From positions 25,855,081 to 25,919,080 of the forward strand of contig NC_089722.1 of NCBI RefSeq assembly GCF_035083965.1: DNA of 64,000 nt, given 5' to 3'. The notes under the pieces were generated by a model. The model was given only the letters and a program-made list of their open reading frames with translations. It made no database searches and was not told the DNA's origin. The position numbers and the translations under genes are program-made. The stretch's first letter is position 1, and every line of letters begins with the position of its first letter. This document shows, piece by piece, positions 1 through 64,000 of the stretch. The DNA is from Branchiostoma lanceolatum (taxonomy: Eukaryota > Chordata > Leptocardii > Amphioxiformes > Branchiostomatidae).

Positions 1-566
1 GTGCTAATAGATATCTGTACTTCAGATTACGCACCTCATGCAGGGTCTGGGTTTGTCTGAAAATCTAAGCATACAGGCCCGCTGTAGATAAAACGAAACT
101 ATATTGTTTGTAAGGTTCAGGAAAACAGATAGAACCAAAGATTACTTGCTTTCATCATAAAATACCAGATCATGTAACACACAACACAGACATATAATTT
201 GTGAACGTTTTAGTATTCCCTTTGCCAATATGAATTATGGCTGCATGCATACATACAATTGCGCAACATCTGAAAACATGATGTCCTTGTCAGAGTGAAT
301 AATATGATAGCACAGTTGATAGAAACGGGTACAGAACATTGGACTAGTTCATCAGTGCAGTATTGTGATCTCGCCGCCGTGGGGCGCTGATGCACGCTCC
401 ATCAGAAATGACGTGTTGTCTCATAGTTTGGAACGTTTGGGAGCGATGAACATGTCACATGTATAAATGTGATAAAACTTTTTTAGGTTTAAGAAGTGAC
501 TTAATCGTCTGGCTAGTGATTCTTGTGATACAGGCGTGTACAGATCCTTTCAAAGCCCAGACGGTC
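1..566. other. 3' flank of the MIF-like gene, no gene seen
   Basis: AT-rich sequence downstream of the minus-strand MIF-like gene. I see no convincing exon, repeat boundary or RNA gene. It probably holds that gene's 3' UTR, but I could not place a poly(A) signal. Confidence 0.4.
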
Positions 567-2032
567 TCAGTATCCACCGTACCAGTCAGACGGAGGGACC
601 CACTGAGTCACTGGCTTCCCCTTAATGGACGCGGCGTTAAGGCCTATCGGTATCATGGACATGGTGCACCTTTAAACACAGAGAATAAAAAAAGATTAAC
701 ATTTCAAGAGAGACAACTTGGAGAAACTTTTTTTATCATTGTTCATTTGTGGCAATCAATGCAAGGTCTCCATCGTTTCGTTACGATTTGCAAAATCAAG
801 AAAACAAGCCAACAAAATCAAAAAAACACTTGCAAAATTGCTAGAGAAAAGAATCCAATATATAACACACTTATTGAGAAGAGTAGGGGTGGCCCGGTGT
901 GCTTGGCTGAAATAACACGAAAAGTAGCGAAACCGCACTTCCGAAAAGCATCACCCTTCACCTCAATATAGGATACTGCATTTGCATTGGCCTAACCTAA
1001 TATTAAACTTTGCTCTGTTACCAGGTGGTTCAATCGTTTCGTAAGCCATGTATGTCACTGTTCAATATGTGAGCTATGTCAACATACTGTCGGTAAGTTT
1101 ATATATAGGTCAACAAAACATGTGTACAGACCTTCCAGGCTCCACACCAAGCTCTCCAACGAGGAAGTCGTGAATCTCCTTAGTCCATCTTTCCTTGTCT
1201 TTCTCGTTACTCAGCTGAACGTCTGCCAACCGTACGTCACTGTACACGCACTTCTCACCCGAACCCCCAAGGAGCACGCGCTTGTTGACACGAATTTGGG
1301 AAAGGACATACTATGCAAGAAAGAAAAACAAAACATTGCCAATATTATTTTCACTCACGTGCTAGCCGGTGTCAATGACAAATCTCGGGTGTACAACAAA
1401 CGAGGCAACATAGAATTAACGTCTGTATTCGCCAGTTTCGTGGAGAAAGTATCAATCGAGCATGGAGGATATACACTAGCCTCTACCAGGCTTCAGAACT
1501 GTAGTCTCCCTGGCTAGCTAACTTCTCTGGTGTATATCTGTCTATTTGGCAAATTTCTACTATTTTTCTAGCGACCCGTGGAGCCTGGTAGAGGCTAGAT
1601 ATACACCGCGACAATAGTTTTTGAATGAAGACATTGTCGCCATTTTTGGCTATCCCAAAAGCTGGTAAAGGGGGCGAAGGTCAATGATAGTTTTTCCAAC
1701 ATGAACGGGAGGGGGTTTAACCGTGATTAGCAGGATATCGATAGCGACTGAAATTGAAGGGAAATGGGAGATAAATTTAGAAGAGAAAGTTAACGTTCTT
1801 TTGATTACCCATCGTCGAAGTTTCAAACACATGAGTCGTCGCCTTATTACCATAGTGTAAAGTACGATATTACACGGCTTTTGTGCAAAGTAAGAGAGCG
1901 GAAGTTTACAGGGTGACTTCGCCGTGTACTTACCCCCTCGTGCATTTTCATCATTTCAGACATGAACTTGGACAGCTTGGCGTCGAATTCTTGTGGAACG
2001 TCGAAGTTAGCTCGAACGAGAATGTACGGCAT
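567..2032 (-). CDS. MIF-like: MIF/D-dopachrome tautomerase superfamily protein
   Basis: Three coding exons on the minus strand: 2032-1934 (33 codons, donor GTAAGT), 1310-1132 and 669-567, total 126 residues. The protein begins MPYILVRANF. Met-Pro is diagnostic, because the tautomerase family uses the processed N-terminal proline as catalytic base. Exon 2 carries LLGGSGEKC, aligning with the GGSSEPC region of MIF, then a helix ending in FLVGELGVEPG like the LAERLRISPD helix. Exon 3 has GLNAASIKG against the MIF DMNAANVGW stretch. The two-intron layout and phases (0, then 2) match vertebrate MIF genes. Departures: the Gly-Lys-Pro-Pro-Gln turn containing Lys32 of MIF seems deleted, CXXC is reduced to CVYS, and there is a roughly 15-residue C-terminal tail rich in Trp and Tyr. 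Probably a secreted cytokine-like or cytosolic tautomerase relative. MIF versus DDT cannot be settled by eye. Confidence 0.8.
1468..1606. mobile_element. Short TIR element (MITE) with 9-bp target duplication
   Basis: Element 1477-1597 in intron 1 of the MIF-like gene. It has perfect 14-bp terminal inverted repeats starting TAGCCTCTACCAGG and is flanked by the direct repeat GATATACAC (1468-1476 and 1598-1606). It has no coding capacity. A 9-bp duplication suits Mutator-like or Merlin-like elements. The termini resemble those at 2649 and 15846. Confidence 0.75.
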
Positions 2033-2625
2033 GTTGTCCAATTTCCAACACAACACAAAAAGAACGAGCGGAATGACCTTAAACCGAGAAGAACACGATC
2101 GAGTTATAAAGTGGTCGGACTTTGGAATCACGTGTCATGTTTATGTGTTTGACAGAGAAAGCTTGACTCGTTTGGTCTGGAATCCAGTCTTGTTAGCTGT
2201 GGTCCGCTTCCAACGGTCGCAGGTCAGAGAAAATAGACGGACATATCCATATCATTTCTGATCAGACTTTTGTCTTCTTTTCTATAGAGAATATTTGCTT
2301 CAGATGATGAAGACTTACAGAAAACAATTAACGACAATCAACACGTATCAATCAAAAGTACACTGAAATACATAAAACAAGGAGGCCCAAACCTCTGTCA
2401 CTTCTTTGTCAGCCTAAGGTCTATCTACCACTCCAATCTGGTGACTGTACCATAACAAGCCTCTAGGGGGGGGGGGGGAAATCTAATCATTCCGAGGTCT
2501 CATCAAGACCTAACTTGGCACATACCACATATCAACACAATTCACGGAGGCTTTCTTGAGTGACATAGAAAACTTGTCATGAGATATAGTTGACATGAGG
2601 CTTACATGACTGACAACAACCCAAA

Positions 2626-3027
2626 TAGCCTCCAAGCAGGCTTTGCGATACTCTCCAAGCAGAGGAGTGGGTCCGGCAGGTTTTTGGTGTGTTTTTAGGC
2701 GTTTTTGTCGGGCTATCTACTTTGTCATGGTTTCTTTATCTCTATAACCCACACTTTATAGAGATAAAGAAACCATGACAAAGTAGATAGCCCGACAAAA
2801 CGCCTAAAAACACGCCAAAAACCTGCCGAACCCACTCCTCTGCTTGGAGAGTAGCTTTGCGACTGGACCTTTTAGTTGACTTTTAACATGTGTTACTTTC
2901 TGATTATAAAGTTATATTACCGGGTTTCTGATAGTAAAGTAGCGATCAAAAAACTGATATACGGTAAGATTAAGGCACATGATAAGCCAACGAAAACGCC
3001 CAGCCACGAAGCCTGCTTTAGAGGCTA
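2626..3027. mobile_element. TIR element interrupted by a hairpin MITE
   Basis: Outer inverted repeats are TAGCCTCCAAGCAGGC at the left and the complement of TAGCCTCTAAAGCAGGC at the right. The body carries no ORF of note. A second element (2649-2853) has inserted near its left end, so this copy is older than the inner one. No clear flanking duplication remains. Confidence 0.6.
2640..2862. mobile_element. Near-perfect hairpin MITE with 9-bp target duplication
   Basis: Element 2649-2853 is almost entirely one inverted repeat: arms of roughly 95 bp starting TACTCTCCAAGCAG, nearly identical after reverse complementing, around a short centre. The direct repeat GCTTTGCGA flanks it (2640-2648 and 2854-2862). 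The high arm identity argues for recent insertion. It has no coding capacity; transcribed, it would fold into a long double-stranded hairpin. Confidence 0.85.
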
Positions 3028-5124
3028 TAGACCAGTAACGGCTGCTAGACTGATCAATTAGGCGTGTAATCCGCATGTCACGCCTCGTTGTGTGGGGCGG
3101 ATCAACGTGCCCCCTATCAGGTTCCCCGTGCACCGAACCTGTCAATCAAAATCAACATTGTCAGGTCAACGTCACTGATTGGTATTCACAAAATCATATG
3201 CTTCTGTGAAAGATTGTATCTACAAATAATTTCAATTTTTGTCAACAGATTACATCTGCTAGGTTTATGGCTAGCGGACATCCGCATACAAAATTACAGG
3301 TACACCTTATGTACTTGATGGCAGATGCCACATGATGACGTCATAATCAGACGATCTTTGTAGCTCTGAGTCAAGTACTAGTATTTCAGGAAGAGGAACT
3401 ACAGGGGTTCACTTCGTAATTGAAGCTATCCTGTCTAATTGTTAATTTGCCCACCTGGGTTCACAGACCGCCCATCGAGAATTCAACCAAAGCGTCTTTG
3501 TGCTGCAGCGTAACTTGGGCCTTCTTGTAGCGGGACGGGTGATCCTCTGGGCCCGAGGTGAGGTGGGGTCGGCGCCGTTGGAACCTTTCAGTGCCCTTAG
3601 ATCGTTAGTTGTTCTACGGCAGCGCCAAGAAACCCCCCTGAACCCCCCATTCATCATTGTATACAGACAAGCCTCGAGAAGCCTTTAAAATATACAATTG
3701 TTTCCAAACTTTGGCATACCCTGTCCACTAGACCTACTGAGCATTCAAAGGTTGAGATTTTTCCTAATTCTGCTCGACACTTCCGCTTGTAGCACAGAAC
3801 GGCCCAAGGGCAAAGTCATAGTATGGGAATGAACATCGTATCCATTTACTTACAACTTGTGCCAAACTGTCTTTCCGCTAGCTTAGTCATTATTTAAGGC
3901 ATTTTCCAGAAAACTGCCGTATACGTGTAGAAAGTTTACCTCTATCAAAACTATGACGTTATGTAGGTAACGTTAGCATTGAAACAGAGCGGCTGTTAGT
4001 TTTCCATTTCACATCGTCTTTGATCTTCAGTTAAACCGTTCGACAGTGTGATGTTTTTTGGTTTGTAAGAGTTGTCATCGGGCGAACATCTGCTAGAACA
4101 GACTTACAGAGGGTCAACATCCGTGAAAAAGTAAACATCAGCCGTCAGCCTGTCGAGGGCGTGTGCCAACCAACCCTTCTTCCACAGGTGCAGCGACTTG
4201 ATGGACACTTCCTGTGTACGACAAACCTGCATCGCTCACGCCCTCTTCCCGCGTCTTTTCGACTTTCTGTTATCATGTTATGATGTCTTCCGGATGTTTG
4301 ATATTTAGAGTATAGCAGAAGGTGGGATAGAACAAGAGAACATGGCAGAAGGGCTAGAAAAGAAAGAACTTGACCTAAGTATTGGCTGCGACTCAAAGGT
4401 CAATTGGAAACTTCACATTTGACTGAATGATAGCCCCACACAATATGCACTGCTAAACAATGTAAAGGGACAGTTCAGGCCCGGTGTTGAGGTATGTGAC
4501 TTAACGGACGAGCTCTATATGACAGACCCATCTCGCAGTATGAACGAATCTCCCCCCAAGAACAAGACGAGTCCACACGCGCACAACACAGGGCCAACCG
4601 TTGAACAATCAGCTGCCCGATCCCCAGCTGAGCGGGTGTTTTGGTGACAGGAGATCCGGGGCGCACCCCTTTTTTCAGAAACATCCAACCCAGGAAGTCC
4701 TCGGACCACGTCGCCAAACCGGCGCCGACCATGACCGCCTGATACCGCAGGATTCCGTGGGCGACTCTGTCATCTCTGAATCACGGGCATCCCCGAGGAC
4801 AGCGTTTACGTCCCAGCAAGTAAAAGGACCGACGAAGTTGAACAAGTACCAAACGGACTGAGGTTGCAGTTTCCCTCGCGAGTAGAACATTTGGGTTGCA
4901 CTTCTTTTCGGACTTCAGGACTGCGTCATTTCATGACTTTCGAGCGGATCTTCACCTAACATAGTTTACTTCCTTAAATCAAACACCGCAGGTGACAGGA
5001 AAGATAGTCATCGTCGTTACGACTTCCTAAGCTACCGTAGGCTTCAGAGAGTCAGCGTCGTTTTGCCAAGTTTACAACTCCTTTTTTGAAGATCACTAAA
5101 TCACTAAAAAGCCTCTCCGCAACA

Positions 5125-8100
5125 ATGTCTACCGTCGTATCTCTTCTCCTGGTGGCGTTTACCTTGCTCCAGTGCCTGGTATGGGACGTCGCGGCGACTT
5201 GTTTCAGCTACCCGCAGAACCTGTGCTGTAAGGGGAAGAACAACGAGTGCAAGACGAGCGGCCGTCGGTTGGACGGGACCGAGGGCGCGTGCTTCTGCGA
5301 CGAGAACTGTTACGTGATGCGGGACTGCTGCTCCGACTACGAGAACGCCTGCCAAGGTGAGGAACATTCGAACTTGACCGTACAATTTTAGCACAAAGTC
5401 ACGATGTCATAGGTTACATAGCATGAAAACTTTCTTATATACGCGAAATATTTTAACAGGCAATATTTCACAAGTTTCACATCTGGGTGCAAGTACGTTT
5501 TGACTTTTGGCTCGGTGGCCTTGGTAAAGTTGAATTAGGTTTGACATGTAGTTGTGACCTAAAGCTTCAGCGATCTCAGGAACTAGCTACGTACGCCTCA
5601 TGCACATAGTTCTCCTGGTGTGTGTGTCTCTGCGTTTGTGTTGAGATTGTACTAATCTTTTCTCGCTATGTCCTGGCAAAACAAAGCGAGAGCCAAGAGG
5701 TTCGTTTTAAGTGTTATTTTAGACAGACAGCTGTGTGTCACACGAAGACGGGTGGCTTTATTTCCGCGGGGAAAACGTCAACACGTCCGACCTACTGAGC
5801 GTGTTGTACGTCGGATCGTCTTCCCTCGGCTGATGCCGTCTGACTCTCCTGTCAATCAACGCATTTTCGTCTCTAAAATATGCCCTGCAGTCGTTTTCTT
5901 CAGCGAACGCGTTCTTCTTACCAAATTGGGCGCTCCCCTATATCAAAACACATTTTTTCTTCGCGTGGGAATGGGCTCCTGCGAAAACAAGTTATTAAGT
6001 CTCACCACAACACAACGTTAATTGTTGCTGTAGGTTCGGACAAACAGTTTAACAAAGTATCGGTATTTGTACGACCTGGCCATTGAAACCAGAGCTGGGA
6101 TGCAAAGGGACCAGTCCTTTTCAACGTTTTGAAGCTCTTTGACAGCCGTGTTTGCTTAGAAGAGTTGAGGAGAAAAGAGGTTCAAGGGGGAGGGCTGCCA
6201 TCTCTGAAAGGCCTGACGCGCTCGTGTTTATTTAGTCTGAGCTTCAGAGCACTTGAATTGGGCAGTGTCAGACCTTAAGAAAGGCATAAACTAGGCCGAC
6301 AATTAAGTGGTCCCTGGGTTCCATTTTGTACTTGACTTCTAGACGTTCCAGTTAAGTAGAGGTCAAAGACTGCCGCAGGACAAGTCACAGGCACCTAGAC
6401 CTCTGCGTTATATGTACTTGACAGCCCGTCATTTGCTTATATAGGAACTTCTTTATTTCCTCTCCTGTCTTTCTATTCTTTTGTTATCCTTCCCATTTCT
6501 CTCGTTCTCTTCATATCTTTGTTGAGTCTTCTTTCATTCTCTTCCTTTCGATGCATCCCCCTTTTTCTTTCTTTGGTACCCTCCCTCTCCATCTATCTTT
6601 CCCACTACTTGTATTCTCTGTCTCGTTCATTTTTCCTTCGTTACCTCTAACATAAATGTATATAGTATAACACGGACGAGTTATTCATCCCAATGACGTC
6701 ATCCCCCCATGATGGGAAGACTCTCGTGTATCCGGCCCTCTAGCCTCTCCTAGTCCTCCGAGATTTCAACATCCCTTGGTGGTCTGTCGTGCTTCGAGAT
6801 TATTATTGCAACGTTAACACAATACTCATGATACGTACTTGCTATTTCGGGTCCTACAGCCTGACAACAGGCCGGTTACACGCATTACTGCTGGTGACAG
6901 TTTCACTGCGTCAGACACACACCTCTAACCCAGTCACCCTAATTTCATTACTTGGCTCGACGAATGCCTAATAACTTCCGTCCTCTGATCCTCAGAATCT
7001 ATGCCCAAAGGTCCGCACACCCACACACCAGTCCGCGACGCTTTCATGTGAACGTCAAGTCCGTGTGATTAGTGGTGTGTAGGGTGTTCTCCCGAGGACA
7101 TGCCTTGCCAATATGTGCTTGCAATGCACTTAATAAATCTGACGAGAAAAACGTTTTCACCGACTTGGGCCTGCTCCAAACTCCAGACAAACAGGGCCCA
7201 TATTGTCCTGTATATTACTTATTAAAGGTGTAGAATCGTTCAGGGGAATGAAGTTCACTGTGCGACATGCGTGGTGGCAGGTCAGGCTTCTTTGGCTTTT
7301 AAAAATCATCTCATGTGCTGTTCTCTGAAGTTGTATCGGGTTTCTGACAGCCACCTAGCCTACTGGTGAAAGTCAACAGTACAATCATAACTGACATATA
7401 ATCAGAAAACAGCACATAATACCGACTCCCCAAGATGCCTGCTATGGAGGTTAAGCGAAGCAAATTGAAACGCGGAGAAAGACGTACAGAAAACACATAA
7501 AAATTAACCTCTTGTAAAAGATACGAAAGAATGAACCACCTCAAGATTAACTTGGCAATGAAACGACTTGGCACACCACGATCACCCGTCAAGTTCAGTT
7601 TCACCCACTCAACCTACAGCCAGCTGGCGCGGCGACCAGTATTCGGATGAAATGTGGTAACGTTACCAGTGCGTTCAGGTCTGGTCAATACAGCACAGGC
7701 AAACTCAGAAACACTACTACTGTATATATATATGCGTGCCGCTGTGGTATTTTCGGACTTCCAGTTGCAATATATACTGAGGGCATTCTTCGTGTGACAT
7801 GTTGTAAACTGTGGCGGCCGTCCGACACTTGTGTCGACCAGGGCCCCATAATTATTTAGACTAGCGGTGACAAAGGAAAGACTTCAAACGTGTCAAACAT
7901 GGAAATGACTGTAATTCTTTCGGATATTGTCACTCGCGTATCGTTTGGTAACATATGGCTACACTTAAAGAAAGAGCACGTTTATTTTAAAACACGTGTT
8001 AGAGAAACATTCAAACAGCTCCGTTTTTCTACAAAACAATTTCGCAACAGCTGTACCAGTCGTATCCAGTTGATACTATAGACGTGACATCAAGCGTTTT

Positions 8101-11100
8101 TTAAGTGTTCCTAATAAAGAAAGTGTTAAAACCCAGTAGCTGCATGTAACAAGTTAGTGTTAATTGACACAGTCACGCCCCTGCGTTTATCGCCCGTCCG
8201 TAGTGAATGCCACCCTATAAAATATCGCTGCGGTTTTGTGGTTGTAAATGACATGTTGTAGATTTCAGCACAGATATTGTATATCTGAAATTTACGAATG
8301 CACGAAGTCTTAGCTCTGTACGAGAAATAGAAATAATGATGGCAAATTAGACTTTAGATGACTTTTGACAGTGAACTGACAATTGTATGGGACAAACAAA
8401 AACACCGGAAGAAAACGTGCCCAACTAGTTTGATAACGTCCACTTGCGGGAGAGAAAAGTCAAGTTGATTTGACAGCTTGTCTGTAAACACAGATGACAA
8501 ATCGAGTCCTAATCACCAACAATTATCAAAACAATTCGTGTTTACCCAAAGAGACAGAAGAATTTTAATTCCAAGCCAACGGGTTGTCCACTTGACACCT
8601 TCCCCTGACCACATTCGAATTCTGAAGTGTGTGTTAATAGCTGTAACGGCCATGCATTATTACTAGACCGGGCGATCACGCAAAAACAATGAATATGTGA
8701 CAAGTGTTTTATACGGATATTATGAGAAAGACAATGCTTGGCATTCATATACAGATAAAAAGCTATCCGGGGTGGTCCCTGTGACATTGGCTATGGCTTG
8801 TTTGGTTTGAGACAGATGGCGGTGTCTAGAATTTCAGACGTCCTTGGGGATTTCTACTTTCATTTTTTCGCTGTGGCCTTCTGACCTCGACTAGTGCTTC
8901 ACAATTGTCTTATCTATCGCTGCTTTAGACACTCCCAGCTGGGTGTTTCTGAGAGATTGAATGAGTAGTGTCTCAGGAAGTATTAAAGACTACATGTACT
9001 TTCACAGTTACTGATACAGTATGACGCATATAGGAAATAGCCTCCTTGCCAGGCTTCGTGACCGGCATTTTTGGCTTGTTTGTTATGTGCTTTTGCTGAT
9101 TGCTACAGGCTTTCTGATGGTCACCTAACCTCAAATAGCAGCCTTCATGACTTGGCTTTTGGTAAATGATATCCTTTTAGCTACCGTTTTCCTAACAGCT
9201 GCCAAGTCTTAGTACCAAAATAACACACATGCAATCAAAAAGCAGCGCAGCCAAACAAAGGCCGGCACGAAGCCTGCTGATGAGGCTACATGTAAATACG
9301 AAGGATGAAATGTACAAATTGAAACAAAGGGAGGGTAAACAACTTCCAGGGAAAACTTTAAATTCAAATTTCTCATTGATTGTAACGATGACCTTCAGTT
9401 TTGCGATTGCCGTATAAAATAATTCAGATATCAGCTATATATACATTATATGATTATTCATCAGCCAATCGCCATGTTTACACATGAAAAACATGGAACT
9501 TTCAATAACAGCTGGATATCCAAGGTTGAGGATGCCTGTAGTCTAGACATCTGATGATAAAGACGAGGAATGAAAAACATGTTTTCTTATGTCTATTTAA
9601 ACAGTACGTATCAGTAAAAAATATTTCAGATATGGAAAGAACACTAAAAACGCTGGGGATAAAATCTCGTAGTCAGTTAAGCTTCTAAGATAAAGGGTTC
9701 TATCGCTGTATACAATGATGGTTCTTTACATTATCCGCTGAATCATATTTTGAAATGTCGTCAAGTCAGACTTTCCTTGCGGTTAAAAGATGTCGGAGTT
9801 TTGAAATATTTGATGCCAAGGAAATTTGAATCGCCTTTAGGTATCACGCATGTCTACGCATGCATGTGCTGATTGCATGGTTAGGATTTTCCCTAAAAAT
9901 GGATATCTTATCAATGTCCTGGTTAAGAAATCAGCACGCATAACAGTTGTGTAAATATGATTGTAACACGTACAGAATGTAATTGGCCACAGTACAGATA
10001 AGTTTACGAGTTCATATGCTTGCTTCAGATTTTAGTTATATCTCTTTGGCTTCTAATTCTTATACAACAATAGAGGTTCTAATCAAATGTTGAATTGGAT
10101 CCAGTAACACATTGTATACATTTACACCATGGTGCATACATGCATCTATAGCTAAGGGACAGTTGTCTTTCTTGATAGGAGAGTCCGCTTAGCGTGGAGC
10201 TCTCTAGTCATCTAGGAATGTTGGCAGCGCGCCCTGGCCACAGGACCGGCCTAAAGGCCACCATGTCTGGAAAAATATGTAGCAAGGGTTTCCTACACCA
10301 TCTGTCTCGAGCCGAGGAAGACAGAGCTCTCAAACGGAATATTAAATGAGAGAAAGAGGATGAACACACAAGTGGCCGGTTTATTATGGGATATGATGAC
10401 AACAGCTGTTTCATTTGTTCATAGTTTTCAGAATCTTCAATTCAAGCAGACATAGAAGGTATAGAATGTTTGCAAAATTCGAGAGAGCAAAATCGAAATT
10501 CAGGAAATAATCACAACAGATTCATTTACTTATTGTCTTCATTGGTCTCCTAACTGTAATATATGTATGGGGAGATTTAGTTCTAACTGCACCGTATCTT
10601 TATAAACCTTATTGATCAACATATTGGCAGAAATACAGACATTTGAATCCGAGGGTTGTGTAAGATCAGCCGGTAAGAAAAACATTTACCATACTTCGCC
10701 GCGATGTGCTCTTTACGCGACCTTTTCTCTAAACATGTCCAAGTTCAATGTTGGAACTGTTGAAGTTGTTGAATGTCAGCTTATGTTGCACAAAAAAGAC
10801 ATCTGGCTTTGGGGAGTTCAATCGCGGCTGCGGTTAGTTGTTTACTGTTTATTTCAAAACAAAGGCTGGACTAGTCTTCAGCGACTATACAGGGCCTATC
10901 CCACGATTTGGCTAAACTAAACTAATTACGTTATTCAAGTCATATCCATATATGCATCCATAACAGAATTGCACAGATCATAAGAAACACGCGCGTGTTT
11001 CGAGATCAGGTCTGACTCAATAAAAGTACTAGCACTCAATAAAAGTACTTTCGCTTACACTGGGCGGTAATGAAAAACCTCAAGTTATCGGAAATGTGAG

Positions 11101-14100
11101 TGTAAATGTTCACAGTATCTTTGTCATGGTTGAGACTGGCCAGTTTCAAGTTCAACGGTACAGCGCTAGCCACCAACCGTGACCTCTTTCTAACCTTGTA
11201 TATCGTAAGGCTAGGAGGTGTCAGTGTGCATGGAGTGGTAACAACACGATTCTACTATCCATGTCATAGGGGCGGGCGTGCCTCAAAACGATTCGTCCGT
11301 ATACGTATTTAAACTGTCTAAATACCATTCTTACATTTATTTTCAATATCCACGTATTTCAATCTTTTTCTGGTGAGAACTAATAATCCCAACGGCCTTT
11401 TAAAAATGCATAAAGCTTTTTTTGTCCAATGATGGACATACTGTAAATTACCTCGACCAATCCTTTCAAGGGGACAAAATGAAAATACATGTAACACTGA
11501 CCGCTATGTTAGCCTGTTGTATAGTTGATGAATCTTGTCAAAACGCCTGGCATAACGGCGTAGGCTCTTCTTATCTGTCTGTATTGACCCAGAATTCTGT
11601 TAGAATGAGAAACTGCGGAGGGGCCACTGCCGCATAAGGCGATGGAGTGGTGGTACTCTAGTCTATATGAGACTTCTTGAGTTGCTAGGCAAATAGTAGA
11701 AATTGGGACCAAATAGGCGGAATTATTTGCTAGAGGCAGCCGACCAGGGAGTTACACCTGTGTACTTCTACTTATGTTTTTCCAGCGACCAAAGGAATCT
11801 GATAGAGACTATTGCTACTCTACTCCAGATTATCAATACACCATGTCAAGACCTAAAAGAGGACGATTTTGGAATCCGTTGCTTTCGTGTCATCGAAGTT
11901 CAGTACTGATTGTGTGTGAACATCCCATCTGCTACCCCCTCCCGCGCACCCAGATTCTTTCCACAATTTAGCCCCTGAAAATAGCATGTCGCAAATCTTG
12001 GGATCAATGCATCGAGGCGTAGGAAAGCCTCACTGCTTAAAAATAATCTTTGGAGTATCCCCAGGATACCTCTGCTTAGATGTAAAATAAACATTCGCTT
12101 TTATAAAATCACAGTTATGTAGATTTGAGATAAAATAGGATTTAGATTGACCTTAATATTTTACTGAGAGAATGGAAGAAAACATTTTCCCATGCCCAGC
12201 AATAAGACCAGAGACAAATCTTGATTCCTACACTTTACAATGATCCATTGGGATGGAACCGTGCGCTTCGTTTAGTACGGTACGGTGGTATCATACATGT
12301 ACTTTCAGATGTCGCGAAAGGGTGGGTACCCAATAGCAAAGTAATCTCCAAGCAGATGTGGGGAGTAATGTTGCCATCATGTTCTACCGAATGTTTATCA
12401 AAACTGTTTTCCACCCCTTAGAAAAACACTGTTTCCTCCTTACATCTGCTTTGAAATTTTGTTCGGGGGGGGCGGGGTGTATGCCTCTAGTGTACTAGCT
12501 ATGGTGCAAGTCCGGGGCATCCATTGGAGGCGGGTGACGGGCTGTATGTGTGATAGTGAATGAATCAGTCAGACACGCCGCCCTTGACCTGAGTCGGCCT
12601 AACAGCAGGTTTCTATCACGGCACACCTGCGCTGATGTGATGAGTGCAATCGCTGACTCTGTACAACGTCTCAGACACTGAAGAATCTCAGAACAAGGTT
12701 AAATCTAATTTTAACGTGCCCATAGCTCCTTCTAGACAACTTGGAAGACCTCTGTAACACTCCATCGCGCGATGTCACTCCTTAGGTGACACAATACGCC
12801 TTTTCCCATAGACAGTACTTGCAGCCCGTCATTTGAAAGCCTTCAAGATGGTGGCCCTGTTTTTCTTCAAGTAATTTTCTCCATTAGAGATGTGATGACT
12901 GTCGTCTGAGACAGAGGCTTTCAATCGCACAGGTCAAAAGTCGCCGTGTTCTCACAAGCCCTGTCGGTGTAAGATACATAGATCACAGTTAAAACAACAA
13001 TAACAACACAACTCTGAACATTTCTGTGAAGAAAATACCGAGGAGTTCAATATAAGTGCACGAGGGAGCTACGAAGGATCATTGGCTGCTATTCCCATAG
13101 TTAACTAGTTTACAACCTTTGAGTTACGAATGATTGTGTCCTTATAGAATAGTCCCCTGCTGTAGTCATTGTGCATACAACTGTGTGGTCCAAGGGCTAT
13201 CGAAACGGAGATGGGACGCGCTGTAACGTTGGGTAACATAAATTCGGGATTTTTCCGATAATGGTTGACTGAAATCAATCTAGCAGAACAATAAACCATC
13301 CTTTTTTTCTATTATTCTGTCAGTATCATGTACTATCTTTGCACTAAGGCCACAGCAAGTAAACTTTATGGATGACATCCTCCGCAGACTCCAAAATTAA
13401 TGAGATAGGGCGAAAAAAAAACAAGGTGGGCAAAAAAAACAAGATTCCTATATTTTGAAATTTTGAGATCATAAAACTTGTTAAACAAGAATGGAGGCGA
13501 CGAAATATGATATCATAACCAACAGGTCTTTTATTCCTGTATTCAACCAATGAGGTTTCATATATGATATAAAACCTCATTGATTCAACAGTAAACAAGT
13601 CCTTGTAGATGTGTATACATCTCAATATATGCAACAATAACTACAACAAATGCAGAAAAGAGCTTGTTGTACCATCATCTGAAGCAACTACACTGGGTAT
13701 TCATATGCGATGAAACACCTTGTGTATACAGCTCAATTAACTAGAACACCCCCCCCCCCCCCCAATTTATATAATGTCCTTGCTCGAACAAATGCAGAAA
13801 ACAGCTTGTTATTATACCATCATGGGCAGGAACCAAACTGGGTATTCATATACAACGAAACACCTTAGACTGTCAACATTAAACTGTTCTTGAAGATGTG
13901 TATACAGCTCAATTAACTAGAACAAACGCAGAAAACAGCTTGTCATACCATCATGGGCAGGAACTACACTGGGTATTCATATGCAATGAAACACCTTAGA
14001 CTGTCAACATTATACTGTTCTTGAAGATGTGTATACAGCTCAATTAACTAGAACAAACGCAGAAAACAGCTTGTCATACCATCATGGGCAGGAACTACAC

Positions 14101-17100
14101 TGGGTATTCATATGCAATGAAACACCTTAGACTGTCAACGTTTACGACATATTTGCCCATTTTTGGCATGTTGACCACCGTCGGAGGGCAATGAAATTTC
14201 TTGTTTTTTATTTCGAAATCAGGCGAAAATTAATGAGGGCGCTGATGTCATCCATAAAAATTACTTGCTCTGGCCTAATCATATATATGGTAGATTTTGT
14301 CTCTAGTCGTGCTGACACCATAATATTTCAACTTGAAACTACCGTCCGCCGCACACACAATGACGGTGCTGTCGGACAGGGGTACACATTAATTCGGGAG
14401 AGAAGACTCGTCTTGAATATCTTACCGCTAATCACATTTTGTACAGCAGCTACTCGTTCCATCCTTGGCTTGAGGAGAGTGCTATGGATATAGACGTGTC
14501 CAAGTAAAAAAAAATACACGAAAAAACGGCCGCACCGCACACATCAGGCCTTTGCTAACATCCCGTTTGTTGAGTCGGTAGAACGTCACTCAAAGTCGAT
14601 CCCTACCGTCATGGCAACGTGTACATTATTCATGGCAAGTTAGCTGGATGCCGTAGCAATGGTTATACTACTATGTCCATGTGTTCCTTGTTGTGTTAGG
14701 AGCAAACTTTGAGGAAAATATCGTCTTCAGTCCACTATCACAAGCAACATTTAGACAAAAAAGTGTTCCTCACAAACCTTTTGTCGTCTGCTTGACGACA
14801 TGATTCTGGGTAACAATATGGCGGCGGGAAAATACACGTGCCGTAGGTTGTAGCAACAAAGAGGAGTTTTGATGATTGATCACACTTAGAATCCAGTTGC
14901 AGGTTAGCAAAAGAGATTGTAATAAGTTGTATTGTAAATAATTGTGTTTAGCAGGCAGGAGATGTGACATTTGTCTTATAAACCAGCGAACAACCGTGCA
15001 GTGTGAGTCTCCCACGAAGCCCCCAGACTCTGTCGATAAGGGACGGAGAGTTTTTGACGTCGCCAACTTCTATTGCATGGTTATCGAAGCTTTTCAGGCA
15101 GTATTCTGAATGCGTTAGTCTGTCAAGTTTGCATTTCTAGCGGTATTACTGATGTTGCATCTAGCACATATACCTAAATACCCCGTTTTCGAAAAATCCC
15201 GAATTTAAGTACCCCGCGAATTTATGTTACCCAACGTTACACCGAAAGGTGTGGGAAGGATTTTAACTTGTATCTAACTACAGAAGTACAAGCATTACTT
15301 ATGTTTAATACGTATGTTGTATTCAGTATGTTTTGAAACCGTTGTTCTTGTTGTTGTTTTAGCTGTGGCGTGCCAAGTGAGTGAGTGGGGAAGTTGGAGC
15401 GGCTGTTCCGTGAGTTGTGGGGAAGGGGTGAGCGAGAGAAGGCGGTATGTCCTGACCTCCCCCCGGGGTGGGGGCCCAGAGTGCCCACCCCTAGTGCAGA
15501 AGAGAGCCTGCTACAACTACGGCTACTGGTGCTCGGCAGCCACGAAAGGTAAAACACTCGAACACTTTCTTATTAATATATTGCGCTCTTAAAACTTTAT
15601 GATGAATATCGTCCAAATTTTGTTGGGTAATGGATATTTGTGAAATAACCGATATAACGTTGGGTAACCTAAATTCGTGGGGTACTTAAATTCGGGATTT
15701 TTCGAAAACGGGGTATTTAGGGATATGTGCTAGATGCAACATCAGTAATACTGCTAGAAATGCAAACTTGACAGACTAACGTATTCAGAACACTGTCTGA
15801 AAAGCTTCGATAAGCATGCATTAGAAGGCGACGAGGACAAAAACTTAGTCTCCAAGCAGACCTACGGGTTGGCAAAGACCGTATCCAACAGGCAGAAGGA
15901 GTTTTCATAGCCAACCCAAGTCTCATAGATTGTACTATAAGCTCCTTCTTCCAGTTGGATACGGTCTTTGCAATCTATTGGGTCTGGTTGGAGACTAACA
16001 AAAACTCTCCGTCCCTTATTGGAACAGTCTGAGGGCTTCGTGGGAGAATGGCGGAGAATCACACTACATCGTTGTCGGCTGGTTTATAAGACAAATGTCA
16101 CATCCGCTTCCTGCTAAACACAATCATTTACAAGACAACTTATTTTCTTGAAATTGCTGACCTGCAATTGGACTCTAAGTGTGATCAATCATCAAAACCC
16201 CTCTTTGTTGCTACAACCTACGGCACGTGTATTTTCCCGCCGCCATATCATTACCCAGAATCCTGTTGTCAAGCAGACGACAAAGGTTTGTGAGGAACAC
16301 TTTTTTGTCTAAATGTTGCGTGTGATTGTGGACTGAGGACGATATTTTCCTCAAAGTTTGCTCCTAACACAACAAGGAACACATGGACATAGTAGTATTA
16401 TCAATGCTACGGCATCCGGCTAACTTGCCATGAATAATGTACACGTTGCCATGACGGTGGATGTCGACTTTGACGTTCTTTAGCTACCGACTCAACACAC
16501 GGGTTGTTCCCGTAGGCCTGATGTGTGCGGTACGGCCGTTTTTTCGTGTATTTTTTTTACTTGGACACGTCCATATCCATAGCACTCTCCTCAAGCCAAG
16601 GATGGAACGAATAGCTGCTGTATAAAATGTGATTAGCGGTAAGATATTCAAGACGAATCTTCTCTCCCGAATTAATGTGCCCCCCTGTCCGGCAGCACTG
16701 TAATTGTGCGTGCGGCGCACGGTAGTTTCAAGTTGAAATATTATGGTGTCAGCACGACTAGAGACAAAATCTACCATATATATGATTAGTGCAAAGATAG
16801 TACATGATACTGACAGAATAATAGAAAAAAAGAATGGTTTATTGTTCTGCTAGATTGATTTCAGTCAACCATTATCGGAAAAATCCCGAATTTAGGTTAC
16901 CCAACGTTACAACTTTTGCAAACATTGAGATTATCCATTTTCATTTCAAACAGTTCCCGGGAAAGTTTAACAGTTCCCGGGAAAGTTTTGAATTAGTGGT
17001 AAGGCAAAATTATCTCATATCTGTATATCTCTACCGTGGTGTAGTGATATGGCTTGTATAGTTGATAAAATAAAGGTGCGCCCACTTGCGTCCTTCTGCA

Positions 17101-18233
17101 GATTGCAACTATCACAACTGAACAGTTTGATCCAACATTTAGCGGTGTTTCTTGCCCCTGCCTTGTTGTGTAGAGGTCGCGCACATCCTGCCAGCGTCCT
17201 TCGGTCATCTTCGGCTGAGCGACGAACCGAAGGGAGCCATGGGCCTCATCATGGATAACAGAAAATCGCACATGTGAGTCAGTCCAACCACTGTATGGTT
17301 AGCACTTAATTTAACTCTATAGATGACCCTCATTCATGTTTTGACTAGTGCTGGTCCACTTATCTTCTCCAGGATAACCGAGGACTTGATTGCTCAGAAC
17401 ACGTCACTTTCCGAAAGTGTGACGTGAGCAACGGGTCAAAGATGTTTGCTTGGTAGTTGGTAGCGGCCTTCGTCCCAGTTCATTTTGACTGATGATCCAG
17501 ACATCGATTTTGAAAGCAAAAAAGCGTTGTTACTCTCTTTGCGTTCAGTCACTGCTATTTTTATGATCTGATTCAGAATTTTCAAAAGATAGTCAGTTTC
17601 AGTTTCACTTTATTTGTTTTACCAGAAATACAGGTCGCCTGGTGGCGTTTTTCAAAGATTTCTGGGGGGTAAAACCCCTTACATATAAATACGAAGCAGC
17701 ATTTGATAATATCAAATAATGACAGATAATACAGCAATAAAGGTTAACTTGAAAATATAAGTCTTCAACAAAGAGGAGAAATCATAATTAGATGATAACC
17801 GAAGTAACGATAACTCAAGAGACTAGAAATATTGAATCAAAACATAATGGAGAGTCAAAACAATGAAACAAACTTAAATGTAACGGAATTTACAAGTCAA
17901 ACGCATGCAAATAAATTTTCTTGTCATCTTTATTCTCAAAGGTATTGTGTGAACTTCCGAGTCACCTCCACCTCGGCTGCCTGCCGTCTCCGCTCGAACT
18001 ACCTGGCGGGCTGGACGCGGACCCTCCGGGCCGGCGCTAACGTGTGCGTGGAGTGTCAGCCGCACGCCATGGACAAGAAGATGCACTGTCGCGGGGACGG
18101 TGCCAGCGGGCCCAACACGGGCAGGTGGACGGCGGTGGACGCCTCCGGGTGCCGAGGGACCTGGAAGAAGCACTCCCAGCGCGAAAACTGCTACTGCAGC
18201 GGTTACCGTGGATACGGCTTCATCTTTGTCTGA
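5125..18233 (+). CDS. SBSPON: Somatomedin-B and thrombospondin type-1 domain protein
   Basis: Four coding exons: 5125-5356, 15363-15548, 17174-17273 and 17942-18233, with intron phases 1, 1 and 2, giving 269 residues (vertebrate SBSPON is about 264). Residues 1-25 form a signal peptide. Residues 26-76 are a somatomedin-B domain with ten cysteines, including the CFCDENC and DCCSDYENAC signatures. Exon 2 is a TSP1 repeat with the WGSWSGC motif of C-mannosylated TSRs and SVSCGEG. Exon 3 (VAHILPASF) links to a C-terminal domain with VCVECQPHAM and GCRGTWKK, matching vertebrate VCVDCQPPAM and RCQGTWKK. A secreted extracellular-matrix protein, known in vertebrates as RPE-spondin. ATG 5125 is chosen because it begins the signal peptide; the upstream in-frame TTG is not needed. 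Intron 1 is about 10 kb and full of transposons. Confidence 0.93.
6440..6640. repeat. Polypyrimidine tract
   Basis: About 200 bp made mostly of C and T on the plus strand (TTCTCTC and CTTTCTT style runs), inside SBSPON intron 1. Probably a degenerate simple repeat. Confidence 0.6.
9039..9288. mobile_element. Non-autonomous TIR element
   Basis: The left end TAGCCTCCTTGCCAGGCTTC pairs with the right end GAAGCCTGCTGATGAGGCTA. The internal 200 bp is non-coding. The termini belong to the same loose family as the elements at 1477 and 2626. No flanking duplication is readable, so this is an older copy. Confidence 0.6.
13345..14278. mobile_element. Harbinger-like non-autonomous element nested in copy L
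   Basis: Element 13348-14275 has terminal inverted repeats GGCCACAGCAAGTAA and the complement of GGCCAGAGCAAGTAA, with similarity continuing inward (TTTATGGATGACATC). It is flanked by TAA at 13345-13347 and 14276-14278. The uninterrupted site is preserved in copy R, where the sequence runs straight through with one TAA. A TAA duplication is typical of PIF/Harbinger. Its interior is mostly a minisatellite, with no transposase. Confidence 0.8.
13652..14140. repeat. Minisatellite, about 131-142 bp unit
   Basis: Four tandem units begin GCAGAAAA(C/G)AGCTTGT at 13652, 13794, 13928 and 14059; the last is partial. Units three and four are nearly identical and unit one is the most diverged, with a poly-C run near 13747. 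The array makes up much of the nested Harbinger-like element. Confidence 0.8.
15655..16910. mobile_element. Transposon copy R, right arm of a large inverted pair
   Basis: Begins TAACGTTGGGTAACCTAAAT and ends GGTTACCCAACGTTA, in inverse orientation to copy L. It lacks the Harbinger-like insertion of copy L but carries its own small insertion at 15846-15997. The interior is non-coding. Together L and R flank the SBSPON TSP1 exon, with about 123 bp between copy L and the exon and about 106 bp between the exon and copy R. Confidence 0.75.
15837..16006. mobile_element. Short TIR element nested in copy R, 9-bp duplication
   Basis: Element 15846-15997 starts TAGTCTCCAAGCAG and ends CTGGTTGGAGACTA, flanked by ACAAAAACT on both sides (15837-15845 and 15998-16006). 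The empty site is visible in copy L, reversed. An internal inverted repeat (GCAAAGACCGTATCCAAC and its near complement) makes it hairpin-like. Same terminal family as the element at 2649. Confidence 0.8.
17590..17760 (-). mobile_element. 3' end of a non-LTR retrotransposon (fragment)
   Basis: Read on the minus strand the segment ends AATAAAGTGAAACTGAAAC, a short repeated tail of the sort found at the 3' ends of CR1/L2-type LINEs. The part further in includes GGGGTTTTACCCCCC. No protein-coding remnant is recognisable. It lies in the last SBSPON intron. Confidence 0.4.
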
Positions 18234-19344
18234 TAGGCCGTGTGACGTCATAGATGTTTGAAAATTAGAAAACTACACATCGATGTCAAGGAAGATCAAT
18301 CGTGTAACGTGTTATCGATTTGTATGAAAATATATAACGTTATCTCGGTTCATTGTCGATAAGCTGACAACGTATACATAATTGCAGTTTTTCATACAGG
18401 TTCCTGGTGCATGGTTGAAAGGAAATGTTGACTATCATACAGAAGAATATTCTGTTAGTGTAGGTTTAGACTTGTGCGTTGACAACTCATATCGAGTGTG
18501 GAACTATTCAGTGATGAAACCTGGATACTGTTACATAGTCTGGGCGGCTGTATACGGATAAGTTCTTGTCCACATTCTATGCTTTATCGCACATTGTTTT
18601 TCAACAAATATCTCAAAGATTTTCATTAGATTCGGATATCCTCTTAGACTATAGGATTCCTGAACAGCTCTTATGTAAAATGTTTGTTATTAAAAAACAC
18701 AATTATGCAGAAACTATGGTTCATAGTTCATATTACCACTGAAAGAAGAAAACAGTACAAAATAATCATGTTTTCTTTGAAAAGTCATTTTATTACAGTT
18801 CAAGACATCTAAGTATCATATATATACTTCTTCACAAACAATGTGACTTAGTGCATACAAATGTAAGACAAACACTCTATGTACACTTGTCTAGTGGTAA
18901 AACAATTCGTTTGTATGCCATAGAATTTCTTCTGTCATTTGTAAAATAAACTCTTGTCTGTAAAATCTACATGTATCTTTTCTCTGGGTCCCAGTAATCA
19001 TAACTGAAGAATTCATGAATAAGTTCCCCAAAAATGGAATGGTACAAGTAGCAAACACTGTAAAATTCTGTAGAATTTTTTGGCAATACCTCTGGGGTGG
19101 AGGCATTTTTTTTCTTTTCAACTCAGGTGCTCCTATTCCAGTGACTTGAAAACTTACGGTTTACAAATCATGAAATCTGTGCGACACAACACAAGATTGA
19201 CTCTTGCACTCTGTTACGATTGATTGGACAACAACTCATGAAGGTTCAGAGCCATGTAGACATTGCATTGCCTATACTCAGATCTGTGAATAAGAACATT
19301 CCCCCCTCTCCACTTGTCTACCACGTCAGCCATGTTGGACAGGA
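18234..19344. other. Converging 3' UTRs of SBSPON and DRC2
   Basis: SBSPON stops at 18233 and an ATTAAA signal lies at 18689-18694. On the minus strand DRC2 stops at 19345 and an AATAAA signal reads at 18795-18790. The two genes are therefore tail to tail, with about 100 bp between their likely cleavage sites. No other gene is seen. Confidence 0.5.
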
Positions 19345-22300
19345 CTAAACCATGTCACGTTTCAGCAGACCCCCCATGGTGTTATGTTTAACGACATGTG
19401 CTGCCTCGACAACCGTCTGTCCCGGCCGTCTCACCCGTGGGTCCACAACTGGTACAGATAATCTGAAAAGAAGTACAATTGTTTACTACAAACAATCCAA
19501 AACCAGACTAGAACCCTGGAACAAAACAAAGCCTATTTGAAAAAAAATCCCAGGTTTTCAACACATTTGTATGGCACAATGATGTTGCATTTGTACTTTG
19601 TGAATATCGCTAGGTATAAAGCTACATTTGAGTCTATGTTGCTACTAAGTAAAGAAATGACCAAATGAATATCTATGATTGGTCTGATCTTACAATAATG
19701 ATAAGAAAACCTCAAGCTCAGCCAATAAGATTTTTTTGTGTCACAGTTTGGAAGGACTACTAAAGAATACTCACTTGACATTGGTCCGGTGGTTGACCAC
19801 AAATAGCGGGTTGACCTGCGATAAGATCTCGTCGTTGACAGAGATTCCGTCCAGGTATTGTTTCAGCAGCGTACGGAGCTGGTTGTTCTCCGTCATGAGC
19901 CCTGCCCTCTCCTTCTCCAGAGCCAGCTTGTCCAGGAGAACCTTGTTGTGTCTCTTCCAGAAGTTCTCTAGTGACACGTACTCATGCATCACCTGTTGAG
20001 TAAAATATCACTTGTTATTGAAAAATTGTGACAATACCTCTGTCTTGATCATATTTCAGCTATCTTTTAACTTTGCAAATACAGATTCAGGATCAAAAGT
20101 ATCAATTAAAGCACATATTTTGGATGGACTCCTACTCTTCTCAATAAGTGTGACGGGTTCTTTAACATGCTTGAGGTGTGACTCTCCTCAAGCACGGGGT
20201 CTCCAGCTTTACGTCCCATCCAAAATGATCTCCCAAACTGAAGCTAGGTTCTCATTCTTAGAGTCGAGTGAGGAAATTGGTGTCAACTGTTAAGTGCCTT
20301 TCCCAAGGGCAAAGCATTGGGACCTTCTAGTTCTAGGGCTTTGAATCCAGAAACGTTTAGATTCTGAGTTAACAACCCTCACCACCATGCCACCATGAAA
20401 AACGTGTGTTTACCTCAGCTAATGGTTCAGACGGTGGTTCGCCCACTGCAGCCTCCACGTCCTGTTGTTCTTCCTCGGTGAGAGAGGAGGCGTAGAATGG
20501 CAGAACCTTCTCCTCTTCTGTCTCCAGCTTTCTACACATCTCCGACAGCTTCAGGATACGTTCACCCTGGGGTGGGGAGGAGGGCAGAGAGAGTTAGAAC
20601 CAGTTACAGAATTTGTTCACCAATAGTCACGATACTGGGACTGGTGAGGTAAGGTGAGTCATGATAGCCACTACAATAAAACCCAGAAAAGAAATTGGTG
20701 AGGCCTTGAACTTCTACCTGCTGCCTAACCCCATAACCAATTTAGGGCTAACCCTTTGTAATAGTCTTCAGCTAGTTGGGTAGCCCTGGCTGTACTTTTT
20801 TACAGCCAAAAATCAAATTAAATTAACTAATAGAAATTTGGTGCAAAACGACTTTCACTGGGAGAAGGTTAAAGATATTGTTTCTAATGAAATCTAGACC
20901 TTACCTTGTCGTGAACCCTCTGTAGTTCCTTGATGGCTGAGTTACTCTGCAGTGTGAGCTTGGTCAGTCTCGATCTCTCCCGGTCCCGCATGGAGTTCAT
21001 ACGGTCCTTCAGCGCATGGAAGTGCTGCAGGATGACCTCACGCTCGTTCTTGATCTGGTGGTTCCGCTCGTCGCACTCGCGGGAGTTCTGCGCCATCTTG
21101 GCCTTCAGTTGGGCTATCTGGTCCTGAAAGTCATAGAAAGGTCATGACAACATTAATACAGGCAACCTGTTCCAGATTCTTACAAGTTGTTACAGAGCAC
21201 TTTTTAAAGTAAAGTACCGTCTAAAACAGACTATAAAGCAGACAATATGCCAGGAAAGCTGTTTTTGCTTCATCATAAACCACAAATGATATGGCCAAAG
21301 ACATTTTGAAAATTAAAATTTTAACCAATCCTAGCTTTATCGTCAGGGTTGTTTGTGGTATATCATACAGTAAAAAAACCCTAACAATTCTAACAATAGA
21401 AACAAGGGAAAACTTGTCAAATTTATTGACATATCTACATGTATGTGGGACAATAAGTCATACTGACAAAGACACAGCGTTTTACATACCGATATCCTCT
21501 GAAGTTTTCTCATTTGCATCTCAATCTCCTTTGCACTCTTCTCGTCCTTGGCCTTCAGGTTTTCGAAGGCCACCTTCCTCTCCTCTGTGGACTCGTTGTA
21601 GGACTTCAGGGCCTGCTGGAACTGTCTCCACAAGTCCTCAACAGCGCCCTCTAGCTGAATCCGCAGGGCATGCTTCTCCTCAAGATTCTAGAAGCCAAGA
21701 TGCAAACAATTTAATCACATGTGTTGCCGAAAATTTACTCAGTACAACTCTGACCTGGTCTCACTTTTGAGGGAAAGTTGTGCCTTCTAGTAATTTTGTA
21801 ATATTCAAGAAGTCCTCGAGAGCACATTTTATTGGTACTTTTTAAAGCTTTTTTGGCAAACAACATACTTCCTGAAAACCTTTGGATACATAATTAAATA
21901 TGTAATCATATTGCTGTTTCTTAAAGAATGGTTTCTTTGCAGACTTCAATTATAATGGACATTCACATTTTAAGCATATATAATTCCTTAACCCTGTCCA
22001 TACCTTGTTCTTGATTTCGTCTCTCATGCTCTGGAACTCTTGTCGTGCTTCAGCCTCGCGGTCCTGGAAGTTCTGCTCCATGGCGAACATCACATCCTGA
22101 AGGTCCGTCATCTCCTTCTTGTGTTGAGCCACAATCAAATCCCTACAAAAAATAGGAAGATCAAACACTTAATAAGAGGTTGACTTTTAACACACAAAAA
22201 AACCCCAACAACAATCAATTCCCTACAAACAAATACACACAACAAACATTGAATCAAAGGCTGACATTTCACACACATGCACACAAAAATCTTGATAAGG

Positions 22301-23883
22301 TCCTCCCATTCAAAAATTGCTGGGTACATACACATAGGATGAAGTTATGATAAGTTTAAGAGTGTTTGTTTTTTCTTACCTTTCTGAGTCAAACTCTTTC
22401 TTGAGGATTTCCAGCTCCGTATCATATTCAGACTGGAGTGTGGAGAGTCTCTGTCTCTGTAGGTCTGAAACAAAACATCACAGAAGTTAACTTTCAGCAA
22501 AGGTGTAATCAAAGAAATCTGTTTGTGCAGTGTTAAAAAAAAAGTTTTGTTCTTTGGTTCAAAACCATTGTCTGGGATACTGAAAAAAAGGTGTTTCAAG
22601 TTGTTGATTGATTTGCAACACCTGCTGCGAAAGTGACACATGTTTATCTGTTTCCAACACAAAGTCTCCAAATGTCAGCAGTTGGGCAGTGTAGGGAAAA
22701 AGTTCTAACTACAAATACTTTTTAGAACAGAACTTCTAAAGTATCAACTCCCTAGTAGTGGATGCATTGTTGTTGCAATTTCTGAAATGTTTTCTGAGCA
22801 ATCGTACACTAGACACTCAAGAAATGGCTCTGCCACTGAGCCGTTATCCAAAAGACTAGTAAGCAATTGCTAACAAATGCTATGAAAACAAACCAACTAA
22901 CAAACTAACACATACCTATGAGGGCATCCACATTTTCTAGATGACTCCTCAGTGCCATGGCGAACTGTTCCTCCGCCTCGGCGATGTCCTTGGCCAATGA
23001 CTGGATAACGCTATCCTTGCGGTCAACGACACGTTCGAAAGTCTGACTGAGAATTTCAATGTCCCTTCGCAGCTCCTTGGATTTGGACTCTCGCATGATG
23101 GCTCTCCATTGGTTGTTGATCTTATTCAGGTTGAACCTTGTGAACTTTTCTTCTTTTGTGAGTTTGTCCTGGAGCAGACAAAATAGTATGCTCAGTATGT
23201 GATAACCAATTGCACATGGAAATAAAAAGAAAACCTTGTTCATCTTGAAATCCTATGTATTTAGGAAATCAGAATCCCAGGATCTCACAACTCATTTTTT
23301 TCTACAATGTATTTCTATTTTCAACTATTTTTCCTCTTAAAAAGCCTCTGTTTTGATAAACTTGTCTCTACAAAGATTTACATTTCTAGATTACTAGTGC
23401 TAGATGTTTATACTACTTGCAAAACGTTTCAACTTTTATCAACATGGAGCTTTATTAGAGTTTGTTTTATTCAGATCTCCATTAGTGTTTATTTTTCATA
23501 AATTTCACACTATTCTTCCTGGAGTCCACCTACATTAAATACAATTAAATCAAATAGAGTTATTAGATTTAGAGTCTATGCATGTTTGTGTATGTTCCCC
23601 ACATCTACTATATATGTTTATGTATGTTCTCCGCATCTACTATGTTCTTATTTAAGTTTATGCGTATACCTTTAGCATGGCAGATACTGATTTAAACCTG
23701 ACACAAATTGCGGGTGTATACCTTAAGATACTGGGTCAACATGTCCTCCTTTTTCTTCTTCATCTCCTCCTCCGCCAGCGCCTGTTGTTCAAGGTACACG
23801 ATCCTCTCCTCTTCCGTCATCTTAGCCAACTTTCCCTTCTTTCCCTTCTTCCCAGACCCGGACTTCTTCTTCTTCTTCGGCAT
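19345..23883 (-). CDS. CCDC65: Dynein regulatory complex subunit 2 (CCDC65)
   Basis: Nine coding exons on the minus strand: 23883-23722, 23168-22916, 22464-22380, 22142-22004, 21687-21490, 21123-20905, 20566-20414, 19992-19775 and 19462-19345, with consistent phases, giving 514 residues (human 484). The N-terminus is a lysine-rich leader ([18 protein letters not shown]) followed by [19 protein letters not shown], typical of DRC2. The rest is mostly long coiled coil ([27 protein letters not shown]-type heptads), and the C-terminus has [20 protein letters not shown]2 pairs with DRC1 at the base of the nexin-dynein regulatory complex that links outer doublets and controls dynein activity in motile cilia and sperm flagella; human loss causes primary ciliary dyskinesia. 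It shares a short upstream region with ASPDH. All key regions look intact. Confidence 0.94.
20127..20395 (-). mobile_element. tRNA-derived SINE, intronic
   Basis: On the minus strand a tRNA-like head (TGGCATGGTGGTGAGGGT box A, CTGGATTCAAAGCC box B) is followed by a body containing TTGGGAAAGGCACTTAA, CTCACTCGACTC and GATGGGACGTAAAGC. The same body recurs at 56.9, 60.4 and 32.1 kb. Located in a DRC2 intron in the same orientation as the gene. Confidence 0.75.
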
Positions 23884-24579
23884 CTTGGCTGAGAAAAAAC
23901 AGAATAGAACTGTTGAGATGTATTTTTGGTCGTAACACACGTCGTAACAGCTGTCATCAGAAACGTACTGAAGTAGTAGTCAGCAAAATTATAAACGATC
24001 ACAAAAAATACAAAACAACATTAACAAAATTCGACACAAAAATGGCCAAATTTCCTAAAACAAAATGGAAGATAAATCCTCAACACTCACCTTAACTTCT
24101 CTGTTCAGTAATATATAGCAAAAGTGGCTCTAATATTGAGCAATTGCACTGTTTTTGCCGATATTTTGGCGATCAAATTCTCTCTGGACGGAAAGAACTG
24201 TTGTTATGATGATGTACCTTGGCAACGCAGGGCGCATGTGCAACAAAGGGTTACCCGAAGGACGAGCGTTGATTGGTCAAAGGTAAGCCATTCATCCCTA
24301 TCATTGGTCTATTTTACTATTTACGGGGTAACTTAGACTAGTTTATTCTTACAAAGGGGGATAACTATTTCTACTTTTACCCCTAAATGCCACAGAAAAT
24401 GTACATATTACTATGAATTATAACTTTAAAAATCAATACTAATAATTTCAATTATTTGATGGTACTTGTAGCATCCTAGTCCAGTCATAGATTAAGATGT
24501 CTTTACATATTTCACTGACATCCCCTAAAAACTAAAGGAATATTCTGTTTGCTTGGCGCGAAGGTCAAAGGTTGCCAGC
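23884..24579. promoter_or_regulatory. Bidirectional DRC2/ASPDH promoter region
   Basis: The two start codons diverge across 696 bp, which must hold both 5' UTRs and promoters. At 24214-24226, GTACCTTGGCAAC contains a perfect GGCAAC half-site of the RFX X-box used by ciliary genes, and GTTACC (24250-24255) nearby is the other half-site type. DRC2 is a motile-cilium gene, so RFX/FOXJ1 control would be expected. The X-box reading is a motif match only. Confidence 0.4.
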
Positions 24580-27701
<3,122 letters not shown>

Positions 27702-28574
27702 TGTTAAGAAGTCATTATGGACACTATCAATGTTGGTTGGATATCCACTTCTTGCACCACGGATATAGATATAAATATGATTTTGTTAGATATAGAGATA
27801 AGAACAAATAGTTTAAACAGCAGATCATGAGTATGCACAAAAGCTTAAGCTTTAAAAAATCTTGAATATGCTCATTTAGTACTTTTAAAGTTTTGTATTG
27901 TTACAACTAAGCATTAGACAAAAAACAGTCTTATGGTCCATATATGTCTCTTGAAGAGTTGTGTATTTGCAATGAAATATACAATCACAATGGAAGGATG
28001 AAGAGTATTCAGCTCCATGACTGTTTAGGTGCTTACATACAGTTAACAGGTCTAAAATATGATTTGCATGTTGTTACATTCAGATCACATATACATGTAG
28101 CCATTTCCTCTGTTGTTATTGTTGTGGTAAGTGTGAACTCTGTCCTTTAACCCTTGGAAAGAAGACTTGTTATGCTTGGTTCTGTTTACCCCTCTGGGTA
28201 GAAGTTAGACAATTATTCGCAGACAATTTAATGCTGAATCATGCATGCGTGATAGCCTGGATGTGTCACCAGCTTTTCAACCAGTTCAACAGGTGTCTGG
28301 GCTGTGTATGGGGGGTTTCAGAATGTTGACAGGGATCGTCAGACATACCTTAATAACATACTTTTATTTTGACATCTATAGTATATTTCTTCAAATGACA
28401 ACTTTTGGGGAATTTGAAAGTGTAACTCCCCAGACAATTTTTGGCTTATTCCCTATCGATACGCAAAACTCCATGCTACCCTCCCATTCGCTACAATGGT
28501 AAAGTCTTATGCATATTCATGATCAGACAACATATCCGTAGTATATAGTTCAGCAGACACAAATTCCCTGAACG
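27702..28574. other. ASPDH 3' flank, start of the micropeptide region
   Basis: Contains the ASPDH 3' UTR and spacer. A frame at 27944-28150 ends with a hydrophobic stretch (VAISSVVIVVVSVN), but no splice donor follows it and it has no paralogue, so it is not called. TTATGCATATTCATGA (28508-28523) just upstream of the first micropeptide ORF resembles an octamer-type POU site. Confidence 0.35.
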
Positions 28575-28652
28575 ATGACCAAGTTCGGTATTGGAATCCT
28601 CATTGCGCTTGCTGGTGGAGCCATTGGCCTTATTGTGTGGCTCGTAGCCTAG
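28575..28652 (+). CDS. Micropeptide mp1, single membrane segment, 25 aa
   Basis: First ORF of the array. After MTKF the peptide is one hydrophobic run rich in Gly and Ala (GIGILIALAGGAIG), with small residues spaced as in glycine-zipper helices, ending with a Trp near the membrane edge (VWLVA). An in-frame TGA lies two codons upstream, so the short start is firm. The stop is 11 nt before a good donor (G|GTAAGT at 28664), implying a spliced 3' UTR. MTKF is shared with mp2. No known family recognised; coding status rests on composition, architecture and position. Confidence 0.55.
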   Translation: MTKFGIGILIALAGGAIGLIVWLVA

Positions 28653-29183
28653 TCAAATCTTCGGTAAGTATTCTCCCTTTTTAATGTCATTGGTCTCGTC
28701 AAACCACACCCAAAACCCAGGAGTACGGGTGGGTCAATTTTGACAAGCTCCAGTGGCTGTAGGTAGTAGCTCCAGTACTGTGGACGTAACGTTAGATCGT
28801 TAAAAAACAATTTAGTTGTCAAGTTTCTCGGTGATTTATCTGTCAATGTGACTCAGTTCCTTCAGGGTCATGTGAGAACATAAAGCTGTTGAAGGTTGAA
28901 CGAAAAGTTTTCATTACTAGAAGACTCAAATGTAACTCTGAAATATTTTTCACAAGTTATTGTATGTACAGCAACAGGAAGCTAGGGAGTAATAGCAGCT
29001 GGTTTGTTGATGAATCCGGGAAAAGAAAAATCATGAAAAGTTGAGAGGTCGGAGAGAATTGACCCTGACTGCATTTTACCCAAGGGTGTGTAGACCTCAG
29101 ATAAGGTCGATTTTTTACTAAGGATTACTTACACCACGCTTAACGAATGTGTAAGCAAAGAAAGTAAGCTGGAAAAGGCAGCG

Positions 29184-29264
29184 ATGACGAAGTTTTGTTG
29201 CGTTATCCCGACAGTCGTTTTGCTCGTAATTGGTGGATTTATCATCTACTTCATGTACCTGTAG
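29184..29264 (+). CDS. Micropeptide mp2, single membrane segment, 26 aa
   Basis: Starts MTKFCC and continues as a membrane helix (VVLLVIGGFIIYFMYL) ending in aromatic residues at the very C-terminus. The shared MTKF start suggests a relationship to mp1 about 600 bp upstream. A donor (CTG|GTGAGTG) follows 42 nt after the stop, at 29307. With no charge after Lys3, the likely topology is a short N-terminus in the cytosol and the C-terminus ending in the bilayer. Function unknown. Confidence 0.55.
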   Translation: MTKFCCVIPTVVLLVIGGFIIYFMYL

Positions 29265-29764
29265 GGGTCCGAGACGCTCAGTTTGCAAGTCAATCTTTCT
29301 TAGCTGGTGAGTGAGGACTGTTGCAAAAGTTTTGAGTATAGAACGAGCATGTTGAATATGGGCGCCATTTTGAATTTTTTTTTTACCCGTCAAAAGCATT
29401 GGAGCATCGTCTATGATCTTTGGTACCCTTTCTGACTTTTTCACGGTTGATATGGCCTCTGGGACCTTTTCAGTCACAACCAAAATGGCAAGATCAAAAC
29501 AGAAATATTTGTTGGATTTTCAACTAACCAATAGCAGGACAAGATTCATATATAAGATATTTCCTACTTAAACTGTCTATTTTACCAAGGAGAACCTCCC
29601 TGATTAAGCTTATACCGACTTCATTTTTGTAAACGATATGTTTGGCTATGACCCGAAATGATTATATCATTTTTATGTCAACAGTCAATTACACTTTGAA
29701 AAGGCTGATCAGTAATTTATATGTTCACATCAATGGATCAAATTCTTTCTTTTGTTATAACGCA

Positions 29765-29854
29765 ATGTCCCGTAAGTTTCTCCCACGACTTCTGCACATC
29801 ACAATAGTGGCATATTTGAGCGCTGTGCTCTTCATATTGATTCCTGTGATGTAG
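29765..29854 (+). CDS. Possible micropeptide mp3, 29 aa
   Basis: MSRKFLPRLLH gives a positively charged N-terminus before a hydrophobic stretch (ITIVAYLSAVLFILIPVM). Caution: the hydrophobic part is encoded by a pyrimidine-rich tract that ends at its own TAG and could equally be the 3' splice site of the next exon, which carries mp4. If real, mp3 and mp4 would form a dicistronic exon with only 19 nt between them. The frame is also open upstream, to 29642. No paralogue found. Confidence 0.3.
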   Translation: MSRKFLPRLLHITIVAYLSAVLFILIPVM

Positions 29855-29873
29855 TTACGTGGAGGTTTCTACA

Positions 29874-29984
29874 ATGAAATTCGTGTGCTTTAAAGAACAA
29901 GACCGTGAAGCGCTTGTGACGAGCGGTGTGCTGTTCGTTACTTGTCTGTTTTGCTTGTGTATCCTCTATGTTTTCTTCGGCTGA
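29874..29984 (+). CDS. Micropeptide mp4, single membrane segment, 36 aa
   Basis: A charged N-terminal third (MKFVCFKEQDREALV) precedes a Cys-rich hydrophobic segment (VTCLFCLCILYVFFG). The DREAL motif and the Phe-Gly end resemble mp8 (RREAI and FLG), placing it loosely in the 29.9-32.9 kb group. The stop is followed by one base and then a strong donor (GAG|GTAAGT at 29986). Five cysteines in 36 residues is striking: either palmitoylation or disulfide linkage is possible, but this is speculation. Confidence 0.55.
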   Translation: MKFVCFKEQDREALVTSGVLFVTCLFCLCILYVFFG

Positions 29985-30204
29985 GGTAAGTTAGTGAAAT
30001 TAGTCGCCAATTACTTAATGCAGTTGTGCATTGTATGAGTGCATTTCATGAGAAACTGTTTCAAATGAGCATCGTTATCTAAAATGTTTTATGTGGAATA
30101 TTATAGTTCTTGCATACTTTTGTTAAAAAAAGCGTTTTGGGTTCATATATGTCAAAGCAATATAACCTCCTTGGTCAAAGTGTTATCACAGTTGTTCATA
30201 GACA

Positions 30205-30278
30205 GCATGGTTTCACGAATTCGTTCGTTGTCGTGCTTTTATCTTTCAAGTTCCTCATAGTGTCTGTACATTGACTGC
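30205..30278 (+). pseudogene. Decayed partial copy of mp6
   Basis: Aligns with the C-terminal half of mp6 (VVVLLSFKFLIVSVH then stop, against VVVILSFGFLILSAH) and is followed by the same donor context (CCCAA|GTAAGA). The segment that in mp6 holds the ATG is missing, and sequence between is shortened, so no start codon serves this frame. It is part of a tandem duplication (roughly 30045-30540 against 30705-31270). Confidence 0.6.
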
Positions 30279-30444
30279 GCCCAAGTAAGATTGTGATTAA
30301 AATCAGACCATCTGATTAAGTGATAATTATCTTTCTTAATCAGATATAGTCTTTGTGACGACACAGTACAGACAACAACCCAAATAATAAAACAGACTGG
30401 ATCAAATGTTCTTTTACCATCGCGATCTATTAGTCTTAATCGCA

Positions 30445-30531
30445 ATGTCACAGGAAAGAAGGGACTGTATTCTCCGTATTTTACTCTTTGGTTCAGTGGT
30501 TGGAGGACTACTTTACTTGCTTCTCGCATAG
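30445..30531 (+). CDS. Micropeptide mp5, single membrane segment, 28 aa
   Basis: MSQERRDCILR, then ILLFGSVVGGLLYLLLA. It is a clear paralogue of mp7: both share RILLFG, VVGG and LYLLLA while the N-terminal charged residues differ. An acceptor-like CTATTAG ends 12 nt upstream of the ATG. The stop is 6 nt before CACAAG|GTAAGA (donor at 30538). Topology by the positive-inside rule: charged N-terminus cytosolic, C-terminus within or just beyond the membrane. Conservation of the frame between two copies whose surroundings have diverged supports coding. Confidence 0.72.
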   Translation: MSQERRDCILRILLFGSVVGGLLYLLLA

Positions 30532-30853
30532 CACAAGGTAAGAAAATGCTTAGACTTTTTTGAGAACTATCTGAAAGAATCAATTCAATGCTCTTTTTTT
30601 AATGTACACTTTTCTGTAAAGCCTACTCAACTTGTGAAGTTGTTGTGGTGCGCTTGGAGAGTAGCGTCCTTGCACTGAAAACTTAAAGGTCATATGAATT
30701 TGACGTTTGTGAACCATTTCAAATGAGCATCGTTATCTAAATGTTTTATGTGGAATATTTGTTCTAACACACTTTTGTTCAAACAGCGTTTTAGGTTCAT
30801 ACATGTCAAAGTGTTATCACATTTGTTCATAGCTAAACAGGACTACCAGTACA

Positions 30854-30967
30854 ATGTTTTACATCGTAGACACGTACCAACAGACAGCATGGTTTCACCA
30901 AGGAGGTTTTATATATTTTGTTGTCGTGATTTTGTCTTTCGGGTTCCTGATACTGTCTGCACATTAA
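30854..30967 (+). CDS. Micropeptide mp6, single membrane segment, 37 aa
   Basis: The longest of the array. A polar N-terminal half with MFYIVDTYQQ and TAWFHQGG is followed by IYFVVVILSFGFLILSAH. A splice acceptor (AAACAG, exon from 30842) sits 12 nt upstream of the ATG, and a donor-like AA|GTAAGA follows 9 nt after the stop. A damaged paralogue lies at 30205-30278. Together with mp7 it forms a duplicated two-ORF unit; whether the two ORFs share a transcript cannot be told. Confidence 0.5.
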   Translation: MFYIVDTYQQTAWFHQGGFIYFVVVILSFGFLILSAH

Positions 30968-31170
30968 CCGGCCCAAGTAAGATTGTGATGAAAATCAGAC
31001 CATCTGATAAAGTGATAATTACCCTTTTTTAGTCAAATATAGTGATAATTAAGTCATAATTACCTTTTTAGTCAAATATAGTCTTTGTGACCACACATTA
31101 CAGACGAAACGAATAAAACAGACACTGGACCACATTTTGTTACCATTGCGAACTCTTAGTTTTGATCGCC

Positions 31171-31260
31171 ATGTCACACTTAGAGAAAATGAACTGTATT
31201 TTCCGTATTTTACTCTTTGGAATCGTAGTTGGAGGATTTCTTTATCTGCTTCTTGCATAG
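31171..31260 (+). CDS. Micropeptide mp7, single membrane segment, 29 aa
   Basis: MSHLEKMNCIFR, then ILLFGIVVGGFLYLLLA: paralogue of mp5 with one extra N-terminal residue. Acceptor CTCTTAG ends 11 nt before the ATG, as in mp5. The stop is 6 nt before CACAAG|GTGAGA. The GxxxGG-type small-residue patch in the helix (GIVVGG) is shared with mp5 and could mediate helix packing. Function unknown. Confidence 0.72.
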   Translation: MSHLEKMNCIFRILLFGIVVGGFLYLLLA

Positions 31261-31672
31261 CACAAGGTGAGAAAATGCCCATACTCTTCTTTTTTCAATA
31301 TTAAAAAGAAACACTTCAATACTCTTTTGATAACTAAGAAGATTCATTACCGTATTTGATCACTAGAACTCAAATCTGAAATATGTTATAATTGTTTAGA
31401 AAAATGACGTTGAAACCCCACGACAATGTACCCTTTTTGGTAGGCCTTCATCTCAATAGCCTAGTCAACTTGTGAAGTTGTTCTGACGCGCCGAATATCT
31501 GCTTGGGGTGTAGCGTCCTTGCACTAAAAACTCAGTAAAGGTCATGTGAATTTGTGACGTAGCAAGTTGTCCCCGAATCTCCGCCATGTTTTTTTCAGTT
31601 GTCAAATGTGAAGTGCGCTGAGTAAGACGTCTGTTGAAGTTCGCTGTTACCACTGGTCCCCAAACTAAGACC

Positions 31673-31771
31673 ATGCTCATACACTGTGACGCCGGGCGTC
31701 GAGAGGCCATCATCAAGATACTCTTCATGTGTTTAGTCTGCGGGGGCTTCTGTTATATGTTCCTCGGTTGA
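31673..31771 (+). CDS. Micropeptide mp8, single membrane segment, 32 aa
   Basis: MLIHCDAGRREAIIK, then ILFMCLVCGGFCYMFLG. The layout matches mp5 and mp7: a basic cluster, Ile-Leu, a Gly-Gly pair, an aromatic, and a small final residue, with extra cysteines. A strong acceptor (TTTTTTTCAG, exon from 31599) precedes it, and the stop is separated by one base from GAG|GTAAGT (donor 31773). The ORF is thus contained in one internal exon of about 174 nt. Confidence 0.65.
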   Translation: MLIHCDAGRREAIIKILFMCLVCGGFCYMFLG

Positions 31772-31772
31772 G

Positions 31773-32823
31773 GTAAGTGGGAAAGTCAAGGGAAATCGTC
31801 AGTCAGTCAACCTTAGTGAGACCAAGGAGGTTTAATCTATCAAACCTCTTTGGTGATACACAAGTAGCGTTCTGATGACTCGTGCTCTCGATCGTTGTAG
31901 CGCATGTTGTTAAGAAACCGAAGACGTAGCGAGTTCAGTGTCAAGTTTTTGACAGAACATTTTTTTGCTTTGGTAGTTGGTTTGATTTCTTCTTTCCCTA
32001 ACATACTTTTTTCATCGTAGAAAAAAAAGGTATAGCAGTCATCATGATGATTTTCAAGTAGCCACGGCTCGCGTTTTTGGCCAAGCACACCGGGTCATCC
32101 CTACTCTTCTCAATATAAGTGAGTTGGGTTCTTGTACGTGGGGGTTTGACGCTTGAGGCCTATGCCCGAAGCTCCCTCATACACGGGGCCGTCGGCTTTA
32201 CGTCACCATCCGAAATGATGAAATACGGCGATATTTGCTTGTAAGCGCAGGCGGTTTTGATACACTTAATTTGACACACGTAAAGCACGTTTTTAAATTC
32301 GAATTCTGCGTGTTCATAAACTGGTGTGTCTGTTGTTTTCATCTTGTGGGTGGGGTTTGGATGCCGTTGCTTAATTGGTTCATTCATGCATGCATGACCC
32401 CAAAACTATGCAGAAAAAAGAAGGGAATTCTTATCCACAGCTCATCAACTGGATCAGATATGAATTGATAGAGTACTTTGTAACAGGAAAGTATTTTTAA
32501 TCGTTAAACCTTTTAAGCAAAAATTCGGCCTAACGGCTACTGGTCGCGAAAACGTCAACGATAATCAAGGAGGTCTTAAGAAAAAAGTGCTTAACATTCT
32601 ACGGAAACAAAATAAGAAAAAAAAGCTTAACATTCAACGGAAACAAAATAATTCCTTACTAAACTCTAATAGCAGATGGCAGAATAGTCGATACAAAATC
32701 CCTCGCTTCATGAACTGAAAGATATTTGGCCCATTCTTCAAAACCAACCCAGAAAACCGGATGAGCAACTTTGACGCCTCCATAGGCTGACCCTCATTAC
32801 TTTCTCACAGACAACGCGGAGAA
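31773..32823. other. Spacer between mp8 and mp9
   Basis: No further ORF of the array type was found. A SINE fragment lies at 32095-32225. The remainder is AT-rich and includes a repeated AAAAGCTTAACATTC(A/T)ACGG motif around 32590-32650. Confidence 0.4.
32095..32225 (-). mobile_element. SINE body fragment
   Basis: On the minus strand it shows the same block as the SINE at 20.1 kb (TTTCGGATGG, ACGTAAAGCC, CCCCGTGTATGAG), ending with ACTTATATTGAG. The tRNA-like head is missing. Confidence 0.6.
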
Positions 32824-32913
32824 ATGGAGCATATGGGAAGGAAAGAGTGTATCGTGCGAGTGATTCTTGTCAGCGCTGTCATCGGGACATTCATTTTCGC
32901 CGTGCTCACGTAG
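32824..32913 (+). CDS. Micropeptide mp9, single membrane segment, 29 aa
   Basis: MEHMGRKECIVR, then VILVSAVIGTFIFAVLT. RKECIVR parallels RRDCILR of mp5, tying it to that group. Exon borders are unusually clear: acceptor TTTCTCACAG gives an exon from 32811, and TAGAG|GTACTG ends it at 32915, so a 105-nt exon carries the whole ORF with 13 nt before the start and 2 nt after the stop. A second in-frame Met (Met4) could also serve as start. Confidence 0.7.
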   Translation: MEHMGRKECIVRVILVSAVIGTFIFAVLT

Positions 32914-32915
32914 AG

Positions 32916-33948
32916 GTACTGTATGAGGAAAGCCATTCATTTCAGTTAGTTACGAGGCCAACCAAACTTGCAAATTGCCCAGGGGATTTGAGTCAGTACT
33001 ATACTGTAGTTTTCGTGCCATATGTTGTTGTACCTAGAGCTTTGTTCGTAGCTAGATTAGTGTTATGTTAACGTTCTTACGAATGATTACATCGATGTCA
33101 TCCCATCGACCTACGTTACCGTAACATATTTGATAAATTTCTACCGATTTGAAATAATGTTGCTGTTTCGTAATCAAGAAGTTTTTGTTGGCCTCTGACC
33201 CTCTGACCAAACCCCTTATTGTCCCCCCAGAACTAGAAGCAGTGATTGGTTGCCTTAAGGAGGTTCTAATTCATGCCTCTTTGGTTATCTGTTATCGTTC
33301 TACGGTATACAATGGTGACCCATATGCCCTTTGGCCATTAGAACTGGTTTTATCTGGATGTAGAGATGATATCTTTGCTGGAAGCCTTTATACACGGATA
33401 GTGCTTCAACTAAACTTACACACTTCAATACATTGTACTTCACAGATTCACTTTGCTATAATGTAAACAAAGTGGTACAATGTATCAACATATTAACGTT
33501 ATGATCATACTATGAGACCCTTATCAAAGGTGTAGATTTATTGGACTTGTGAGTACAGTTGCTTTGTATCTCACAGAATTTGGACATTTCTGCGACCCCG
33601 GATAACAAAAGTAATATGAAATCATGGTTGACAACTTGACACAGTGTGAGTTAATTATGTGGTATGTCGTAATTTGTGTTACTGTGATATATAAGATTAC
33701 AACACATCAGAAGTTAGTTCTATGATTATGCACATCACATTTACAATGTAGAAGAAAGGCTTCAACTGACCCGGACCATACATCTGCTGGTGATTGAACA
33801 ATTGGTACTATAAATGATTAAACAAGTAAGTAATAAGCAAAACCTTAGCTTCAGCATTGCTTGTAAATACAATTATGCTCCTCTTTCTAAATCTGCTTGG
33901 TATCAGCTGGTGTCTAAAGGCTATGCTTTTGCTCTTTTTGCATTACAG
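32916..33948. other. Spacer and upstream region of mp10
   Basis: AT-rich, no supported exon. GATATATAAGAT near 33687-33698 could be a TATA element for the mp10 gene, and the stretch after it resembles the mp11 upstream region (ACAAGTAAGTAATAAGCAAAACC against AATAACCAGCAAAACC). Confidence 0.35.
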
Positions 33949-33986
33949 AACTCCGCTTTTAACACAGATCAGCAGCTACAGTAAGC

Positions 33987-34076
33987 ATGAGCATTAACAA
34001 CCAGGTTGTCAACGTTTTCGCTGTCATTGCTGGAGTGGTGTTCGGCCTTTTCCTGGTCTCGATGGGCATGATATAA
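33987..34076 (+). CDS. Micropeptide mp10, single membrane segment, 29 aa
   Basis: MSINNQVVN, then a membrane helix (VFAVIAGVVFGLFLVSMGMI). First of the 34-46 kb group, defined by NNQ or LN(M/I) before the helix and a SMGM(I/V) or TMGMV end. An in-frame TAA nine codons upstream fixes the start. Exon 33949-34080: acceptor CATTACAG, donor ACAG|GTAGGT 4 nt after the stop. A (CA)n tract follows in the intron, and the 3' exon can be traced to 34694-35470. The N-terminus is uncharged apart from the amino group; Asn and Gln sit at the membrane face. Confidence 0.78.
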   Translation: MSINNQVVNVFAVIAGVVFGLFLVSMGMI

Positions 34077-34133
34077 ACAGGTAGGTCGCTTTCTTCCAAA
34101 ATCGCCAACACACACAATTGTAGATTTACGTGC

Positions 34134-34438
34134 ACATACACTGGCACACACAAACACACGCACACGCACACGCACACGCACACGCACACACACACACACA
34201 CACACGCACACACACACACGCACGCACGCACACAAACACACACAGACACACACACACACAGGCACACACACACGCACACACACACATACACGCGCACGCA
34301 CACACACACACACACACAAGCACACACACGTACACACAGGCGCACACACACAGGCACACACACACGCACACACATACACGCTCACACACACACACACAAA
34401 CACACACACACGTACACACACACGCACACACACACACA
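34134..34438. repeat. (CA)n-rich microsatellite
   Basis: Interrupted CA repeat with CG variants, immediately after the mp10 donor. The equivalent position after mp11 also carries a CA tract (37781-37912), so the repeat predates the duplication. Confidence 0.95.
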
Positions 34439-34693
34439 CTTGATACAAACACATGCACATATCAACCAACCAACTAGCCAACCGACTAATCAATTAGTCG
34501 GTAATACTAGTATGACATTTAGTTCATCATTTTCACAGTGCAGACTGCATTCCATTTTGTACCGCTTTCTTTCAGGAGAATGCTGACCTGGTAGACTCGA
34601 GCTAAATGGTATCAAAGGTTCAGTTGCAGGTTGTCTTTAGTTTCAGCCAGCCTCAATTTGTAAAGAGATTTTGTTTTTTGTTCCACACCTTAG

Positions 34694-35470
34694 GACAGCC
34701 GCATGTCACGCTAGGAGCTCGCAGGAAGGATGGACGGTAGCTACAGGCAGCGGGCTGGGCTATGGACACCAAACATCCAGCCATCACCTCCTCGGCGTGG
34801 TCGCAGCGACACCTACGGACTTCTGCAGGAGCTGCTGCGATGGTCGCCGACGAATTCAGAGCTGTTTCTTCGACATTGCCACCGTCGATGATTTGTAGAC
34901 ACCTACCATCAGTCCTGCCAGCCTACCAACTGTCGCTCTTCCGTTAATTTATCACAGCCAACCCTTCTCCACACTAACAAATGCGTGGTGGGACATACGC
35001 AATTGCTTTAAAGATTACACCTCTCGTGTCGCCATGTATCTTCCTTGTGATTCACCAAAGCTTTAGACTATAATGACGACATGATGACGTGAAATACATC
35101 TCTGTTTCTCGTCACGATGATGTCATCAGTCTTTGAGCTGTATAGTAGTCAGACTGTACCGTAATGATGACGTAAATTTTACCATGAGATTTTGTCATGA
35201 TATCGTATATGGTGGACTACACTCGACCAATACTTTGCATTGAATGATAGCCGCTCTTTTGTGCTCCGATTTCTTAGAGACCTCATGTCACTTTGACATA
35301 ATGTGTTTTATCCTGACATTGTGTCTAATGTAATCGTTTAGTCTTTATGAAGTTTCGAGCCTGATTGAAACGTGTTGTAGACTAACTCTACAGTCGTATT
35401 CACATCGTGTAAGCCACATGATTCGAGGTAAAGTTTTGACTGGTCTGTTGTTTCCTCTGGTGCAAATAAA
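34694..35470 (+). other. Predicted 3' UTR exon of the mp10 gene
   Basis: Begins after TTCCACACCTTAG and runs to AATAAA at 35465-35470. The mp11 and mp12 units have matching segments. It contains several TGACG/CGTCA motifs and complementary blocks (GATGAC with GTCATC, CGTGA with TCACG) that could fold as RNA. Frames in it (for example from GATGGTCGCCGACG) are not kept in all copies and it lies after the mp10 stop, so I treat it as untranslated. Confidence 0.6.
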
Positions 35471-36996
35471 GCAAACTAACACGCGAAAAACCGACTGTTT
35501 GAGTCCAGTTATATTTATCTTTAGCAGATAATATGTTAAGGCATTTTGTTTTAATTATAAAGCATGTGTATGAGTGAGTGAAAGGTGGTTTGATCGATGA
35601 GTAAGTTATTTGTTAAGTCATTGCATGCTATAAACAAACATACTGTGCATTGGAAGAATGCATCTAGTTTTCAAAAAGTACACCTGCAAACTGTAGATTG
35701 CATTGAAAACATGTGTTTTCTGCGCAGTGTCATAAACCATTGCAGAGTGGTTTAAAAACATGATAAAACTTCCAGTCCACATCTTAGCAGTTTTGACTAT
35801 CTACTGGGTTGGTTTCATAGTGTAGACCGAGACCAGTGATGACGCGAATTAGGTACAGTATAACGTTGTATTCGCTCCGACATGAACAACGTTTTGGGAG
35901 GTAAACATCTTCAGAAGAACGAACAGAACGATGCCAACATGCGTGTCCATAATGTAAGTTGTGGTAGGCCTAGGGTCTAGTCTATCTACCATTCCACCTA
36001 GACTCAGTCTCCTTGACATCCGTCGCATCAAACATGGATGATGTGCACATAATCGCATTCAAAACATCAGTACCAGCATTTATTTGCACGAAATCAAAAC
36101 ACGACTCCACAGAGGGGCCTCCGAGATCATGCCTGGAGCCAACACATCTGCTATCCCTTTTAGAGAAGGTGCCGGGGTTATTTCAACACGTCAAATGTTT
36201 CTCAGTATTCTCTGAAAACAAAAGACGTGTATTTGAAGTTGAATAGAATAGAGGACTAGTGTCATTTTGTAATAGAATGTAGATTATATAGCTACATGTA
36301 TATATATATATATATATAGGGAAGAGAGAAATTAACTGTTTAATCCTGTACAAAACTTATTTCCCTATTTCATAAACTAAAGTACTGCAGAAAATTCAAA
36401 TTTCTAATGCAACGATACAAACCGCCCAAATAGCACTCCTAATCAGGATGCGTCCGGAACCAAATAACTTAATTGTGCACTGATCGATCATTGCAGCCAT
36501 ACATTTTCATCACATTTAGAGCCTATAGCTATGCTCATGTTATTATAATCCACCATATAGATGAATAAAAACATGTGAATCTTTTTTTTCGGTGGCATAT
36601 ATGACGCCACGACATGACATGAAAATATTTCTCATGAATATAATGCAGATATCATTAAACCTTTGATAGCATTTCCATCTAATTACATGTATAGGCTTAC
36701 ACAATTATCCATGCAAAACGGCTGTTATTTTCTGTCCAGTTACGATTCGGTTGACGTCACTGGTCTAACCAGTCTTCAGACAAGTAGGAAGCTCGTATTT
36801 ACTACATTCTGGGGCATTTTCGTCTACACGGACTGTTCGCAGCATTGGCAGGTGAGACAAGAGGTAGACGTCTATATCAAGGTTGCTTTGAAAGAGTGTT
36901 TTGCGGCATTGAGTCCGCTTTTTTTTAGCTGTTAACAGTTCTTACTCTTCATCTTCTCCAAGAAAGGGCACAGAGCTAGAGGAAATCGCTGTCTGA

Positions 36997-37069
36997 GTGT
37001 CGTCTGTTTCAGTTCCAGGCTCTGCCTTGTTTGGTGAAGGTAGAGCCTGGAACTGAAACAGGATGACAC
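36997..37069. ncRNA. pre-miRNA-like hairpin (candidate)
   Basis: A stem of 24 pairs (TGTTTCAGTTCCAGGCTCT with AGAGCCTGGAACTGAAACA and beyond), with one G-U pair when read as plus-strand RNA and an 8-nt loop GTTTGGTG. It is extended outward by GTGTC(G/A)TC pairing past a small bulge, to about 73 nt. The size and shape suit a miRNA precursor. It could also be a tiny palindromic element. No flanking duplication was noticed. Confidence 0.3.
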
Positions 37070-37082
37070 AGGCTAGAGATAG

Positions 37083-37089
37083 GTATAAA
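37083..37089 (+). promoter_or_regulatory. TATA box candidate for mp11
   Basis: GGTATAAAAGCCC is a textbook TATA context about 550 bp upstream of the mp11 ORF exon. A transcript starting about 30 nt downstream would need one intron to reach the acceptor at 37599. Confidence 0.4.
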
Positions 37090-37635
37090 AGCCCCCAAAC
37101 GTGCATAAAACATCGACCCTACATCTGATTGAAGACTACCTTAAATCGCTGTCTTTCTCGGAACACGGTATTCCGTGATTACTGTCTAGTTAGATTAGAT
37201 TGACTTGAGAAGGCAATACCGTAACAGGTGCCGTCTGGTGTTTCCGGATTATTCATCAGATTTGGTTAGTTCAGAAAAGTAATCTATCAGAAAAACGGCA
37301 TTTAGTCAATCTTTTTAGTAATGTACTGATCTTACTCTTCGCCTTCTTCTTCGATACGGGAAGACAGAGAAACGCGGACCACAAACACGCGCAGAACATT
37401 AACGCTGACCCACATCCTGCATCTGCTTTGAGATCAAGCGTCTGGTACTAATTATTGATTAATCTTATTGATAATAACCAGCAAAACCATAGCTTCAGCA
37501 CTGCTTATGAATGTACACTTTAATTCTGCTTTTATCTTTACATCTGCTTGCAACCAGCTGGTGACCAGAGGCTATGCTTTTGCTCTTCTTGCATCACAGG
37601 ATTTTCTGTTGACGAAGTACAGCGGTACAGTAAAC

Positions 37636-37734
37636 ATGAAGTCACTGAGGATTAACAACCAGGCTGTCTGCTGTGTCGCTGTTCTTGTGGGGCTGATATT
37701 CAGCGGATTCCTGATTTCTATGGGCATGGTATAG
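37636..37734 (+). CDS. Micropeptide mp11, single membrane segment, 32 aa
   Basis: MKSLRINNQA, then VCCVAVLVGLIFSGFLISMG and MV. Paralogue of mp10 with a longer basic N-terminus (Lys2, Arg5). Exon 37600-37738: acceptor GCATCACAG, donor ACCG|GTAAAT 4 nt after the stop. The frame remains open upstream within the exon, so a few extra N-terminal residues from an earlier exon are not excluded. Between mp10 and mp11 I count 13 amino-acid-changing codons against 3 silent ones, nearly all exchanges among hydrophobic residues. Confidence 0.78.
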   Translation: MKSLRINNQAVCCVAVLVGLIFSGFLISMGMV

Positions 37735-37779
37735 ACCGGTAAATATCTTTCTTCCCAAATCTCAGACACACACAACTGT

Positions 37780-37780
<1 letters not shown>

Positions 37781-37840
<60 letters not shown>

Positions 37841-37858
37841 ACACACAGACACACACAA

Positions 37859-37909
<51 letters not shown>

Positions 37910-37912
37910 CAC
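37781..37912. repeat. (CA)n microsatellite
   Basis: Nearly pure CA repeat downstream of the mp11 donor, at the position homologous to the mp10 CA tract. Confidence 0.95.
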
Positions 37913-38155
37913 CTATGATGCAAAAACATACACATATCAACTAACTAACCAACCAACCAACCAACCAACCGACTAATCAATTAGCCAGTAATTAATAAAA
38001 CGGATATGACATTTTCTACCAGATGGACTTTTCCTTCCAGAGAATGCTGACCGGGTACTGGTGGACTCCGATATCAAAGGTTCAGTTACAGGTTGTCTTA
38101 AGTTTTAGCAAGCTCCAATTTGTAAAGAGATTTTGTTATTTGGTCCACACCTTAG

Positions 38156-38985
38156 GACAGCCACATCTCATGCTCTCAGGATGGATGGACGGTAGCTACA
38201 GACAACGGGGCTGGGCTATGGAAACCAAACACAATGGCCCAGTTATCACATCGTCAGCGTGGTCGCAGCGACAACTACGGACTTCTGCAGGAGCTGCTGC
38301 GATGGTCGCCGACGAGTTCAAAGCTGTTTCTTCGACATTGCCACCGTCGATGACCTGTAGACACCTGCCATCAGTCCTGCCAGCCTACCAACTGTCGCTC
38401 TTCCGTTTATCACAGCCAACCCACTGTCGTTATAAGTACCACGGTGACCGTCTCTCACCAGTGTTCACTGATAGCCATCTTCTCCACACTAACAAATGCG
38501 TGGTGGGACATACGCAATTGCTTCAAAAGTTACAACTCTCGTGTCGCCATGCATCTTCCTTGTTATTCACCAAAGCTGTAGACTATAATGACGACATGAT
38601 GACGTGGAATCCACATCTCTTTCTCGTCACGATGATGTCATCAGTCTTTGAGCTGTATAGTAGTCAGACTGTACCATAATGATGACGTAAACTTTACCAT
38701 GAGATTTTGTCATGATATCGTTAACGGTGGACTACACTCGACCAATACTTTGCATTGAATGATAGCCACTCTTTTGTGCTCCGATTTCTTAGAGACCTTA
38801 CGTCACTTTGACATAATGCGTGTTATCCAGACATTGTGTCTAATGTAATCGTTTAGTCTTTATGAAGTTTCGAGCTTCATTGAAACGTGTTGTAGACGAA
38901 CTCTACAGTCGTATTCACACCGTGTAAGCCACATGATTCGAGGCAAAGTTTTAACTGGTCTGTTGTTTCCTCTGGTGCAAATAAA
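38156..38985 (+). other. Predicted 3' UTR exon of the mp11 gene
   Basis: Follows acceptor GTCCACACCTTAG and ends at AATAAA (38980-38985). Over a 140-nt window around the TGACG motifs it differs from the mp10 copy at only about 8 positions by hand count, far fewer proportionally than the ORFs. A 218-codon frame here (from 38023) is an accident of this copy: it is not kept in the mp10 or mp12 copies. Confidence 0.6.
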
Positions 38986-38989
38986 GCAA

Positions 38990-41900
38990 ATTAACACGCG
39001 AAAAAGTCTGTTTGAGTCCAGTTATTTTTTTATCTTAAGTAGATAATATGATAAGGCATATCCGCTGAATCATAAAGCATGTGTATGAATGAGTGAAATG
39101 TTGTTTGGTCAATGAGTGAGTTATTTGTAAACTCATTGTTATAGACAAACATACTGTGCATTGTAAGAAGTTATCTGTAACTTTTCAAGAAGTATACCTG
39201 CAAACTATAGATTCCATTGAAAACATATGTTCTCTGCACAGTGTCGTAAATTTGCAGAGTGATTTGAAGACACGATAAAACTGCTAGTCCATATTTTAGT
39301 AGTTTTGACAATCTGAGTTGATTCGTGGGTGTAGATCTAGACCAGTGATGATGCAAAGTTAGGTTAACGTTGTATTCGCTCCGACAAGAACAACGTTTGG
39401 GGAGGTACACATCTTCAGAAGAACGAACAGAACGACGCCAACATGCGTGTCCATAAGTTGTGTTAGGGTCTAGTCAGTCTACCATTCCACCTAGGCTCAG
39501 TCTCCTTCACATCCGTCGCATCAAACACAGACGATTTGCACGTAGTCGCGTTCACAACATTGGGGCCAGCACTCATTTGCATGGAATCAATTCACGACTC
39601 CCCAGAGAGGCCTCCGAGATCATGCCTGGAGCCAAAATACCTGCTGTCCAGTCAATAGAATATGCTAAGGCCGGAGTTTTTTTTTTATTTTTTTTAATTT
39701 TTTTTTTATTCAAACATTTAAACAGAAATACAGAGTGACAAAAGGGGGCGCACTCAAGTGCAAGACTTATTTTGACGCTACCCCTTACATAAAAAAAACA
39801 TACATATTTTACAGAGAGAAATCAAGTACAAGTGAAAAGCAAAGGAAAATCACATCAGACAGAAAATAATACATTGTACTTAATATAACAAGAAAGGATA
39901 CGCGCAAGTCCAGTTTCCCACCCACTGATGAAATAGTTGGACACATTACAAAAAATGCCAGGACAACTGTGTTTTAAAAACGCTTAGTTGTAGTGATGAA
40001 GTTTTGGGTTGTTAATAGAATATTGGAGTTAACAACAGATGAATGTGAAGGACTACCACGGAGTAAAACGGAAACTTTAGCGTTGTCCGATAATGATGGG
40101 AAGTTAAGGGTGTGTCCTAAGAGCCTGGAGAGTTTGCCGAGGAGGGTTGAGCGTTGGGCATTGTACATAGGGCAGTGGAGTACTGTTTCGCGTTGGCACC
40201 CGCAGTTACATGCTGGGCTGTTTAGCAATCCTCGAGTAAAGAGACTGTGGTTTAGACTACAGGTGCCAATGCGAAGGCGTAATAGGTGAACACAGGAAAG
40301 GCGAGGGCCATGGCTAAAATAGTTGAGCTTAACAGGTCGTATGGTTTTTAAGAGAGCAGTTCGAAATTGACAGTAGTTTAAAGAGCGAGTTGACAAATCG
40401 AGGTTGTTCCAGTGGTGCGTCGAGTACGGAACAAAGGACCTGGCAAAACGATTTGTTGAATAATTTAGAGGCCGGAGTTACTTCAACATGTTAGGGAATT
40501 CTTCTTAGTTTTCCTCAAAACTGGAGACGTGTGGCATATATGACGCCTATGCATGACATGGAAATATTTTCCATGAATATAATCCAGATAGTATTCAAAC
40601 CGTTGGCAGCATTTCCATCTAAGTACAGGCTACCGAGAGTACATATGCAAAACGGCTGTTATCTCCTATTGATAATTAGTTACGATTCAGTTGACACCGT
40701 ACGTCACTGGTCTAACCACTTATTTACACAACCAGACAGCTCGTATTTCCTACTTACTGGAGCATTTTCGAGTTCGTCTACACGGACTGTTCGCAGCATT
40801 GATTGACAGGCGGAACGGTAGGTAGATGTTTATATTAAGGTTGATTTACACTACAGTTGTTTAATACGCCGTGTAACAATCAAACTGAAATATCCACTTC
40901 GCGTCATTATTAAGTTATTGACGTATATGTGTTCTTTATGTATCCGGATGTTTCATGCCCAGCTTAACTGGGTCACTTCGAGTCGAACCTTAGACTGCAC
41001 CGATGTTTTCATCATATGATAACTCTTATCTCCTCAGTGCTTTTTTGACACAAAGGATAAAACAGGTGAACAGAAATGATACATGTATACATGTATAGAA
41101 GGAATACCTGGTTATCAACCACACACAATGAAGCCCCCTGTTACGCCTATCCAATTGTTACTCTGCATCAGACGGTTGGTCAAACTGACTTTTGTTGCTG
41201 TCTACTAGTATACTACAACCAAATTAGAGCGCGGGTCCGGAGGTAGCCCAAGGATTACTGAATTCTTGGCAGATAGATTCCACTAAGATTATTGAAAATA
41301 GGTGATGTCAGTTTTAGACCACCCCTGCCATCAAATCATTATTTTTTGATCAATTTGAATAATGATGATGCTTTCCTTACTCTCTGCACTCAACATGCAT
41401 GTACTAGATGCAAGTTGAAAAAGTGTTTTTAATGATATTGATTCAGCAAGGACTAGGAACCGAATTGGGACCATCCAGTCCTGATTCAGAACCGGGTTTG
41501 CTACTACGCCACACCCACAACCACCCGAGCTGTGTGTCATTATTCAGATGGCCAATCCACATGAAAACAATAAGACCTATTAGCAAATGTTACAGCAAAA
41601 AAAACCTCAAATGTCGCAACGTCAAAAGAGCAGAAAACGCACTATGCTGTCTGCAATACTCAAGAACATGAATGGTTAACCTTTCTGATGACTTTAACTA
41701 TACGCTAAGAATCGGTAAGAGAGAAAAATGTCACGGTTTTTCTGGGCCATCTATAATACAAAGTCGTTGAGGGAATGTAGGTCAACAAAGCTTTGTTTAC
41801 TGTTGATGCAAATCTTACCTTCTTTGTGCGCATGCCTATGGATAAAGAATTTGTAACTTGGCGAAAGTTGTCTACAACCATTTTGTGACAAGAAGGTAGG

Positions 41901-42360
41901 TTTGAGTTGGTTTCCTTTCCCCAAACATGACAGAAGTCAGTCTATCTATCTATCTATTTGTCACATTTTACAACATAAGGTTATAGGTTGAATAAGTGGT
42001 TCGTCCATGTCTTAAGGTGAGAATCACTATGGCGTGCTATCTGCTGGTGAAGGGCAGTTATAGACGTAAATGCAACAAAACTCAACCGATGAGCACATGA
42101 CAGCGCTAGGGCATAGGATGAAATCTACATGCTCGAATCAGCCGATCGACCAAAAATGGCAGGTGTTGCGGTCATGCTACTGCAAAGATATATAGAGTGA
42201 GACATTTTCGGCACAAAATTATACACGATACTTTTAAGAACGTAATGCATGTGTTGTTCGGACATGTGACGTTGTTGATTGAGTATATTAATGCACACCT
42301 TCAGCATCCTTTGCCGTTGTTGTAACCACGTTTTTAAACTGCAACTATTTCTACATACAG
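38990..42360. other. Spacer and upstream region of mp12
   Basis: Carries the second copy of the conserved block (39480-39650, octamer ATTTGCAT at 39575-39582), the LINE insertion (39679-40468), a copy of the 36.6-36.9 kb segment (40530-40800), and a probable 5' exon end for mp12 (AAGAAG|GTAGGTTTGAG near 41896). The matching position before mp13 reads ATAAG|GTAAGTTTGAG. Confidence 0.4.
39668..40479 (-). mobile_element. 5'-truncated LINE with 11-bp target duplication
   Basis: Element 39679-40468 on the minus strand, flanked by AGGCCGGAGTT (39668-39678 and 40469-40479). Its right end encodes the C-terminus of a non-LTR retrotransposon ORF2: RLRIGTCSLNHSLF and the zinc-knuckle-like SPACNCGCQRETVLHC with CPMYNAQR. 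The 3' end is the A-rich stretch (T-rich on plus) at 39679-39716. The uninterrupted target is seen in the paralogous block near 36172. Superfamily not assigned. Confidence 0.85.
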
Positions 42361-42383
42361 ACGGCAGACCGAGATACAGCAAC

Positions 42384-42473
42384 ATGGGTCTAAACATGCA
42401 GGTTGTTTGTGTGGTGGCGATCATCGTGGGACTAATGTTCAGCGGCACCCTCATCACCATGGGGATGGTGTAA
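42384..42473 (+). CDS. Micropeptide mp12, single membrane segment, 29 aa
   Basis: MGLNMQVVC, then a helix with VVAIIVGLMFSGTLITMGMV. Paralogue of mp10, mp11 and mp13. Acceptor CTACATACAG gives an exon from 42361, 23 nt before the ATG. The position of the expected donor reads ACAG|ATAAAA rather than GT, so the usual intron cannot be removed there, although a diverged copy of the 3' exon persists at 43.2-44.06 kb. The transcript may use another donor or end in the former intron. The ORF itself is well kept. Confidence 0.75.
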   Translation: MGLNMQVVCVVAIIVGLMFSGTLITMGMV

Positions 42474-43229
42474 ACAGATAAAAAAAACTTATCTACAGTT
42501 AGGGTACGTTTCTCTCTATGTACTGCAGCGTTTCGTTGTATTTTTTTGATCTGAAGATGGTAGGGCTCAGCTCGCCAGCTTGGAGTGGTAGATAGCCCTT
42601 GTGCATGTGCACGGGAAAAAGTGACATAGTAGTAGGTTTGAGCCCCCCTAGTCAAATACAGTTCTTGGGAAGTAGGAATATATGTAGCAGTCCTTGTTGA
42701 ATTTGATTTGTTTGTACGAGTTCGGGTAATTATTACGTGATTGGCGTGGGTTTACAGCAGTTGTGTGTCGACCGGCAGGGCCGGGCGGCCCTGTCTAGAT
42801 TTCTGTAGAATGGTCAGTCTATTAGCTGTTCTTCTAATTTTAAGTGTGTCCCATTCTAGGTCAGAAATTAGCACAGTGGCACTATGATGAGTGTTGGGAC
42901 TTTTGTAAGAGTTAGAGACGCATCATTTTTGAACGGATTCGATTGATATGATCCATGTGGTATAGGTCGCTAGGAGGCGCGATTATAGTCAAGCTTGTCT
43001 CGCTGTAACAATGATAACGACGGTAAGTCATAAACAATGTCTCAAGTCAACTTTTAGAACGTGATAGTCAGAATCATTTGATAGTTTTAAGAACCATTCC
43101 ATTTTCAACCAATTGAAAGATCGTAAGAGGCATTGTATTTCTTGTGTACTTAACTGATGTTGAAATGTTTGGAAACAATGATGATATTACTGATCAGTGG
43201 AAGGATTGTATAATCATGTTGTGGTAATC

Positions 43230-44063
43230 ACGCTAGAAGCTCTCAGGAAGGATGGGCGGGAGCTACAGACAGTCGACTGGGCACCAAAACAACCAGTCAT
43301 CACATCCTCAGCGTCTTCACAGCGACACCTACTTTCTGTTGGAGCTACTGCAACAATGGCCGCTGCCTCTTCGACATGGCCATCGTCTTGATCTGTAGAC
43401 AACTTACCGACTGTCACTCTTCTGTCTAAAGCCAACCCACCGTTGTTTTAAGTACTAGCACCACGACTGAGTGTCTCTCACGATCACCAGTGTTCACTGA
43501 TAGTCATCTTTACACATTAACAAATGCGTGGTGGGATATATGCTGTAACTTCACACACTACAGAGCTTGTGTCTCCATTGAATTCAGTCTCCTTGTTCAT
43601 TTCAGCGAAGCTACAGACTATAATGACGACGTGGTGACGTAAAATTCACCTCAAACGGTTTTTCGTCACGGTGATGTCATTTGAGCTGTATAGTAGTCAG
43701 ACTGTACCGTAATGATGACCTAAACTTTACCATGAGATTTTGTCATGATATCGTAATGGTGGACTACACTCGACCAATACTTTGCATTGAATAATAGCCG
43801 CTATTTTGTGCTCCGATTTCTTAGAGACCTTACGTCACTTTGACATAATGTGTGTTATCCTGACATTGTGTCTAATATCATCGATTAGTCTGTATGAAGT
43901 TTTGAGCCTGATTGAAACGTGTTGTAGATTAACTCTACAGTCGTATTCACATCGTGTAAGCCACATGATTCGAGGCAAAGTTTTGACTGGTCTACTGTTA
44001 CAGGAAGAATTCTGAAATTCACATTGTTAATCTAATTGTGGATCCAAATAAGGTGCAAATAAA
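43230..44063 (+). other. 3' UTR-like exon of the mp12 unit
   Basis: Third copy of the shared 3' exon, diverged at its start but highly similar from about 43615 onward (AATGATGAC, TTTTGTCATGATATCGTAA), with AATAAA at 44058-44063. A 50-bp stretch before the poly(A) signal is absent from the other two copies. Confidence 0.5.
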
Positions 44064-44599
44064 GCAAACTAACACACATGAAAACATACAGTTTCAGTCC
44101 AATTATTCTTATCTTTAGCAGATAACATAATATGGCATATCCGCTGAATTATAAAGCATGCATATGATTGAGTGAGTGAAAGAGAATATGTCGAAATGGA
44201 TCAATCGAGTGAGTTTCTAAACCGAATGCCTACACACGCACTATACATATAAAGAATTTATCTCCAAGTCTCTGAAAGTTACAACTGCGAAGAAATAAAT
44301 GACACCGAAAACATATGCTTCTCGGCGCAGATTATAAAAAGTCATTAAACATATCAAAAGGACAAAGGGATATATTAAACATAACAAAAGGACATAGGGA
44401 TATAGCAAAACCTCCAGTCTATAGTTTTGACTTATCGTGTTAAATCGAGGGATGAAACGAAGTTAGGTTGTTTGCACTCCAACATGAACAAAATTTTGGG
44501 AGGTAAACATCTTCAGAAGAACGGGCACATCAATAAGTTATGACAGTGTGTAGTCATCCATACTCTGCTTTGACAACTTGCCATTGCTCGAATGCGGAC

Positions 44600-44770
44600 T
44601 TTAGCTTGGCATCTTTCACATTCGTCGCAATAAACATGGGCGATTTGCACGCATTCACAGCATTGGTAGCAGCTCTCATTTGCATGGAATCAAAACACGC
44701 CTCCCCAGAGAGGCCTCCGAGATCATGCCTGGAGCCAACACACCTGCTGTCCCTTCAAGAGATGGTGAGA
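44600..44770. promoter_or_regulatory. Repeated octamer-bearing block
   Basis: Third clear copy of a block also at 36003-36180 and 39480-39650. It includes CTCATTTGCATGGAATCAA, containing the POU octamer ATTTGCAT (exact here and at 39575, ATTTGCAC at 36082), then CCTCCGAGATCATGCCTGGA. It lies between the poly(A) site of one micropeptide gene and the start of the next, which suggests a promoter or enhancer role. It is also simply part of the duplicated unit. Confidence 0.35.
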
Positions 44771-45419
44771 AGGCCGACCTGCGGGGTTATTTCAACACGT
44801 GAAGTCTCTCCTAAGTCTTCTCGAAAACGCGATTCCTTTTATTTTCATTGTAACGTTGCTGACAAAAGAAAATAGTGGGATTTATCATTCGTCGCATTAA
44901 AACATAGACGATTTGCAGTTGAATATTTGCTTTCACATCATCGATGACAGCTCTCATTTGCATAGAGTGAAATTACTACCCCACAGAGAGGCCGTTCAAC
45001 AAGATTTTAGTGTGTTAATTGAGCTGAATTAGGTCACCAGGCAGAGCTCTTCAAAACAAGAAAGTCCTCCTTGTTTTGAGCGCATGTCTAGATCTTAAGA
45101 AGAGGATTTGTAACTTGGCGAAGTTGTGACCTTGTCCTGGACATAAGGTAAGTTTGAGTTGGTTCCATTTCGCTGAACATGACAAAATTCAGTTGCATTT
45201 TTCAACATCTTCCAAGGCAAAATATTGATTAATGTCATTATTCAGGTGTTCGTCTGTTATGTATGGTGAGAAGCAAAATGGCGTGCCATCTACCGCTGAA
45301 GGGTTTCCAGCGAAGTGTTATAGATGCTACTTAGTGGTCTAATGCAACAAAACCAAGCAACACATGATAGCGCTAGGGCATAGGGTGAAATTTGCATGTT
45401 CAAATCATACGGTAATTTG

Positions 45420-45620
45420 AATGACATGCTGCTACCTGTAATTAATGTACATATTGGATGGATGTTTGTTGCGTTGTCATCGTTACTGTATGTATTGTTA
45501 TTTTGATGTTGTATTTGTATGTGATAAGAAGTCCAGGAAGACTAGTGATGTGCCTTAGGGCCCATCGCTAATGGATTTTCTTCAATAAAGTTCAATAAAG
45601 TTCAAGTTCAAGTCGAGCGA
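45420..45620 (+). mobile_element. LINE 3' tail
   Basis: Ends with GGGCCCATCGCTAATGG and the repeated tail TTCAATAAAGTTCAATAAAG, a CR1/L2-like 3' terminus. No coding portion is present. Confidence 0.55.
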
Positions 45621-45832
45621 CGAAAACGCCAGGTGTTGCGTGTAATGCTGCAAATACATAAACACATTGTTGGCACAAATACACAATGATTTTAAGAATA
45701 CAGCTTTTCGTTAATTTCACGTGGTTGATTGACATCTTTTTTCACACACACATCTTCAGCGTTGTTGGAAGCGTACTCCCAAACTGCAACAAAATTCTAC
45801 ACCGCTGTCGTGACAGAGCTAGTTACAACAAC

Positions 45833-45916
45833 ATGAGTCTGAATATCAAGGTTGTACTTGCGATGGCGATCATCTTGGGACTGATGGTCAGCGTCAGCCT
45901 CTTAGGGGTGGTGTAA
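45833..45916 (+). CDS. Micropeptide mp13, single membrane segment, 27 aa
   Basis: MSLNIKVVLA, then a helix with MAIILGLMVSVSLLGVV. Most diverged member of the 34-46 kb group: it lacks the MGM ending and is two residues shorter than mp12, but LN(I/M)xVV and AII(L/V)GLM(V/F)S align. Acceptor TCGTGACAG gives an exon from 45817. The stop is 3 nt before CAG|GTAAAA. A conserved upstream segment at about 45110-45160 likely holds its first exon. Confidence 0.75.
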   Translation: MSLNIKVVLAMAIILGLMVSVSLLGVV

Positions 45917-45954
45917 CAGGTAAAACCTTACATAGAGTTAGGAGTTAGCTTGCT

Positions 45955-46335
45955 GTTATTTACCTTCGCCAAGAAGGTTATGTTTTCGATTTTGCTAAAT
46001 TTATGGTAGAGTGGCTGTGGATGTAAACAGCATAACTCGAGAAGCTGTAAATGGATGCGCATCATTTTTGGTAGGTGGGCAGGATTCGGGGAGTCCCTAG
46101 GGAGACAAAAGTCAAGTTCGATAATGGGTCTCTTAGTGGTTATCTGCGGTACTGCAGTGGAATTTCAAAGTTTGAGGTCTCCTTTTCTGAAGGTGCCATG
46201 GTAATCATTCCTGAGGGGTGGATAACCCATGGGACAGGAAATACGCGGTGTAAAATTGGCCCCCTAGCGGCTATTTGGAACTGCAGTTGGCCTTCGGCGG
46301 AGGATGACTTATTTGTTGAAATACACAAGTTATCA
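45955..46335 (+). repeat. Dispersed repeat, unassigned family
   Basis: Shares GGTTATGTTTTCG, AGCATAACTC, TTTTTGGTAGGTG and GGTACTGCAGTGGA(A/G) with 57655-58270, where the module recurs several times. Probably an old non-autonomous element common in this genome. Confidence 0.5.
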
Positions 46336-47449
46336 AAAACAATGTCTCATATCAAATTTTAGAACGCGAAATTATCTTATGAGCAAATCAATTTAGTTAA
46401 CTGAAATATCGTAACAGCTTCAATGTCTTTCTTTTGTGCTATAATGCTTATAAAATCTTTGACAAACAATCTTGATATTACTGATAGGCTGCTGATTACA
46501 TAATTATGTCGTAGTATGGGTTTTTCATACGAAGATTCCACATCATATCCTTCAATACAGTTCATGTCTCATCTGCATAGTATTCCTATCCAGAAAATTG
46601 AAGCCATTTTATCCTTTTCTGGTTCAGGCAATCATGTAAATGATCATGATTGACAGCTACAGGGGACGATGTTCCTGGCAACGCTGAGGCACCTGCCTGT
46701 CAACGGCTCCATCACGACAAGGCTGTGTAATATGCAAAAACAACAGGTCTGTTCAGAACTGACCATCTCGTTTCTGACAAGAATGCGTCAACAAGAACAT
46801 CTCAATTTTCCAGCATCGTGGTTTAGATACTTCTCTAGGAATCATAACTCTCTGTATGTGTTCAAATAATTTGGGGTGAAAAGTTGAAACATGTAATTTT
46901 GGCAGATATGTTTTAGTCTTTTTTAAGTCTGTTTTAGGGTTACTTTAGAATATTTGCTGATATCGTTAATGCTATACTCTTGGTGAATACAGCAGGTGTA
47001 GGTTATGTATTTTGCCATATGTATTCTTTTTTTGGCTTTTATATGTGGTTTTTATTTTTCAAAACCGGAACATTTGTAAGTTGTGTCTACGTTAAATGGC
47101 GAAATAATCTCTAACATATTTGCGTTTTAAACACTTTTTTGCCTGTCATTATCATTGAAACGTATCATTGGAATTTCGATCAATAAACTTTTCACAGTTG
47201 TTCAATAATCAACACTATTGCATCTATCTAACGTCTATTTATCTAGACTGTTGTTCGTGTTAGGAAAAGTGAATATAGTAACTCACTGTAAGACTATGTA
47301 TGCTAGAGTAAAGACATGGTGGTAAGGAAGGCACCGCTGCCTCAATACCTTTTGCTTTTAAATACTGTTACCTTTACCTGTACCTAGTCCCATCCTCATG
47401 CCTGAGGGTTGGGGACTATGGTGGCGTCCAGTGTCAGCCTCTTCTATTC

Positions 47450-47620
47450 CATCCTGTCTCTGACTCGGTGAGAACACTCCGTCAGTGGTAGGCCCATCCA
47501 GTCTCTCCCACCTGTCTCTGTCTCTGAACACTCTGCCAGTGGAAGGTCCATCCAGTCTCTCCCTACCGTCTCTGTCTCTGTGAGAACAATCTGCCAGTGG
47601 TAGGCCCATTCAGTCTCGAA
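47450..47620. repeat. Minisatellite, about 57-60 bp unit
   Basis: Three imperfect tandem units built on CCATCCAGTCTCTCCC, TGTCTCTGTCTCTG and CTGCCAGTGG(T/A)AGG. Confidence 0.75.
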
Positions 47621-47649
47621 TACTGTTATTGTTCCACTCCAAATGATAA

Positions 47650-47787
47650 ATGGCGTCCTTCAAGACAGAAGGTCGTCAGGAGCGGCGGCACACCGACGAG
47701 AACAATGGCCTGGTTGAGGACGACATTTTGCTGACGTCTGCCTTGACGCCTAGAGCATCTCCAGTGGAAGGTGCCAAATATCATTAG
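47650..47787 (+). CDS. Uncertain 45-aa hydrophilic ORF
   Basis: Starts MASFKTEGRQERRHTDENNG and is charged, with no membrane segment. It is included because its TAG abuts a donor-like GTAAAC directly, echoing the architecture of the micropeptide genes, and because the ATG context is reasonable. No paralogue or known domain was seen; it could be chance. Confidence 0.25.
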   Translation: MASFKTEGRQERRHTDENNGLVEDDILLTSALTPRASPVEGAKYH

Positions 47788-48378
47788 GTAAACACAATGC
47801 CATGTGATGAACTAGCCTTCAGCCAGCCTCGTAATGTTTAAGTTTAACCTTTGAGCTGATTTTAATCCTAGAATCCATGAACTTCTTTCACCGTAATATG
47901 ATATGATGCAGTATGACATGATTCTGTATTATATACTAGAATAAAACATGATACATACTCGACTCTAAAACGTTATTTCATTGTCCTTAAGTGGTCTAGC
48001 TATATGACCTTACAACGTATACGGATGACATTAAGGTGTATTCGTCTTATTTGGTTGTTTGTATTGCATACCCGCGGTAGACCGCCTAGCATGGCGTATC
48101 ACACCAGCTTTGTAATGAATGTATAGTAGTAATGTCGAAAACTTCTCCTTGATACCAAATTAGTAACAAGACAGTGCAGTTTTTTTTGGCTGTATGTTTG
48201 CAACGATCCCTAGCCATCCGGATCAGACCGCACTAGTACTACCACAGCCCGAGGATATCTCCAGTTTGGCATGCTACAGTGGCACCTGACTGTGGAATAT
48301 TCTAGTGTCACACGGCGACGTCTTCCCCTCATGAACAACACCGTGCCTTGTTTCTTGCATCCTTCGGCTGAGATAGAG

Positions 48379-48471
48379 ATGGTTTGGGGGAATATTTTCG
48401 AGAACGCTTTGGTGCTGTTTATCGTGCTCGGGGCTGTTGGCATCGTTTGGGCCTTTATTGTCACGATGTGA
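48379..48471 (+). CDS. Micropeptide mp14, single membrane segment, 30 aa
   Basis: MVWGNIFENA, then LVLFIVLGAVGIVWAFIVTM. Pairs with mp15: 16 of 26 aligned residues are identical, including EN, VLFIVLG and VWAFI. The N-terminal FEN plus a long Leu/Val/Ile helix recalls sarcolipin (LFLNF at the start of its helix), but this is a weak, short likeness. The frame is open upstream to ATG 48271, so longer forms of 46 or 66 residues are possible; mp15 has a stop at the equivalent place, which favours the short form. Donor AGA|GTAAGT follows 22 nt after the stop. Confidence 0.72.
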   Translation: MVWGNIFENALVLFIVLGAVGIVWAFIVTM

Positions 48472-48597
48472 GACGCCGAAAGAGACGAATAGAGTAAGTT
48501 GCACCTGTATAATATACGTGTGGGGACGTAGTGTACGTAGCTGTCTACTTAACATGTTGATGACAGCGTCATGACGTTGATATTTTCAGAATTCACT

Positions 48598-48770
48598 GAA
48601 TGGGGTCGCGTGGCGTAACGGCAGGGTGTTCGACCTAGAGCCCAGCGGTCCCGGGTTCGAATCCACCAACTCCACCGATGTCATGCCCTTGGGAAAGGCA
48701 CTTAAAACACGACTTTCCTCACTCCACCCAGGTGTAAAAATGGGTATATTGTTCTCTGTACGCGGCTCTG
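48598..48770 (+). mobile_element. tRNA-derived SINE
   Basis: Head with box A TGGCGTAACGGCAGGGTG and box B GGGTTCGAATCC, then CCCTTGGGAAAGGCACTTAA, CTTTCCTCACTCCACCC and GTGTAAAAATGGGTAT. Same family as the copy at 63899. Sits in the predicted intron after the mp14 ORF. Confidence 0.8.
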
Positions 48771-49727
48771 TTAATATAAGTTCAGTGCAGTGCCACGTCG
48801 TCATTTTCTGTCGAAAAGCAAAAAAGGTCTAATATTTGACATTATATTATACATATATATAGTCCTAAACTGGTGATTTAAGGACATATTATATAATTGT
48901 GGGTATTGTCGATTTATGATGATTAAAACACGTTAACGTTGCGGTGAGGAGGGTTGAGTTTTAAGGAAGAATGAAAAGTCGGTGTTTTATGACGCTTTGT
49001 ACGTGACGTTTAAAGTTAACTTGTAATATACTTTTTTGATCCAAATGGCTGATTCAAATATAACGTGTGAAGTAGATATGGCTTGTTATGTACATTTAAT
49101 CCTTCACCATATACGTGCCCATTGGGTTAACTATAACGGTTCAACCTTCATTCTGCCCTTTTATATATACCATTGTCTGCTGCGTGCATGAAATGTTACG
49201 TCTGAGTTGTTTACTGTTAATGACGCATGATTATGATCTTAAAATGCTTACAGTGTGTGCTAAATGAGCCAGACGGTTTGCTACTATAAGACTCAAGCTT
49301 GTTTTACAAGGGGGGGGGGGGGGTAACATACTGCATGTATTAAAGTTAGTTATTAAAGCATGTATTAAAGTATGTATTAAAGTTAGTTATTAAAGTAGTA
49401 AAGTTATACCTTCCTTGGTACATGTTTTGGGAGTTTCAGTAGTCATAGTTGTTTGATATATCAAGTAAATTCAGACACTTGCTTTAAAATGTCCTTACGA
49501 CATTCGCATCTGCATTGATTCATCTCCCATTTCTAGCAAAATAAATGTTTGATATGATGCTCTTCGACGTTGCCTGAACCTTTGTTACGATCCCGAAGCT
49601 CCAGTGACCTTTGTCCTGAGGCTATATATTTTCCTGATCTACCAGCAGTGTTCGCCTGTGCGACATTTGCTCCTGTGCCATTGTAGTACCCGCAACGTAT
49701 ACTGTGGACTCCCTTCCGTAAACAAAA

Positions 49728-49823
49728 ATGATGGGTCTGGATAAGATCGTGGAGAACTTTTCGGTGTTGTTCATCGTTCTCGGCTCTGTTGCTGTCGTGT
49801 GGGCCTTCATTATGATGGTGTGA
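49728..49823 (+). CDS. Micropeptide mp15, single membrane segment, 31 aa
   Basis: MMGLDKIVENFS, then VLFIVLGSVAVVWAFIMMV. Paralogue of mp14. An in-frame TAA two codons upstream fixes the N-terminus. Two donors are possible after the stop (GAG|GTGACT at 49825, ACG|GTGAGT at 49850), the second the better match. One Lys and acidic residues precede the helix; Trp sits six residues from the end. Poly-G (49308-49323) lies 400 bp upstream. Confidence 0.75.
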   Translation: MMGLDKIVENFSVLFIVLGSVAVVWAFIMMV

Positions 49824-51924
49824 GGTGACTGGAGGGTGTGTGCGTTACGGTGAGTGTCTAGTTCATATATCGCCTGGATAATTACATGAGCAGAAAGTCT
49901 ACAACAGAAGCGTAGAACGTCTGGTACAGTATTGTTTCTCGGTTCTAGTAAAACTAGCTAACGCTCTCTATACTTATCGTATGGAACTGTCTTCTAGGAC
50001 TGTGCGACATATCTTATTTGAATCAGATTTCTGGTTGAAGTACATAGTTTGAAGTAAAGATAGGGTTTATTGGCCGAACAATGAGATTTTCCACCCCTTT
50101 AATCACTCACTAAATATCATTAGTCACAAATAATGTACCATTGGTTATTATGTGTTACTTAGGTGCAGACGTAGAACTCACAAAATGGATTACTGTATAA
50201 ACGCTGATGCTACCATTATGTATGGATTGAGGCCTCAAACTATACATAACTATGTCAAGACACATGAACAATACCATAACAACAGTGAAAGTTCCTGTTT
50301 GCATCTTCTGATTTACCTTATTACAAATAGTCATTATTCATATACTCGTTTCCGAGTGTCGTAGGAAACACTAACGTACGTGGTCGTAGCTCTGTTCATA
50401 ATGGCGACACTACTTAGACATAAACACCCATGTTCCTGTGTGCATCTTTGAAATTTTACTAGCGTCTGCATTTTGTTTAAAGTTTGATTTTTGGGTCATT
50501 CTAATAGATTGTGAGTTTTAATATGCACATCAAAGCACATAAGTCTTATGTATATCATTAATAAATTCTGATGACGACAGAGATTTAAAGATGATAAAGT
50601 TTTATCTTTTTTTCACTCTTAACGTTACACCATACTGAAACAAAGTCTCCATTCTACTGAACGATTTATGATTTTTGTTCCACATGTAGAGACATGATTT
50701 CACGAGCATGTTGCCTATAATTATAGTGGCTTATTTCACGAAAATGTTTGTCATGTCTGACAGGAAAGTGGCAATTATTCACGCCGGTGTCTGTTCTCAT
50801 GATGTCTTACATGACACATTTTCACAGCAGGAACTGGAGTGTGCATTCAATAAGTGACCTACATGTAGATAGTGCAAGAAAGATGCATGAAGAAAGGAGA
50901 TAATGTTCCTGCTCGTGCTTTCATGTTTTTTTTTATCTAGGTAGTGGCTTAAGCTATAATGTTGTCTGTGTAATGTAGTTAAGATGTCAAATTGCCAAGG
51001 TAGTTGCTTTAGAATTGGTATGCTTCCGTCGACCTACTGGTATCTGTATTCTACTAGACAGTAGCTGCCCTACCCTGTACTTTTGCTGATCTGTCGTCCC
51101 ATGAGTTGTTACTCTTAGTCGCGTGTTTGAATTTGAGTTTGAGTTGTCTGTCGTTACTCATGCATGATAATTACCTTCAAATGTCAAAGTGCACGTGTGT
51201 GCTAGGTGCGTCACATGTGGCTAGTAGTTAAATGTTTCCACTAAACGTTGAAGACCCTTGTCATCAGCATAATGTCATCATTGTTATATCTTTATATCTC
51301 GATATCATTATCAATATACATGTACTCCTTACCATTGTAATCATTATTATAGTTTGTACTATGTATATGATTATTGAGTTACGTCCTGATCCTTTGAATG
51401 CAGGAAGCAGTGTCATCATCACCGATCCTGTCGATAATACACATACATGAACCTATATCTAAACGTCCAGTTTTCATATAGCTGTTTGCCATTATCAGGA
51501 TTGTCAGGATATCTAAGTGTTGTTGCTGAATGGCACATGGTTCCTACGGTCATTGAACTTTTGAAGGTCTGCACTCCAAGGCTCAGACTTGCTGGTCTGT
51601 TCTATTGTTTATTTGGAAAATGTTTCGGCTCTAGACTGCTGACCGAGACATTTCGTGCCCCTTTGATTCCAGTCAATGTTCGGCTAGCTGTGCCCTTTGT
51701 TTGCAAATCAGACAACAATAAGAAAAGCTAACTATAATTTGGGGCTCTGTTCATTCGCCTTGAAGCATGACGGTTTTACAATGTTCATCTAGTCTGTCCG
51801 ACATTAAAGTCAATCATCGTATGATAGTTTGACGGCAGACACATAATACGAAATCAATTCAACGTACAAGAAACTTGGTTTATTGGTGGATATTTCAGCC
51901 TTTTACTCTGATAGCAGGGCAATA

Positions 51925-52510
51925 TCTGTATCTGTATCTGTATCTATATAGCCGGTATAACCGCCATTATGCGTAACACACCAGCTTCGCAGGCACGCGG
52001 CGCGGAGCAGCTGGTCATATTACACCGAACGGTCTGTTACACCTAGTCTTTGCATATCTGACTGCAACCGTTCTTTAAAGCTACTTAGTGAGGAAGCTCT
52101 TACAGTGAGACCGTCGGTAAAACTGTCTATCCATTTCCCTCAGTTACTTGATACGCGCTGAATGCCAAAGATAACTTTGCCGTGATTTCTGAATAGATGA
52201 CGAGGTGAAAAAGTCAATAACCTTGGAAAAATCCAGTAAGAACCGGTCATATCCAGTGTATGAAGTGTCGATGTCGGTGGTTTAAAGAACACAATGACAA
52301 CCTTTGTGGTCTTGCAACATTTCCTCAAAATGCCCCAAGCATTCTGGTGAAAGCTCTGATGTTGCTTTGTAAATAACTGACGGAGCGGAGAGTGCGTTAT
52401 TGCGTAGAATGTCATAGCTGGAAGGTAGAGGGGTGCTGGAATATGACACCAAAGTCCTTATATCTCGACTCAGAAGATGGTGAAATGCATGTTCAATCAT
52501 TTTTTATCAA
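51925..52510 (-). mobile_element. LINE 3' fragment with hexamer tail
   Basis: On the minus strand the end reads GCCTGCGAAGCTGGTGTGTT and a (GATACA)n tail. Further in, a translation WIDSFTDGLTVRASSLSSFK resembles the C-terminal end of LINE polyproteins. The same tail occurs on the plus strand at 62236-62330. Extent at the left end of the element is uncertain. Confidence 0.55.
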
Positions 52511-53237
52511 TACTTGTGGTGTAAAAGATGTGTCTAGTATTGCTGTATTCGTAATGTATCTCATATAGATCTGAAAAAAAGATGATGTCTATGAATTCAG
52601 GTAACCCCTTTCGCCAATGCTCACTCGACCTCGTTGTTGGACTCATACAATGTATGATATTAAGAGAGTACACAAATGTTAAATGCCCCAGTCATATAGG
52701 GACTTATTAAAAAAATTCCTGTACAATCTATATTCTGATATCGTTTATCTGTTTCGTTGGTTTATTCGTTGTGAAATGTATTTTTGACGACGATTACTGG
52801 ATTTGCGTTTTCTGCTGACGAGCATTCTTTGGATTCTAGGCTTGTCAGCGCCTTAGGGAGAGAAGACATGTTTTCAGGTATTGAAGAAAGTGAAAGAGAT
52901 AGGCATTTGAGAGGTCAGTAGCCTGTAGAGTGGAAGTGGCAGGATATTTGCTCACTTCAAAGGATAAGTTCTTAAGCTTGTAGGTAAATACATGTACTTA
53001 AGACACCGACAGCTACATTGCCAGAGAACAATGACCGACGAGCCGTTACGATGCACCCTATCTCTCACATGCAGAAGTCGCTTAGAAAACCGATTTACCT
53101 CTTTGCACAAAGTATAATTTTCTGCCTCATTAACGTTTTACTCTCTCTATTTGGTCGATGACTTAGGTTACCATAAATTCTCTAACTCTTAGTTTAGACA
53201 ACACAGTTGCAACAATGTCATTCATGTAATATCTATT

Positions 53238-53970
53238 TAGAGTCCATTCCGAGTCACCGCGAGGGTTTTATGATAATATTTGTAATCATTTTGAAAAATT
53301 TCTAATAAAAAAATATCTGACTGACAACAGTTCAAAATATTTCTAAAAAATCAAATACAAAAATATGAATTTATTTGAATTTAATTAGATAATTTAGAAA
53401 TATTTTGTAAGTATCTGCACAAAAACCTCTTTATTTGTAATAATTTCTTAACATCTATGTGATTATTTAACTTTTAGAAATATTAACAAAAAATGGTAGA
53501 AAATGGTTAACAATGGTAGAATGGTGATTGCCCCCATAAAAGTAGGTGCTAATCTGGCCCTTCTGTCTGCCTTTGTACATCTTTAGACTTCACTGCAGGA
53601 CACCGCTCGGTCCTTTGTGGAAAGCATTCTTCCCAAAACTTCGTAAGGATGTGTGAATTACTTTCTTCCCAGCCCTCTGACCTATTTATGGAGATGTTAC
53701 AAATAATGGTAGAAAATGGTAAGAAATTGTAAATAATTGTAAATAATGGTAGAATGCTGTTACCATTATTTAGAAACCATTGTAAATATCATATTCTATA
53801 TCATGAATATTTCTAAAGTTGTAGAAAACTTAAGAAATATTCATAAAGTTGAAATCACATTCAAAATATTTCAAAAGTATCAAATCCCTTACACAAATAA
53901 TAACAATAACTTGAAAATAGTTCTAAATTATGACAATAACAACCCTCGCGGTGACTTAGAATGGACTCTA
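53238..53970. mobile_element. Mariner-like MITE, AT-rich interior
   Basis: Terminal repeats GAGTCCATTCCGAGTCACCG at 53240 and the complement of GAGTCCATTCTAAGTCACCG ending at 53968, about 28 bp and nearly perfect, flanked by TA on both sides. The interior is made of AT-rich motifs (AAATATTTCTAA, AATGGTAGAAAATGGT) and has no transposase. A TA duplication points to Tc1/mariner. Confidence 0.75.
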
Positions 53971-54569
53971 TAGTCACTTATCAATAGAAATCTGGAACAT
54001 ATTTTCAAATCCCCTGCTGGTGAAATGAAGACTTCAAGTGCCCCGGGATATCGTCAGGGATTGTCTCATGACTTCTCTCATTGTTTTCAGAAGATATCTG
54101 ATTCATTCACGGAAACAAAAAAACTCACTTCTGTTCCTTGCAGAGGAAGATATTGGAAAATGTGTCTACTGAAAATGCATTCAACCTTTTTTTTTAGCCT
54201 TCCTGTTTCAGAGTCTGCAACAAAAATATACCTGCACTTCCGAAGGAAGATGATAGGTGGCTCAAGTGCATGTAAACGTCCCCATTATAATCACAAAGGC
54301 TATTGACGATGACCACTCAGAAATCGCAACCATAGTATGTCCGTTCTCTGTTGTGGTTGCACTTGGGTTTAACGTTGACGTAAAACGGTGTAATAGTCGC
54401 AAAACCACAGACCTGCCCTGAGAAAGGCGGGTCTCGGGTTATTTATGTCTCTTAAATGTCAGGGCGCTTGCGCCGACACAACGATCGAGAGAAAAACAGC
54501 TAGTCTGCCATTGATCAATGTAGACCCCTTGAGGGAAAGATCTTGTTGAATGTATATCATTGGCTGCGA

Positions 54570-54674
54570 ATGAATGCAACAATGCGTCCTTGTACACTGC
54601 GCGAGAAGCTGATATTCGGCCTTGCACTGGCCGTTGCCTGTATCTTCATCTTAATGGCATCTCCCTTCATGTGA
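54570..54674 (+). CDS. Micropeptide mp16, single membrane segment, 34 aa
   Basis: MNATMRPCTLREK, then LIFGLALAVACIFILMA and SPFM. Singleton in the window. Its LREKL start resembles the charged leader of the 30-33 kb group, and NAT is a potential N-glycosylation site if the N-terminus were lumenal. Met5 could be an alternative start. Donor AAG|GTTTGT follows 15 nt after the stop, and an acceptor-like TTACATGCAG at 55295 could begin the 3' exon. Confidence 0.5.
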   Translation: MNATMRPCTLREKLIFGLALAVACIFILMASPFM

Positions 54675-54689
54675 AGATCGTCCTATAAG

Positions 54690-55042
54690 GTTTGTCACCT
54701 CAGAAAAAAGCTTTTCGGTGGGCATTGTTTTGTGGGCGTTCCCAGTGTTTTATTTGTTATGTGTTATGGGTGTTCTTGGCATTGATTCAAAGGGAGAATA
54801 TATCTCTGTCTTTTTCGTTTATGACTTTGATCACACATGTCCATAAGGTTGAACAATGTGCAATGGAAATGATTTAGATGTAGTTTTAACATATGGTGTC
54901 TAGTTGGAGCATAAGTGAAGAGAAGGGCGGTCACTGTTCCCATGACCTCCGGCAATGTTGAACTTACTCATGCATTTTTACCTACACACGTACATGCACG
55001 CGAGTCTTCAGCGAGTTAATTGATGAACTGTTTTCGGGTCCT

Positions 55043-55112
<70 letters not shown>

Positions 55113-56592
55113 ATCTGTGTGTGAGTGTCTGTGGATTGATCTTTATGATATTTGGATTATGGCTAGGTGTGGGCAAAACGAAGGACAAGGTCGGCAATGA
55201 TAGTTACTGTGTGACTCTAGCAGCTGTAGAGATATCAGCAGCCCTATGTTTTGTTAAAAGTGACTTAACGTTAAATCATTCTTCTTTACATGCAGGTTTG
55301 GGCTCTACCTGCTGCAATGATGGCAGCCAGCCAGAAGAAGACGTGGCCCAACATGTTGAAGTGATGTCATCACGCCACATCCATCAAGCTGAAGTACCAC
55401 AAGCTACATAATCTCTTCGGAATTCTTCGGAAACCTTCGGCTACTTTCGACTACCTTCGTCTCTACGTTGCCGAGCATAACGTCAGCACCAGCCTGTACA
55501 TCATGTGAACCATATATCAACTTGACACAGTGAACTCTCATTCCACAACGCCACTTCTCGCTGCTAGGTGGCGCTTCAGCAAAAAAAATAATGCGGTCCA
55601 TATCTTGGTCAGCTTGTATCTCTTGTCATAAACCATTTTCGTAACTTACGTCCATGTCGACAGTGATTGAAACACAAATCACAACAAGCCATCACCAATA
55701 GAGAATTTGTAAATGTTGAGATCGTTCAACTCGCATAGTCTTCACAACGGCACGTAAAGTCGTAACTTGCCAACTTCGCATCTTGCCTTAAATCGGTGCA
55801 CTGGAATCTTGTGGGGTAGCAATGTCTGCTGTTTACAACTTTGTCCAAATATACAGCAATAAAGGTGGTGGGTATATTAAGCCCTTTCTACGATATGCCA
55901 GTACAAAGATGTATTTTGTTCTCAATTATACGTGAATCTACAAAGATCTCGAATATCTTCGTGTTTGGATGACTTTTTCTGTCAATGCCCGGTAAGATAT
56001 GTGGTTCATAACTCAAATACGCTTTGGAGAAATCAGAATTGCGAATCTTTCTCGATAACGGTGCAGGATACCAAAGAAGAGTGTGTAGCACATTCAACCG
56101 GATGACAAATTCAAAGGGAAAGCAAGCAATGTCTTAAGCTTGGTACAAGTACAAATATAAGTGGAGGGATTAGAGTTAACACTTGACAAACGCGAATCGT
56201 CTGTTAGTTTTAAGCCATTCCCATTCTGTACTCGACCATTTGGTATGTACAGTGTCCCGTCAGAAATAGCGGTAATACCATGAAAAAGTGAGTATATATG
56301 ATTAATATGATTTGCATAATCAATGAGGAAAGTTTATAAATCCGCTGCTTTCCATTATTGGACTCTCAAACACATGCGTTCTTATCAGTGTGTTTCAACT
56401 CCTTTTGCCCCAGTCGTAAGGACACTACCTTCAACATCAATCAAAACACGTTTTCCCACCTGACACACGTTTCAAGGCCACATGGGTGCGTACTGTTGGT
56501 AGCGCAGACAGTCCACAGATAGCAAACTGAGCACTGACAAGATAACATATTCTCAGCGTTGTTACGTGGACGAGTAGCGGAGAGACACGATC
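54690..56592. other. Downstream region of mp16
   Basis: Contains a (TG)n tract and a probable 3' exon from 55296 (GTTTGGGCTC) toward AATAAA near 55858. The frame at 55046-55411 is the TG repeat read into this exon and is not called. The rest shows nothing recognisable. Confidence 0.35.
55045..55126. repeat. (TG)n microsatellite
   Basis: Long TG repeat with a few interruptions, in the predicted intron downstream of the mp16 ORF. Opposite strand sense to the CA tracts after mp10 and mp11. Confidence 0.95.
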
Positions 56593-56679
56593 ATGTCTTA
56601 TGCGAATCAGGCTGTCATCCTAGTGGCCATATTAGTCAGCATTTTCTCTTTGGTCCCGTATCTCATCACCATGCTGTGA
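56593..56679 (+). CDS. Micropeptide mp17, single membrane segment, 28 aa
   Basis: MSYANQAVIL, then VAILVSIFSLVPYLITML. First of four closely related ORFs (mp17-mp20) with NQAVIL, a central Pro followed by an aromatic (PY or PF) and the LITML end. An in-frame TAG six codons upstream supports the start. Donor TTG|GTGAGT follows 31 nt after the stop. The NQAV motif is shared with mp11, suggesting these groups have a common origin. The conserved helix-kinking Pro and invariant C-terminus suggest a specific partner rather than mere hydrophobicity. Confidence 0.78.
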   Translation: MSYANQAVILVAILVSIFSLVPYLITML

Positions 56680-56879
56680 TGCACTGACAATACCGGAAGT
56701 CGACTTGTTGGTGAGTCTGTGGCTATTCTTACGAAAAACCACCATGCCGAGTGAAACATTTTGTACTGTAGATAAGATCTACCCTGTACAAAGTTAACGA
56801 TACAGTCGCGCGAAATGTGCGAGAATTCGGTAAATAGTGGCATTTATCAAAATGTCAATTAGAGTTTTTGTTTGTTTGT

Positions 56880-57254
56880 TCCGAATAACCGGTAAACCGC
56901 ATTTTGGCGTAACACGAAAATGTGTACAGTGAGTACAAGCTGCGGAAGACTTAGACTGATAGGTTTCATCCACTCACACCGGGATGGACCTTGTCTCTTT
57001 TCGACAAATGTGGGTTCTTTAACGTGCTCGATCACACACGGTGTTGCTCTCCTTAAACACGGGACCCCGGCTTTTCGTCCCATCCGAGAGTACTTCCCTA
57101 ACCAAATTTAGATACCCATTTTCACCCGAGTCGAGTGAGAAAGTAGGTGTAAAGTGCCTTTCCAAACCTCAAGTGCACAACATTGGGGCCTGCTACGGAT
57201 TCACACGTTTAGATGCTAACAACCTTAACGACAAGATCACCTTGCCACCCTAGT
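56880..57254 (-). mobile_element. tRNA-derived SINE
   Basis: On the minus strand: head GGTGGCAAGGTGATCTTGTC and GTGTGAATCCG, then the body with GGAAAGGCACTTTACACC, CTCACTCGACTCGGGTGAAA, GATGGGACGAAAAGCC and CCCGTGTTTAAGGAGAG. The most complete copy of this family in the window. Confidence 0.75.
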
Positions 57255-57654
57255 CTGGATAAAAAACAGTATCAATATGACATGATATGATGAAGCTGCA
57301 AGGACATTTTTCCGAGGTTACACTTTGTTGACACTTAATTACCACGAATTCATATGTGTGTGTGTACTGATTAGTGTTAGTAGTTTACAATCGCGAATTA
57401 TCTGTTAGTTTATCCCCATTCTGTGCTCTATATAACTAAGTTTCGGTTCAACTCTTGTCTGAGCGTCCCGATCTGTTCATGACATTTTGTGGTGCACGTG
57501 TTGGCCTGGCTTTAAACGGCTAAATAGCATGAGACGTAGGGGATAGAAATTCAAAATTCAAAACTATGTGTTAATTATGACATGCTTTGCCCTATTAGTG
57601 TTTTCAAGGACAGAAGACAAGGCATAAAGACTATGATTATCTTCGCCGAGTACT

Positions 57655-58270
57655 ATAGTACTCGGGGTAGATTATGTTTTCGGTTGAGCCAGCTGTTTGG
57701 TGGGTCTGTATGTATGTCAAGAGCATAACTCAAGAAACCTTTGATGAATCTTTATGATTTTTGGTAGGTGTGTAGTGGTTGTGCAAAGGAAGGTCAAGTT
57801 CAAAAATGGTTTACCTTGCGTTTTTCAACAGTACTGCAGCAGACTTTTAATTTTTGTGCGTTTGTATGTAGGCGAAAAAAGTGACGGAAACGTTGATGGA
57901 TCTTCATGATTTTTTGCAGGTGTGTAGATGTTGTGGAAACAGAGATCAAGTTCAAAAATGGTTCTCCTGGCATTTTCCGTCGGTACTGCAGCGGGCTTTG
58001 TGTGGATGTGTAATTCTTGTGGACAACATAACTCAAGAAGCTGTTGATGGATCTGTATGATAATGAGTGGATGGGTAGGGTTTACGGAAAGGAAGGTCAA
58101 GTTCGATAATGGGCCTTCTAGCGAGTACCTAAGGTACTGCAGTGGAGCTTCAAAATTTAGTGGCATATTTTCTGAAAGTGCTATGGTCATGATATTTGTA
58201 TGGTAGATAGTTCACACCACAAGAAGTAAGTTCTGTAAGTTTGGGCCCCCTAGCGGCTTGTTTAGAACTG
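57655..58270 (+). repeat. Dispersed repeat, several modules
   Basis: Repeated units with GCATAACTCAAGAA, GGTAGGTGTGTAG, AAGGTCAAGTTC and AGTACTGCAGC. Related to 45955-46335. No coding content is credible. Confidence 0.5.
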
Positions 58271-58561
58271 CAGTGGGTGTTTTTGTTTTGACCTTCAGAC
58301 ATGAATAACTTTAGAAGGGGTCGACAGATCGTCGTGAAGTTTGGTATGTAGAGAGCTCAGATGGTGCTTTACACAATCGATGTATAATTATAGAAAACAG
58401 GAGCTAATCTGCATAATTAGTAAGGATAGTTTGTAAATCCAAGTACATTTCACAATGGGCCGTGTGACAGTGTTTTGCCGCTAACAGGTCAACAGAGGGC
58501 CTTGCCTAGAAGTATAAATAAACGAATTGGGCACATAAATAAACAGTTGGGACAGTCTCAC

Positions 58562-58726
58562 TACACTCCAAGCAGATGTGTGGGTCCGGTTGGTTTTTAA
58601 CGTGTTCAGTTTAGCTATTTGTGTCCAACACATGGTTGGAGACATAACGGAAAGGGGACAAAATAGAAAGCCTGACAAAAGCACCTAAAAACATGTCAAA
58701 AACCAGCACTCCTCTGCTAAGAGGGT
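58562..58726. mobile_element. Diverged short TIR element
   Basis: Starts TACACTCCAAGCAGATGTG and ends CACTCCTCTGCTAAGAGGGTA, with an imperfect hairpin in between (GGTTTTTAACGTGTT against AACATGTCAAAAACC). Same terminal family as the hairpin element at 2649, but older. Confidence 0.5.
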
Positions 58727-59540
58727 ACACTGCACCAAAACTGCACCACTGCTAGGTATTACCTAGCACCGTATGAACAAGTCACATGTATGTCTTGCAA
58801 AATGTGTATGATATGGAGTAAAGATTTATTTTATTCTTATATGTTGACTGTACCATCTAATCATAACTTTCAATATTTTTGATGACCAGTTATAACATAT
58901 ATCAGCACACTATACACATATACTAGTCCTGTACCACCAAATGATTTTTATCCCTATCTAGACTGGCCTCATTCTCCCCAAATCGTAACTTTCAAACGGT
59001 ATGGTGTATGATCAAATTTGCTGGGGGTGATAAGCATGTAAATATTAATCACTCTCCTTACTAAGCCTTGATTATTTGGCGAAGATAATGTGTTCGTGGA
59101 ACTCTAGTTTTCTATGCATTCAGTCAACAAACGCACTTAATCTTTCTCATGTTTTCCTGGACGACTAACTGTACTACTTGCTCCATCTGCAGCTGCAGAA
59201 ATCCCACTTCAACATTCCCTAGTTGCTCATTCCACCTTCTAAACAGCTTTAATTTGTACACAGCTTCATCTTGTATCAAAGCCCTTGATCTACTTTACTA
59301 GTACTGTTGGAGAGTTAGCGATCTACTTTTCGCCCGGCTTGTTCTATTGTTTACACAGACCGGTTGTTCCACTTCCTGAAATACAACTCTCCACTGGATT
59401 CTGGGACACGACACACAACACAATTCTGGGACACGACACACGACACAACAGTCATTACCTGACTATAATTTGCCAGGCCCTTCAGTGTAAAACACCAGCC
59501 GCAATTTTGGTCCGTGCGGTTCAAGATCTACGTAAGAGAG

Positions 59541-59627
59541 ATGTCTCTTGGTAACCAGGCGGTTATTCTCATAGCTATACTCGTCGGGATTTTCACTCTG
59601 GCACCATACTTGATCACCATGCTGTAA
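59541..59627 (+). CDS. Micropeptide mp18, single membrane segment, 28 aa
   Basis: MSLGNQAVIL, then IAILVGIFTLAPYLITML. Close paralogue of mp17 (22 of 28 residues) and mp19 (24 of 28). The ATG follows AAGAGAG. After the TAA comes a conserved stretch (CGGCGCCGAAAAGGACTTAA) and then TCG|GTAAGT 36 nt from the stop. An overlapping frame ending KRDVSW that spans the ATG in three copies is not preserved further upstream and is not called. Confidence 0.8.
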   Translation: MSLGNQAVILIAILVGIFTLAPYLITML

Positions 59628-60439
59628 CGGCGCCGAAAAGGACTTAACGGAATGCCTCTATCGGTAAGTGCGTGGTCTCAATCATGTCGCCATTGTGAAA
59701 GACCATCTGATCACGAACAACACATTTTTTGACAGCCGTGGACCAAAATCAAGCTTTTTTGTTTTAAGTATATTGTACAGCAAGGGCATCTGAGCTTACA
59801 GGTATCAAAAGTTGCTTTAAAGATGTTTAGAAGACTAGTAATAAACAAAAGTTTGCCCTGGCCTTGACGGTTGGCCAGTTGCCATGTAAAGCACCAGATC
59901 CACACCCGACATTCCACTGCAGAAAGGAGTGTCACACGCATGTATCAACTTGCCAAACAACACAAAACCCAGTCTTGAATGACGACAAGCAAACTATCAT
60001 TAACAGATATATTAGAATTTAATTGGCCGAGAGTGGCACATACGGAGGGGACCCATTTGCCAAAAAAAAAGGTAAAAAAGAAGGGGGGAAAACACTATTT
60101 TCTTTGGTGCAGGACTGGCGTCGACGCACGAAACGTTAAAAACTTGCGCAAAACAGGTCTGACCCATATATCTGCTTGGAGCTCAGTCTGGTTGCTTTCA
60201 AGAAATTCTACGTTTACAAACCATGCAATTAATCTAGTTATAGATGATCCAATCGCCAAATGTCCAAAGGACAGGCTAGGGCTAGGACGTATTACTGTCA
60301 TGTACAGTCAGCATGTACAGTAGGGAAATAGTAGCCTCGATGACAAGACTTCTATTTCAGTGTTTTTCGTGACTTCGTTTCAACTACTCTAGCCTTAAAC
60401 ATCAATCATAACATCAATTTTGTAGGGTAAGTAAAGCTG

Positions 60440-60640
60440 CGTAAGACTAGACCGATAGATTAGATCCACTCACACCAGAATGGACCATTTCTTTTTTCGA
60501 TAAATGTGGTGTTTTTTTTTACGTGCTCGATATGTGTCTCTCCTTAAACACGGGACCTACGGCTTTACGTTCCATCCGAGATGACGTCCCTAACCAAAGC
60601 TAGATGATAATTTTAAATTTCACCTGAGTCGAGTACTACT
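60440..60640 (-). mobile_element. SINE body
   Basis: Same body as the 56.9 kb copy (CTCGACTCAGGTGAAA, ATGGAACGTAAAGCC, CCCGTGTTTAAGGAGAG), without a recognisable tRNA head. Confidence 0.65.
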
Positions 60641-60971
60641 GGTCCCATGTGCAGCTGCAGACTGAAACTCAAGCGTAATAAAATGGTCCGTCTACACAGA
60701 AGTAATTTGTACACAGCTTCATATATTTTTAAGTCCTTGATCTACTTTTCTATTGGAGAGTTAGTGATCTACTTTTTGCCCTGCCGCGGCTTGCTCTATT
60801 GTTTCCACAAACCGGTTGTTCCACCTCTTCAAATACAACTCTCCACTGGATTCTGGGATACGACACACGACACAACAGTCATTGCTAATTTGACTATAAT
60901 CAACTGGGCCCTACAGGGTAACACACCAGCCTTAATTTTGGTCCGTGCGGTTCAAGTTCAACACAAGAGAG

Positions 60972-61058
60972 ATGTCTCATGGTAACCAGGCGGTTATCTT
61001 GATAGCTGTAATCCTCGGCATTTTTACTCTGGCACCATACTTAATCACCATGCTGTAA
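60972..61058 (+). CDS. Micropeptide mp19, single membrane segment, 28 aa
   Basis: MSHGNQAVIL, then IAVILGIFTLAPYLITML. It differs from mp18 at 10 of 87 nucleotides, and the flanks on both sides are also closely alike, showing a recent tandem duplication of a unit of about 1.4 kb. Donor TCG|GTAAGT lies 36 nt after the stop, exactly as in mp18. Confidence 0.8.
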   Translation: MSHGNQAVILIAVILGIFTLAPYLITML

Positions 61059-61094
61059 CGGCGCCGAAAAGGACTTCACGGAATGCCTCTATCG

Positions 61095-62987
61095 GTAAGT
61101 GCGTGGTCTCAGTCATGTCGCCATTGTTAAGGACCATCTGATCACGAACGACACATTTTTGACAGCCGTGGACTAAAATGAAGTTTATTTGTGTACAGTA
61201 TATTGTACAGCCAGGGAATTGGAGATTACAAGTATCAAAAGTTGCTTTAAGAATGTTTAGAAAACGCCGTAATAAACGAAAGTTTGCCCTTGACGGTTGG
61301 CCAGTTGCCATGTAAAGCACCAGATCCACACCCGACATTCCACAGAAAGGAGCGTCACACGCATACATGCATCAACAAACAACCCAGTCTTGACTGACGA
61401 CAAGCAAATTCTCATTAACAGATATAAAGAAATAAATATCGAGGAAAGCGTTTATCGTGTTAAAAAAATGCTACTTGATTAGAATCTAATTGGCCATGAG
61501 TGGAGTATATGGAGAGGGACTCGCCGTAAAAAAGGGACAAAAGCCGATAACTCTTTTAGAGCAGGACTTGCGTCGACGCAGTTTTTCGCTGTAGTCCCAT
61601 TCTGTGCTGGAAGGCTCGGTACAATTCTCGTCTGAGCGTGTTGATCTGTCCATGACACACTGTGGTGCAAGTGCCACTGTACATGTTGTAGCATGAGACA
61701 CTGAGAATTGAAGTAGGGTCTTGACTTCTTTATCCCAATTGCGAAGCATGTGTTAACAATATGATTCGTTGCCCAATTAGTGTACAACGCAAGGGCGTTC
61801 TTCAAGGACAGAAGACATCAAGACTATGATTTTCTATGCATTCAGTCAAGTATTTCTCAGAAAATCATCTCGATAAACATTCTCCAAAATCCTGGATGTC
61901 CAATCTTCATCGACGCATTTCTCAGTTCTTTATCTTTCGCATGTTATCCTGAACGCTTAACTGTACTACTGACTCCATGTGCAGCCGCAGAACTCTCACC
62001 TTCCCTACTTATTCCATCGTTATCTAAATGTCTTTTCATACATCATTTTACACAACTTCATCTTTTCAAGGGCGTCGTTATATTGAAGTCCTTGATCTAT
62101 CTTACTGATGGAAAGTTTATTCCCATTCTGTGCTGGAAGGCTCGATACAACTCTCGTCTGAGCGTCTTGATCCGTTCATGGCACACAGTGGTGCAAGTGC
62201 CACTGTGGTAGCGTGAGACGTAGGAGATAGAAATAGATAGCTAGCTGCCGCGCCGCGTGCCTGCGAAGCTGGTGTGTTACGCCTAATGGCGGTTATACCG
62301 GCTATATAGATACAGATACAGATACAGAAATAGGGTCTTTATCCCAATCCCGATGGCGAAGCATACATGTATGTTAACAATATGATTCGTTGCCCAATTA
62401 GTGTACAAGGTTCTTCAACAAGGATAGAAAACAAGGCATCAAGACTATGATCTGCTTTGCATTCAGTCAACAAGTATTTCTCAGAAAATCCTCTCCAAAA
62501 TCCTCTCCAGTTACTTGAGTAACTGCTATTTGGTGTATCCTATTGCTTGGATGTTCAATCTTCATCGACGCATATTTCTCATTTCTTCATCTTTTGCATG
62601 TCATCCAGAACGCTTGACTGTACTACTGACTCCATGTGCAGCCGCTGAACTCTCACTTCAACCCTAACTAGTAGTTATTCCATCGTGATCTAAATGTCTT
62701 TCCATACATCTTTTTACACATCTTCATTTTTTCAAGGACGTCGTTATATTGAAGTCCCTGATCTATTCTACTGATGGACAGGGATTGGTCTACTTTTCGC
62801 CCGTCTTGCTCTATCATTTACACCAACCGGATGTTCTACTTCTTAAAATTCAACTCTCCACTGGATTGTGGGATACGTGGCTTACATAACGTCACACTCA
62901 TTACTGAATCGACTATACTTTACTCCCTTCGGAGTAACGCACCAGCCATAACTTCTGTTCTTACGGTTCAAGCTCAATGTAAGAAAG
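61095..62987. other. Spacer between mp19 and mp20
   Basis: Includes two copies of a segment with CCCATTCTGTGCTGGAAGG, CTCGTCTGAGCGT and CACAGTGGTGCAAGTGCC (about 61598 and 62121; a third version near 57414), which belong to the duplicated unit. A LINE tail lies at 62236-62330. No other ORF is supported. Confidence 0.4.
62225..62335 (+). mobile_element. LINE 3' tail with (GATACA)n
   Basis: GCCTGCGAAGCTGGTGTGTT, GGCGGTTATACCGGC, then ATATAGATACAGATACAGAT. Inverse orientation to the larger fragment at 51925-52510. Confidence 0.6.
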
Positions 62988-63074
62988 ATGTCTCTTGCTA
63001 ACCAAGCGGTTATCCTGGTAGCTTTACTCGTCGGGATTTTCACCGTGGCACCCTTCTTGATTACAATGCTGTAA
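62988..63074 (+). CDS. Micropeptide mp20, single membrane segment, 28 aa
   Basis: MSLANQAVIL, then VALLVGIFTVAPFLITML. Fourth of the NQAVIL group; PF replaces PY. The stop is followed by TAACGGCGCCGAC, as in mp18 and mp19, and CAG|GTAAGT 42 nt later. The upstream region carries the same CCACTGGATT(G/C)TGGGA block. The array may continue beyond the window. Confidence 0.8.
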   Translation: MSLANQAVILVALLVGIFTVAPFLITML

Positions 63075-63116
63075 CGGCGCCGACTTTTCGACGACTTAAC
63101 GGAATGCCTCTGTCAG

Positions 63117-63898
63117 GTAAGTGGTCTCGATTATGTCGCCATTGTGAAGGATCATCTGATCACGAACAACTCATATTTAACAGCCGTGGATCAAAATCAA
63201 GACATTTGCGTAAATGATATTGTGATATGAAGGAATCTGAGCATACGAGTATCAAAATTTGTCAAGACGATGTTTAGAACACGCCGACAAGAGTTTGCCC
63301 TTGACGCACGGTTGGCCAATTGCGTCATGAAGCACCAGATACAGTACAAGCCAAAGGTTCCATAGAATGGAGCGTCATACGGATATATACAATGTTAACT
63401 ATCAACTAACAAACAACACAAAACTCAATCTGGAAAGACGACAAGAAAGCTCTCATATAAAACAGTCCGAAAGAAATAGAAAGGATAGCGTTTATAATTA
63501 CCGTGGGAAAAAACTGCCAACACGTGTCGATTAGAATCTAATTGACTGTGAGTGGGGTATGTGTGGGTGTTCCGCAAGCAATAAGGACCAAGAAAGGGAC
63601 ATAAACCACGAACTCTTTTGGCGCAGGACTTACGTCGACGTACGTACGAAACGTCACAAAAACACGTGCAAAACAGGTCGGAGCCATACATCTGCTTGGA
63701 GCTTAGTCTGGTTATACTCTCAAGCAATTCTATGTCCACATACCTGTGTCTGTGACGCAGTTTGATATACATGGCCATACTTTACTCCTATAGCGGCGCG
63801 ACATACTGAATACTTACGTGGACGTTTTGTCAACTCCCGCCTCCCTAAGTCTGTTGTATTCGCTACTGATCTATTTATTCCACGGAACAATGTGGAAC
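63117..63898. other. Downstream region of mp20
   Basis: Similar to the sequences after mp18 and mp19 (CCATTGTGAAGGA, CATCTGATCACGAAC, AAGCACCAGAT), then unique. No gene called. Confidence 0.4.
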
Positions 63899-64000
63899 AG
63901 TGGGGTCGTCTGGCGCAACGGCAGCGTGTTCGGCTCAGAATCAAAAGGTCCCGGATTCGAATCCTGCCGTGTCACTGATCTTGTGCCATTGGGAAAGGCA
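63899..64000 (+). mobile_element. tRNA-derived SINE, cut by window end
   Basis: Box A TGGCGCAACGGCAGCGTG and box B GGTCCCGGATTCGAATCC, followed by GTGCCATTGGGAAAGGCA. Same family as 48598. Not a functional tRNA gene: the body continues with SINE sequence, and no complete cloverleaf acceptor stem was found. Confidence 0.75.

What the first reader, a model, noticed from the sequence alone, without database searches (positions are those of the whole stretch)
28575..63074. Array of about 20 ultra-short single-helix membrane micropeptide genes
Seen directly: some twenty ATG-to-stop frames of 25-37 codons over 34 kb, all on the plus strand, each nearly all one hydrophobic helix, falling into at least four paralogous groups, with no ordinary gene between them. 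Paralogues keep the frame, helix length and C-terminal signatures while residues change. Known animal micropeptides of this size (sarcolipin, sarcolambans, OST4, DWORF) are not known to me as large tandem arrays. Inference: a lineage-specific, expanding family of membrane regulators, or effectors such as defence or fertilisation peptides.
Basis: partly seen in the sequence, partly recalled or inferred. Interest (0 to 1): 0.95.

Follow-up and report, generated by a model that had tools for sequence, protein, structure and literature searches.

The report
Array of tiny membrane-helix peptide genes
A 34-kb stretch of what looks like an animal genome carries about eighteen miniature genes in a row, each encoding little more than one membrane-spanning helix of 25-36 amino acids, and the DNA bears the marks of real, selected genes belonging to no family we could recognise.

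Summary
Between 28575 and 63074, on the + strand, I accept 18 ATG-to-stop frames of 25-36 codons, each mostly one C-terminal hydrophobic helix. Chance is excluded for the set: a blind scan finds 17 such frames on + against 1 on - (shuffles 0.5). A splice donor (7 bits or more) follows the stop within 50 nt in 15 of 18, against 10 of 117 other + frames and 7 of 141 - frames. All 18 have a purine at -3. In the diverged pairs D1/D2-D4 and B1/B2 similarity is confined to the frame, and changes are mainly synonymous in groups D, B, C1/C2 and A2/A3; A1/A2 and A3/A4 show no constraint. Groups A and D are one family of eight. No Pfam gene lies between them. So these are most probably genuine genes of a new tandem micropeptide family. 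Function is inferred: tail-anchored helices docking on a larger membrane protein, as SERCA regulins do; membership in regulins is not shown, and the test is weak. Expression, species and relatives in other animals could not be tested.

The parts
28575..28652 (+). T1, 25 aa, MTKF...VWLVA
   Evidence: hydrophobic frame; donor 8.8 bits 11 nt after the stop; one codon between the upstream in-frame stop and the ATG
29184..29264 (+). T2, 26 aa, MTKF...FMYL
   Evidence: donor 10.7 bits at +42; shares only the MTKF start with T1; frame no more alike than the upstream flank (47%)
29874..29984 (+). C0, 36 aa, possible distant member of group C
   Evidence: donor 11.7 bits at +1; 14% identity to C2, so membership of group C is weak
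30445..30531 (+). C1, 28 aa (the first in-frame ATG is at 30406)
   Evidence: 75% identical to C2, dN/dS 0.24, p=0.004; donor 10.4 bits at +6
31171..31260 (+). C2, 29 aa
   Evidence: donor 10.6 bits at +6; pair of C1
31673..31771 (+). C3, 32 aa
   Evidence: donor 11.7 bits at +1; 34% identical to C2; modelled as one helix 3-31, mean pLDDT 84
32824..32913 (+). C4, 29 aa
   Evidence: 34% identical to C2; weak donor (3.9 bits at +2); acceptor 13 nt before the ATG
33987..34076 (+). A1, 29 aa
   Evidence: donor 10.6 bits at +4; acceptor 38 nt before the ATG
37636..37734 (+). A2, 32 aa, with a 9-nt in-frame insertion after the ATG relative to A1 (a longer frame opens at 37507)
   Evidence: donor 7.1 bits at +4; acceptor 36 nt before the ATG
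42384..42473 (+). A3, 29 aa (a longer frame opens at 42291)
   Evidence: A2-A3 about 15 of 66 nonsynonymous and 16 of 21 synonymous sites differ, p=1.7e-5; donor 7.5 bits at +30
45833..45916 (+). A4, 27 aa (a longer frame opens at 45686)
   Evidence: donor 7.2 bits at +3
48379..48471 (+). B1, 30 aa (a longer frame opens at 48271)
   Evidence: donor 6.5 bits at +22; frame 72% identical to B2, flanks 40-54%
49728..49823 (+). B2, 31 aa
   Evidence: donor 10.5 bits at +26; dN/dS to B1 0.35, p=0.02
54582..54674 (+). F, 30 aa (34 aa if read from 54570)
   Evidence: hydrophobic frame, weak donor (6.1 bits at +43); the least supported accepted member
56593..56679 (+). D1, 28 aa
   Evidence: blastn match to D2 runs from the ATG to the first base of the stop; dN/dS to D2 0.12; donor 8.5 bits at +31
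59541..59627 (+). D2, 28 aa
   Evidence: donor 8.8 bits at +36
60972..61058 (+). D3, 28 aa
   Evidence: donor 8.8 bits at +36
62988..63074 (+). D4, 28 aa
   Evidence: donor 12.6 bits at +42
34572..35490 (+). probable 3' UTR exon(s) of A1 (limits approximate, AATAAA at 35465)
   Evidence: copied downstream of A2 (AATAAA 38980) and in part of A3 (AATAAA 44058); inferred from sequence, no transcript

Best explanation
A tandem array of about 18 genuine micropeptide genes. Shown by sequence: the coding sequence sits in one exon, from an ATG with a purine at -3 to a stop that is usually followed within 43 nt by a splice donor, so that the rest of the 3' UTR would be spliced on. With so short a gap the exon junction lies inside the zone (about 50-55 nt, recalled rule) that spares an mRNA from nonsense-mediated decay. 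Inferred: each peptide has a 3-12-residue start and a helix of about 20 residues running to its last residues. At termination a chain this short is still mostly inside the ribosome tunnel (general knowledge), so it must enter the membrane after release, as a tail-anchored protein with its N-terminus in the cytosol. There it would act by lateral helix-helix docking on a larger membrane protein (a pump, channel or receptor) and tune it; successive copies would be versions with different expression or affinity. Confidence: real translated genes 0.93; tail-anchored membrane peptides 0.85; regulator by docking 0.5; the partner being SERCA or another P-type pump 0.25. The score is for the whole chain up to regulator by docking.
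For: Strand bias and excess over shuffles. Donor of 7 bits or more within 50 nt of the stop in 15 of 18 accepted frames against 10 of 117 other + frames and 7 of 141 - frames, Fisher p=7e-11 against the other + frames; around 20 frames (the 18 plus E1 and E2) the donor sites per 25-nt bin are 12, 7, 0, 2, 0, 0, 1 and then 0 or 1, with 0.84 expected. Purine at -3 in 18 of 18 accepted frames, 19 of 20 with E1 and E2. Frame more conserved than flanks: D1 against D2-D4 68-71% versus 33-52%; B1-B2 72% versus 40-54%. The blastn match D1-D2 begins at the ATG and ends at the first base of the stop. Synonymous excess: D1 pairs p<=5.1e-5, A2-A3 1.7e-5, A1-A3 0.002, C1-C2 0.004, B1-B2 0.02; pooled D differences by codon position 37, 17, 64. 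Gapped positions inside frames in DNA alignments come to 0, 3, 6, 9 or 15 per pair. The A-only profile finds D1-D4 at E 8e-5 to 0.024. Helix model for C3. Docking: small-xxx-small in 17 of 18 peptides against 10.0 expected, and the conserved residues of group A lie on one face (permutation p=0.016).
Against: No transcript, ribosome or protein data. A1-A2 (dN/dS 0.80, p=0.49) and A3-A4 (0.91, p=0.59) show no constraint; D2-D3 only p=0.065. In young pairs the flanks are as conserved as the frame or more: D2-D3 97% just after the stop against 89% in the frame, A1-A2 74-85% near the frame against 73%, C1-C2 up to 86% against 82%. T1, T2, C0 and F have no close paralogue, so selection on them is untested. 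C4, B1 and F have donors below 7 bits. A2, A3, A4, B1 and T2 have 30-59 open codons before the ATG. The one-face test fails for group D (p=0.84) and is weak for A+D (p=0.07); paralogues are not independent, so the small-xxx-small count overstates. Few acceptors above threshold near the ATGs, and no AATAAA between T1-T2, T2-C0 and C2-A1 (ATTAAA at 31300 and 33817), so separate transcription units are not shown for the left end. No partner is identified.
Confidence: 0.5

Rival explanations
1. One (or a few) transcription units with many alternative coding first exons: each micropeptide exon has its own promoter but splices to shared 3' UTR exons, so that promoter choice selects the peptide, as in promoter-choice gene clusters.
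For: Most coding exons have a donor but no upstream acceptor above threshold, as first exons would; no AATAAA lies between T1-T2, T2-C0 and C2-A1, so some left-end exons have no obvious terminal exon of their own.
Against: A1, A2 and A3 each have a copied 3' block followed by AATAAA, and at least one AATAAA lies between C0 and C1, between C1 and C2, and between every pair of neighbours from A1 to D4. AATAAA by itself is common: 23 on + and 20 on - in 28-64 kb.
Confidence: 0.2
2. Membrane-active effector peptides (antimicrobial, cytolytic or anti-viral) encoded as a diversified immune multigene family.
For: Tandem multigene family with diverged members; A1-A2 and A3-A4 dN/dS near 1, while 244-nt blocks downstream of A1, A2 and A3 are 94-95% identical.
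Against: N-terminal net charge only -1 to +2; no room for a signal peptide plus a mature part; strong purifying selection in group D and between A2 and A3.
Confidence: 0.15
3. The frames are the membrane-spanning last coding exons of larger proteins whose upstream exons were not recognised; the ATG is incidental.
For: Acceptors stand 13-38 nt before the ATG in A1, A2 and C4; the frame is open for 30-59 codons before the ATG in T2, A2, A3, A4 and B1; a donor after the stop would be a 3' UTR intron of such a gene.
Against: Only 1, 2, 5 and 8 codons between an in-frame stop and the ATG in T1, B2, D1 and A1; homology D1-D2 begins at the ATG; purine at -3 in 18 of 18; no Pfam domain above cut-off in 28-63 kb.
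Confidence: 0.04
4. Chance frames in T-rich intergenic DNA, which readily encode hydrophobic helices (the thymine-rich argument of PMC7005711).
For: Thymine-rich non-genic DNA has a widespread potential to encode transmembrane domains (PMC7005711, passages).
Against: Dinucleotide shuffles give 0.5 against 17; splice donors; synonymous excess. A de novo origin long ago is not excluded; chance for the set now is.
Confidence: 0.02

Closest known systems
Regulins: sarcolipin, phospholamban, myoregulin, DWORF and insect sarcolambans
   Same: Very short tail-anchored single-helix peptides; sarcolipin has residues 1-6 in the cytosol and 7-26 as helix, of 31 (PMC8396278, passages); the sarcolamban gene encodes more than one such peptide (PMC11475943, passages).
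   Different: No sequence match beyond chance; no Pfam regulin hit; no RSYQY luminal tail; [quoted passage not shown]
OST4, the tiny subunit of oligosaccharyltransferase
   Same: About 37 residues, one helix (recalled).
   Different: Single-copy elsewhere (recalled), hydrophilic C-terminal tail, no sequence match (best OST4 pair is C1, p=0.07).
Drosophila pri/tarsal-less and other polycistronic smORF genes
   Same: Several related tiny peptides from one locus (PMC11475943, passages).
   Different: The four pri peptides share one mRNA and an LDPTGQY motif without predicted structure (same passages); here each frame has its own exon and usually its own donor, over 34 kb.
Bacterial type I hydrophobic peptides in tandem repeats, such as Ibs and Ldr (recalled)
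   Same: Tandem copies of genes for about 20-35-residue single helices (recalled).
   Different: Bacterial, antisense-RNA controlled, growth-inhibiting; no homology claimed. An analogy of shape only.

Membership tests
SERCA regulins | Short, tail-anchored, single transmembrane helix | tested here: met
   Hydropathy: start of 3-12 residues and C-tail of 0-5 residues around the best 19-residue window (window length imposed) in the 18; helix model for C3 only. Shared by many unrelated peptides; insertion itself not tested.
SERCA regulins | Sequence similarity to known members | tested here: inconclusive
   140 comparisons (20 window frames, including E1 and E2, by 7 recalled peptides, OST4 among them), best p=0.006, as chance gives. 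Yardstick: SLN-PLN, SclA-SclB and PLN-SclA do find each other (p<=0.008), but most other known pairs do not (SLN-MLN p=0.89), so power is low. No Pfam regulin family listed at E<=10 for 20 frames.
SERCA regulins | Polar or Pro residue at the position of SLN Asn11 / PLN Asn34 / DWORF Pro15 | tested here: inconclusive
   A/D peptides keep Asn-Gln at aligned positions 5-6, at the helix start, in 6 of 8, and A1 has Asn9; the register cannot be fixed without an alignment. Role of these residues from PMC8396278 (passages).
SERCA regulins | Sarcolipin luminal tail RSYQY | tested here: not met
   None of the 18 ends in it. A sarcolipin feature only, not of all regulins.
SERCA regulins | Binds and modulates SERCA | not testable with these tools
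   Needs biochemistry.
OST4 | Matches the OST4 family profile | tested here: not met
   No hit to it at E<=10 for 20 frames; presence of an OST4 model in Pfam is recalled; low power for such short peptides.
Protein-coding tandem gene family | Paralogues with synonymous excess | tested here: met
   p<0.05 for the three D1 pairs, D2-D4, D3-D4, B1-B2, C1-C2, A2-A3 and A1-A3; not for A1-A2, A3-A4 and D2-D3. Twelve pairs were tested; T1, T2, C0, C3, C4 and F were not.
Protein-coding tandem gene family | Transcribed and translated | not testable with these tools
   No RNA, ribosome or protein data.

The most novel reading that the evidence does not exclude
An animal has built a large multigene repertoire, about 18 genes in one cluster, of single-helix in-membrane regulators in the 25-36-residue range, a size class so far known (as far as I know) from one or a few scattered genes per genome; the members share a gene layout (coding sequence in one exon, donor inside the decay-safe 50 nt) and have diverged into partner-specific or tissue-specific versions, a 'membrane-helix code' in a class that standard gene finders do not see.
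Probability: 0.35. Interest if true: 0.92.

Novelty: new variant of a known kind. Interest (0 to 1): 0.8.

Why it matters
Single-helix micropeptides are an active field, but those I know of are lone genes or pairs, often found in supposed non-coding RNAs. A clustered, paralogous family gives what the field lacks: internal replicates on which selection can be measured, so peptides as short as 25-30 residues can be called genes from DNA alone. The signature used here (hydrophobic frame, purine at -3, donor within 50 nt of the stop, synonymous excess) can be run on any animal genome. If they regulate a pump or channel, the array is a natural mutagenesis series of that contact.

Tried and rejected
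Rejected as members: E1 (30149-30274) and E2 (30854-30967), because differences by codon position are 4, 4, 2, the ATGs are not homologous (read) and E1 lacks the purine at -3; both have donors (7.4 bits), which is unexplained. Also 45458, 47005 and 55023; 53051 (donor 1.6 bits); 35760, whose copy near 39280 lacks the ATG and stops early (read).

Led nowhere: Rfam; tRNA scan; NCBIfam for 10 of the 18 (sub-threshold hits only); Pfam for the 18 plus E1 and E2 (four peptide-family hits at E 0.023-0.41, all below cut-off); PDB sequence search with the A/D profile, the C profile and T2 (best E 0.8-1.4; B1, B2, T1 and F not searched); profile comparison of A/D with C (no match, so one origin for all 18 is not shown); upstream k-mers and TATA boxes (no 7-mer in 5 or more of 18 upstream regions, some 6-mers in 5 or 6; downstream the only 6-mers in 5 or more are GGTAAG and GTAAGT, in 7 each). 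Profiles of the groups found no broken copy and no copy outside the array in the window with an E-value near those of the members (best other hit 0.12).

Literature: ten full-text searches listed no title on a tandem array of transmembrane micropeptide genes. Searches returned no paper; one search showed 10 of 12, 8 of 12, 25 of 935. Subscription papers are not held, so this is weak evidence of novelty. PMC8805411, PMC9338278, PMC11475943, PMC8396278 and PMC7005711 were seen as passages only; all others as search listings.


Full report
What was checked. The finding claims about twenty ultra-short single-helix peptide genes on the + strand of 28.6-63.1 kb. I accept 13 of the 17. The four I dropped are 30854 (no coding constraint), 45458 and 47005 (no donor) and 55023 (a Cys-Val repeat read from a GT microsatellite). 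Five more were added by paralogy (31673, 37636, 42384, 45833, 48379), for 18; four of these five lie inside longer frames that open at an upstream ATG, and I use the start shared with their paralogues.

The splice signature. Reading the sequence I saw a splice donor just after nearly every stop. Counted with a simple position matrix of recalled textbook frequencies: 15 of 18 accepted frames have a donor of 7 bits or more within 50 nt after the stop, against 10 of 117 other + strand frames of 20-45 codons and 7 of 141 - strand frames (Fisher p=7e-11 against the other + frames). Around 20 frames (the 18 plus E1 and E2) donor sites number 12 and 7 in the first two 25-nt bins and then 0, 2, 0, 0, 1, 0, 1, 0, 1, 1, 1, 0, 0, 0, with 0.84 expected per bin. 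The edge at 50 nt is where a 3' UTR intron would start to trigger nonsense-mediated decay in animals (recalled rule). The only 6-mers present in 5 or more of the 18 stretches of 60 nt after the stops are GGTAAG and GTAAGT. Groups T, C, A, B and D all show it, so it is not one copied accident. C4 (3.9 bits), B1 (6.5) and F (6.1) fall short.

The start. A purine stands at -3 in 18 of 18 accepted frames (19 of 20 with E1 and E2, against 54% of 742 + strand ATGs in the region, p=7e-5). Only 1, 2, 5 and 8 codons separate an in-frame stop from the ATG in T1, B2, D1 and A1, which speaks against longer proteins there; in T2, A2, A3, A4 and B1 the frame is open for 30-59 codons upstream, which leaves it open. 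Acceptors above threshold stand within 40 nt upstream only in A1, A2 and C4, and 74 nt upstream in C3; the other frames may begin in first exons.

Selection. Group D: D1 against D2, D3 and D4 shows the frame 68-71% identical and flanks 33-52%; the blastn match between D1 and D2 begins at the ATG and ends at the first base of the stop. dN/dS is 0.12 for D1-D2 and D1-D3 (dS saturated for D1-D4), and 0.21-0.30 among D2-D4; synonymous excess is p<=5.1e-5 for the three D1 pairs, 0.012 and 0.008 for D2-D4 and D3-D4, and 0.065 for D2-D3. Pooled D differences by codon position are 37, 17 and 64. B1-B2: 72% against 40-54% in flanks, dN/dS 0.35, p=0.02. A2-A3: p=1.7e-5. A1-A3: p=0.002. C1-C2: 0.24, p=0.004. 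Against this, A1-A2 (0.80) and A3-A4 (0.91) show no constraint, and in the young pairs D2-D3, A1-A2 and C1-C2 some flanks are as conserved as the frame or more. Simulated neutral decay to the same distance keeps frame and helix in 0.6-2.2% of runs for the five pairs at 28-38% difference, and in 14-19% for D2-D4 and D2-D3. A2 differs from A1 by a 9-nt insertion right after a shared ATG (read), and gapped positions inside frames in the DNA alignments come to 0, 3, 6, 9 or 15 per pair.

Groups. A profile of A1-A4 alone finds all four D peptides at E 8e-5 to 0.024 in the six-frame set of the window, the next hit being 1.2; a profile of D alone finds A2 at 8e-5, but A1 and A3 only at 1.1 and 3.2. 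A and D are one family of eight. C1-C4 form a second; C0 and F resemble it only weakly. B1 and B2 form a third. T1 and T2 share only the first four residues; their frames are no more alike than their upstream flanks (47%). Profile comparison does not join A/D with C, so a common origin of all 18 rests on the shared gene layout alone. The group profiles showed no broken copies.

Surroundings. To the left lie exons with a somatomedin B domain (5041-5388; 22.4 bits, just under the 23.1 cut-off) and a TSP1 domain (15278-15589), an NYD-SP28 sperm-tail exon on - (22905-23249) and an aspartate dehydrogenase exon (26842-26961). These look like animal genes; I could not confirm amphioxus, since no genome is held. 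Between 28.0 and 63.0 kb none of the six frames holds a Pfam domain above its cut-off (two sub-threshold matches, PT repeat and CD45), while the same way of scanning two frames of 13-28 kb finds the TSP1 and aspartate dehydrogenase exons.

What it most likely is and how it works. The peptides are 25-36 residues: 3-12 residues, a hydrophobic core, and 0-5 residues after it (core length set at 19). AlphaFold2 gives one helix, residues 3-31, for C3, the only one modelled. From general knowledge, a chain this short is still largely in the ribosome tunnel at termination, so it would be inserted afterwards as a tail-anchored protein. Seventeen of 18 peptides carry a small-xxx-small motif against 10.0 expected from shuffles, though paralogues are not independent. 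In group A the conserved residues fall on one helix face (p=0.016), but not in D (p=0.84), and only weakly for A+D (p=0.07). This favours, without proving, action by helix-helix docking on a larger membrane protein.

Comparison with the known. Regulins have the same geometry; [quoted passage not shown] Of 140 comparisons with seven recalled peptides the best was p=0.006, as chance gives; SLN-PLN, SclA-SclB and PLN-SclA do find each other in the same test, but most other known pairs do not, so it has little power. It may work like a regulin; it cannot be filed as one. Pfam, NCBIfam (10 of 18) and PDB (A/D profile, C profile, T2) searches gave sub-threshold or chance-level matches only. Ten full-text searches listed no tandem array of this kind; the library lacks subscription papers.

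Verdict. I put real translated genes at 0.93 and the docking-regulator reading at 0.5. It is a new variant of a known kind: known in helix and size class, new in family, number and arrangement.

Noticed in passing
35209-35452, 38724-38967, 43756-43999: Three 244-nt blocks downstream of A1, A2 and A3 are 94-95% identical while the A1-A2 coding region is only 73% identical; gene conversion of 3' UTRs or faster change in the frames. AATAAA follows each (35465, 38980, 44058).
   Followed up: partly
30149-30274 and 30854-30967: Two copied hydrophobic frames that end in donors but show no codon-position bias; perhaps UTR exons of the neighbouring C genes.
   Followed up: partly
34145-34439 and 37782-37912: CA microsatellites at the same place, just after the donor, in the presumed A1 and A2 introns.
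   Followed up: no
48601-48700 and 63901-64000: Two 75% identical copies with a tRNA-like B box (recalled motif), probably a tRNA-derived SINE; ARAGORN called no tRNA.
   Followed up: no
39974-40477, - strand: 167-codon open frame that looks like the tail of a LINE reverse-transcriptase protein (recalled resemblance; no Pfam hit), lying in a stretch that interrupts the copied A2 unit.
   Followed up: partly
5041-27700: Ordinary neighbours: somatomedin B and TSP1 exons (+), NYD-SP28 exon (-), aspartate dehydrogenase exon (+).
   Followed up: yes
13786-14139: Tandem repeat of period 131, 2.7 copies, 95% matches.
   Followed up: no
45975-46290 and 57669-58277: A diverged repeat with about 150-nt periodicity near A4 and D1, 69-78% identical.
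   Followed up: no
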